From Heterotrichella gracilis (taxonomy: Eukaryota > Sar > Xanthophyceae > Tribonematales > Xanthonemataceae), in assembly GCA_032358255.1 (NCBI GenBank), contig JAULBX010026075.1:1-52452 (forward strand): 52,452 nucleotides of DNA. The letters run 5' to 3'. This document shows positions 1 through 52,452 of this stretch, in pieces. Numbering within the stretch: position 1 is the stretch's first letter; each line of letters opens with the position of its first letter. The position numbers and the translations under genes are program-made. The notes under the pieces were generated by a model. It was given only the letters and a program-made list of their open reading frames with translations. It searched no databases and had not been told where the DNA came from.

Positions 1-74
1 GGTGTGGGTGTGGGTGTGGGTGTGGGTGTGGGTGTGGGTGTGGGTGTGGGTGTGGGTGTGGGTGTGGGTGTGGG
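1..74. repeat. GGTGTG hexamer microsatellite
   Basis: About twelve uninterrupted units of GGTGTG run from the left window edge, so the full array may be longer. It is purine/T rich on the plus strand. No gene is visible in it. It could lie in an intron of the minus-strand gene whose exons begin at 331. Confidence 0.95.
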
Positions 75-330
75 TGGTGTAGTGCGTGGGTGATGGGAGC
101 GGCTAGACAATCGACAGGAAGCCGTTTATACATATATGGCCACGAGGGGTGGGCGAGTAACTCCTGATAAGATAGGGTTGTTACAGGCATCCTGTTGTAA
201 TCCCCTCACATGCCCCCCCACCCATTCCCTTGCCCCTTCTTTCCATGCATTTCAACTGACATGCATGGGACAAATCCCATGAAGGCAGGGGGAAATTCCA
301 CCAGAAACCCAAAATCCCCTTCCCGCTCAC

Positions 331-1596
331 CTTCACCACCTTGGGCATCTTGATCACCCGGAACACCAGCGTCTCCTCCGAAACCAGGCGCTTAAACTGC
401 ATGATATCCTCGTTCTCACACCCAGACTCAAGGTACACAGTCTTCATGCCCCGCCGGAAGCGCCAGGTGTCGCGCATGCGGCCCCCCGACTTCTCCTTGA
501 GGAACTTGAGTGGGATGAGCCAGCTCTTGCCCGAGGGGTAGTGTAAGAAGTTGACCTCCCCTTCGTTCAGCTGCAGGGCTTCTACCACCATGCCTGCGCC
601 AAAGGTGGTCGGTGGGTGGGTGGAGATGCACGCACTGGAGGTGGAGACACCCGCGTGGTATGTGTTGGAGGAGCGTGGTGGTCCTCAGAATGTTCATAAA
701 CACTACACGCTAAACCCTAAACCCTAGACTTCAGTGGTACGAGCCAGCTGTTGCCCGAGAGGTAGTGCAGGAATTTATACCTCCCCTTCGTTGAGTTGGA
801 GTGCCTCAACGATCATGCCTGCGCCATGGGTGGGGCGTGAGGTGATGGTGCAGGGGACGCAAAACCCTAAACCCTAAACCCTGACCTCTCCACGCCCATT
901 GCCGTTGGCTTGATACCGAACAGCACACACAGACCGTGCACACCAGACCCTACGCTAGGGTCTGCTGTTCGAGGTTTGGGTGTACGGTTTCGTCGTCAAA
1001 CCATCCGCAATGGGCGTGAGAGGTCAGGATTTAGGATTTAGGCTAAGCCACATCCGTACCGCTGGGGCGCAGCTCGCAGTGTCCAAACGCCGATGGCCTT
1101 TTCATGCCATCGATGCACCACGCCACCTGAACCCTAAAACCCTAACCACTAAACCCTACAGCCGTACCACTGGGTCGCAGCTCCCCATGTCCAAGCGCCG
1201 ATGGCTTGATGCGCCACGCCACCTCCATCTCGCTCAGAATCTTCCACCCTCTGTTGGTGGCAGACTCCAAACCCCAAACCCCGGATAAACCCATATGCTG
1301 CAGCGCACCGTTCCTTGCCCAAACCCTAAAACCCTAAAACCCTAAACCCTAAACCCTACGCTCGTACCACTGGGCCGCAGCTCCCCGTGACCGAACGCCG
1401 ATGGCTTGATACGCCACGCCACCTCCATCTCACTCAGAATCTTCCACCCGCTGTTGGTGGCAGACTCCATCATGCTCCTCAGCGAATGCTCGTCCACAGA
1501 AAACAGGCGGTGTTCAAGCTCGATGTTGGCGATGCCCTCGGCAGGCCCCAGGTCTTCGTCAGGGTCGAAATGGTTCCCCTGCCCAGGGTTGGCTTC
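331..1596 (-). CDS. Unrecognised protein, two internal exons of a larger minus-strand gene
   Basis: Two exons are supported. The first in transcript order is 1596-1360, preceded by a CCCACAG acceptor. It encodes an acidic stretch with NHFDPDEDLGPAEGIANIE and then GWKILSEMEVAWRIKPSAFG, ending near a donor GTACGAGC or GTAGGG. The second is 593-331, preceded by GCGCAG and followed by the donor GTGAGCGG. It encodes a Trp-, Lys- and Arg-rich stretch containing MVVEALQLNEGEVNFLHYP and KSWLIPLKFLKEKSGGRMRD. If the first exon ends at 'CCC AGT G', the phase matches the second exon. I do not recognise the family. The start lies further right and the end lies left, possibly outside the window. Partial copies of both exons surround them and are listed separately. 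The reading frames and splice sites are clear; the function is unknown. Confidence 0.6.
728..826 (-). repeat. Echo of the 5' edge of exon 331-593
   Basis: This minus-strand copy of the start of exon 331-593 includes the CAG acceptor and MIVEALQLNEGEV, then reaches an in-frame TAA. It also matches the later GGCAACAGCTGGCTC part. It lies upstream of its parent exon in transcript order. CCCTAAA-type repeats border both sides. Confidence 0.85.
1048..1135 (-). repeat. Second echo of the 3' edge of exon 1360-1596
   Basis: This minus-strand copy covers the exon tail (VAW, then KRPSAFGHCELRPSGT) with an insertion and substitutions that disrupt the central part. It is downstream of the parent exon in transcript order and more diverged than the copy at 1160-1252. 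Confidence 0.75.
1160..1252 (-). repeat. Echo of the 3' edge of exon 1360-1596
   Basis: This minus-strand copy covers the last 36 codons or so of the parent exon, from ESATNRGWKILSEMEVAWRI to the GGTACG end. It is followed by GTAGGGTTTAG, so the donor and the TTTAGGG motif were copied with it. The frame is open across the copy. Confidence 0.85.
1320..1358 (-). repeat. Interstitial telomere-like array
   Basis: Five units of CCCTAAA/CCCTAAAA on the plus strand start directly at the putative donor of the minus-strand exon 1360-1596. On the transcribed sense it is TTTAGGG, directly after a 5' splice site. Confidence 0.93.
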
Positions 1597-1721
1597 CTGT
1601 GGGGTTGGGGTTTAGGGTTTCCGGTTTAGGCCTGGGGCTGCAGATTTGCCAGTATCGGGTTTTAGGTCCAGGGGTTGAGTGAGAAGGGGATTGAGAGAGG
1701 AGGCGCTCCAATGGCCCAGCC

Positions 1722-1836
1722 CCTCGTTGGCAATGTCCTGGGCAGGACCAGAGTCTTCCTCTGAGGTTTCTGGTGCTGCTGTTCCGTTTGCTCCACCCTT
1801 TCCGGGTTGACTTTCTGTGGGGTTTGTGGTTTGAGT
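1722..1836 (-). repeat. Echo of the 5' edge of exon 1360-1596
   Basis: On the minus strand a CCCACAG acceptor is followed by a diverged copy of the exon start; PGKG, EEDSGPAQDIAN and similar stretches match PGQG, DEDLGPAEGIAN. It lies upstream of the parent exon. It could also be a real, older exon. Confidence 0.7.
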
Positions 1837-3461
1837 TTAGGGCCTCCGCCATCCCCGCTCATCTGACTTCCCCTCGTGTGATCGAGGGTGACTGCAGTGC
1901 AAGTGCTTCGTACGTGGTGGGTGTGGCTTGGTGGGTGTGGTGTGGCTGGGTATGGTGGTTTTAGCTGTTGGCAGGTTTGGCCGAGGTTAGGTAGCGTGGC
2001 CTATGTGTAGAGCTTTGAATGTGGCGGGGTTTGGACTCACAGTATACTGGGGAACAGGGTTGCAGGTGCGTGATCATCAGCAAGGGAACCATGGGGGGGC
2101 ATGCAAAAGAATACTAAGCCAAAACGAACCTGAGCCTGCTCGGTGGTTGGTTCCATGGAAGCGTCAGCCGAAGCTTTCAGTTTCTATGTGTAGCAGCTGT
2201 GCATGCCCCCTGGTGTGTCGAGTCAGGCTGGTGGCGGTGGTGGCGGTGGCGGTGCACGATCCACTGAGCCGAGGGAGACAGCCCCGAGGTGTTGGATCAC
2301 GGGTGGTGGTGGGCAGGGAACTGCAACAAGAGAAAGCAGGGGTTCACGAGTGTGCGGGGTGTGCACCGGCCTTGCGAAGCGCGTGTGGGGGCGTGGTGTG
2401 TGCGGCGGTGGTATCCCCGACGAATCCAGGATGGTGGCGGTGGTGGTGGGTGTGGTGGCGGTGGGGACGGGTGGCGGTGGCGGTGGGGGGTTCAGCGTGG
2501 TTGGGTGTGGGGACAGGGCGGCAAGTGTGGGGGTGACTGGTGGGGGGTTTGGGGGACGAGAGGTTGGGGGCGGGGAGGGGTGGGTGGCGGGGGGAAGGTT
2601 GGGGCGTCAAGCAGGAGGTTGGCTGGGGCCCCATGGGGCCGAGGCGCACCTGGGAGTCGGCAAGAAGGAAGAATACTGGACACTGGAATACGCGTGTCCC
2701 ACCTGTTGCGCTTCAATCAGACAGGTAGTTTGCTGCTGGGGAATGGCGCGCTTATTTGAAGTGCATGCATATTGCGGACAGAAAACAAACGCGACTACGT
2801 AGTTACACTGGCAGCCACTGCACGCAGCACTGTCAAACAGCTGCAGGTAAACCTGGGGTGAACAAACGAGGCAGCAGTGCAACTTTTAAACCAAAGAGCT
2901 TGCCTGTTTGAGCACCCACCTGAACTGAAAGGGGGGGGCGCGCCCTGGGCCGGCCGGCGCGCGGGCGGACAGAGACTTGGACCTGACTTTGTGTTTGTGA
3001 AGAACACAAAACGGCCTTGCACAAAGCCTCCCGTCTCGGTTGGCTCTTACATAGTCCATGTGAGCAGAGGGTTGTGTAGTTTCGAGCCTGACCTTGTGGG
3101 TTGCTGCCATCGTACGCAAGAACCTTCCACATCACAACAGGTCTTTGTAACGGAGGGTGTTTCACCTCTGGGGCCAAGTTTTCACACCAGGTTCTGCGCG
3201 GTTCTCTATTGATGTCTTGGTTCAAGTCAACTCCACGTTGACGGGGACAGGCTTGGTGGGACTGTGCAGACCAACAACGTAGACCTTTCAAGGGTTTTGC
3301 CCACTTGCATGGCCTGGTGATAAGGAAGGGGCAAAGCATAACGGTCTCAGCTTACTTTGGGGCGGGGGGCAGCTGCTTTTGCTCGAGCTGCATGGAATAA
3401 AGGAGGAACCTTCAACCTTGTACTTAAAACTGCAAAGGTTATCTCCTCAAAAGGGCTAACG
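1837..3461. other. Intergenic region between divergent genes, with G-rich simple repeats
   Basis: No convincing gene. About 2220-2620 is a degenerate GGTGGC/GGTGGG minisatellite on the plus strand, which creates long spurious open frames in several phases. About 2930-2960 is a short GC-rich island. The remainder, up to the CUL3 start, probably holds the CUL3 promoter and 5' UTR and the 5' end of the minus-strand gene. I see no certain core promoter. Confidence 0.5.
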
Positions 3462-6400
3462 ATGTCCACCGGCAAGAAGAAAGTACGTACCAAAGCGTCG
3501 CAGTTGGAGACGTATACACAAGCTTGCGTAAATTGTTTGATAATAGGCTCAAAAACACACACTGCCTAGAGTCACCGTCAGCCCTGCTGTTTCAAGATGC
3601 CACATGCATGCATATGCATCCCATGCTGCCTGCCTCGCCCAGTTCCCCGTTGTGCTTCCACCTACAACCACCCACTGACACGCGTGCCATGTACCGCAGA
3701 AGTTTAATATTGAGCCCTTCAAACACCCTGTTAAGCTGGACCCAAACTATGCAGGTATGGGCCCATCCCTGTCTCCAATGCGCATGTTGTGCACTCCTGT
3801 TGTCTGAAACCGGTGTTCACGCAAAACCTGCTGCTGCAGAGAAAACGTGGAAGCTTCTGGAAGATGCCATACACGAAATCTTCAACCACAACGCCAGTGG
3901 GCTGAGCTTTGAGGAGCTCTACAGGTACTGGTAATTGTGCTTGTGGTGCACTGTCGGGTGGGAGCGGGTGGGTAGCTCTTAACATTGCAGACAACACGGC
4001 TGGTTGGCCACCATGCTTCATAACACTTACGAGAATGCTAGTCAAGCTTTGGGTATTGACTGGGTTTGAGGCATACCCAGACATGGTCACCCGGCTTCAA
4101 AGCTGCACCCAGATGCTTTTGGTGCAAGTTGGTTGCAAGAAGGCTGGTGCCCACAAGTGTGTTTAGAGTTGCACCCAGTGCCACCAGCACAATAATAAAC
4201 TGCTGACACTCACACAGGAATGCCTACAACATGGTCATCAACAAGTGTGGGGACAAGCTATATGCGGGGCTGGTGGGGACTGTCAAGCACCACCTGATTG
4301 ACATTGCGGGCAAGATTGAAGCCGTGCAAGGGGATGGGTTCCTACGGGAGGTGAAGCTGCGTTGGGACAACCACATAAAGTCCATGCAGATGATCCGGGA
4401 CATCCTGATGGTGAGTCGTGTGCATTGCATGCTGGGGCTGCTGCAAGGTGCAGCGCGATGGGGTAATCTCAAGGGGCCAGTATCTAGTTGCACGCTATCA
4501 ACAGTACACTCAGCCCTGCACCATCTTGTAGCACCATTTAACTTACAACACTTCCGAGCGCATAATTGAGGGGTATGTGGCCATTAGATGGACACCGTGC
4601 ATGTGGGTGAAACTCACACACTGGCCATGGCCGTGCAGTACGCTGACCGGACGTACATCAAGGCCGCCAACAAGACCCCGGTGCACCAGCTAGGCTTGGA
4701 TCTGTGGCGGGACGTGGTGGTGCGCAACAAGAAGATACACGTGAGGCTGCTGGCCATACTGCTGGAGTCCATACAGCGCGAGCGAAGCGGGGAGCTGATC
4801 GAGAGAGGCCTTATGAAGTCAACCACCACGGTGCGGGAGCGTGTGTGGCATCCTTGTGGGGTAGCTGGTTACAGGGGTACCAGCAGTCTGCCCTCCGTCT
4901 GCCCTCATGCCTTGCGTCAACCCGCCCTGCTGATACCTTATACCGCACTTGCTTGGCACTGCTGCCCACACTGACACATACCATACACCATGCACCGAAT
5001 TCTAGGGGAGCCTAACCGTGGCTTGGGTTGGTGCAGATGCTGATGGACCTTGGCCAAACCGTGTACTGCGACGACTTTGAGCAGCACTACCTGGCAAAAG
5101 CCTCAGAGTTCTACCAGGTGAGGAAGGGTTTATGTTAGGGCTCCACCAGGCTATTGTTGACCAGGTAGCCAGTCACTGAGCAGTACAGGCGGTCGCTGCA
5201 GGCAACCCCGCTGCAGGCAGGGGGGTAACGGGTGTAAGTTTAGGGTACAGGGTACAGGGTTTAGGGCTCTGCCAGGCTTTTGTTGACAAGGTCTTGTGGT
5301 GGGCCCTGCCAGAGCCTGCTGCCAAGCCATGCAGGGGTTGGGATCCCCCTGTTTCAAAACCTTTCTACCAGTGCCAAATAAACTCACTGACTAGCAGCAG
5401 CACTGCTACTGGCCAGGCCCACGTGTGTATCACTGTTGAAAGCCCTAAACTTGACCCTCAGGCCAAGGCTCAGGAGTCAACCCTAGTTTCTGACCCCTAC
5501 ACCCCAACCCTTGCCCCTCAAGCTGAAGCCCAGGAGTTCAACAGCACCACTGTGTGCCTCGAGTACCTCAAGGAGCCTGAGCAGTTGGGTACCCCAGGCG
5601 TCACTGACCCTCAACCCTAGTCTCGAAACCCTAAACCTGAATCGCGCCCTATTGCTTTAGGGTATCCCAGGCCCCTAAACCCTAGTCTAAACCCTACACC
5701 TGACACTTATCAAACCCTTTTGCAGGCTGAGGCGCAGGAGTTCATCAGCACCACCGTGTGCCCCGAGTACCTCAAGAAGGCTGAGCGGCGGCTGGCAGAG
5801 GAGTCTGAGCGTGTGAAGAGCTACCTGGACCCATCCACGGAGCACAAGATCACGCGCGTGGTGGAGGACGAGATGGTGCACAAGCAGGTGGGAAGCAGAC
5901 ATGGCGTACATGGTGGCCTTAAGCCTCTCGCACGCCTGTTCACATGAGGAACATTGTGGCATGTAACCTATAATTCAAAAACCCCAAACCCTAAACGTGA
6001 TTGCTCCTCTTGCAGATGCACAGGCTTGTTGACATGGAGAACAGTGGTCTGGTCCACCTGCTGCACCCAAAACCCTAACTCCCAAACCCTAAAACCTAAA
6101 CTCCATTGCCCGCCCCGCAGATGCGCACGCTTGTGGACATGGAGAACAGCGGCCTGGTCCACCTGCTGCACCACGACAAGTACGATGACCTGCACCGTAT
6201 GTACCTGCTGCTCAAGCGGGTGGATGGGGGCCTGGACCTGGCCAAGGAGGTGATGAGCACACACCTCAAGGACATGGGCAAGCAGCTGGTGCAGGTACGG
6301 GGCCAAAATTGGCAGTTTGGAGTTGAGCTTGTAGATCATCTACCGTGCTGAAGAGATGTCCATGTATACCCTATCGATATTGATGTTTGAACTGTACTGT

Positions 6401-9400
6401 GATGGCGGCCTCCTGGTCGGGTGTTGCACCCTGAGCGCACCAAGAAACTTATGGGACTTGTTAACCCTCAAGTGTCCGTTTAAATGATGCTACGTAATAA
6501 GTCGGCAAATTGCAAACTTTGGGTATGATTATCTAGGACCTTGAAAGGCAACCTCTGTAAGGGATGTGCGCTGATGTTTGTATCATATTCCTGTGCAGGA
6601 TCCTGAGCGCACCAAGGACCCTGTGGACTTTGTGCAGCGCCTGCTCGAGGTGAAGGACAAGTACGACAGGATCATTGCACAGTCATTAACCAATGACAAG
6701 GCCTTCCAGAACACGCTCAACCAGGTAGGGCCGCCATGGGCCGTAGTGCGGCGGAATAATGCCAACTTCATGGTGTCTCCTGTATCAATGTGGTGCAAAT
6801 GCCCCCTTGCAAACAACTATGGATGGGAATCACAAAGCTGCCAACTGACGAGAGATCACTTCGTGGTGTGTGGGGCACTGCCTTTCAACCATGTAGAGCC
6901 TGCCTGCTGTTTCTTTGCCCTGCCTATTTTGCGTTTCAGTGCAACAGCCTGCCTGCGCCTGCATGCCTGACAGCAGCCTCCCCTGGTGCTCCGCAGGCAT
7001 TTGAGTTCTTCATCAACCTGAACCAGCGGTCACCCGAGTACATCTCCCTGTTCATGGACGACAAGCTGCGCAAGGGGCTTAAGGTGGGGCAAATGCACAG
7101 ACACACCCCTGTTTGCCGCCTGCTCTTAGCCATGCGTGGCCAATGCAGAATGCTGCACTGCCCAGGCTGTGTACCCTATCCAGTTGGGTAGTTACATGCA
7201 TTTTTAGATATGCATGTAATGTAATGCAGCTAGATTCGTAGCCAGGCTTGCGCAAGCTTGCCCACTCAGCCGGTGGCCAGGTGGTGTCCATGCATCAAAA
7301 CAAAGTCAGTAGCCAAATACAGTACGCCAGCGCGCTGCGCCCACTGTGCGCCTGCACCTGCCCCACTTACCTGTTGACGCTCTGTGTGCCCCAGGGCATG
7401 ACCGAGGACGATGTGGAAGGGGTGCTGGACAAGGTCATGATGCTTTTCAGGTGAGGCTGATGGCAGAGACTTCCATATATGGGGCTGCTACGTGAAAGCG
7501 GGTTCCAGTGGGTGCAATTCTCCTGGGGCAATAAGCAAATCCAGATAAATGAATAGGGAATATGATTGTGTTTTTCTTCATTATCTGGTGTGAGTAGGTA
7601 TATTTTTACATTATTTGGGTTGCTTTGCTTCGCGTGTATCTCTAAGAGAAGGATGTGTTTGAGGAGTACTACAAACAGCACCTGGCCAAGCGCCTGCCCT
7701 CGAAAAGCGTTAGCATATGTTTTATCCTTTCGTACTCATCGTTTACCATTCCCTACCGCAGGTACCTGCAGGAGAAGGACGTGTTCGAAAAGTACTACAA
7801 GCAGCACCTGGCCAAGCGCCTGCTGTCTGGGCGCACCGCCAGCGACGACGCCGAGCGCGGCCTGCTGGTCAAGCTGAAGACCGAATGCGGGTACCAGTTC
7901 ACCAGCAAGCTGGAGAGCATGTTCACAGACATCAAGACCTCGCAGGAGGCGCTGAAGGAGTTCAAGAAGCACCAGAGCGCGGCGCAGTCCAGCCTGGAGA
8001 TCGACCTGGCGGTGCAGGTGGGTTGGGTTAGTGGGTGCAGTCGGAGACAAGGTGGGCTGTGTAGGTGGTGAAAGAGTAGGACAATTCAATGTGTGCATGC
8101 GGCCTGGAGATTGAGCTGGTAGTGCAGGTAGGTGCAACTTGTTTGTAGATAGTTGCATGCATTCCAGGAGGCGCTGAAGGAGTTCAAGAAGCACCAGAAC
8201 GCGGCGCAGTCCAGCCTGGAGATTGACCTGGCGGTGCAGGTGGGTTGGTTGCGTGGCTGGTAAGATGGTTAAAAGAAAGCCTGGAGATGGAAGAAGTGGG
8301 CTATGCAGGCGTCAGTTGGTGGATTAAGTTATCTGCCATGTATGCATGCAGCCTGGAGATAGATCTGGCTCCCGGCCCATGCAAGCGCCTGCTTAATTGT
8401 CCAGCTATGGCTTTTAATTAGCATTTGTTGCATTTCATTGCCGTTGAATTAATGTGTATGGTGTTGTTTTTGTGACTGTCATGTTTTATATATCTCTTGT
8501 TAAATGCGAATCTGTGCCTCCCAGGTGCTGACCACCGGCTCCTGGCCCACGCAAGCGCCCGCCAAGTGCAACCTGCCCCGCGAGGTGGAGCAGTGCTGTT
8601 CCGAGTTCCAGACCTACTACCTGGCCTCCCACTCTGGCCGCAAGCTGACGTGGCAGACCAACATGGGCAACGCAGACATCAAGGCCACCTTTGGCAACCG
8701 CAAGCACGAGCTGAATGTGTCCACCTACCAGATGTGCATCCTCATGCTGTTCAACGAGGCGGAGCAGCTGACCTATGGCGAGGTGGCGGAGGCCACGGGG
8801 ATACCGGCCGCAGAGCTCAAGCGCAACCTGCAGTCGCTGGCGTGCGTCAAGGTAGGGGGAACCCTAGGTGGAGGGTACCGTATACCTCCACCCTACACCC
8901 TATCGTAATTGTGGTACACCGTGTCAGCATGACAACGGGCATCCTGGCGGTCGAGCTGAGAAGCAATCTGTTGGTGCTGGCGGGTGATAAGCCAGGGAAT
9001 CAATCATCCCAGACCAAGACCGGTGTACAAGCACACAGCCCGTGCACGCCTTCAACAGTGGCCCTGGCTCTGTGCCTACAGCCCGACGCACACGCTAAAA
9101 TTCTACCCTCTACCCAAAAACGCCCACTGCCCATTGCCTGCACCCTACATACCCTAACCAGACACTCTTTTGTGCTCAGGGCAAGAACGTGCTGAAGAAG
9201 GAGCCCATGAGCAAGGACATTGAGGAGGGCGACGCCTTCAGCATCAACGAGGCCTTCCACAGCAAGTTCTACAAGGTGAAGATCGGTACCATCGCTGCGC
9301 AGAAGGAGAGCGAGCCCGAGAAGCAGGAGACGCGGCACAAGGTGGAGGAGGACCGCAAGCCGCAGATAGAAGCGGCGATCGTGCGCATCATGAAGGTGCG

Positions 9401-9932
9401 CGGGGGGGTTAATTACCACTATATGTTCACTTTCTCTTCATTTTTAGGGGGCCAATTTGACCTTGCTGTCTTCAAAAGTCGTTGGGTGGCATAGTATCTG
9501 GGGCATAATTAGTTGATTTTGAGATGCAGCGCCACAGGAGTGGCACAAGGTGGTGGAGGACCAGGGGAGTTCTGGGTGACATTGTGCCCCATCGCAGGTT
9601 TGCATCCCAGCACAGCCATGATAGCAGTCAGCCTTGCACCATCTTTGCCCCACCCAACCCTAAAGACCCTTCGCCTGCCTATCACCATGCGCAGCTCGTG
9701 CTTGAGCACAACCCTAAACCCTATTCTTAACCCTAATGACTCTTCCCCTTCCTTTCCACAGGCGCGGCGCGTGCTTGACCACAACAGCATCGTGACTGAG
9801 GTGACCCGCCAGCTGTCACCCCGCTTCATCCCCAACCCCACCGTCATCAAGAAGCGCATTGAGAGCCTGATTGAGCGCGAGTTCCTGGAGCGGGATCCAA
9901 ACGACCGCAAGCTCTACAGGTACCTGGCGTGA
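3462..9932 (+). CDS. CUL3: Cullin-3, scaffold of a BTB-type CRL3 ubiquitin ligase
   Basis: Fifteen exons: 3462-3482, 3700-3754, 3840-3924, 4218-4410, 4639-4830, 5037-5117, 5726-5887, 6121-6294, 6599-6724, 6997-7083, 7395-7450, 7762-8017, 8525-8851, 9180-9395, 9762-9932. All are GT-AG and close in phase to 733 aa, the usual plant CUL3 length. The N-terminal cullin repeats ([21 protein letters not shown]) bind BTB substrate adaptors in this family. The cullin-homology domain starts near [20 protein letters not shown] and binds RBX1. The C-terminal winged helix carries the NEDD8-acceptor motif IVRIMKARR with Lys677, the last codon of exon 14, and ends in YRYLA. CRL3 ligases ubiquitinate substrates in nucleus and cytosol. 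Several introns contain partial copies of neighbouring exon edges, including a possible 72-nt cassette at 8168-8239. Identity is very sure; individual boundaries are good to a few bases. Confidence 0.96.
5458..5587 (+). repeat. Two echoes of the CUL3 exon 7 5' edge
   Basis: The copy at about 5512-5587 encodes [17 protein letters not shown], against [20 protein letters not shown] in exon 7. A shorter copy sits at 5458-5485 (CTCAG then GCCAAGGCTCAGGAGT). Both precede exon 7 in the same intron. The longer copy has lost its AG acceptor. Confidence 0.9.
6005..6068 (+). repeat. Echo of the CUL3 exon 8 5' edge with acceptor
   Basis: TTGCAG is followed by a copy of the exon 8 start encoding [17 protein letters not shown]. 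The frame then reaches CCC TAA inside a CCCTAAA motif, so use of this acceptor would truncate the protein. It lies about 100 bases upstream of exon 8. Confidence 0.93.
6424..6462 (+). repeat. Short echo of the CUL3 exon 9 5' edge
   Basis: The run CACCCTGAGCGCACCAAG, followed by a diverged ATGGGACTTGTT, matches the exon 9 start (GATCCTGAGCGCACCAAG, then GTGGACTTTGT). It lies upstream of exon 9 in the same intron. Confidence 0.75.
7644..7702 (+). repeat. Echo of the CUL3 exon 12 5' region
   Basis: Encodes [22 protein letters not shown] sequence (GAGAAGGATGTG onward), a close copy of the conserved [18 protein letters not shown] start of exon 12. It lies about 115 bases upstream of that exon and has no clear acceptor of its own. 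Confidence 0.92.
8098..8131 (+). repeat. Short echo of the CUL3 exon 12 3' edge with donor
   Basis: GCGGCCTGGAGATTGAGCTG then GTAGTGCAG and GTAGGTGC copies the exon 12 end and its donor (CTGGAGATCGACCTGGCGGTGCAG followed by GTGGGT). It is downstream of exon 12. Confidence 0.8.
8165..8249 (+). repeat. Near-identical echo of the CUL3 exon 12 3' edge; possible cassette exon
   Basis: About 80 bases match the end of exon 12 with very few substitutions, including the GTGGGTTGG donor. An AG (CATTCCAG) directly precedes GAGGCGCTGAAG. Bases 8168-8239 are therefore 72 nt between AG and GT, exactly 24 codons in the phase of the flanking exons. Inclusion would repeat [10 protein letters not shown] through LAVQ in tandem. 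The low divergence suggests a recent duplication. Confidence 0.93.
8351..8392 (+). repeat. Chimeric echo joining the CUL3 exon 12 end to the exon 13 start
   Basis: GCCTGGAGATAGATCTGGCT matches the exon 12 end; it is directly followed by CCCGGCCCATGCAAGCGCCT, matching TCCTGGCCCACGCAAGCGCC near the exon 13 start. The intervening intron, and about 20 bases of exon sequence at the join, are absent. Confidence 0.7.
8931..8985 (+). repeat. Echo of the CUL3 exon 13 3' edge
   Basis: Translates as [17 protein letters not shown], against [16 protein letters not shown] at the end of exon 13. It lies downstream of exon 13 in the following intron. It is fairly diverged but collinear over about 50 bases. 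Confidence 0.85.
9687..9712 (+). repeat. Short echo of the CUL3 exon 15 5' edge
   Basis: ATGCGCAGCTCGTGCTTGAG, followed by CACAACCC, resembles the exon 15 start (GGCGCGGCGCGTGCTTGACC then ACAACAG). It lies upstream of exon 15 and runs straight into a CCCTAAACCCTA motif. Confidence 0.65.
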
Positions 9933-10694
9933 GGAGCCAGAGGGGAGCCGAGGAGGGTCATCATGCGCGGTTTTGGGATTCGTATTATAGACCCTGTAGT
10001 ATATTCCAATCAATGGAGGTGGGGAGCAGCGGGAGGGGATTTTATGCGGGCAGGGAGGTGTTGGGGGAGGGCTGGTGGTGGCTGGGGCATCCCGTGGGGT
10101 TTGGCGTACAGGGGCAGGTGGCTCCAGGGAAGCCAATGGCCCGAGGGTGGTTTTGTGCGGGGCAGGGCGTTGCCACTGTTGACCAGCTGCGCATTGAGTA
10201 TCTGGGGATTGTCCGCGGGGGTGAGAGAGGGGGGAAGGGTGGGCTGTGGTGGTGGCATACCACAGAACTCGGACATTAATTTGAGCACTGAACAGCATCC
10301 CTGTGGGTCACTTGCTGTGAATTGCAAGCTTGCCTAGCCTAAGGGTCAGGTGCTTTGTTACAGTGGCTGTGTACTGTGAAGTGTGCTACTGGCGTGTAGA
10401 GCATCAGCTTGGGGATATTCTTGCTAAGACTGCGTCAGTACCAGTGCCATTCATGTGGACTGTTATTGGGAGCTGACTAGCATGGCTCGCTGTGTTGGTC
10501 ACTGGCAGGACTTCCACAGCAGCACACGAGGCAATGCCAGCTGTGGCTGGCAATTGTTTGCCCAGGGGACTAGAACAGGAACCTGGGATATGATGTCAAG
10601 TAAAATAATCTGTTTTGGGCCAAACCCTCCAAGACTTAGTTGGCCTTACTAAGCCTAATAGGCTAGGCTAGGCTGGCCTCAGGCTCAAGCTGGC

Positions 10695-10723
10695 CGCCAG
10701 TGCAAGCCGGGCTTGCACTGGCG
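10695..10723. repeat. Perfect 14-bp inverted repeat
   Basis: CGCCAGTGCAAGCC and GGCTTGCACTGGCG are separated by one base, forming a perfect palindrome-like hairpin in the spacer downstream of CUL3. No T-run follows, so it is not an obvious terminator. It could be the end of a small element or chance. Confidence 0.85.
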
Positions 10724-11340
10724 ATGGGAACTGCCCCGCACTGTGGCACGGTAGCCCATACTATTGGTATGCAAGCGCCCAGTGTCGTCGCGTGTTACAG
10801 ACGCAGACCAACCTTTGCAACTATGCAATGCCCAAAGGGAGGGCCTCAGGCTTGTAATTACTGATCTTGCATGCACCTACGGATGAAGTTTGAAACTAAG
10901 TCTTTAAACCTTAGCTTGCAAGGTGCATAGTAAGTTTGCGGGTACCCAACAGACCGAATCCTCATTGACAATTTGAGACTCAAAGAGTACAACCGTTGGC
11001 TGCACAAATGTCAATGCGGAAAGTTTTTATTACAAAGACAGGCTGGATGAGCACTGCGAGCGGGTGACTAAGTTCAAAACGCCAGTGGCGCTGCTGCCAG
11101 CGGCTGAACCCACAGCGTCAACCAAATGCTGCAGTGTTGCTTTCTGACTGCAAATATTCGAGAGGCAAGCTTGTCAGCTACAGCCAACCAATCGCCTGCC
11201 TCTCAGATCTTTGCACCCGGAAAAAAGTGATGCAGCATTTGATGACACTAATGGGTCAGCGCAGCAGCGCAAAATGTCATGACGCTGTGCGGGAAAAAAA
11301 CACGATTGGTGTGTAAACAGCTGCGGGTGATCACCCGCAT

Positions 11341-11480
11341 GCCCCAGCTTGCACACTGGGCCCCTCAGTGTTGGTTTCAGTACGTGTGAGGCAGGGCAGG
11401 GGTGCCCAATCAGATTGAGCATCCTTGCCTGCCACACACCGATCGAAACCAACACTGGGGCCCTGTGTGCATACTGGGGC
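11341..11480. repeat. Long imperfect foldback of about 140 bases
   Basis: The left arm 11341-11405 and right arm 11419-11480 are inverted copies of each other over about 62-65 bases, with a spacer of about 13 bases. Examples of paired segments are GCCCCAGCTTGCACAC with the complement of GTGTGCATACTGGGGC, and AGTGTTGGTTTC with GAAACCAACACT. No target-site duplication is evident at the ends. It could be a small MITE-like element or a precursor-type hairpin RNA. Confidence 0.75.
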
Positions 11481-11733
11481 GTAGGGAGGTTCTCGCTACC
11501 AATGCATCCGACAACTAGCTGTTCACATCAACACAACAGCCATCAGACTCATCCTTTGCCCGGTCATAGAACATGATAGAACAATAATGTACCCGTCGCG
11601 TCCCAGTGGGACATAGACAACATGCTGGGACAGGGGACGGCATCCCTATCATGCTGACTTGTAAAGCACAGGTCCCCTTCACAGTGCCAAGCCCGCTGCA
11701 CACCCCAAATCCCCACGTACGCACCACCAATGA

Positions 11734-12429
11734 CTACTTCCCCTTTGTAGCAGCGTTTGCAGGTCCACCAAGGCGTGGCAACCCGTGCCTTCGTGCAAAG
11801 TTATCTAGCACAGGGATGGGCAGACAGCGAATGTACTTCTTGTCAGAGCCCTGCACGCCAACCACCATACCGATGCAGCTTGCCAGCGGGCTCACTGCTG
11901 GTCCACCAGGCCATCCCTCAGCAGCATGTGCAGTCAGGAACAATGCTTTGCTCTTGATGTCGTAGTCAAACACAGTTGCACTGTCAATAGCCACATCGGT
12001 GGGATGGTCTGGAGGCATTCCCATGACAAAAACCGTGCTGCCCTGGGCCCCCATGAGGCCCGAGCCCCACAGTCTGCCATGGCGTGTTCCCTTGAGCACC
12101 ATCAAGTCCGGGTCGTTTTCCTGGAGGGATAGCACCAGCACAATGGTAATCAGGGTAGTGCATATTGACTGGTGCTTCAGTGACAGGCACACGCCAAGGC
12201 AAACAACATCTATTTGACATACGTTGGGTGTCGCCACTGGAGTCACCACTTCAGTCGAGCCATCGTGGTAGGTGGCAATGATGGGCCCTGTCACGTCTTT
12301 GAGTTTGTGCGCAGCAGTGTATATCAACCCTTCGTTGTTCAACAAGATCCCCGTGCACTGCTGTACCAGGGTGGCACCCGTCTCATCTTTGCTAGTCCCA
12401 CTGAGCTTGCACACGAGCCGGCGAACCTC
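11734..12429 (-). CDS. Trypsin/HtrA-fold protein lacking the catalytic serine
   Basis: Two exons are supported, 12429-12223 and 12120-11734, joined across an intron with GTATGT and CTCCAG. The fold is that of trypsin-like serine peptidases. His is in IYTAAHKL, Asp is in NDPDLMVLKG, and the C-terminal GMVVGVQG and IPVLDNFARRHG resemble the end of an HtrA/Deg protease domain. The nucleophile motif, normally GxSGGP, reads GWPGGPAVS, so Ser is replaced by Pro. The protein is therefore probably catalytically inactive, or the gene is decaying. The frame stays open to an ATG near 12630, but that N-terminus is Cys-rich and unlike a known leader. A CTCCAG acceptor at 12430 fits an upstream exon I could not place. 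No partner genes are evident. Confidence 0.65.
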   Translation of the reverse strand, partial: EVRRLVCKLSGTSKDETGATLVQQCTGILLNNEGLIYTAAHKLKDVTGPIIATYHDGSTEVVTPVATPNVCQIDVVCLGVCLSLKHQSICTTLITIVLVLSLQENDPDLMVLKGTRHGRLWGSGLMGAQGSTVFVMGMPPDHPTDVAIDSATVFDYDIKSKALFLTAHAAEGWPGGPAVSPLASCIGMVVGVQGSDKKYIRCLPIPVLDNFARRHGLPRLGGPANAATKGK

Positions 12430-12779
12430 CTGGAGAACGGAGCCTACTAGACCTGTAACTGCAACACTGACACCCCCACCCACATTGGCACCAGAGCAAA
12501 CCAGCTTCCCACCCAAAACACACACGCTAACTTGGCACCAGACCGATCTCGGCATCGGTCTGAACAAAGCTGAAGGCTGGCACGGAATCTTGCAGTGCCA
12601 TTCGGGTTTGCAGTGGAGACGAGAAGACACACTGCGGAGTGTGGCAGGATTGGCAACTATCCACAGCGTTGAAGCTGTTCAAACAAAAACTGTGCTCACA
12701 CACGTTGGCGGGTGTGTGCTTCCTGAGCAGCGATGTATGGAAAGAGACAGGTTCACCTGTGTGCCCACTTGCGAACGAT

Positions 12780-13045
12780 AAGCCTTTTGTGGAAAGGGTG
12801 CTCAGGCAAGGGTGGAAGGCTGGGAGGGCGATTAGCAAGGTCAGGATAAAAGGGTGTGGGTGCTGACACTTTGAAACACTTAGGAGTGCAAACGTTGCCG
12901 CTGTTGAACACCGTGTGGAACAGAACACCTTGGCTGCAAACAGGTGGAAGGCTGGGAGGACGTGGTGGAGGGAGACTGACAAGGCTGGGTGGGTGCTGCT
13001 GGGCAGTATTGCTTGGGTGCTGGCACTTTGCAAAACCCAGACAGT
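12780..13045. repeat. Diverged direct repeat, two units of about 110-140 bases
   Basis: The segment around 12793-12895 (GGGTGGAAGGCTGGGAGG, then TTAGCAAGG, then GGTGCTGACACTTTG) recurs around 12943-13045 (GGTGGAAGGCTGGGAGG, then TGACAAGG, then GGTGCTGGCACTTTG). No gene overlaps it with confidence; it lies between the protease-like gene and TOP1. Confidence 0.75.
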
Positions 13046-13122
13046 GCCCAACTGCAGGCTCAAGTTGAGTGCAAAAGTGAGGTGCACTGCAAGCTGCAAA
13101 ACGGTGCAACCTTGGTTCTCAT

Positions 13123-13144
13123 ATGCATGCATTAATGCATGCAT
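13123..13144. repeat. 22-bp perfect palindrome of ATGCATGCAT
   Basis: ATGCATGCAT, then TA, then ATGCATGCAT reads the same on both strands. ATGCATGC clusters also occur elsewhere in the window, for example near 3604, 32360 and 48645, so this may be a common simple motif of this genome. Confidence 0.85.
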
Positions 13145-13581
13145 CTAGGGCAGCCTCCTCGTTTCAGCCTGGTGGTGATACTCACCCTCACCACGTCCAA
13201 GACTTGCAAAGATGCAGCAAATGGACGAACCTGAAAATAGTTACCACTGCTGCTTTCGCCAGCAGTTCAACGTAATTTGCCGTGCAGTGTGGTGCAAGAT
13301 CTGGCATACAACAGTTTCCTTATTGCCCGAACTTGATCTGTTGATTCGAAAGGTTGATTGCGCATTCACCGCTTGGTGCCGTTGAACCAGCTGGTATTGG
13401 GAAGCCCCTGTTGTGTGGGTCGACTGCTTGACCAGAAGCCCTCGTGGTGTACAGTTTTCGGTTGCCTGGCCCCCGTCGTGAGCCAGTGGGTTTGTGTCGC
13501 ATTGGCTGCATTGCAAGGCTGTACATTCATGATAGAAACCTTCTAGATACGAGCGTGTCAGTGGAGACAGTAGCGACCGCG

Positions 13582-16500
13582 ATGGAGTCAGATGACGATC
13601 TGCCTCTCGCTGCTCGTGCCACCACAGCGACAGCAGTCCTCGATGCGCCCACTCCTCCCAAACCACCCCCTCCTGCAGACAGTGATGACGATAGTGATTC
13701 ATTGCCACTGGCAGCCCGTGCAGCGCGGTTGCAAAAAGACAGCTCCAACGGCAAGCCAGCACCTGTGGATGATCTTCCACTCAGCCAACGAAAAGCCCAG
13801 CTGGAAAAGCAAATCCAGAAAACTGCTGTCAAGCCACCTGCCTCAGCCCCAGCTGTGAAGCCCAAACAAGCCCCAGCTGCCAAGTCCAAGACCAAACCAG
13901 CAACTGCACCTGCCACCAGGACCAGACCAGAGGCCAACCAGAAACGAAAAGCCAACGGCAGCACCTCCCAGCCTGCCAAGAAGCAAAAAGCGCGGTCAGA
14001 CAAGGCGGATGACAGGGAAGTCAAGTGGACCTCCCTGGTGCACAGTGGGGTCCTCTTCCCTCCAGAATACGAGCCCCATGGGGTCAAGATGCTCTACAAC
14101 GGGGTACCCGTTGACCTCACACCCGCCCAGGAGGAGGTTGCCAACTTCTTTGCGGTGATGAAGGAGACTGACTACATGGCCAAGCCCAAGTTCCGGGAGA
14201 ACTTCTGGGAGGGGTTCAAGGAGGTGCTGGGCAGGGGCCACGTGATCAAGTCCCTGGACAAGTGCGACTTCACGCCCATGTATGACTACCACATGGCTGA
14301 GAGGGAGAAGAAGAAGGCGGCATCCAAGGAGGTATGGGGCTGGAAACACATTTATCACGCCCTTGCATCACCCAAGGGCATCCGCATGCAGCACGCCCTG
14401 GCATCGTCAAGGGCAATATCGATCAGAGGTTTTTGTATTTGGGACTCCCTTGGCAGCGGCTTGTGGAAGACAGGGGTGCATGGCGCTATCCCATCGTGGG
14501 TGGATGCTTCCCATGGATATGCGCCATGCATGTCCCTGTAGCTGATTTCAATTTCCTTGGGTCAGCAACCCTGCAGCACCAGAAGCACGTCATGATGGGT
14601 AGTTGTGCATTCTGTCAGTCTGGTTCAATACTGCACAGTGCGGTGACATATGTGTGGTCATGCTCCAGGAGAAACTGCAGCTGAAGGCGGAGAGGGACGC
14701 CGCTGAGGCCAAGTACAAGACAGCGCTGGTGGATGGGCGGGTGGAGCAGGTGAGGTCTCCCTGGTCTGAAGGCTGTCCTATACTGCATACCACACCATGG
14801 CATGAGTTTGCAATCGCGCTACGGTGTGGCCTTTATTTTTGCCTCCCAGTCTTTGATTGGGCAACTTTTGGGTAGATCCCGCGGGATATCTATTTTGATA
14901 GTAGACTAAAAGATACCTTAGGTTTTTGTGTTCTGCTTGAAAAAATGCTTGTACAAAACATATAAATGCATGTACAGTGGCTTTTGTCCCATATTGGCAA
15001 TTTCCGGGGAGGGCCCCTCGGGAGTATTGGGGGAATATGGAAATCGTCCTCATTTTAATCTCTTATTTAACATAAAAAATCACACAACTTGTTATATGTG
15101 ATAATTCATTAATCATTTGGCTTTTCCTCCCCAGGTTGGCAATTTCCGGGTGGAGCCCCCCGGCCTGTTCCGGGGCCGCGGCGAGCACCCCAAGATGGGC
15201 AAGCTGAAGCGCAGGATCTACCCGCGGGACATCACCATCAACATCGGCGTGGACGCCGCCATCCCCGAGCACCCCTACCCCAACCAGGACTGGAAGGAGG
15301 TCCGGCACGACAATACGGTCACCTGGCTGGCGTTCTGGAACGATCCGGTCAACACCAAGGTATGGGGCTGACTGAAGCGCTAATCAGGGGTTGCTGACTG
15401 ACTTGGGGGTGAATAGTGGATTTCTTCTAACATGAGTACTGTCATTTCCCGCCACAGAAAGGCATGTGAGATGAGAGGTTATACATCAAAACTCTTGTAA
15501 ATCCCTGTAGCCCTAGGGAGGGGTGAAGGGTTGAGTTTTATTGTAACCGACTTCCCTTTTAATTTCTTTAGCCCTAGAGAAGGGTACTTCAAATGCTCAG
15601 ACACACGCCAGCCTCACCCCTTGGTGTCGACCCGCAGGACTTCAAGTATGTGTGGCTTGCTGCGAACAGTGTGTTCAAGTCAGACAGCGACCTGGCCAAG
15701 TACGAGAAGGCGCGCAAGCTGAAGGAGTACATTGTGGACATACGGAAGGTGGGGGCAGGGATTCGGGTTTAGGGTTTGAGGTTTACAAGCTGCAATGACA
15801 GGGTCACATTTGGAAGGCGAAGGCATCATGGTTATTTGGTGGGGCATGGGTGTGGCGGGCGATGGAGGGTTTTGCTTGCAGCAGCTGTCGCGATATCATG
15901 TGGCTTTAGCGTGTGCCTTCAGCATGTGACCTCAGCACCCAGTTGTTGGCCCTGGCAGTCTGGGTCAAGGCAGGTCCTGCGTGCTTACCCCACCTCCTCC
16001 CCTGCGCGCAGACGTACGAGAAGGAGTGGGACTCCCCCGACCGCAAGATCCGGCAGATGGCCACCGCGCTGTACTTCATTGACAAGCTGGCGCTGCGGGC
16101 GGGGCACGAGAAGGACGAGGATGAGGCGGACACTGTGGGCTGCTGCACGCTCAAGGTACAGGGCAAGTATAATAAAACTAGATACAGGGTTGTTGGTAAT
16201 GAAACTGGCACCCCCAATTTTGCAATCCCAACAAACGAGAACGCTGCAGACACAGTGGGCTGCTGCACGCTCAAGGAACAGGGCCAATCAAGCATAGGAT
16301 AAAACTGGCACTTTAAAAAATGCAACCACAACAAATGACCAAGCTCTGGGGGGGGGGAAGGTAGAATAGTATGTTCAGGGCAAACACATGGCAACGCAGG
16401 CAGGCATTTGGTCGGTTTTCCAAACAGCACATGGGAGATGACGTAATCAACTGTTTATGCTTACTCAACCTTGTTAAGCATTTCTGTACCGCCTCAGGTT

Positions 16501-18723
16501 GAGAACATGGAGTGCCTTGATGGCAACCAGGTCAAGTTTGACTTCCTGGGGAAGGATTCCATCCGATACGAGAACGTGGTGGAGGTGCACCCCAAGGTGG
16601 CGGCAAACCTCAAGCTCTTCATGAAGCAAAACGCAGATGGGAGCAGTACGTGGCACCCTCCCCCTTGCACCCTGAACCATGAACTGCGAAGCAGTCGAGC
16701 AGTCACTGCTATGCACACTCCTGAATTTGTATCAGGCTCGTGAAATGTGGTCAGCAACCCACCCTCCCGGCAGTTTCAGATGTGGATGAAAGCAGCAAGT
16801 ACACCTCATGCACGTTGGCTTGACTGATTGTACGTCACGTTGCACCCACGTCATGCAAGCATGCTGCATGCACACCAGCCTTTTTGTTCGAACACATGCA
16901 CAGCCCACAGGATTTGAGCCACTGCACTGCCTGGCAACATTTAACAGGCAAGGCAGCTGCCTGTTGTACATCGCTGGCATGCATATGGCGTTGCACGCTG
17001 AAAGTGCTTGCCACCGGCAACTGACTGGACCCGCATGTCCGCCGCTGTTTCAGGAAAGAAGGGCGACGACCAGATGTTTGAGACCTTTGACGCGCAGCAC
17101 CTCAACCAGAAGCTCAAGGACCTCATGGACGGGCTGTCGGTCAAGGTACAGTCACAGTTGTTGTTGCTGGTACCGATCACAACAAAGGCTGTAAATAAGT
17201 CAGGATTGTCATTGTGGAGTAATTTAAACTAGTCACTGGTACTGATACAAGTATAGTTAAGGAGACGGGCTTGTTTTATAACTGGGTCTGGTACTGGGCT
17301 GTGACCACTGCAATTGAAATCGCAAGTCGAGCTAGAGCACCTCCTGAACAGTGCCCCTGAGGCATCTGGGTCGCTGTTCAGGTCATACAACCTGGGCGCT
17401 GCTGATCAACGCGTGTATAGAATACCCCTCCTGAACCTATACCCTGGATCATGGTCATCACGTGATGCGTGCATGTTCAAAATATACCACGTAGCCCCTC
17501 CTGACGCACCTGCGTTGCTGGGTGAGCAGGTTTTCCGCACGTACAACGCCTCCATCGTGCTGGACAGGCTGCTGCACGAATCTGCTGAGAAGTACACAGG
17601 CGCGGAGACAGTGGACTCGCTCAAGGCAGACTACGACCGAGCAAACAAGGAGGTGGGTGGCTATACAGGAATTGGCGATGCAACCGCCTTTTCAGCAATG
17701 GCCGGGCAACTGCATTCACATCCAATGGCTTGAACAACTCATCATCCTGTACTGTTCAGGGCGCGGCATGACAAGCTGCATGAACGCAGTGATTAGCCAG
17801 GGGACACATAGGCCTTACTACGGTTATACCAGTGCCCATTGGCCTTTATTGCATGCACATTGTGCACGTGCACTGAATATCCTATCACCTGCTGTCAGAC
17901 AGTGAGAGTCCGTAGGCAGTGGTTGTTGCGCAACATTGGTGTGGCGTACTACAGCCTGCCAAACCCACTGCCAGAAAACGTTGCCCCACCTCTAAGCCAC
18001 CGCCAAATCCAAAACACTAAAAAGAGCCCTGACTGCAGGTTGCCATCCTGTGTAATCATCAGCGGTCGGTGGCCAAGGGTCACGTGGGTCAGATGGAGAA
18101 GATGCAGGAGAAGATCAACACTGTGCAGGCGGAACTGTCTGACCTGGAGCGCGAGCTGGACCTGGCTGAGCGGGGCAAGGCTAACGAGGCGGGCAAGAAG
18201 CTCAACCCCGACAGGTAAAGGCTGCGCACCCTCTTCTCTGCATCCTGAACCCTATACTTTGAGCCCAGCTGGAATGGCTATGCAAAGCTAACAGGGCGGG
18301 TAAGAAGCTCAGCCCTGGCAGGCAAGGCTGCGCTCCCTGTGCTGCATGCGCAAAATAATGTTAATAGTGCTAATTTTCATTAGAAAGTAAATCATGATAC
18401 TGGTAACAATATGCTGCATGCGCACCCTCGGTTTGAAAGCATGAAAGCTAGGTCTGAAACCCTAAACTTGTGATGTTTTGTGCAGCGTGCGGGCGCGCCT
18501 GGCCAAGAAGCAGGAGCAGCTGCGGCGGCTTGAGCTGGCCAAGGACGTGAAGGACGACCTCAAGACCGTGGCCCTGGGGACATCCAAGATCAACTACATG
18601 GACCCGCGCATCACCATCGCATGGTGCAAGTGCAACGAGGTGCCCGTAGAGAAGGTGTTCAACAAGTCGCTGCTCACAAAGTTCTTCTGGGCGATGGATG
18701 TGGAGCCGGAGTTCAGGTTCTGA
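13582..18723 (+). CDS. TOP1: DNA topoisomerase I, type IB
   Basis: Ten exons: 13582-14331, 14669-14749, 15135-15359, 15638-15748, 16012-16155, 16498-16645, 17054-17145, 17530-17652, 18039-18214, 18486-18723. They close in phase to 695 aa. The enzyme nicks one DNA strand through a 3'-phosphotyrosine to relax supercoils ahead of replication and transcription. Residues 1-170 are a low-complexity Lys/Pro/Ala nuclear-type tail. The core domain follows ([48 protein letters not shown]). The catalytic region shows [17 protein letters not shown] and [11 protein letters not shown]; exon 9 encodes a coiled-coil linker. The nucleophile is Tyr654 in [16 protein letters not shown]. The start ATG at 13582 gives [13 protein letters not shown]; an upstream in-frame extension exists but looks like 5' UTR. 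Introns after exons 5 and 9 and before exon 3 contain exon echoes. Confidence 0.96.
14356..14420 (+). repeat. Tandem duplication in TOP1 intron 1
   Basis: CACGCCCTTGCATCACCCAA recurs as CACGCCCTGGCATCGTCAAG about 36 bases later. The frame stays open from exon 1 through both units, so intron retention would extend the protein before a stop near 14540. Confidence 0.75.
14981..15030 (+). repeat. Echo of the TOP1 exon 3 5' edge
   Basis: TTGGCAATTTCCGGGGAGGG and the preceding CTTTTGTCCC resemble the exon 3 acceptor and start (CTTTTCCTCCCCAG, then GTTGGCAATTTCCGGGTGGA). It lies about 135 bases upstream and its acceptor AG is lost. Confidence 0.85.
16236..16285 (+). repeat. Echo of the TOP1 exon 5 3' edge
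   Basis: The copy encodes [10 protein letters not shown] followed by GAACAGGG, against the exon end [10 protein letters not shown] followed by GTACAGGG. The donor GT has changed to GA. Intron sequence beyond it is also repeated (ATAAAACT, GGCAC), so the duplicated unit spanned the junction. Confidence 0.93.
18287..18350 (+). repeat. Echo of the TOP1 exon 9 3' edge
   Basis: CTAACAGGGCGGGTAAGAAG, then CTCAGCCCTGGCAGGCAAGG, copies CTAACGAGGCGGGCAAGAAG, then CTCAACCCCGACAG and the donor GTAAAGG. The donor GT has become GC. It is 70 bases downstream of exon 9. Confidence 0.92.
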
Positions 18724-20270
18724 GGAGGGTGGGAGGGGGGGGGTGGGCGTGTGGTTGTTGACGGGGGCAGGCTGGTGCGTCTCCCCCGGCTGAGTGTGGA
18801 ATAATGGTCTTGTGGGGTTGCGCTCAGAAGTAGGGTTTAACAGCGCGGAGCTGGTGTTTGCTTGCGTTCAAGGGTGCAGGTTTTGACGGGGCCATGAGGT
18901 GGCCAGCTGCACTAGTTGGAGCAAATCGTGCAGCAGATTGTGCGGGGTGGGATGGTGGAAGGCTACTGCAGTACAGCTAGAGCCTAGGCCTAGCTTAGAA
19001 GGGAGCGTCTTTGACCGGGTTTATGGTTAGGGTCTAGGGACTGTAAGGTGGCGTACAGGCTGAGCAAAGGAGGAGACCTGCGTGTTAGGCACTGCGCTGC
19101 CTCCCTGACCATCGATAATGGTATTGGTATGAGCAGCGTGTGCAGCATATGCTGCATGTACCCCGCCTGTGCAGCGATGCACGTTTTCCACCCGCCTGTG
19201 CAGCGTGCATGTTTTCCCAAGGGTTTTGCCAGGCACACTAATTCAGGTCTAGGGTAACATTTTCGGATACCACTTTACTACGGCAAAGCTGCGTAGCACA
19301 ACAGGAAATGCGCACAGAGGAAGCAGCGCCCTGCACCACCAGTGGTATGCCGCATGTGGCAACTGAACGTTCATGAACAAAAGCCAACCTATTGCCATGT
19401 CAGGGCCTGGTCCTTGAAGTATATTTTTTCACCTAATCTGTGGTACTGCAGGGTTTTACTGTGCAATGCTCCTGTGCTGTCTGCAAGTGGACTCTTGCCC
19501 GCTGTGCCAATGTGATGGCTGTGTGGTGCACTGGTTGCCGCAACACATGCGCGCCGCAATGCTAAATGCCTCAAAGTTTGGGCGGCGTGCAAAGGGTCAG
19601 AATGCAGTATATGGGGTTCACATATATTTGGAAGGACTCGTGTTACGGTCACAAACATGCATAGGAATACCAAAACGTGGGCAAATATTTCCACCCACAA
19701 AGTGCCAAGACTGTCTGCACCATGATTTGACCTCCTCATTTGTTGCTCTTAAAATCTCAACCTTGCCATGTGTCAGCTTCTGGAGTGACATCATCACTTG
19801 ACCAATCACTGCGGATCCCAGCCAGCCCCGCGGTTTGGGCTTGTCTGCAGCACGGGTTCTTGATTGCACATAAGCAGCTGGTTTTTGGTTGGTAAGTTCT
19901 GCCAAACAGAAACTGTATCAATCTGTACCTGGTACTGCATCACGAACAGTCGCGAGCCTCCTTCGTGTATGCATCGCGTTTCGAAGTGGTTGCCAACCCA
20001 GCTGCCCGCGTGTCACATAGAGGCTTGATAAAGGACCGCTAGCACCGTCAGCAAGGCAACCTTACCCTTACAACCCACTGCCGTTTGACATAGCGGAGGG
20101 GCACGCCCTCCTTCCCTCCAGCCCTATACAGCTGAGAACTGTTGGGTCACGCCGCGGCAGCTCAATCTGAAGGGGTAGAGGTGGTGTCGTGTCCCCCCCC
20201 AGTGGGTGGCAAGAGGCATGCCCCCGGGCGACGACTGATCGTGGCCTAACGCAGCAGCCGCAGCAGCAAG
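18724..20270. other. Intergenic region between TOP1 and phototropin
   Basis: TOP1 3' UTR on the left (a TGTAA occurs near 19038) and the phototropin promoter and 5' UTR on the right. A 95-codon minus-strand frame at 19618-19905 is listed as a weak candidate. CAGCAGCCGCAGCAGCAAG directly precedes the phototropin ATG. Confidence 0.5.
19618..19905 (-). CDS. Weak hypothetical open frame
   Basis: A 95-codon frame starts MAELTNQKPAAYVQSRTRAA and is rich in Lys, Arg and Trp. I recognise no family and found no exon continuing it. It is kept because its composition is more protein-like than the other intergenic frames. It may be chance. Confidence 0.15.
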   Translation of the reverse strand: MAELTNQKPAAYVQSRTRAADKPKPRGWLGSAVIGQVMMSLQKLTHGKVEILRATNEEVKSWCRQSWHFVGGNICPRFGIPMHVCDRNTSPSKYM

Positions 20271-23200
20271 ATGTCGCAACCGTCGGTAGGTGCCTTTCGA
20301 TTGCACGGCTTGGCCTGGGCTTGCGTGTGGGGTAGCACAGAGGATAACTCATGGTTCACTGTCGCAGGGCCAGCCAGGCATTGCCGCCCAGCTCACCAAG
20401 GTGATTGCTGGGCTCCGCCACACTTTCGTGATTGCCGATGCAACACTCCCGGACTGCCCCCTCATCTTTGCGAGCGAAGGGTGAGTGATGCGGTGGCGTT
20501 GAGCTGGGCACAGGCCGCTGTTGGTGGTGTCGTGATAATGTGGTGATGTACTTCGTGTGTTTTTGGGCAGGTTTCTCAAGATGACAGGGTACAAGGCTGA
20601 CGAGATTTTGGGCCACAACTGGTGAGTATGCATCTGTATTGATTGGCGTTGTTTGTACTCTGAGCTGCTCTCTTTGTACGATGGCGGGTGGATAGGCAGG
20701 TGACGGAGCTTGGCATATCTGCATTCATCCAGCAACGAGAGCATGTTTACCCAAGTGGTTGCTGCCCAAGCCTGCACCACAAAGGAAAGCGCAAGTAATA
20801 CTCTTGTATTTTGCTATAAAGAGGGAACTAACCCAATATGTTCTCGCAGTCGGTTTCTGCAAGGGGAGGGCACAGACCCCAAGCAGGTTTCCATGATTCG
20901 GGATGCCGTCAAGAAGGGCGAGAGCGTCTCCGTGCGCCTGCTCAACTACCGCAAGGACGGCACCGCCTTCTGGAACCTCCTCAACATGACGCCCATCAAG
21001 AACAGCGACGGCAAGGTCACCAAGTACGTGGGGGTCCAGGTGGATGTGACCAACAAGACAGAGGGCAAGGCCTACGCAGATGCCAGCGGCCTGCCCGTGC
21101 TGGTCAAGTACGACGACCGCCTGCAACGAAATGTTGCCAAGAACATCGTGGATGAGGTCTCAGGCACCGTCCAGGACTGTGAGACGGTGGACAAGCCCCG
21201 CCAGAACCCCAAGATGCTCCCCAGACTTGCCCTGGACTTGGCCACTACCGTGGAGCGGGTGCAGCAGAACTTCATCATCTGCGACCCCAGCCTGCCCGAC
21301 CTCCCCATCGTGTTCGCCTCCGACACCTTCCTTGAGCTGTCTGGCTACAACCGCGAGGAGGTCCTGGGGCGCAACTGCCGCTTCATGCAGGGCCCCGACA
21401 CAGATCCTAGGGTTGTGGAGGAGCTGCGCAAGGCGCTGCGCACAAACACTGAGTGCACCGTGCGCATCCTCAACTACACCAAGTCGGGCAAGCCCTTCTG
21501 GAACATGCTCACCATCGCCCCTGTGCTGGACACAGATGGCGTGCTGCAGTTCTACATCGGGGTGCAGGTGGATGTGACCGCCGCACCCACGGCAGCCACC
21601 ACGCAGCCGCAGGCCAACCTCAACACCCTCCACTCCCTGGCCAGCTCGCTGTCCCAGTGGGCGCACGGGGTGGACCCCTGGGCCGCGTTTGCCATCGGTC
21701 TCACCAAGACCAAGCCGCACAAGGCGGCCGATGGCGCCATTGTGCTGCTACAGGACCTGCAGGTGCGCCGCGCCCTGAGCCCCAAAACCCTCAATGAGGT
21801 AGCAGAGGCTTCATGCCGACTGGGGCATGCGCGCGCAAAACACTCTAGACACTTTAGGTTCCTTGAACCCCAAACTCTAAACCCTGGACTCGCAGCCAGC
21901 TAGGTTACAACTCCCATAGCTGCATATGCGCGCTCCAAACCCTAAACCCTACTCTGCAAAACCCTCAGCTGCATCCGCCAGCTAGGAATGTAATGTATAA
22001 CCCTAAATCCTAGCCTATAAACCACTAAACCTGCAGGGGCGCATCTAGGAGTAAAATCATAAAAAAAAGAAATCCTTATTAAAACACTCCTCCACCCGCA
22101 GGGGCGTGCCGGCTCTGTGCAGCTGTCCCACTTCAGCCGCATCCGCCAGCTGGGCTCAGGTGACGTGGGCGTGGTGGAGCTGGTGCAGCTGGAGGGGTCC
22201 ACAGCCACATTCGCGCTCAAGGTATGTGGTTCCTCTGTGGGGTACACACGGCGTGGGTTGCGCCCAGGGTTGCACACTGCTTGGATTGGGAGGTTGCGCC
22301 GCGGTTGTCAATGGGCAGGGTTCAGGCTTTTGGCGCAATGGTGCACGCTTTGCCGTAGTTGAGTAGTGATTTGGGTCTTGGTAGTGGTTGGGTGCAGCTC
22401 GAGGGCTCCTCACCAGCGTGTGACTCGCGTCTGCATGAGTGGTACAGCTGATGGCAGGCAAACTCCGGCGATTGTGGGTGGGTGGGCAAGCCATGCGCAG
22501 GTGTTGCGTAGGTTGCTGACGCATCATGTGGGGCACACAGGGTGCATGTGGGTACTTATGGTTTAGGGGCACAGCTGTGCGCATTTGGGGCAGGGTGTGT
22601 GCGTTGGGGGGTGCGCAGCGTTTTGGGTGAGGGCTGCGTTTGTCAAGGGAAACAAAGTGCAGCCACAGATACATGGCAAGACCCCAAAACCCCAAACCCT
22701 ACCCCCCCGCAGGCGCTGGAGAAGCGCGAGATGGTTGAGCGCAACAAGGTGCAGCGGGTGCTCACCGAGCAGCGCATCCTGTCCGCGGTCGACCACCCCT
22801 TCCTGGCCACGCTGTACGCCACCTTCCAGACCGACAGCCACCTGTACTTCCTCATGGAGCTGTGTGAAGGGGGGGAGTTGTACAGCCTGCTGACGGGGCA
22901 GGCCCGCAAGCGCCTGCGCGAGAGCTACGTCAAGTTCTACGCGGCCGAGGTGCTGCTGGCGCTGCAGTACCTGCACCTGCTGGGATACGTGTACAGGTGA
23001 TGGTTGAGAAAACCCTAAACCCTAAGGGGATACGTGTACAGGTGGCACAGGGGATAGATATCCTTAACCTAAAGGGATCTGTGGACAGGTGGCACAGGGG
23101 ATGAAACTTCTCAACTTAACAATTGCTGGCGACGTTCGGGGAGGGGCTGGGGCTGCGGGGTGGGTGGCGGCTGTTGGTGCCCAACTGCCCATCTTACCGT

Positions 23201-25550
23201 CCATTTTAATGGATCACCGTATGGTGAAGGACTACCCCACCGCTGACCCTTGTGTTAACCCTACAGGGATCTCAAGCCCGAGAACATCCTCCTGCGCAGC
23301 AGCGGCCACATCATGCTCACCGACTTTGACCTGTCGTTCGGCCGCGGGGTCACGCAGCCAAAGATCGAAAAGGTGGGTGCAGGATTGAAGTTGTAGGGTA
23401 TGGTTTAGGGTTTAGGGAATGGTGCAGGGTGTAGGGTGCAGGTATGATGCAGCGCCTAAGTTTTAGGGTTTGGTGCGGGGTTTGGTGCAGGTGGAGGGAT
23501 AGGCCGCGCGCGTAGTGGTTGGGTTTGGGCTTGGAGATGATGGTGGGACCCACATGCAAATGAGGGTATGTTGCTAGGGTTTGGGCTAGGGTCTGGGCTC
23601 CGGACTTTTGGTTAGGTGTACCCACAAGGTGTTGGGCAAGAGCCTTGTGGTGTGGGCACCCTGTGCAGCACGTGGCAATGGTTGAAGGAATCGCTTGGCA
23701 GGTTATCTGTCAAGCGCTCCACCCATGTCTTTATCGCCTCCTCCCCTCTCACCCCCTCCCTTTCCCTCCCACCAGGTGAAGCGCTCCCCCTTGGAGGAGG
23801 ATGTGCTGGTGCTGGTGGCCGAGCCCACCGCGCGCACCAACTCCTTTGTGGGCACTGAGGAGTACCTTGCACCCGAGGTCATTGAGGGCAATGGCCACTC
23901 GGCGGGGGTGGACTGGTGGTCCTTTGGGATCCTCATTTACGAGCTGGCGTATGGCTCCACGCCGTTCAGGGGAAACAGGTGGGTGCGGGGATGGGTGGAA
24001 TGGATGAAAATAGACAAAGCATTCCAACAAGTGTATTTGCGGCAAGGCAGAAGGGCAGTATGCCCTGTGCAAGGCGGTTGTGCGCGATAGGTCGGGGGCA
24101 ACCGGGGTGGTTGAGGGTTTAGGGTTGTGCGCGATAGGTCGGGGTGGACAGGAGCGGCCACTCTGCAGGGGTGAGCTGGTAGTGTTGCGACATTCCAAAA
24201 ATTGCCAAGCCCACCAACGTACCAGGTTCTCCAAATGGGTGTAACACAAGTTAGAAAACTAGAAAACTTACTAGACTCCCTTCATATGTGAAAGGCCAAA
24301 GGCACTGTTTGTGCAGCCCTCTGCTAGTGGCTCTCGGCTGCCACAAATCACTCCCCAGCAACCAGGGCTGGGTAGGGTAGCCCGGGGGCGGATTTGGTAG
24401 TCCAGCACCGCAAGCAGAGTGATGCACAAACTGTGGGTTTGGCCTTTCACTACAATGCTACCTGGCCTTTCACTATAATGCTACCTGACTGCTGGTAAAC
24501 TTGGGCCGTTGGTGGGTTTGGGATACTCCTCATTCATGAGCTGGCCTGTGGCTATGCGCGCTTCAGGGGAGCAGTTGGATGCAGATGTTGGGGGAAGGAA
24601 AGAGATTACGGGACCAATAGCGGGTTTGCACCGGTGGTCAGGCCGGTACGAATAGGGTGGCCCTCTCAACGAGGGGGGACTGGTGGCCGTTTGGGATACT
24701 CATCTATGACCTGGCGTATGACACGGCGATACCTTTGAGAACGTGCTCTGCAAGCCCTTGACTTTGCCCGCCAAGCTCGTGCTATAGCCTAAAACTCTTG
24801 AAGCGTTGAAGGAGTTTAACTTGGGGTGTTGCCCCAGCCTTAACTCTGCACCCAGTGGACTGATCCTGAACCCTAAACTCTAAATACCCCACCCCTCCAG
24901 GCGGGACGAGACCTTTGAGAACGTGCTGCGCAAGCCCCTCACCTTCCCCGCCAAGCCAGTGGTATCCCCCCAGCTGCAAGACCTGGTGGCAAAGCTGCTC
25001 ATCAAGGACCCTGCAGAGCGCCTGGGGGCAAAGACGGGGGCGGAGGAGATCAAGGGCCACCCCTTTTTCGCGGGCGTGAACTGGGCGCTGATCCGGCACG
25101 ACTCGCCGCCCTATGTGCCAAGGTGGGTGGCCAAACCCTATTTCTTCAACCATGAATCCTAAACAGCACAAACCCTGCCGGTTGTGCCCAGGTGGGTGAG
25201 GGGGAAGTGTGGGGTGGGTGGAGGTGGCATGCCACATGTGGGGGGTGTGGTGTTTGGGCCAATATGTGAACAGCCACTGCATGCGAGAGTGGCGCTATGA
25301 ACCCACCCCTGGCCATGGTTGCAAGCGTTTACCCTAACCCTTGGCTGGCCATCATCACCTACACCCTAGACACTAGACCCTTCCCTTGCCATCGTCACCA
25401 AAACGTGGACTATAAACCCTAGATCCTAAACCCTAGCTGCACACTCACCCGCAGACCCTAAACCCTAGCTGCACACTCACCCGCAGGCGTTCTTCAGGTG
25501 CCATGATGGAGCGGGAGGAGATGAAGGGGGAGAGTAAGGATATGGAGTAG
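20271..25550 (+). CDS. PHOT: Phototropin, blue-light receptor kinase with two LOV domains
   Basis: Ten exons: 20271-20285, 20368-20480, 20571-20621, 20850-21762, 22102-22221, 22713-22996, 23267-23372, 23776-23978, 24901-25122, 25487-25550. They close in phase to 696 aa, shorter than land-plant phototropins and near the algal size. LOV1 (about 20-130) has flavin-adduct Cys60 in NCRFLQG and ends [19 protein letters not shown]2 (about 195-305) has Cys236 in NCRFMQG. An AGC-VIII kinase follows: glycine loop [13 protein letters not shown]-site Lys404 (FALK), catalytic YRDLKPEN with Asp500, the phototropin-type DFD (518-520) in place of DFG, and activation-loop [15 protein letters not shown]. The tail [13 protein letters not shown] depends on the last intron; reading through exon 9 instead gives a stop after about 13 codons. 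Phototropins control light-dependent behaviour at the plasma membrane and, in algae, the flagella or eyespot. Intron 4 could instead start at 21799, adding 12 residues. Confidence 0.96.
21955..22049 (+). repeat. Fragments of echoes of PHOT exon 5
   Basis: GCATCCGCCAGCTAGG (about 21972) matches GCATCCGCCAGCTGGG inside exon 5, and CTGCAGGGGCGCATCTAGG (about 22031) matches its CCGCAG, GGGCGTGCCGG acceptor and start. Both precede exon 5, mixed with CCCTAAA motifs. Confidence 0.7.
22383..22405 (+). repeat. Short echo of the PHOT exon 5 3' region
   Basis: GGTGCAGCTCGAGGGCTCC resembles GGTGCAGCTGGAGGGGTCC in exon 5. It lies downstream of the exon in the next intron. Confidence 0.6.
23026..23102 (+). 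repeat. Two echoes of the PHOT exon 6 3' edge with donors
   Basis: Exon 6 ends GGATACGTGTACAG, then GTG. Downstream are GGGATACGTGTACAG with GTGGCACAGGGGAT at about 23037-23056, and GGGATCTGTGGACAG with GTGGCACAGGGGAT at about 23073-23102. Three candidate donors thus lie within about 100 bases. Confidence 0.92.
24510..24573 (+). repeat. Echo of the PHOT exon 8 3' edge
   Basis: TTTGGGATACTCCTCATTCA, then TGAGCTGGCCTGTGGCTATG and CGCTTCAGGGGA, copies the exon 8 end (TTTGGGATCCTCATTTACGA, then GCTGGCGTATGG and GTTCAGGGGA). The frame is disrupted by insertions. Confidence 0.88.
24675..24786 (+). repeat. Chimeric echo joining PHOT exon 8 to exon 9 without the intron
   Basis: GGACTGGTGGCCGTTTGGG, then ATACTCATCTATGACCTGGC, copies exon 8. 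After GTATG it continues with GATACCTTTGAGAACGTGCT, then TGCAAGCCCTTGACTTTG, copying exon 9. The 922-base intron 8 is absent from the copy, as are about 25 bases at the exon join. It lies within intron 8 itself, upstream of exon 9. Confidence 0.88.
25424..25486 (+). repeat. Tandem duplication of the last PHOT acceptor
   Basis: AAACCCTAGCTGCACACTCA, then CCCGCAG occurs twice, about 32 bases apart. Use of the first AG would add ACCC then TAA, ending the protein right after PPYVPR plus one Pro and removing the 20-residue tail. Confidence 0.92.
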
Positions 25551-27607
25551 GAGGGGAGGAGGGGTAAGCAGTTGGGGCGACCAGGCACGCAAGCATCTGC
25601 CTGTGGGGAGGGCATCTGCTCCCCCTGTACCTCCTCGTGTGGGACCAAAGGGAGGCGGATGGTACCTGCCTGCGTCTGCCTGAGGGCACAAGCAAGGGTT
25701 CTCAAGGGTTTCCCGCTCCGCTGATCTTTAACCTAGTGTAGGGCTGGGACAGGCAAGGGCCTTCGCCTGGATTTTTGCAAGAGTTGCCCTCCCCCTGCCC
25801 GGCCAACTGCCCTCATGTTGTCGCACACCCCTTGCCCCTGCATGTTTCCCCCCACTAGCTGACTGTGTGCGAATAAGGTGTCAAAGCGGTGTGAGGCATG
25901 CAGGGTTTTGATTCTACCGCCCAGGGTTGGAGGGGGCAGGCCTGATTACCCTACACCCAAACCCTAGATTAGCAGTGCGCCCCGTGGTGCACAATGAACA
26001 GAAACCCTAGGAGGGCAAGTGCAACTTCCCCTGTGGCAGTATGATGCAAAACCCCCCTATCCATAAGTCCTGCAAGCAGTATCCCATTGACCTTCCCTGG
26101 CTTTTCTTTTTTGCGTTGATTTTCACACCCTGCTGGCTGTGTTGTGTTTTGTGCACCCCTGGAAAGGTGCCTTGTGCTTGTTTAGCAGCTTGGTAGCAGC
26201 TCTCAAGTTGAAACACTGTCAGGACAGGCTGGGGCAGGTGTAGCATTGTGCGTGGTTGAGCTGATGGGCATTGCAGCGCCTGTCCGCCCTCAGTAGACGA
26301 TGAGTCTAACACATTGTATTGTAGTTTTTGCAGCCGGTATGCAAGGTTGATGATGGAATGGGTATCACGGTTGCAGCCATGTTTTTGGAGGGCAGCAGGC
26401 AAGCCATGCTACTTGGCTGTGCCTTTTCCGGCCCCATACCATTAAGATGTTTACACGCCAATGGGTGGCATCATGATTGTGGTAGTTGTGGTTCTCAGCA
26501 CACAAGCCTAGGAGTGTTGCCGCGTTGGCGGGGGTGACGGCTCCCCCCTTATTCAATTGGTCAGTGTTATGCTCGCCAAGGCTTGTCAACCCTGGGCCTG
26601 GTACTCAGGCAGCGGTTGGCTACTTATGTCAGCTGGGAGCGTGCCACGGGTGCAAACGGTGGTGCATTTTTTAGATTGAATATTTCTGCCCTGATACGAT
26701 GAGTGCGTGCAGTCTCAGAGTTTGGCGGTAGAGGCGCCATGCCATGCGTGTTGACGGTGATCAAAATGTGGCCAGTGCGGGATTAAATTTACGTTGCATG
26801 ATGCAGAGAGTGTTTGACCTTGTGAACTGAAGTGTGGAACTGAGTTACACAGGCCCTGGGATTGTGAACAAAACAGTGGCTGTAACTGTTACAGTGGCCA
26901 TAATTGCCAATTTGGATTTATATTATATAAATGATTTGCTAGTAGCACTGCGCAGCGCTGCGCCAGCCATCATCATCCTCAGGCCGGGCCTGGGGAAAGC
27001 CTTAGGCGGGTATGAGCAAATTGCCGGCACTGTGGCAGCCACTGTTCATGAACTTATTGGATCAAGTACGTACTTTGAGAACGTTCACATGTTTCCAGTC
27101 TCGGACCATCCGGCGGGGGTGAAGGCTGAATCAGATACTGTTCATGGTGCCTGTACACCTTAGGTACAGCTGTAACAACGTCCCGGACCGGCGGGCCGAC
27201 AGTCTCGGGCCGGCGTTGAGAAAGTGGCCATGGTATATCGCCAATTTAAAGTACCAAATTCAATTGATTCACCTCAGTGACGGCCAGACCGGCTATGTTC
27301 ATCATGCAATGCCCATTGGGCCACTGGCAGGGCATAGCCTAGCCCCAGTGCAGTGCATGGCTAAGCGTATCCACGTGGGCAGTGCCAGATCCATTGGATG
27401 GATGATGTGATCCACACGGGGCCAGTGGTCATAAACCTCAACAGCGCAAGGCCCAACAGAACAGCATGCCCAACCAAACGACAGGCGCCGCGGCGCCAAA
27501 ATATGGTTCGCTGTAGCAGCACAGTGGCGGTACAACCAGTTCTCAGACCCATTGCACCTGCGCCCACAGTACACACCTGGCCACCCCCATCTGGCACCTC
27601 CCCCTCT
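25551..27607. other. Convergent intergenic region, no clear gene
   Basis: Contains the 3' UTRs of phototropin (+) and the nucleostemin-like gene (-). Open frames here, such as 26834-27163 (+), have no recognisable family and lack splice support. AT content rises around 26880-26940. Confidence 0.5.
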
Positions 27608-30600
27608 TCACTCATCCATCCCCTCGCTATCACTCCCCTCCTCCTCCTCCCCATCGGACCCCTCCTCCCCTTCGCTCCCCTCTTCACCCCCCATGGCAGC
27701 CACCCCATCTTCCTCCCCTTCCTCCCAGTCCTCCTGGAAGTCATAGTCCCCCCCTTCAGAGGCGGCCGCCTGCTTCTTCTTTTTCTTGCGCTCCGCCCGC
27801 GCGGCGTGTGGGTTGAACTGCCCCGGTGCGCTGTACAGCTCCTTGTTCTGATCGTCACCCCTGCACATGGTTGAAAGGAGTGTTAGGGTTTAGGGTTTAG
27901 GTTTGGTAGTCCCTCCTGCATCATGGCCAAAGGACGTGCCAAATGAGATGGCGTTTCACATGGTGGCATTCTATATATATTGGTATTTCATGCGAGCTGA
28001 ACGATTTTGCAGAGAAACGCGAGTTGGAGTGACCACTGCTTTTTCACCCTGCGCCAATGCCAAAAGTCCATTCGATTATACAATGGCTCGTCCGAGCAAC
28101 GGCATTTCAAATGGCATTCCATGAAAGCTTCGATGCTGCAGCCCATACAATGACCTTTCCCTACATATTTCCTCTTCAACACAACGGGCCACATTCAACC
28201 CCCAACCCACGCACCGTTGCCGTGTCGCCGCGCTGGCCTCGGGCATCGTATCCCCCTCCTCCATCTCCTCCCCTTCATCTTCCTCCCCTGAGCTAGCCAG
28301 GTCCTCCTCGTCATCCGAGGGCAGCTCCATTGCCTCAATGTCGATGTGGGCGGACCCTGCGGTGGTGGTCTGGAAGTAGTCTGCGTCCTCGAGGGAGGGC
28401 AGGCCTGCGATCACTGCGCTGCGCTCGTTGGCAAAGGCCTGCAGGTAGGGGGTGGGGAAGGGGATCAGAATGGACTTTGGGAGGCACTGACTGGTCTTGC
28501 AGAGTATAATGCTCTTTGGAGGTACAATGGTTTCACAGTGAGGACCATGCCATGGTACATGTGGGCAACGGGATTTCAAGGTTTAAGGTGCAAGATACGT
28601 TGACTGCGATACGCTCGCTGACAACGGCATGGCCTCCCGATCAACAAACTCTAAAACCTAGGTTGATAGTTTATGAAAAATCTGGTGCGCACCTCCTCTG
28701 CGTTGAACTCCTTGCTCCACCCTCCCACCAGCTCTGCATCCGCGTGGCCCCCCTGGTCCCTGGCAGGTGGCAGGGTGTAGTATGGGATGCGGCCGTCGTT
28801 CCAGTCCTGGATGACGATGCGCGCAGCTGCGGGGAGGTCCACAGCGCCTCCCTGGGATCACACATTGGGAACACGGTTACAGTTGCAACCACCAACTGCA
28901 AGATAGGTCTGTAAGGTCATCAACTGATCGATACCAACAACAACAAATATAGGAATGGTTTAACCACTTATATAACCACTTCAGACAAAATGCAACACTT
29001 ACTTCACCCTATCGAAGACTACCAAGGCAAATAAGCAAACGAATCAACAGCGCCCCCTCTGGCATGTCATGCAATAAACACAAGCACAAAAAATTATTGT
29101 ACAGTTTCACTTGTGATAGGGTGCTGCTCATTTGTGGCCCCCACACGCACACTCCCCTCCCCACCCACCTTCTTGAGCTTCCCCCTTGCCGTGGCCACGT
29201 GCGTCAGGAACTCATCCATGCCCTCGAATGCCGGCGTCTTGTACAGCGTCATGAGCTGCTTGGCGGGGCAGCGCCGCACAATCTCGCTCACAGGCAGCAG
29301 GGGGTCGGACAGCTGCTCAACCTGGGAGGGGAGGGAAATTGGTTCAGATCATCATATGACATTTATTGCAGTTAGTTTGGATAAAAATCGATTCAATCAC
29401 CCAGTGTAGGGTGCACGATCTCGCTCACAGGCAGCAGGGGGTCGGACAGCTGCTCGACCTGGGGGGGGAGGGAATGGGGGGGGGATCAGAGGAGGGAATG
29501 TGAGGAATTGAGGGTGTGCTTTGTCACAATTGGTACAGAAAATTGCTTACTTTCTTTCATACTGTACTCGTCATCAGCTGCATGGCGGCATGGCGGCGCA
29601 CCGACTCGCTCACTGTTGAAGGCATAATAGTACCCTCCTTTGTCTTTAGAATGAATTTTGGGCGCAACTTGGATTTGATAAATGCGTGCCCTCCCCCCCG
29701 CTTGCTTTCGTCCTCCTACCTTGATGCAGTTCCTCAGCGCCGCCGCCGCCTTGTCCTGCTCCGTCCCCGCCGAGGAGAACACAATCCCGGGGCTGTCCAG
29801 CAGCTTGACGTGCTTGTCCAGGTGCACCTCCTGCACCGATCGGGTGACACCTGGAGTGTTGCCCACGTTTGCCACGCGGGTGCGCTTCAGGCTGTTGATC
29901 ACTGAAGACTTGCCCACGTTGGGCAGGCCCACAATGCCTGGGAGGAAATGACCATCAATTAGGAAATGCTCAAAATTGTTGGATTTGACCAATGTTTACA
30001 TTGGCCTTTGATGCATCGCCATGATTGCCACGCGCATGTGCGTGAGGCTGTCTGTGCTAGAGGACTTGCCCACGTTGGCAAGCACCCACCACTAAGCGTG
30101 CCCGCATACCTGCAAGCAAATCCCCGCCGCAAAAAAACCCGCCACTCACCCACTGTGATTGCCGTCTTGATGTCCAGGTTGCGCGTGTAGTTCTTGAGCA
30201 GCTGCAGCAGGGTGTCCGCCCCCAGGCACTCGCTCCCAGACAGCAAACCCCCCGCCGTGGCTGCCTTGGGAAGCTTCTTGTGCCCTAGGTTTGCTCCCTG
30301 TTTCTGCGTGCTGCTCTTGAACGCAAGGGCGGGCAGTTCCTCGCGCAAGTATTTCAGCCACTGCTCAGCAACCTCGCGGGGGACCAGGTCTGCGGGAGGG
30401 GGGGTGTAGAATTATGAGTTAGGTGCTTGCAAGTGGGTTGAGGTTCTTGAGGGTTCCGAGAAGTAGATGGCCCCAGGTTTGTGCCCTGCTTCTGGGTGCT
30501 GCTGTTAAAGGCAAGGGCAGGCAGCTCCTTGGGCAAGTACTTGCGCCGTTGATTCGCAACCTTGCGGGGCACCAGGTACGTGGGTGGAGGTGGAGGTGTA

Positions 30601-32812
30601 AAGTTATTGCGCTCCCACCCCCTAACCATCCCCATCCAATGCCCAGTTCCCCGCCCATCCTTTACCATCTACATCCACACACACTACCCCTCTGTGTCCC
30701 AACCAACCCAATTCCCATTTTCATTGTGCAGCAGCAGCAGCAGCAGTGTGGCATCCTCCGCCAGTCCAATGCAAATGATCCATACCTCACCCACTACCCA
30801 ACCCTCACCCACCCGAATCCGTCCCGTAGGCTTGACCAGCTACCTTGATGCATGGTAATCTCCTTCCCAACTTCCCATCTCATCCCATCCCACCCCAAAT
30901 CACCCTCACCCTCGTCCACCGCCTGCACACCAGCCACGCACTGCCCAAGCCCATATACATTCTTTATCATCCCCACCCACATCCCGCCATTCCCCACCCA
31001 CACAGGTACCCCCAGCTGCGACTGCACCGCCAGCTGCACCCCCCCCGCACCTATCTTGTTGAGCAGCAGGATGATCTTCTTGGCAGGGTCCATGCGCCTG
31101 ATCATGCGCTCAACCTCAACGCACCGGCACCCAAGGGGGTCGCGCGCATCGAGAACCTGGATGGCATGGCAGCACATGTGCATGTCAGGAGCAGGGCATG
31201 TTGGGAGCGCATCTGGACCATCATGCAGCACGCAGTGTATAATGGGTGGATATGCGAGCGGTTGTGCATCAGCATGTATCCATCCTAGAACCCTAAACCC
31301 TAAACACACCCAAGGGGGCCACGTGCGTAGTCAGTACCTGGATGATGACGTCCGCTGCCTCCGCCACCTTGACAAACTCCTTGAAGAACACGCGGCGGGA
31401 GGCGTCTGCACAGGGGAAAAGGGGCGGGGTTGAGTGTTTGGTGCATGGAGAGTGAGGGTAAGTGATGCTTTGAATTGAGGGGCTGTGCAACGTGTGAATT
31501 TGAGGTGGCAGGTGGGTGGTGAGGCACTATCGACCAGTCCCAAACAGCTTTGAGCACTAGGGGAGCCGCCATAGCAACTCAATGCAGATGCAATAAGACC
31601 GTACAAACCAGTACCAATCGCATGAGTCGGCGTTGCACACCCCACTGTGCCTCAATCTGTAAGCGGCCCCCGTACCCTGCTGCGGTATGGTCTCCGTCGT
31701 CCCATCTTAGCTGCCGCCCACTGCTGGGGCACGGTCAAGGGTTGTACGGTGTTTCAGGAATTCCGTTTAGGGTGCCGTACCTATCTCTGATGTCCCGTTC
31801 TTGGCTGCCTCCCGCTGCTGGCTCTCAAACGCCAGCTGCTTGCGGTTGGCGCCACGCTGGAGTGCGTCCACAGTTTGGGGTTCGGCATTCTTGGCCTCCC
31901 GTTGCTCTTGCTGCAGCACACACAGGGGTACACTTAGGGTTTAGGGTTTAAGGGCACCGACTGACAGGGGCTAGACATTCTTGGTCACCTGCTGGTGTTG
32001 TTGCAGCACACACAGGCGTGCTTAAGAGTTCAGGATACGGTGTTTAGGGTTGGAGGGCGTGCACAGAGAGCGGCTCGGCGGTGCTGGCGTCCCGCTGCTC
32101 TGCTGTACAACAAGATGGCATGTAGGGTTCAGGGTCGAGGGTTGACTGTTGGAGGGCAGCTACCGAGAGAGGCTCCATACTCTTGGCATTCCTCTCTCTA
32201 GCTGGAACACAAGTGGCGCATGCAGCGCTCAACGACGTTGTCCCAAAGGCGGCAGAAGGGTGGAAAAGACGGATAGAACGATGCAAAATGCATTGGATGG
32301 TATGTGTGGGACGAGCGGGGCCTGTTCCATATGACTACCACGGGTGCCGGTGGGCATATGCATGCATGCATATGCGTCGTAGCCGGCGGTACTGGTTTTA
32401 CACTTCCCGGGCGGTTTAAACACAACGGTATGTGTTAACTCAACCAATATAATCCAACAGCTTTGGCAGTAGTTGTGCCTTGCAAAGGCGGGCCAGACGT
32501 GTGCCAACTGGCTCTTTCAAAGAACTGTTAGTCGTGTCTTTTGTCAGGTACCTGCAGCTGCTTCCGCTGCTCCTTGCGCATGCGCTCCACCTCCAGTATG
32601 TTGAGCCGCTTCTGCTGGAACTCCTTCACCAGCTCCTCCCGGAAGGGCCATTGCTTGGGCAGCCCAGGGTCCTTCAGCGGCTTGTTCTTTTTCCCGGACT
32701 TCTTGTCCGCCCGCCGCTTCTTGCGGAGGTGCTCCTTCACCTTCTTCTGGACCTTGTACTTGTGGCTCAGGGTGGAGCGCTTGGACTTGGACTTGGTGCT
32801 CTTCTTGGGCAT
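27608..32812 (-). CDS. NSN1: Nucleostemin-type nucleolar GTPase (GNL3/NSN1 family)
   Basis: Ten exons, in transcript order: 32812-32552, 31910-31781, 31405-31338, 31156-31051, 30389-30150, 29937-29720, 29321-29169, 28851-28693, 28438-28215, 27860-27608. They close in phase to 603 aa, close to plant NSN1. The first 90 residues are strongly basic ([20 protein letters not shown]), a nucleolar and RNA-binding region. The GTPase motifs are circularly permuted, as in the YlqF/HSR1 group: G4 is NKID (186-189) followed by LVP, G5 lies in the following exon, G1 is GLPNVGKSS (272-280), and G3 is DSPG (316-319). The C-terminus is a long acidic region ([16 protein letters not shown]) with a basic KKKKK patch. 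Family members act in large ribosomal subunit assembly in the nucleolus. Exon echoes occur next to exons 2, 5, 6 and 7. Confidence 0.95.
29418..29466 (-). repeat. Echo of the NSN1 exon 7 5' edge
   Basis: ATCTCGCTCACAGGCAGCAG, then GGGGTCGGACAGCTGCTCGA (plus strand) repeats 29281-29320 almost perfectly, including the CTGGG of the acceptor. It is about 95 bases upstream of exon 7 in transcript order; an AG acceptor remains. Confidence 0.96.
30023..30082 (-). repeat. Echo of NSN1 exon 6 5' region
   Basis: The plus-strand TGATTGCCACGCGCATGTGC, then GAGGACTTGCCCACGTTGGC resembles TTTGCCACGCGGGTGCGCTT and GAAGACTTGCCCACGTTGGG, the G1-motif part of exon 6. It lies upstream of exon 6 in transcript order. 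Confidence 0.88.
30460..30577 (-). repeat. Long echo of the NSN1 exon 5 5' edge
   Basis: A copy of about 118 bases encodes [14 protein letters not shown] and then [14 protein letters not shown], against [14 protein letters not shown] and [14 protein letters not shown] in exon 5. It lies about 70 bases upstream in transcript order. The exon edge is preserved, but the AG has changed to GTACG context, so it is probably not spliced. Confidence 0.95.
30729..30746. repeat. Short CAG triplet array
   Basis: Six CAG units lie within an intron of the minus-strand GTPase gene. On the transcribed strand these are CTG units. Confidence 0.85.
31690..31740 (-). repeat. Echo of the NSN1 exon 2 3' edge
   Basis: Plus-strand TCTCCGTCGTCCCATCTTAG, then CTGCCGCCCACTGCTGGGGC resembles TCTGATGTCCCGTTCTTGGC and TGCCTCCCGCTGCTGGCTCT in exon 2. 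It is downstream of that exon in transcript order. Confidence 0.8.
31968..32205 (-). repeat. Three echoes of the NSN1 exon 2 5' edge
   Basis: The exon 2 edge reads, on the plus strand, ATTCTTGGCCTCCCGTTGCT, then CTTGCTGCAGCACACACAGG. Copies occur at about 31976-32015 (ATTCTTGGTCACCTGCTGGT, then GCAGCACACACAGG), 32070-32108 (GTGCTGGCGTCCCGCTGCTC) and 32176-32205 (ACTCTTGGCATTCCTCTCTC). All lie upstream in transcript order and become more diverged with distance. Confidence 0.8.
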
Positions 32813-33826
32813 CGTGGCAGGCTAGCGGCGTACGTGACGCAAGAGGCCCTGCGGGCAATCCTGCTGGGGTGCAGGCAACCAGTGTTACGGGTGTTACACC
32901 ACTTGCGCTGAGCCCGACGGGTGGGCGGAAAGGCGGCGAGCTTTACCAGCGGGCAGGGCTACAAAGGTGCCGTCTCAACTGCTGTTGTGCGCTTTATAGG
33001 GCAAATAGGGTGAGTCGTCCTAGTCCAAGCGAGGCGGCCGCCTAATTTAGTGACTGGGCAATCGAATACCCTATCTTAGGGTATTCATGACCCACAACCC
33101 ACAACCCACATGTGGCTCGCCAGCGGCTGGCAGCACGGTGGTAGCCCTGTCTTACTTTCCAGAGGAATACAGGATGCAGAAGCAATAGGGGCCCTCCAAG
33201 TAACGCATGCACCAAAGGCTCAGCCAAATAGATATAGCCAATCAATGCCATGACGGTCATGGCTTGTGCTCTCCATGAATCAAGAGATGGAGCTAGCGGC
33301 AAGCGATGCGGCAAAGCATACGACTCAGAGCAGTACAGTATTATTGTGGAAGTTTTACAGACGAAGCAACTACTGGTCTAGCAGTGTAAGATGAGCAAAG
33401 CAACTTGGCAGCAGACTACTCAGAGTGGAGATGGCAAGAAAGCCTGGTTGTGCGCCAATACCCTGTCCAGCTGGTGCGCCCTCAGCAGACCACCTAAAAC
33501 ATGCTGCTGCAGATGATCATTTTTATATGTGGCAGAGGCCAGCATGCAGCTCACGCCTTGCAAGCTGCAACAAACCTCGGTCCAGGCAATCACTGATTGA
33601 CAATGTGCCGTTTACTGTGTGCTGACTAACTGCCCCCCCGAAAGATTCGTGCCACCGGCTGTCCAGCAAAGCCATATTGAGATGTGCAGCCCCTGTGTAA
33701 GGTTACAGCCCAGCTTGTCATGTTTCCTGGCTTGCCGTTGTCTGCCGCCTTGCCCGCTCACAGCTGTATGAACTCCAGCAAAGCCGTGACCCAACACCTG
33801 GTTTTTGCTGACCGCTGTGCTGTCAG
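32813..33826. other. Spacer between two minus-strand genes
   Basis: Holds the nucleostemin-like gene's promoter side and the p24 gene's 3' UTR. A 91-codon minus frame at 33042-33314 contains a hydrophobic stretch (YIYLAEPLVHALLGGPLLLL) but no family I recognise. TTACA at 33703-33707, TGTAA on the minus strand, lies 120 bases after the p24 stop and may be its poly(A) signal. Confidence 0.45.
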
Positions 33827-34831
33827 CTACAACAGCTTCTTCCTGACGAAGAAATTCTTCAGGTACCATAGTTGCCAGGCCGCCAAAGATATGCAGATGA
33901 CCAAGGAAGCCACGCTGAACCAGGCTACCCGCGAGTTGGTGGCCTCTGCACGGGAACAGCACCAGGTTGAGAGCTGGAAACAACGGCAGGAAATCGATGT
34001 TTAAAAACGCAACAGGGTAGCGCTCACCGTTCACTTCCCGCATTTCATGCTCTCTTTCCCGGAGGCTGAGCATCTCAAAGTAGATCTCGCGGACAGTCTC
34101 CTCCAACCTCAGCAACTCCGTTGCCATGGCATCCAAGTTCTCCTTCTTGGCGATTGCGTTCCAGTCCTATACAGAGGGGACAGGTGTGAGGATACCGGGA
34201 CAGGTTGATGGGTGCAAGGCAGAATAATCAGCGACTTCTAGTGCTCACCTTTGCAGCTACACCGGTCTTCCAATCCAACTTGATTTTGGTTGTCTGGGCA
34301 ATGTAGTAACCTGTGCAGGGAAGTGGGTGTTCAGCCTTGTGTACTCTATCCGGTGTGCCTTGTCAAGGGCACATAAGGGAAACAAGTGTGGGTGGTGCAA
34401 AGGCTGATGCATGCACATGCACCAGTGCGTACTTGGGGCTGTGAAGCAAGCCTTGTAGTCCCCCTCCTCAGTAGTTGTGAAGGCATATTGCCCAGACGAC
34501 TCCCCTCTCTTATCGTATATGGTTTTCCCATGGGGATCTTCCACCTGCAAGAGGTCGTGGTTGGGACTTATATGCATGCCATGGATGCCACAGATGCACC
34601 CTTCACAGACACTTGATGGCGCCACACCTTCACATCAATGGCCACCATATTGTTCTTGTCGTCTCTATGAAACGAACTGTAGTCTCCAACCACCAGCACG
34701 TTCTTGTTTATCTCCTCCATGACGCACTTCGTTTGGAATGTCATGTCAAACTCGTAGCCCAAGGTCTGCCCAAGAAGCAGCAAGCCAACGCAAAGCTGTG
34801 GCAACAGCCGGATGGCTATTTGCCGCCCCAT
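33827..34831 (-). CDS. p24/emp24 family cargo receptor
   Basis: Five exons, in transcript order: 34831-34628, 34544-34433, 34310-34249, 34166-34028, 33945-33827. They close in phase to 211 aa, typical of the family. A signal peptide (MGRQIAIRLLPQLCVGLLLL, about 25 residues) precedes a lumenal GOLD domain with the conserved Cys of FQTKCVMEEI and a second Cys in DYKACFTAP. A coiled-coil neck follows (RLEETVREIYFEMLSLRERE). The last exon encodes the transmembrane helix (FSVASLVICISLAAWQLWYL) and the tail KNFFVRKKLL. The FF and dilysine signals bind COPII and COPI coats, so the protein cycles between ER and Golgi selecting cargo. The KKxx-like end fits the p24-delta group, but the subfamily is not certain. 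Confidence 0.93.
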
Positions 34832-35544
34832 AGTAGCAAGTCTGGTGTCCGATGGGCGTTTGCTGAGGTGGTGAATGGACCCACTATGCTAACAGCATCG
34901 TCATCTTGAGCACAATCATGCCATCCAAAGTGCGCGCACCTATGCACAGATGCCAGGGCTAGGTTGGGCAGGAAGGATGATCAGGACACTGTCACACAAA
35001 AGGCATATTAGCTCACAGCACAGTAGCGTCTGTATATTGTCGTCGTCTTGGGACAGGTGGGGGCACTCCCCGTGGTGTTGACATCAGCAGAGTCGAACCC
35101 CTGCGCCGCAGCACTTGGGGTGCAGGGTTGCAGGCATAAAGTGGCTTACCGCGCTACCCTTCGCATACACGAAACCGCAAAAGTAGTGGATTGCCACGAG
35201 CACGCGTGTAGAGCCATCGCACTTTCTTCCTGTAGGTATTCCCTTCGATTGTTGCTATAATCCCGACTGCCCATGATGAGCTAGGTGATCAAGTTGTAAC
35301 CAACCACGCCGGTTTTGCGACAGCATCAAACGCGCAAACCCACTTCCATACTTGCTTCCTTCACCCATAACTTTACTGCGCATGGGAATTGCCCCCTATG
35401 CAACACAGTTGTTGTAAAACTTGCCTGGTTGGTACGATGGGAAGCATGCTGTGGTGGTTGCAACTTGCACTAAGAGTATGTTGATGCGTTTCTGTTTGCA
35501 AGGCTCTCCACGCGCTCTATTGCACATACCTCGTTGGAACTATA
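34832..35544. other. Divergent promoter region between p24 and the hnRNP-like gene
   Basis: The two genes start in opposite directions from this 713-base spacer, so it must hold both promoters and 5' UTRs. I see no coding sequence and no certain TATA box. TTAACC/TTGTAACC-like motifs occur but carry no clear meaning. Confidence 0.5.
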
Positions 35545-38500
35545 ATGAGCTCTGAGGAGTTTGCTGAGGAGGTTGCCGAGGAGTATGCTGAGGAGGGTGG
35601 CGAGGAGATCGCAGAGGAGGTAGCTGAGGAGGAGATTGCCCAGGAGGAGGTTGCACAAGAAGAGGTATGCGACGAAGAAAAGCAAGTAATGGTGACGAGG
35701 AAGCTATGCGTAGCCTCCTTGTGGAGTCAAACAGGATCCTTTTTGTAAGATGCATGCTGCCCATATTGATGCATGATGGCTTTCTTGATGTCTGACGGGC
35801 AACCTTTGCTTGCTCTAGGACGTTGATTACGAAGAGGAGGGTCACAATGAGGGCAACGGTGATGTAGAAAACATGGAAGCTGAGGAGCAAACAGGGGAGG
35901 AGGTGAGTTTTTTCGATGGCTAGTGTCATACACAATCCAAAACACATCTTGGCAGGTGGGTTGAGCAATCTGGGTTTGAGAACGCGCAGGCTGCTGAGGA
36001 CGATCCAGTAGCAGTAGAGGAGGATGCTGAGGAGGAAGCTGCTGCTGAGCTTGCTAGGTGCGCACAGCAATGCGAACACCTGTTGTGTGAGGCTCTGGGT
36101 CACTTTATGATGTGTACCCATCACAAGAACCCCATGCAACACGCTGGGAACAGGAGCAGGAACCCCCGCAGAGGACATATTCCGAGCATGCGCACCCATC
36201 TCACTAATCAGGCTCACACAGCCAGACTAGGTCACTATCCTGCTAATAAACACTCCCTCCACAGTGCCGCTGGTGAGGATGAAGCCATGGAGGGCAACGC
36301 AGACGACCCTCTCAGCCTGCCTCCCCACGGCTCTGAGGTGTTTGTCGGGGGTCTCCCGAGGAACGCAACAGAGGAGAACCTGAGGGAGTTCTGTGTTGGC
36401 GTTGGAGAGGTACTACCTATTCATGGGTGCACTCTGGACACACGTGCCACATGGTTGAGTTGGTTAGGCACATGCATTCCCGCCATGCCCCGCAAGAATG
36501 ACAGCCAGCCTTGCACACACCGCTTGTACAACGCCTGATCTTGGTGGTTCGGTGCGAGGAATTAATTGCTCGTTGTTTGCAGGTGTTTGCTGTTGCTTTA
36601 CCAAGGGAGCCTGGCAACGCTGGCTCCAACCGCGGGTACGTACAACCCTCCAGCGTTGCCGTGGCAACTATGCACTCTCAGCTGTGCGCCTAGGGTTTTG
36701 GGTTTAGGGTGTGCTGGAAGTCCTGCTGTGAAACTCGCCTACCATGTCAGTCTTTCGAGGTGGGGCGTGGGCCACTCGCGCCTGGTCTGCCACGTTGAGT
36801 CTGACTGGGTTTGCGCATCGGTGCAGGTATGGATTTGTGACGTTCAAGACCAAAGAGGCGGCCATTGAGGCTATGGAGAAGCTGCACGGGCAGGAGATGC
36901 CCGCGCACCCTGGTCTCAAGGTGAGGTGCCAAGTCCAAGGGTTTTGGGTCACCCTAAACCTGTCAAATATATGGTCAGGGTTTGTAGCACAGGAAGGGTC
37001 CTTGTGTGCGGTGCAGGAGCGCCACTACTCCCATGTGTTAGGATGTAGGGTTTGGGTTTAGGGTTGCATTCCAGCATATCTGTTGCCTGGCATGCTTGCG
37101 CACCCAGGTCACAAGTTATATTGCCCGTCGGCCTGGTCAAAAGTGCAGGATGTCAACCCTTCCCCCACACGTTTGGTTGGGCGTCATTGATTCCGTGTGA
37201 TGCCCATCCAGCCTAACGCTAGTTTGACCATGGCCTAGTTGAGAGTGCAACCCTTTGCCCATTCCGTGACCCAACGTCATGTGTTTCCCCACAGCTTCGC
37301 GTGATGCCCACCCAACCTAAGAACAAGCTGTACCTGGGCAACATCCCAAGGGACATGACCAAGGAGGAGGTGGAGGCAGCAATCCAGGAGCACACAAAAG
37401 GTGGGGTTGTCAAGGCTCTCAGGGTGGACGCGTGGCCGGCAGTGATTAGTGCCACTTTTATCTGGTTACACTGGTTAGGGTTTAGGGTTGGGGTTGCCTG
37501 AGCCCCTAATGTCTGGACCTGGCGGGCCGTTTTGGGCCAAGCCCTTGATATAATTGTCATCTCACATCCTCCAGCTTGCAAAAATGCACAACCCCCATGT
37601 GTGGGGGGTTACCATCCTGCCATTTATCGGCATGCCGGTGGACAGACCAGTGTCCATGGAATCCCGGGTCCCTGGCCTTTAATCCCTGGATTACAATCTT
37701 CTAGCGACGGGTCTGCAGGCCGTCCTGAGTTTCCCATGCTGGTTCACTTTGCTGCCCTGTCCTGAGCTCCAAGCGAGTTGTGCGTGGTGGTTCCAGGCCT
37801 GGAGAGCATTGACCTGTTGATGTCTAAGGAGAACGAGAGCCTGTTTAGGGTTTAGGGATTTTGTTTCCATTGTGCACCAATTTAATATGTGCATGCGTGG
37901 TTCCAGGCTTGGAGAGCATGGACTTGTTGATGTCTAAGGAGAACGAGGCCCAGAACCGGGGGTTTGCATTCCTGGAGTTCTACAACAAGTCGTGTGCTGA
38001 CCTGGCCAAGGTAGCGCTGGGGGCGCCTTTCAGGTGGGTGGCGTGGAAAACCCTAAACCCCAACCCCTCAGCACTTTCTGTAGCTGCACAGACAGTCAGT
38101 ACTCCTGTGGCATGCACATCTGTCAATAGTAAAATAAACGATTATTTGTTCATCAATGATAAAAGAAATGACAAATAATGGTTAACAATTGCGCAGCATG
38201 TCCTGTTAACCTGTGGCGTGAGCTCTGTGCCATTGCTTTTGCAGCCTGAAGGGGCGCACCCTCACTGTGACAAACGCCGAGCCCAAGAACGACGACGCAA
38301 GCACGGCGCTTCAAAACAAGGCGGTGTACGTGGGCAACCTGCCTGAGTCTGCCACGGAGGACAACCTCAAGGAGCTGTTTGCGCTGTTTGGGACGGTGGG
38401 TGTGCTAGTTTTCGTGGGATGACATCAACCTCTAAAGGGGTTTTGGGGACTATTGGTAGCAACCTGCGCTTGCCTGTTGCTGTAAGTGTAACTGTACCTG

Positions 38501-40861
38501 CCTGCCACTGTGCAGCATCTTGGTGGATGCATTTCTCCACGGGCATCCAAATAGTAAATGCAATTAAATTCCCGTAATGTTTGCTTGCACGTGACTAACT
38601 GATTTTTCCTGGCTGTTCTAGGTGAGCAAGGTGGTCATCCTAACTGTAAATATATAAGATTACAGCAATTTTTCGGGAGAACTTTAATATATCACAGTAT
38701 ATTGAAGTCCTCCTGAATGGCTGCTTACTTGACTAACCCATTACCCATGTTGTTCCAGGTTGTGATCCCTCCCCTGTGCATGTTGCCTGTTAGTAAGTTA
38801 GTTACATGCATTCCAGCAATACAGCCAGATTAGCAGTCAGTCTTGCACAGCTGATTACCCTGGTTGTTCCAGGTGAGCACGGTGGTCACCCTAATTGTAG
38901 TTGTAATTAAATGGGTAGCATTGGTTGCTTGCATGTGATTAAGTAAAAGTTTTGGCTATTTCAGGTGAGCAAGGTGGTCATCCCGCCCCCCCGCCAGGAC
39001 CGGCCCAAGAAGGAGTTTGCCTTTGTGCACTTTGAGGAGCGCACAGGGGTGCTAAGGGCGCTGCAGGCGGCGGAAAAGGGGGAGAAGCCCGAGCTGGAGG
39101 GGAACACGCTGGAGGTGCGTGTAGGGTGTAGGGTTTAAGGTTAAGGGTTTAGTTGGGCATGCGGCGGAAAAGGGGGAGAAGCCGGAGCTGGAGGGGAACA
39201 CGCTGGAGGTGCGCGTAGGGTGTAGGGTTTAAGATGAAGGGTTTAGGGTTTGACTGGTGGGGGGCAAAGGGGGAGAAGCCCGAGCTGGAGGGCAACACGC
39301 TGGAGGTGCGCATGGCAGTCTGTGGCATAGTAATACGGAAAGCTGCTGCTCTTGGAATTGGCTTTCATCCTGTGCTTTACCCTATCCTGGTCTTGTTGGG
39401 TTCAATTGGCGGCAGTATGTTATAGTTAAAAAACAGCCACGCCTTCACCCTTCATTCTTGCTTGAACTAGTTATCTGACACCATTGCTTGTACTAGCTAC
39501 TTGCCTCACATGACGCAAGTAGCTTTGATGTATTGTATGACATGAAACGAAATTGCTTGCCCCTTGCCATGAAAGGGCTTGCCCCCTCTCAGATTAACCC
39601 CCTGTGCAGCAGTCATACCCTTACGTGACCATTTGATCCCTTGCCTCTGTGCAGATCAAGCCCGCCAAGCAGCAGAGCACCCAGGACCGGGAGAGCCGCG
39701 GCGAGGGGGGGCGCGGCGGGCAGGGGGGCAGGGGGCCCAGCCGGGGGGGTGGCATGGGTGCCCCTCGGGGGGGACGTGGTGCCGGTGGCCGGGGGGGTGG
39801 CAGGGGGAGGGGCGGGTATGACGACTACAGCTACGGGGGTGGCGGTGGCGACGGCTACGGTGGCTATGGACAGGTACTGATGGCGGAAATATGGGCATCG
39901 GACATATGCATGCATAGGGCTGTATGCCTGGGGAATGAAATGCTACTAGGTTGTTTATATAATAATACATATCACTGTTTGATGAGTAAATATAGGTATG
40001 ACCTGGGTGCATAGAGATATGTGACATATCATATGTCAACTTGGTGATCCAGCCCGCAAGGGTTATCGCATCCCCTTTAAGTTCAAATCGCTTATGTATG
40101 TAATCATATAAAATTTCTCCCCCTGTGCAGGAGTCCTACTACGACCAGGGCTACGACCAGGGGTACGGGTACGACTACACCAGCTACGCGGGGTACGGCG
40201 GGGGCTACGGGGGCTACGGCGCCACTGGCCTGGTGCCCATGATGCTGCCAAACGGGCAGGTTGGATACGTGCTGTCGGGCGCAACATCCGCCGCAAGGTA
40301 GGGGGAGATGTGGGCGCATGTGGGGAAATCCCTCCTGGTTCCTGCACGCTTGTTTAGGGACAGGGTGCGCATGCGAGTTTCCTATTTTTTTATCGGATTG
40401 TTCTATTATTGACGTATTGAAACTTCCATTTCAATCACTTTAGTTATTTAATGTGTTGGTATTTCCAAACATTGTATACATACTCGGAGTTTTTGTACAT
40501 GAATGGGAGATGTATCTGAATTTGGCTGTTATTGTTGCCTTGCAGGTACGGCGCGAGTGCAGGCGCGGGTGCGGGCGGGCCCATGCGGACGCGTGGCGCT
40601 GCACGGGGCGGTGGGTATGGCGCCAGCGCCGGCGGGGGTCGCGGCGGCGACGCAGGCTATGGCGGCGGTGGTGGCTACTCCGGCGGTGGCGGCGGTGGGT
40701 ACTCTGGCAGCGGCGGGTATGGTGGCGCAGGGGGTGCGCGGGGAGGGGCTGGGGCTTCACGTGGGGGTGGCGCGAGTGGGTATGGTGCGGGGTCGTCAAG
40801 GGGAGGCGCCAGTGGGGCGTATGGCCGGGGGGGCAGCAGCCAGCGCTACAGGCCATACTAG
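35545..40861 (+). CDS. hnRNP Q/R-like RNA-binding protein, three RRMs and a Gly-rich tail
   Basis: Thirteen exons: 35545-35664, 35819-35902, 35990-36057, 36265-36409, 36583-36635, 36827-36920, 37295-37400, 37907-38033, 38245-38395, 38965-39114, 39655-39873, 40131-40297, 40546-40861. They close in phase to 599 aa. Residues 1-105 are acidic, in Glu/Ala repeats. RRM1 (about 112-188) has VFVGGLP and YGFVTFK. RRM2 (about 197-273) has LYLGNIP and GFAFLEFY. RRM3 (about 291-366) has VYVGNLP and FAFVHFE. The tail has RGG boxes followed by YG/GGY repeats, ending SSQRYRPY. This order matches hnRNP Q/R (SYNCRIP) and plant LIF2, which act in mRNA processing or chromatin regulation. Exon 10 is flanked by three upstream and two downstream echoes, and exon 8 by one. 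Confidence 0.93.
37792..37834 (+). repeat. Echo of the hnRNP-like exon 8 5' edge with acceptor
   Basis: GTGGTTCCAG is followed by GCCTGGAGAGCATTGACCTG, then TTGATGTCTAAGGAGAACGA, almost the same as the exon 8 acceptor and start 110 bases downstream. After the match comes TTTAGGGTTTAG, which gives an in-frame stop if this acceptor is used. Confidence 0.96.
38615..38900 (+). repeat. Three acceptor-side echoes of the hnRNP-like exon 10
   Basis: Exon 10 begins TTTCAG, then GTGAGCAAGGTGGTCATCCC. Upstream copies are at about 38622 (TTCTAG, GTGAGCAAGGTGGTCATCCT), 38755 (TTCCAG, GTTGTGATCCCTCCC) and 38870 (TTCCAG, GTGAGCACGGTGGTCACCCT). Each keeps a pyrimidine tract and AG. Note that each copy also begins GTGAGC, which resembles a donor. 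Confidence 0.9.
39158..39312 (+). repeat. Two donor-side echoes of the hnRNP-like exon 10
   Basis: The exon end (GGCGGAAAAGGGGGAGAAGC, then GAGCTGGAGGGGAACACGCT, then GGAG and GTGCGT) is repeated at 39158-39222 with GTGCGCGTAGGG and again at 39256-39312 with GTGCGCATGG. All three keep GT donors; the first two are followed by GTAGGGTTTAAG. Confidence 0.96.
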
Positions 40862-41468
40862 GTCAGCAAACTGGTAGCCGGGGAGGGTGGGGTGGGGAGG
40901 AATTGGTGCATGCGGAATAAGGGCAATTTTCGTGACATTGGTTATGGCGTGCCGTTCAGCCAGGCAGCATGAACAGCCATGTGGAGCCACTGTGTGGCAC
41001 TGCTTGGCTGGCGTATCGCATTTGGGCCAGTTCTTCTCCTGTGGCCCACTTCCTACCCACGCAGTAGTTACCAACCAGCTTGCCAAGGGGCATTGTCCTG
41101 GGGTACAAGCTGTTGTTTTCCAGGCTGCTGGGGCGCACGGTGTGGGTTTGTTGTTCAACTTGTCAAAAGCCAGGGTGGCAGGCGCCGAACAATTGAGCGC
41201 TGAGCGTTTTAAATCGCCTGCAACCTGCTGCGACAGTCACAGTGCAGCTGTATGCGCATACAAGGACAGCCTGCTGCCAGCCCCAGTGCACTGCCCCATG
41301 GGTCACCGTTGTACAGTAACTGTTGCCATCCAAGTACAATGCTGCAGCTGGTTGTCAGCAGATGCACACGCTGTTATGCGCTTATCATAACCGAAGTTCG
41401 GTGATCACTCATGACTTGGAGTGTGGAGCGGGTGCGCACACTGTGCATATGCACTCCAGTGGTCTACT

Positions 41469-41473
41469 TGTAA
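41469..41473 (+). terminator. Possible TGTAA poly(A) signal of the hnRNP-like gene
   Basis: TGTAA lies about 610 bases after the stop codon, just before an AT-rich stretch. TGTAA is the usual signal in chlorophycean algae; a 5-base motif is weak evidence alone. Confidence 0.3.
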
Positions 41474-41674
41474 CAACTAACAATAACAAGACATGATAAC
41501 AAAATTTGTTAACAAAAACTAATTACATATTGTACGTACAGTACTGCAGTTGAAGTTAAAAAAAAATTTCAACAGGTCTGGTTCCTTGGTTGAGTCAGAC
41601 GCTGCGTGCCCAGTCTAGGCCAAGCAGCAGCTGGTGCCGGCAATAAACTCACTTTGTATGTGGGCCCCTAACCG

Positions 41675-41679
41675 TTACA
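41675..41679 (-). terminator. Possible TGTAA poly(A) signal of V-ATPase D
   Basis: TTACA on the plus strand is TGTAA on the minus strand, about 500 bases after the V-ATPase D stop. The motif is short and unproven. Confidence 0.3.
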
Positions 41680-42179
41680 GAGTCTGCCTTTGTGCGCTTT
41701 CTTTTTTTCAACTGCCCAATCGGACGCGCAGTGCGATGGTGACTCCCAAAGTCTGACGCGCACGCACTGGCAGGGGCCTAGGGCAGCTTCAAAGCAGATG
41801 AGAAATACTGCGCCCTATGGTGCGTATTTCAGGCTGTCCCCAATAAAGCACTTGCAACATAAATTCCCACGTCTTTCTGTCATGCTGTATCTCGTGCAGT
41901 GCAACTCCTGTGCGCACCATGTTGCCTGGTCATGGTGGTCATGCCCTGATGGTGCACTGTCTAATGTGTTGCAGGCAGGGACAATGTGCGGTACAGCTGA
42001 GCTAATCACAGCACTGCCACCAGCAGACAGCTGCCATCCCTAGTGGGGGCATGGGCTCCTGTGTTGTACACGCCGCAAGGAGCATGCTCCCAAGCGGCAT
42101 CAATCGCTGCACACGTCCAGCCTTGCATGGCAAAGTGGCAAGGCCCCGTGCTGTGCTTGCCCCATGCTGGCCAGCGGGC

Positions 42180-43781
42180 TTAGAAGATGATGTCCTCGCC
42201 ATCCTCCACCGATAGCATGTCTTGTGAAGCCCCAGTGACACCAGCAGCCTGGAGCAAAATAAACGCACAGATAAGTAAGCCCCAGCAGTGAGGCAACGGG
42301 GCGGGAAACATCATCATTTAGGGCTGTGTTTTGACAAAGCCCATCAAAATGCACAGAACGCAATGACGCCACTGGCAGAAAAAAAAGGGGCTCACTCACG
42401 TGGTTCTATGCGGGAGGTGTGAAGGGCGTGAGGAACACAGGGGGGCATTGCAGAACGAGGGGTGAGGCAAGGCAACCCCGAGGTCACCAAAATACTTACG
42501 TGGTTCTTTGCGGTCAATACCGAGCGCGCCGCCTGCGTTGCCTCCGCGTCGCGCTTCTTCTTGCCCTGCACCTTCTTCAGCCGGAAGAACTCCTCGCGCT
42601 CAAGCTCGTCCAGCTCACCCTGCACAAAGCACGATGTAGCTGGTCAACTCGCCATATTCTCGCCATATCCATAAAAGTGTACGTTGCCCTTTGCCGTATT
42701 CTGACAAGGTGTACAAGAGTAAATACCATGAGCGCAGGTAAGTCGCTCCCTTGCAACTACCTCCCTGCCACAGGGCACCCTACATACCTATTGGCCCTCC
42801 CTGCCAACGTTGGGCACGTGCACTGGAGTGGATCAAAGCTACACTACCACAGCTCGGGATCTTACGGGCGGTATGCATGGGTGCGGCACACTCCGATCCA
42901 GTATGGCTTGCACAGGCGCAATAGGTATCTAGGTGTACTGGCTGGTGTTCCCCAGCTTGGGCACCAGCCAATACCCACTACCATGGCGGTTGGTGACCTA
43001 AATACCCTGGGAGATGTGCACAGGTGAAACAGGCAAGGGCCTTACCATGAGACCACCATGCATGCAAACCCCACCTGGCCCCTACCTTGGTGTACTGTAT
43101 GGTGTTCTCCAGCCAGGGACCACCACATTATCCAATGCACTCCACACAGCACCTGTCGACATACTGTGTAGTAACACCAACAGGTGCAGACTCCCATCCT
43201 GTCCTCACCTTGATGTACTGTATGGTGTTCTCAAGCTTGGGCACCACCACGTTGTCCAGCGCGTTCACCCTCCGGTTGGTGACCTTGATGGCGGCATCCA
43301 GGGTCACAAAGGCAGTCTGCAGGGACGCAAGCTCCACCAGCAGCTTGATGGAGTTGATGTACGTCTTCCTGCAGTTCTGGACCTGCTGCCCACCCGCACC
43401 CAGGCCCGTCAGGCCCATCTTCACGTCTGCAGCGCCCTCGGTGATGAGATCAAACTTTGGGATCCTGACACCAGCGATGTTCTCCTCAAGAGCCTTGACC
43501 CGGACTGCAGCCTTGTCTACGTTGTCGATGACGGTGTGTTTGATCCCCTCCCCAGCTGCGTACTTGGCTTCGGTGAGGGCAAATGCTGCTGCCTTCATGG
43601 TGGTGCCCATTTGCTCCTTGGTCTGCACGATGTGCTTCAGGATGGACCTGAACTTGACGGTTAGAGCATCTGCCTTTTTCTTCAGCAGAGCGTGGCCCTT
43701 GACGGCTCCCAGCAGCTTGGACTTCATCACAGCAAGGGTGGTGACTGTGGGAACCACCACGAGCCTGTTTTGGGAAGACAT
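42180..43781 (-). CDS. V-type proton ATPase subunit D
   Basis: Three exons, in transcript order: 43781-43209, 42619-42500, 42248-42180. They close in phase to 253 aa, near the family's usual length. Subunit D forms the central rotor stalk that couples ATP hydrolysis in the V1 head to proton pumping by V0 in vacuolar and endomembranes. The N-terminus MSSQNRLVVVPTVTTLAVMK and the helix around LLKKKADALTVKFR are typical, as are NALDNVVVPKLENTIQYIK and LDELEREEFFRLKKVQGKKK in the C-terminal coiled coil. The end is DMLSVEDGEDIIF. I chose the ATG at 43781; an upstream in-frame ATG adds a Gly-rich stretch not seen in the family. Two echoes of the exon 1 end lie in intron 1. Confidence 0.96.
42928..43140 (-). 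repeat. Two echoes of the V-ATPase D exon 1 3' edge
   Basis: On the plus strand the exon edge is ACCTTGATGTACTGTATGGT, then GTTCTCAAGCTTGGGCACCA. Copies occur at about 43084-43140 (ACCTTGGTGTACTGTATGGT, then GTTCTCCAGCCAGGGACCAC) and about 42928-43005 (TAGGTGTACTGGCTGGTGTT, then CCCAGCTTGGGCACCA and CGGTTGGTGACC). Both are downstream in transcript order. The nearer copy keeps an AAGGTAGG donor. Confidence 0.93.
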
Positions 43782-44401
43782 AGCTCCTCCTCCCTCGCCC
43801 TGATGGGCAGCACAACCCAAAGGGCACGGGCTACCAACACCGGAGGAAGAGGCACACTGTTGAATATATGACTACCAAGCGATAAACTGGCAGCAGGAGG
43901 CGAACAGACCCCCTAACGAAGCATCCTGTTCACTTCGTCACGAAATATGCATGCATTGCAAATGTACCCATATGCCCAACTGGTGTGCAAAGCGATCCGA
44001 CACGACACACACAGGTGGGTGGGTCCTTGCGATGCAGTCACAGGATAAGGTTGGACTGTGATCCTCGCTTTGTAGTCTTTCCCAAAGCGTCCTTCTGACG
44101 AAGAGGTGCGCAAAACCCTAGCCTAAAGGGGCGATTTATAAAATCAGCCTCAAGCGGGGTTGTCCTCCTGGCGCCAATCACTGCACGCGCTGAAAAGCAT
44201 ATGCATCTTGTTTGCTAGATCTGCATATGTTCCACCACTGCTTCAAACTGGCGACATCGTTTTGATCTGCCCTCACTCGCACTGTAAAGGTGCACGCAGC
44301 CATGTGATGCATGCAATGCATTCATATACAGCCAACCAAATTTTTGCCGTATTAGCAGTCGTCTCTACATTTCAACGCGGGAGGGGCACGTAAGGGTGAT
44401 A
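43782..44401. other. Divergent promoter region between V-ATPase D and NUP160
   Basis: The two genes start in opposite directions from this 620-base spacer, which must hold both promoters and 5' UTRs. No other gene is visible. ATGCATGC clusters occur near 43947 and 44310. Confidence 0.5.
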
Positions 44402-47400
44402 ATGGAGACTACAGGAGGTCTCGTTGAGACCCCGTGGTTGGAAGTGGGCACCAGCGGACGTACCTCCCTCACCGGCACCGCTGTCGACCATGCCTTGGCC
44501 TTCGCCACCCACGACGCAGCCACAGCACGCTTCATACCCACGGAAGGCTCATCAGCCCAGCTCGTAGGGTACCAGTTCACCTCTCAAAACCCATCATCGC
44601 TCAAGCTGTTCAGCATCCCCGAAGATGCAGGGGCGGGGTGCAGCCAATTAGACATTGAGTTTTCAGCCAACGTGTTCCCCACAGCCTGTATCACCTCCAG
44701 CGACGCCCAGGGGCACGCCCTATGCTGCCTCACAGACGCCTCTGAAGTGTGGATGCTCAACCTGGACACCCATGAAACCCCCCTCTTGGACCACCTGGCC
44801 GACCAGTCAAACACCACCTGCACCCACATCGCCAGAGCCCTGGACAAGGCAGGCAGCCCCACAGCCCTCTTCACCACCCAGGGCGCCCTTAACATCGGCA
44901 CCGACACCGGCGCAATCCTCAGCATACCACTGGCATCCCTCTCCCATCAAACCCTGGATGGCGGCGCCACGTTGAGAGAAATAGGGTCCACGGTTTCGCG
45001 CCTGATCGGGGGCTTCATGGGCCGTACATCAGCAGCGAAAGTGGTCACCGGGGCTGGCGTGGGGCACCTGCTGGTAGCGCTGCACGACGACAACACCCTT
45101 AGGGTTTGGGACCTCCCCCGGCAGCAGCTGGTGGCCAGGGCCAAGCTGCCGCCCCCCTCCTTGGACCTCATGCCCCACACCCTCCATTGCCACGCCAGTG
45201 GTCCAGACCCCACCACCTTAGACGTACTGGTCCTCTTCCACTCAAGCGGGGCGAGCCAATCAGCGCTGGCGCTCTACCAGGTGGCGCCCTGCTGTGTTCC
45301 TGCTTCCTGCTGTTTATGGTGTAGGGTTTTTTTGTTTAGGGTATCTGATCTAAGGTTTGTTGCTGACCTTGCTCCTGCCCGGTGTGCTGTTGGATCTAGC
45401 AGATTGCTTCATGCCATCTCATCCCCGCTGTCTTCAGTCTTAGACCTTGTTTCTCATTGTGTATCTCTCTCGTTAGGTGTTGCTCCCAGCCAAGGATAGC
45501 GGGGTGGATGCCATGGCGCAGCAGCTGGCGGTGTCCCAAGGGATGGAAGGGGGGCTGGTGGATGCTACGCTGGATGCGGAGGGGAGGGCGGCGTGGCTGG
45601 TGGTGAAGGGGGCGGAGGGGGCTGTGGTGCAGGTGGTGGAGGTGAAGGAGGGGGAGGGGGCGCAACAGCCACCCCCCCGCACCCAGCTGGTTCAACATCC
45701 ACTGGAGCAGGTGCTGGCTGGCAGGGCGCTGCAGGTAAATCCTAAACCACAGAAGCGTGAATCTATAAACCCTTAGCCCTACTGATCTGTAACACCCACT
45801 GGAGCAGGTGCTGGCTGGCAGGGCGCTGCAGGTAAACCCTAAACCCTACAAGCCTTAAATCTTTAAGTCGTCCACATGGTTGTATAGTCAGGTGGTGCAT
45901 GTGGGTCGAATGCATCAATCATCCTAAAATCCTAAACCCTAAAGCCCTGCCCAGGTTGATGTCGTGCATATTCCGGTGGAGTACAAACCAACATTGCTGA
46001 TTGGTAATGGTATGATGAGCTTGAGCCATGACTGCAGCCATTCCTCCCTGCTACAAAGTCACCACAGCTGGCCAGCACCGCACCAACACCCATCCCTCAA
46101 TCCGCCCCCCTCCTCCCCTTCTGCAGGACGAGATGTGGGAGGCCCTCAAGCGCACCACCACCACCACCCCACCCACCACCACCCACCGCCTGGACGCGCT
46201 CCTAGACGCACAACTCGCCCACCTTATCCTCCACAGCATCCCCCCCTCACCACCCGCCCTGCACGCCGCATTGGCCGCTTTCACCCCCCACGCACCCTCA
46301 CCTGAGGGCCTGGAGGGAATGAGCCCCCCGGATCTCGAACAGGCCATTATTTCCACTGTGCACGGTGTGAGCCACTTGGGCCCCGGCACCTCCCGCTTGC
46401 AGCGCTGGAACGTGTTTCTCACGCACTATTACTCCACCTGGAAGGTAAGGACACTGCACAGTGCCACATAGAATGCGCACACGTGTAGAGGGTCACCCGT
46501 GTAGACGGGTGATATAACATGGCCTAATTTGCTCACTTCTCCTTATCTTCCCATCATGCGGGGTTGAAACTGTGGCTACTGTTTCATCAATAGAACGTTT
46601 GTCAATAATTAACAATGGCATCGTTTCACCATGTGAGTCATTGCTATCTTCTCATTCTGGGAGAAGGAAGAAAAACCGCCACATGTTGTCCATCACTGTG
46701 TTTAATGTTCATTGCTGTACTTGCTTATCCTCTGACCGGGCTCGTGCACGCGCCCTTGCCAACAAGGTTGTCCATTAATTTTAATTCGTGTTGATGTAGC
46801 TTAATGAGTTCACCTTATATTCCCATGCAGGAGCTGCACTCCCCCTTGGCGCTAGCCATCCACCCCGCCTCAGCCACACCCCTGCTCATCAGGGGGGGAG
46901 TCCGAGCATCACTCCTGCGTCCCTCACTCCCCCTGGAGCAAACCTCAGACCCAGACTTTTCACCCTTGGCCGGGGCAGTGGCCGAGCTCGAGGGCCTGAT
47001 GCGGGGCATGGGGGGCCCCATGCTGCGCGCGCTGCTGCAGGCGGGGGTGGGGGTTGCGGAGGTGGTGGCAGGTGCTGTGGCGGTGGTGCAGGCGGGGCCG
47101 GTGGGGGGTGTGGGTGGTGGTCAGCAGCGGCTGGTGGGGGCTGCTGAGCAGCGGGAGGTGGATGGCTGGCGGCTGGCCAGGCGAAGGTGGGTGTGCCTGT
47201 GGTTGAGGCAGGTCCCTTTGGCTAATTATTAGTAATAGTTGTTTGTTGTTTGTTGTTCAAATGTGCAGCAAGATAGCCACAATGGCACCCTGCTCCCTAT
47301 GCCCTGCAAACTCCCCCTTGCTCCCTCCCCCCCCCCCCTGTTTTGACCACCAAGCTACATGACATCCAAGTTCTCCTCCCATGTCCTGATTATTCAATTT

Positions 47401-50400
47401 CCTTCACAATTTCCTGATGCAGGTTCCAGCTCACCCTGCGCACCCTGCTCCAAGACCCCACCCTACCCACACAGCTCCACACCCACACCTCCGCCGCCAC
47501 AGCCCCACCACCGCCACCACCACACTCCGCCATGGACACCACCACCACCACCACTGGGGCATCACCCCCCACCCTCCACCCCCTGCCCGCGCTGGCATTG
47601 TCTGCGGCCTATGGGGTGGCTTCCCGCCAGCTGGACGCCTGCCTGGGGTTGCTGGTGCTGGTGGGGTGTGTGGATGCGGCTGAGCTGGGTGGGGTGGGGG
47701 TGGATCGGGTGGCGGCGCTGAGGAACGGCTGCAGGGATATCCGCCAGCAGGTGCAGGAACCCTAAGCCCTAACCCCTAAACCCTAGTCCTGGCTGCAAAC
47801 TTTGAATACCTAGGCCGGGGAACGGCTGCAGAGAGACGTAGACCCCAAAGTAAGATTTCAACCAGTACACAGCAGGTTCCGGAATCTGAGCCCCTAGGGT
47901 AGAATTCCAAACTTCAGCCTCAAGCCCCAGGCTGAATTTGAACCCTCGCCTGAAAAAAAGACCCCTGATCACACACCCTGATGAGCCAAATGTGGGTTTG
48001 CCCCCGTCCCTTTTGCCCCAATCCGCCCATACAGCTCCATGCGATTGGTGGTCTAGAGCCCTATCGCCCCACTCCCGCACCCCTCATCTTCTTTCACACC
48101 TTTGGCCCTCACACCTGGCCTCACCCCCCACCAAACCCCCACCCCCGCAGCTGCATGCGGTGGTATCCCAGTGCCGCATCGCCCTCTGGCTTGCAACCAC
48201 CCCAGCCACCCACGCGCCCTCAGGCACCGGAGGTGGGGATGCTGCTGGGCTGGTGCGGGTGATGCGGGTGGGTGAAGGGGGGAGGCTGCATGCCACACCA
48301 CCCCCCACCGCTGCCGCCGCCTACCATCCGCTGGCCCTGGGGGTGCTTGGGGGGGAGCTGGCAGGTGGGTGGTGGGGGTGGTGGGGTGGGTGGTGGGGGG
48401 TGGGTGGTGGCAGGTGGGTGGTGGCAGGTGGGTGGTGGCTTGGCCAGTGGCGTGATGGGACCCACGCACATCTAACAGTTCGCCTATGTGGCACCATCTC
48501 AATGGCAAACAGTAATTGCCACTTGCAATATTGCACCATGTAGCTCACTTGTTCACAATACACGCAGATTCAATATGAGCAAATTTGTGCACAGATCATC
48601 AGCAAAACCTTGTAAAATGCAGTAAAACAAGCAGCTAGCTGCACATGCATGCAGCCTTCAGTGCTTGGTCCCCACCTGAATCCCCACTGATGCCACACTC
48701 CCCACCCCCACCCCATCCTCCAGGCGCCACCACCCTCCCCTCCGTCGCCCAAGCTGCCGTATTCTTCCTCTCCGCGCTGCTCCACCACCCCACCCCCCAC
48801 CCCCAGTCCCCACCCGCGTGGTCGGCTTTGGTGGGGCAGGTGGTGCTGGTGGCGCAGCGGCTGGTGGGGCAGAGGGAGTGGGGTGCCACGTCAGCGCTCA
48901 TGGACCTGGTTGGGGATTTGCATGCAGACCTGGGACTGCTGTTCCTAAAGGTGGGGTTTGGGGTTAGGGCTAGCGTTGGGGTCTCGCAGGTTCAACGCAA
49001 AACTCGTTAAACTCTTCAAGCAAAGCTTACTCACAACACCAACAGCCCTACACACTGCCAGAAGCTACACGCACAAATCATCACTGTTTTAGGGTTTAGG
49101 GTTTTAGGGTTTTAGGGTTTAGGGTTTAGGGTTTAGGGTCCACCAATCGCCCATCACAGCAACCCTGTCCTCTCTGCACAGCACAGACAAGCTCCCCTGG
49201 GCAAGGTGCAGGGATGGCCACATACCCTAGCACACACACTACCCAGCACCAAAACCTTACACCCTTAAACCCTAAACCCTACATTCGGTGTGCAGGGCTA
49301 CGCCGCTGCCCAGCACAGCCCGCAGGTGTCTGACTCAGCTGCCCGCCAGCGTGTGCTCGAGGGCGCGGTGGCAAACCTGTTCCAGGGGGGAAATGCACTG
49401 GCGCAAGGTGAGGAGGCGTGGTGCAGGGTCTGCTCTGCTGGTGATGCGCTGTAGTTGGAAAACGTCACCTGCCTGTTCTTGAGAGTTACCTCCCTTGATT
49501 GCCCCATGTCACACAACCCCATGCACCAACTATCCCTGCAGGCCCTACTCGCGTGGCCTAGGTTCTTGGCTGCACCCTAGGGAGGGTCTTATCGTTGTTA
49601 CAACCTTGAACCCTAGCCCTAAACCCTAATGCCCTTCCGTCCTTCGCAGGCCCCTCTGGTGGGGGCAGCTCCCCCCTGAGCTACACCCTCGTCAAGGGTT
49701 GCTTGGCCAGGCTCATGAAGGACCTGACAGGGAGCTGGAGGGACGAGGGCGAGCAGGTGGGTGGCGGTGGTGGTGTTGGGTGTGGCTGGTCGCCTGATCT
49801 GGGCATGTGAGGAGGTACCTTTCATTTGTGGTGGCGCCAGGTTGGCAAGAATTACCCTAAACCCTAAACATGCCTTGCCACGCAGGGCCTTCGTGGGAGG
49901 CCGTAAGAACCAAATGATGTCACGCCAAGCTTCCCTTCCGGATTCACCCCACCTGGCCCCCTGCACCCCCCCACCCCCACCCCCCTGTCTCCTGCCTCTC
50001 CACACAACCCACCCACCACCCCTGGAAAGACATGCTGTTAGATAAGAATAAATTCCACCCCCCACAGCGCCTTGAGCTTGTGTACTACGAGGCCATGATG
50101 GTGCTGATGGAGGGGCTGGGGTGCCCCTCGGGTGCTGCACAGTTTGCACACGCGGCAGTGCGACAGCTGGACGTTGCCTACCAAGGGGGGGAGGGGGAGG
50201 AGGAGCGCAGGGAGAGGGAGGGGAGGCTGTGGGCAAACGCGTTTGCCTACGCCATGCAGGCGGGGGACTTCCAGGTGGGTAGATGAGGGGGGTACTTCTT
50301 GTATTGTAATTTAATCAAAACACTTAACAAGGCACGTTGGTGTTGCATTCCCCTAATATGAGTCTTCTGCTGTAACCATAAAAAACACTCCACTACCCAC

Positions 50401-52168
50401 TTTAATAATACTCCATTTTTGATCTAGCTGTTTAAAAACTGGGCCATTCTACCCACACTGACTGGAATCCTCCCCCCGCCTCCCCCATTCCGCCTATGTG
50501 TCCCTCCCGTCACCCCTGAACCTGAAACCCAAACCCCGAGCATATGTTCCTAACATACCCTAGCTCCCCTCCCCACCAGTCTGCCTTTGCCCCTTGAGTC
50601 CAGCCCTACGCCATGCACCCTACGCATGTGATCCTAACCTACCCTCCCTTCCCTCCCCCCCAGTCCGCCTACGTGTCCCTCCAGTCCAACCCCATCCACG
50701 AGCGCCAGATTGAGATGCTGCACGCACTCATGGGGGGGATGGCAAGCGCAGGGGACGTCACTACCATATGCAGGCTGCCCTTTGCTGGAAACTGTCAGGT
50801 GCGGGTGTAAAGACCCTGGTTGGGCGCGCTCCATTCACCTTAACTCGCCATCCCCACCCAACCCCTCCTCACACAACATTACCCACCACCCACATGTCCT
50901 CCGCCTGGACCTCCCTCTGCACCTCTCCCCATCATCCCACCTCCCACCACCTCCCACCACCACCACCATCACCACCACCCACCCACCATCTTCCCCACAG
51001 GTCCTGCGCCAGGGCCGCACCGTGACCATCCCCCTGGTGGATGAGGCACTGGCTGCACTCCAGCTCAGGGCTGCCAGCATGGACCTCCACGCGCACCCTC
51101 AGCCCCACGCGGTCATGTACGACTTCTGCCTATCAAGGGGGAACATGCAGGGCGCGGCGGGTGCCATGCTGGCGTATGCGAGGCGGCTGGAGCGGGAGGC
51201 GGGTGGGGGGCGGGAGGCTCTGCAGGCGCGGCGGCACGCGCTTGGTGAGTTGCGGGAGTGATTGTGGTGGTGTGGGTGGTTGAGTTTACTACGGATGCTT
51301 GTGAATGCGTGCCTGTTTCAGGACATTTGTTGCAATTGCCCGAACATACGGGTGTGGATACGCCAGCCAAGTTCCACAGTGCCATTTAAGGCCAGGGAGG
51401 CGTTTCCCCCAGCTGGTGTCCCCGCTTAAAACCTCTCACCATATCTGTTCCCCAGCCCCTTCCCTCCCACTTTTGCTCTTCATTGGCCCGACCATCCCAA
51501 CCATGACCTCCCCTCTAGCCCACCCCTTATGCATCCTTTCCCTTCCCCCCTTGCAGAGGTTGCCATCAACTCCCTCAAACTAGTGGATCCCCAGCACGCA
51601 TGGCTCGAGGACCACTCCCCCCCACCACCACCCACCGCACCACAGCCCTACCTGCCAGCCCCCACCGCACCCGCATCCACACCCACCACGGAGTCGCCCC
51701 CCCGCATCCTGACGGTGTCGGATCTGGAGGGGGAACATGCGCTGGTGCATGCAAGGCTGGTGGTGGCTGAGGCGCTGCCTGAGGGGGGCGGGGTGGGGCA
51801 GGGGGCGGGGGATGTGCTGGAACAGCTTCTCACGCTGGGTAGGTGGCGTAGGGTTTGGATTAGGGTTTTGGAGCAGCTTCTCACACTGGGTGGGTGGCCT
51901 AAAGTTTAGGGTGTAGGGTGACTGCATCAATAAAATTGACCCTAGCCCTTGCCTGCATGGTGCAAAAAAACCCATAAACCCTAAACCCTACTTACTAAAC
52001 CCTATATTCTCCACCCCACAGGCTAGTATGAAGTCACACTAGCCCTTGCCTGCGTGGTGCTGACCGCCCCTTTCCACCCTAAATCCTAACCACTAAACCC
52101 TATCGTAGTATACCCCACACCCCACAGACTGCTATGAGGAGGCGCTGGCTCTTGCCTGGGTGGTTTGA
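44402..52168 (+). CDS. NUP160: Nuclear pore protein NUP160, apparently C-terminally truncated
   Basis: Fourteen exons: 44402-45280, 45477-45734, 46127-46444, 46831-47186, 47423-47750, 48151-48364, 48724-48950, 49296-49407, 49650-49756, 50068-50274, 50664-50798, 51001-51244, 51557-51838, 52128-52168. They close in phase to 1235 aa. NUP160 belongs to the Y-shaped (NUP107-160) scaffold complex of the nuclear pore and has an N-terminal beta-propeller and an alpha-helical solenoid. Here the propeller part includes LLVALHDDNTLRVWDLPRQQ. The solenoid has SAYVSLQSNPIHERQ and YDFCLSRGNMQGAAGAMLAY, which correspond well to plant and animal NUP160. The last frame reads DCYEEALALAWVV and then stops; full-length homologues run about 200 residues further. 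Either exon 14 is an echo and the true exon lies beyond the window, or the 3' end was lost beside the LINE fragment. A possible small exon at 45955 would break phase and was left out. Confidence 0.88.
45783..45836 (+). repeat. Echo of the NUP160 exon 2 3' edge with donor
   Basis: CCACTGGAGCAGGTGCTGGC, then TGGCAGGGCGCTGCAG and GTAAACCCTAAACC repeats the exon 2 end and its donor (GTAAATCCTAAACC) almost exactly, 70 bases downstream. The intron start was copied with the exon edge. Confidence 0.97.
47812..47842 (+). repeat. Short echo of the NUP160 exon 5 3' region
   Basis: GGGGAACGGCTGCAGAGAGA resembles GAGGAACGGCTGCAGGGATA near the exon 5 end. It lies downstream of exon 5, beyond a CCCTAAACCCTAG motif. 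Confidence 0.7.
48360..48442 (+). repeat. GGTGGGTGGTGG minisatellite carrying repeated donor edge
   Basis: The exon 6 end and donor, GGCAG then GTGGGTGGTGG, recurs twice more (about 48407 and 48421) inside a GGTGGGTGGTGG array at the start of the intron. At least three equivalent donor-like sites result. Confidence 0.85.
49087..49140 (+). repeat. Interstitial telomere-like array (TTTAGGG/TTTTAGGG)
   Basis: About seven tandem units mix the 7-base TTTAGGG and 8-base TTTTAGGG forms. It lies in a NUP160 intron, G-rich on the coding strand. It is the longest such array in the window; many one- to three-unit versions sit in other introns. Confidence 0.95.
50485..50600 (+). repeat. Two short echoes of the NUP160 exon 11 5' edge
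   Basis: CCATTCCGCCTATGTGTCCC, then TCCCGTCACCCC (about 50486) and CCACCAGTCTGCCTTTGCCCC (about 50574) resemble the exon 11 acceptor and start (CCCCCAG, then TCCGCCTACGTGTCCCTCCA). Both lie upstream of exon 11. Confidence 0.75.
51866..51893 (+). repeat. Echo of the NUP160 exon 13 3' edge with donor
   Basis: GGAGCAGCTTCTCACACTGG, then GTGGGTGG repeats GGAACAGCTTCTCACGCTGG with its donor GTAGGTGG, about 50 bases downstream. GTTTAGGGTGTAGGG follows. Confidence 0.95.
51940..52064 (+). repeat. Echoes of the NUP160 exon 14 region
   Basis: CACCCCACAG, then GCTAGTATGAAGTCACACTA and GCCCTTGCCTGCGTGGT (52012-52056) is a diverged copy of CACCCCACAG, ACTGCTATGAGGAGGCGCTG, GCTCTTGCCTGGGTGGT at 52118-52164. 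A shorter copy is at about 51943-51963 (CTAGCCCTTGCCTGCATGGT). It cannot be decided which, if any, is the functional exon. Confidence 0.88.
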
Positions 52169-52217
52169 CAACCCCCTAATCCCTAAATGCTAACCGCTAA
52201 CCCTTGTACCCACCTTG

Positions 52218-52452
52218 AACATGGCGGGACAGAAGTGGGGTTTATTAGTTAGCGTCCCTAAGACCAAGATCCTAGTAGTAGCAAAAACTGAACAGGAGCT
52301 GCCAGTGGTTGTGTTAGATGGGCAGCAGTTGGAAGTTGTGGACAAGTTCACTCGTGTAGGAAGTGTTTTTACTAACGATAACACTTTAGACGCGGAGATA
52401 TCACACCGCTTGAGCCGTGCAGGTGGCGCCTTTGCGTCGCTCAGAGGGGTTT
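52218..52452 (+). mobile_element. LINE-type reverse transcriptase fragment, cut by window edge
   Basis: An open frame of about 78 codons reaches the right window edge. It encodes KWGLLVSVPKTKILVVAK, then VVDKFTRVGSVFTND and LDAEISHRLSRAGGAFASLR. This pattern (VxxxKTK, then FxYLGS-like, then EIxxRIxxAxxAFxxL) is typical of the region just after the reverse transcriptase catalytic core in non-LTR retrotransposons. The Tyr of YLGS is Arg-Val here. The 5' part, including the catalytic YADD, is absent, so the copy is 5'-truncated, as is common for LINEs. It inserted in, or just after, the 3' part of NUP160. The frame has no visible disruption. Confidence 0.88.

Follow-up and report, generated by a model that had tools for sequence, protein, structure and literature searches.

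What places copies of exon edges inside the introns that adjoin those exons, and do such copies lengthen the introns? Transposons and drift are the usual explanations of intron length. A preliminary description of the window (the whole stretch analysed, 52,452 nt of nuclear DNA from a green alga) had counted more than 30 diverged copies, or echoes, and ascribed them to repeated tandem duplication across exon-intron junctions. Direct repeat pairs (at least 34 bits, less than 1 kb apart, low-complexity pairs removed) numbered 41 in the window and inverted pairs with separate arms 0, the inverted class consisting of seven self-palindromes; each of three dinucleotide shuffles of the window gave 0 direct pairs. 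The asymmetry extends through the assembly, a 68.5-Mb genome in 903 contigs. Counting copies separated by less than 1 kb, 20 further stretches gave 111 direct and 2 inverted pairs; four held-out stretches, counted at spacings of 40-500 bp, gave 52 and 0. Direct junction duplications were present in 20 of these 24 stretches, and no pair was found in the other four. In all three samples the copies are close together and in direct orientation, as expected of tandem duplication by break repair. Among the matches listed, best identities were 73% for V-ATPase D and 72% for Cullin-3, with Coccomyxa, Elliptochloris and Myrmecia among the relatives; a plastid RuBisCO gene had no match in the assembly.

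Gene models were built with a self-trained HMM and are ab initio except for CUL3, which was checked against homologues; TOP1 was identified by a domain match. Forty-five of 442 exon edges sampled (~10%) matched the adjoining intron at a score of at least 36, as compared to 0 of 2,523 controls. The held-out stretches gave 14 of 78 edges versus 1 of 522 controls, and a far-edge control gave 0 of 313 (1 of 54 held out). Matches are thus not equally common in non-adjacent or shuffled sequence, and the echoes are real. Once near-duplicate and short-period pairs had been dropped, 34 of the 41 window pairs had one member in a predicted exon and the other beyond that exon or in a shorter predicted exon. 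These fall in 8 of 10 delimited gene regions (Table 1), which bears out the earlier count in most multi-exon genes, with some doubtful members: 9334/9542 is 21 bp within an exon, 39808/40159 is probably a glycine-rich coding repeat, and 8102/8214 pairs echo with echo. The p24-like and protease-like genes of the window have no exon/echo pair among the 34. The near-identical examples first singled out in CUL3 and in the GTPase, RRM protein and Nup160-like genes also hold.

Table 1. Exon edges and their echoes in the window, by gene (positions in the window; percentages are identities).
Gene	Feature	Span	Strand	Exon edge	Remarks
	5' exon-edge echo, upstream 728-833 (81%)	504..833	-	exon copy 504-608	spacer ends in CTAAACCCTAAACCCTAG
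CUL3	upstream echo 5519-5582	5519..5786	+	5' of 5726-5887	telomere-like spacer
CUL3	upstream echo 5971-6067	5971..6172	+	5' of 6121-6294	plain tandem duplication look; 105 bp spacing; telomere-like intron part in both copies
CUL3	upstream echo 7646-7697 (90%)	7646..7823	+	5' of 7762-8017	
CUL3	downstream echoes 8102-8133, 8165-8259 (94%), 8338-8368	7943..8368	+	3' of 7762-8017	8165-8259 includes GT donor; 8338-8368 matches 8089-8119 echo region
CUL3	weak upstream echo 8367-8392	8367..8562	+	5' of 8525-8851	
CUL3	upstream echo 9656-9712	9656..9785	+	5' of last exon (start 9762)	spacer CCTAAACCCTATTCTT
TOP1	upstream echo 14978-15021	14978..15163	+	5' of 15135-15359	
TOP1	downstream echo 16235-16306	16115..16306	+	3' of 16012-16155	
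TOP1	downstream echo 18282-18338	18175..18338	+	3' of 18039-18214	spacer partly telomere-like
Phototropin-like kinase	two old downstream echoes 24517-24582, 24662-24720	23895..24720	+	3' of 23776-23978	
Phototropin-like kinase	upstream echo 24727-24785	24727..24965	+	5' of 24901-25122	
NOG2/GNL2-like GTPase	upstream echo 29413-29474 (95%)	29276..29474	-	5' of 29169-29321	unrelated 75-bp spacer
NOG2/GNL2-like GTPase	upstream echo 30019-30078	29863..30078	-	5' of 29720-29937	
NOG2/GNL2-like GTPase	upstream echo 30470-30607	30282..30607	-	5' of 30150-30389	
NOG2/GNL2-like GTPase	two upstream echoes 31967-32019, 32051-32135	31858..32135	-	5' of 31781-31910	
RRM protein	upstream echo 37779-37837 (92%)	37779..37947	+	5' of 37907-38033	TTTAGGG in spacer
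RRM protein	upstream echoes 38541-38640, 38861-38891	38541..38983	+	5' of 38965-39114	
RRM protein	array, 2.6 units x 94 bp	39063..39311	+		unit = exon 3' edge + telomere-like intron
V-ATPase D	downstream echoes 43063-43134, 42934-42966	42926..43258	-	3' of 43209-43781	
Nup160-like	downstream echo 45791-45866 (88%)	45694..45866	+	3' of 45477-45734	
Nup160-like	two upstream echoes 50469-50516, 50540-50606	50469..50693	+	5' of 50664-50798	

The predicted junction is reached or passed by 87 of 111 exon/echo pairs (252 kb), and identity spans 66-100%, the gradation from near-identical to barely recognisable noted at the outset. The proposed polarity rule, with copies of a 5' edge upstream of the exon and copies of a 3' edge downstream, is followed by 108 of the 111; one exception is an echo called as an exon and the other two are in stretch L013. 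Random placement of the same pairs by joint shift already gives a mean of 68% (maximum 90%), so the rule is weak as independent evidence and polarity is largely a consequence of geometry. Mismatches at codon positions 1, 2, and 3 (182/1729, 165/1732, and 365/1726) are in a ratio of ~1:1:2, which fits a neutral echo paired with an exon changing mainly at silent sites. Cullin-3 homologues identify which copy is the exon: 12 were compared at 12 CUL3 junctions, and no insert was present in any. Introns with a called echo have a median of 368 bp (n = 64) and the remaining 276 one of 257.5 bp. A decoy splice dinucleotide survives in the majority of aligned echoes (acceptor in 23/34, donor in 37/46); longer introns and decoy sites had both been anticipated.

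Many spacers between exon and echo resemble telomeres. TTTAGGG is the telomere repeat of the alga, judged from arrays at the starts of two contigs (C70 and C140), and a telomerase RNA-binding domain is encoded in the genome. Telomere-like tracts crowd beside splice sites; they make up 16.4% of bases in spacers versus 3.1% in intron outside the pairs. In 33 of 56 cases a tract of the species' own repeat type, as expected of interstitial telomeric insertion, separates exon from echo (control mean 13.3, maximum 23); the other 23 show no such tract. Direct repeats bracket 61 of 123 tracts located less than 40 bp from an exon (control 5/680). Among 53 echoes, telomere-like sequence was on the exon side only in 14, on the far side only in 3, and on both in 16 (p = 0.013). 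Spacers of at least 95 bp have just 6.5% telomere-like bases which, with the 23 tract-free spacers, indicates that telomeric filler explains only part of the pattern. The strand order expected of telomerase (G strand beside the left copy, C strand beside the right) was not clearly seen in the telomeric repeats by exon/echo pairs: 3' edges gave a slight trend in the predicted direction, and at 5' edges the few G-strand tracts were closer to the exon than to the echo, contrary to prediction, in a comparison confounded by splicing constraints. TTTAGGG tracts did not figure in the preliminary description. They could also be old intron parts that cause breaks, instead of inserts, which would count against a break-repair reading.

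Local direct duplication across junctions, neutral decay, and an association with telomere-like tracts characterise these genes, and we think it likely that the echoes were left behind when DNA breaks straddling exon-intron junctions were repaired with errors, in many cases with telomere-like filler added. Overhangs would result from a staggered break, or from two opposite-strand nicks tens of bases apart; were both overhangs filled in and the ends rejoined, the inter-nick segment, exon edge and splice site included, would be present twice in the same orientation. The same repair may in many events leave additional DNA in the seam, frequently telomere-like (TTTAGGG)n. Splicing can remove the inner copy, which would make a junction-crossing duplication tolerable: the working edge would still be the outer copy, and the inner one would decay neutrally as an echo carrying a decoy splice site. 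For a 5'-edge event we assume that the new outer acceptor must beat the old one. The intron would grow with each event, mostly by ~70-240 bp, and repeat events at one junction would build ladders, so that introns appear to lengthen at their ends by imperfect repair at exon edges. The pairs that are best preserved contain a shorter stretch of intron than of exon; uniformly placed duplication would not predict this. All of this evidence comes from one genome.

That the exon-edge focus is a pure detection effect, with duplications arising everywhere and exon-anchored pairs staying recognisable longer, strikes us as possible but doubtful. The exon copy is shielded from substitution and deletion, exon/echo pairs are estimated to last ~2-4 times longer, and the codon-position drift of exon parts agrees with such an effect, to which part of the focus is due. 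Among pairs of at least 90% identity, edge pairs outnumber noncoding ones 43 to 5, as compared to ~58 versus 62 under random placement with slightly different class limits, and this argues against detection as the whole account. Ab initio exon calls could inflate the 43. Low-complexity filtering was rejected as the cause of scarce noncoding pairs, since the overall counts (128 edge, 25 noncoding) barely change when the filter is removed.

More speculatively, introns might grow outward by a telomere-linked ratchet, with telomerase and CST-Pol alpha handling breaks near splice junctions and the added repeats serving splicing; we treat this extension as tentative and rather improbable. Telomere machinery might act there owing to the likeness of G-rich donors (GTGAGT/GTGGGT) and C-rich acceptors to TTTAGGG/CCCTAAA. 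With every event the exon edge would then be duplicated and telomeric repeats useful to splicing added, CCCTAAA supplying a branch-point-like CTAA and pyrimidines ahead of the acceptor; the TTTAG-containing strand would be excluded from that position, where it would offer splicing a premature acceptor.

Plain tandem duplication through slippage during replication, or through unequal exchange, would involve no filler: the spacer would be a decayed part of the intron, and its telomere-like tracts ordinary intron. Exon-side intron does resemble echo-side intron above chance (median score 18 versus 14, p = 2e-9), and clear cases occur at 5971/6076 in the window and at least once each in L003, L011, L013, and L017. 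A strict threshold showed head-to-tail resemblance of the flanks in 6 of 56 echoes and a looser one in 18 of 53 (6% expected), the other spacers being too diverged or unrelated. Some echoes of 93-97% identity (for example L018 8788, window 29413, L009 8567) are flanked by unrelated intron, and telomere-like sequence favours the exon side; both observations make this explanation unlikely in general. The initial proposal of tandem duplication across junctions therefore stands as local direct duplication of many ages, and in its plain head-to-tail form for some echoes only.

Copying of a nearby exon edge, as template, into a break in the intron (synthesis-dependent capture) instead of tandem duplication is harder still to credit. 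Excerpts of PMC2671141 describe 824 closely linked human duplications of up to 619 bp, one illustrated with filler DNA, in favour of such copying. Captured copies can be inverted (one inverted exon appears in those excerpts), whereas pairs here are almost all direct, and the excerpts tabulate partial exon/intron donors in 4 of the 824, whereas junction-touching pairs form the majority here.

Insertion of introners or other transposable elements with target-site duplications would likewise bracket an insert with direct repeats, and introners are known in green algae (excerpts of PMC9860276), yet we regard this origin as very improbable. A search of the 68.5-Mb genome with spacers 29338-29412 and 5583-5722 gave no second match to either, only 27 of 340 mutually compared introns have a non-telomeric match to another intron (several being neighbours), and 310 of 349 intron-intron matches are telomere-like. 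The duplications, at tens of bp, also exceed the 3-9 bp target repeats in those excerpts. An introner family, with near-identical copies across introns, was found neither in the genome-wide search with the two spacers nor among the 340 introns.

We give equally little credence to echoes as real alternative exons under selection, although the gene finder called both copies exons in 22 of 111 pairs and GT or AG is retained in the majority of aligned echoes. Changes at positions 1 and 2, half as frequent as at position 3, far exceed what two coding copies would show; a gap shifts the frame in 25 of 111 echoes, 9 contain an in-frame stop, and the Cullin-3 homologues lack inserts at the junctions. 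Mutually exclusive exons were rejected on the same mismatches, gaps, and stops, which fail to reveal coding constraint on both copies. An assembly or sequencing artefact, suggested by the fragmentation into 903 contigs, is scarcely credible for copies that differ by 0-34%, bear a codon-position signature, and recur in 20 of 24 independent stretches.

In ordinary genes, then, short-range duplication resembling repair appears to be extending introns from their ends, and graded scars mark about a tenth of the exon edges sampled. Were this borne out, break repair at splice junctions could be read directly from the alga's genome, which would also be a natural source of decoy splice sites and a place to test telomere enzymes at internal breaks beyond mammals. 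Should telomere-linked insertion be true, spacers would follow each species' own repeat and so differ between green algae with TTTAGGG and those with TTTTAGGG telomeres.

Duplication of this kind is already known; its density and the telomere link are notable. Plant work by Schiml et al. in 2016 reportedly traced short tandem duplications to end joining of staggered breaks. Among the matches listed from open-licence PMC papers, judged by title or abstract, none was recognised on exon-edge copies this dense or telomere-tied. The potato RdRp gene, in excerpts of PMC4974935, gained an intron by tandem duplication across an intron-exon boundary, a likeness in a plant gene; a new intron arose there, whereas here existing introns appear lengthened, with no protein insert at the 12 CUL3 junctions. 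The preliminary description had mentioned tandem duplication as a proposed route to new introns in general. Geometry for AGGT tandem duplication (repeats over the donor of exon A and the acceptor of exon B) was found in 12 of 150 pairs; none of the candidates read by hand was a convincing gain, these being echoes miscalled as exons. The capture of proximal DNA described in the PMC2671141 excerpts, and the 'doublets' cited there, resemble our pairs as closely linked short duplications, sometimes with filler; the human set differs in its inverted case and in how few donors cross an exon edge. Interstitial telomeric sequences (excerpts of PMC2246262) are likewise telomeric repeats inserted at internal breaks, with the target sometimes duplicated. 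Duplication is the minority there (6/130 rodent and 4/25 primate loci), whereas here half of the exon-proximal tracts are bracketed by direct repeats, as judged from one genome. The echoes also resemble the short tandem duplications that excerpts of PMC8355091 tie to CST-Pol alpha-primase fill-in at 3' overhangs: these too are direct, local, and tens of bp long, and CST also serves telomeres. Unlike those duplications, the echoes are seen as evolutionary scars, concentrated at splice junctions and often with telomere-like spacers.

Self-comparison of the window at a threshold of at least 34 bits, with low-complexity pairs removed, returned 41 direct pairs and no inverted pairs with separate arms at distances below 1 kb, and three dinucleotide shuffles of the same sequence yielded no direct pairs at this distance. 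The repeats of the window are real. Twenty further genome stretches (L002-L021, ~200 kb) contained 111 direct versus 2 inverted pairs, with local pairs absent from 4 of the 20. One sampled stretch, L015, has a GC content of 39% (49.5-59% in the others) and no local direct pairs below 1 kb. Across the window and L002-L021, copy-to-copy spacing in exon/echo pairs peaks at ~100 and ~195 bp, an echo being a diverged partial copy of an exon edge inside the adjoining intron. Ladders in L025, a later stretch (see table), suggest repeated events at a single site.

The preliminary description held that introns carry polarised copies of neighbouring exon edges, and its proposed comparison with control introns bears this out. 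The alignment set the terminal 60 bases of every exon against the intron next to it, using 221 introns of at least 100 bp with both exons of at least 60 bp (442 edges). At a score of at least 36, 45/442 edges matched, as compared to 0/2,523 controls (far edges 0/313; inverted 0/442; non-adjacent introns 0/1,326; other introns of the same stretch 0/442). At a looser score of 32, these values were 56/442 and 1/2,523. Four held-out stretches, fetched later and outside training, gave 14/78 matching edges versus 1/522 controls (far edges 1/54; inverted 0/78; non-adjacent 0/390).

Exons were predicted by a hidden-Markov gene finder self-trained on these data and seeded with exons read by eye; the models are ab initio, and the Cullin-3 model alone was compared with homologues. 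Over 252 kb it called 398 exons, whose donors read AG/GTGAGT and acceptors TGCAG/G. Following removal of near-duplicate and short-period pairs, 150 pairs were classed. An exon is linked to a copy outside that exon in 111, in 22 of which the second copy is also predicted as exon; the remainder are noncoding on both sides (24), overlap an exon slightly (9), or lie within one exon (6). Random relocation of each pair gave 57.9 exon/outside-copy pairs (maximum 75, 300 trials) and 62.4 noncoding pairs. Within the window, 34/41 pairs fall in the exon/outside-copy class, across 8 of 10 gene regions. The claimed polarity is obeyed, the copy matching the exon edge that faces it in 108/111 pairs, but since random placement already reaches 68%, the rule is mostly geometric.

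Part of this exon focus could reflect detection, as pairs in which a conserved exon holds one of the copies are estimated to stay visible two to four times longer. With telomere-like bases masked, edge pairs (exon edge plus copy) outnumber noncoding pairs 128 to 25 (43 to 5 among those of ≥90% identity), as against ~58 to 62 for random placement, which uses slightly different class limits; held-out stretches gave 41 to 11. Some excess of edge pairs seems to remain, although its size may be exaggerated by the ab initio exon calls. In the best-preserved pairs, the intron part is shorter than the exon part.

Twelve Cullin-3 junctions are gap-free in 12/12 homologues checked (chosen among at least 120 listed), which places the echoes there outside the protein. 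Closest named relatives of the V-ATPase D and Cullin-3 proteins are green algae; the best identities among the matches listed are 73% and 72%. Over all pairs, mismatches affect 10.5%, 9.5%, and 21.1% of first, second, and third codon positions, the pattern predicted for an echo free to drift opposite an exon whose changes are mostly silent. A frame-shifting gap is present in 25 of 111 echoes and an in-frame stop in 9; splice dinucleotides are retained in 60 of 80 aligned. Accordingly, the echoes do not resemble coding sequence, and there is no clear sign of their being purged as decoys.

Selected features of the window and of sampled (L008, L009, L018) and held-out (L025) stretches
Feature	Location	Basis or remark
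Cullin-3	window	domain match, homologue comparison
DNA topoisomerase I	window	domain match
V-ATPase D	window	domain match, homologue search
PAS domains + kinase protein, presumably phototropin-like	window	domain match
GTPase, which we take to be NOG2/GNL2-like	window	domain match
Nup120/160 match	window	weak, below Pfam's cut-off
RRM protein	window	recognised from translation only
p24-like protein	window	recognised from translation only
GGTGTG repeats	window 1-76	12.7 repeats, extreme start
Long near-palindromes (4)	window 866-1042, 11088-11270, 11341-11480, 24288-24450	could fold as hairpins or be relics of small inverted-repeat elements
TTTAGGG array	window 49088-49139	7.1 units, Nup160-like gene region
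Intron with well-preserved echoes of both exon edges	L008 7964-8580	~208 bp core between
Well-preserved echoes	L018 8788, window 29413, L009 8567	no flanking-intron resemblance
Ladder, ~5 copies at one place	L025 2077-2451	~80 bp spacing
Ladder, ~4 copies	L025 6298-6794	

A telomere link, absent from the preliminary description, is new in this analysis. In the source assembly (68.5 Mb, 903 contigs), contigs C70 and C140 start with CCCTAAA arrays, and TTTAGGG was therefore taken as the telomere repeat; a telomerase RNA-binding domain is also encoded in the genome. Telomere-like tracts, defined as 10-mers resembling this repeat with at most one mismatch, make up 2.6% of bases (0.6% for the reversed motif): 4-5% of introns, 0.8% of predicted intergenic sequence, and 0.2% of exons. 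Their density is highest at 20-40 bp from either splice site; near acceptors, CCCTAAA is the sole common strand. They occupy 16.4% of the spacers between exon and echo versus 3.1% of intron outside pairs, and intervene between exon and echo at 33/56 edges (matched-interval mean, 13.3). The telomere-like share is 30% in spacers below 95 bp and 6.5% in those above. Bracketing by direct repeats, scored for the 227 of 235 tracts with sufficient flank, was found in 61/123 tracts within 40 bp of an exon, 6/26 at 40-100 bp, 11/45 at 100-200 bp, and 2/15 beyond; it was seen in 0/13 intergenic tracts, 0/5 tracts within exons, and 5/680 mismatched-flank controls.

Simple doubling of a junction-containing unit should leave the exon-side intron matching the echo-side intron. 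Such resemblance was detected in 6/56 cases at a 1% threshold and in 18/53 at a looser one (6% expected). Telomere-like sequence was confined to the exon side in 14 of 53 cases and to the far side in 3, with both sides carrying it in 16. Plain tandem duplications and duplications with filler therefore both seem to occur.

The best-fitting mechanism would involve staggered breaks across junctions, followed by fill-in and end joining, to give a duplicated edge. Splicing would probably favour the strand pattern seen near acceptors: CCCTAAA may supply both the branch point and the pyrimidine tract, and TTTAG may be read as a premature acceptor. We infer that tandem duplication and telomeric insertion may be one event in this alga. 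PMC8355091 shows tandem duplications arising via CST and Pol alpha-primase from 3' overhangs of as little as 43 bp, CST additionally serving telomeres. PMC2246262 documents the insertion of telomeric repeats at rodent and primate breaks, the target being duplicated in a minority of loci (6/130 and 4/25, respectively). Among the papers listed in literature searches, we recognised no description of the exon-edge copy pattern; the nearest single case is in potato, where tandem duplication across an intron-exon boundary made a new intron (PMC4974935).
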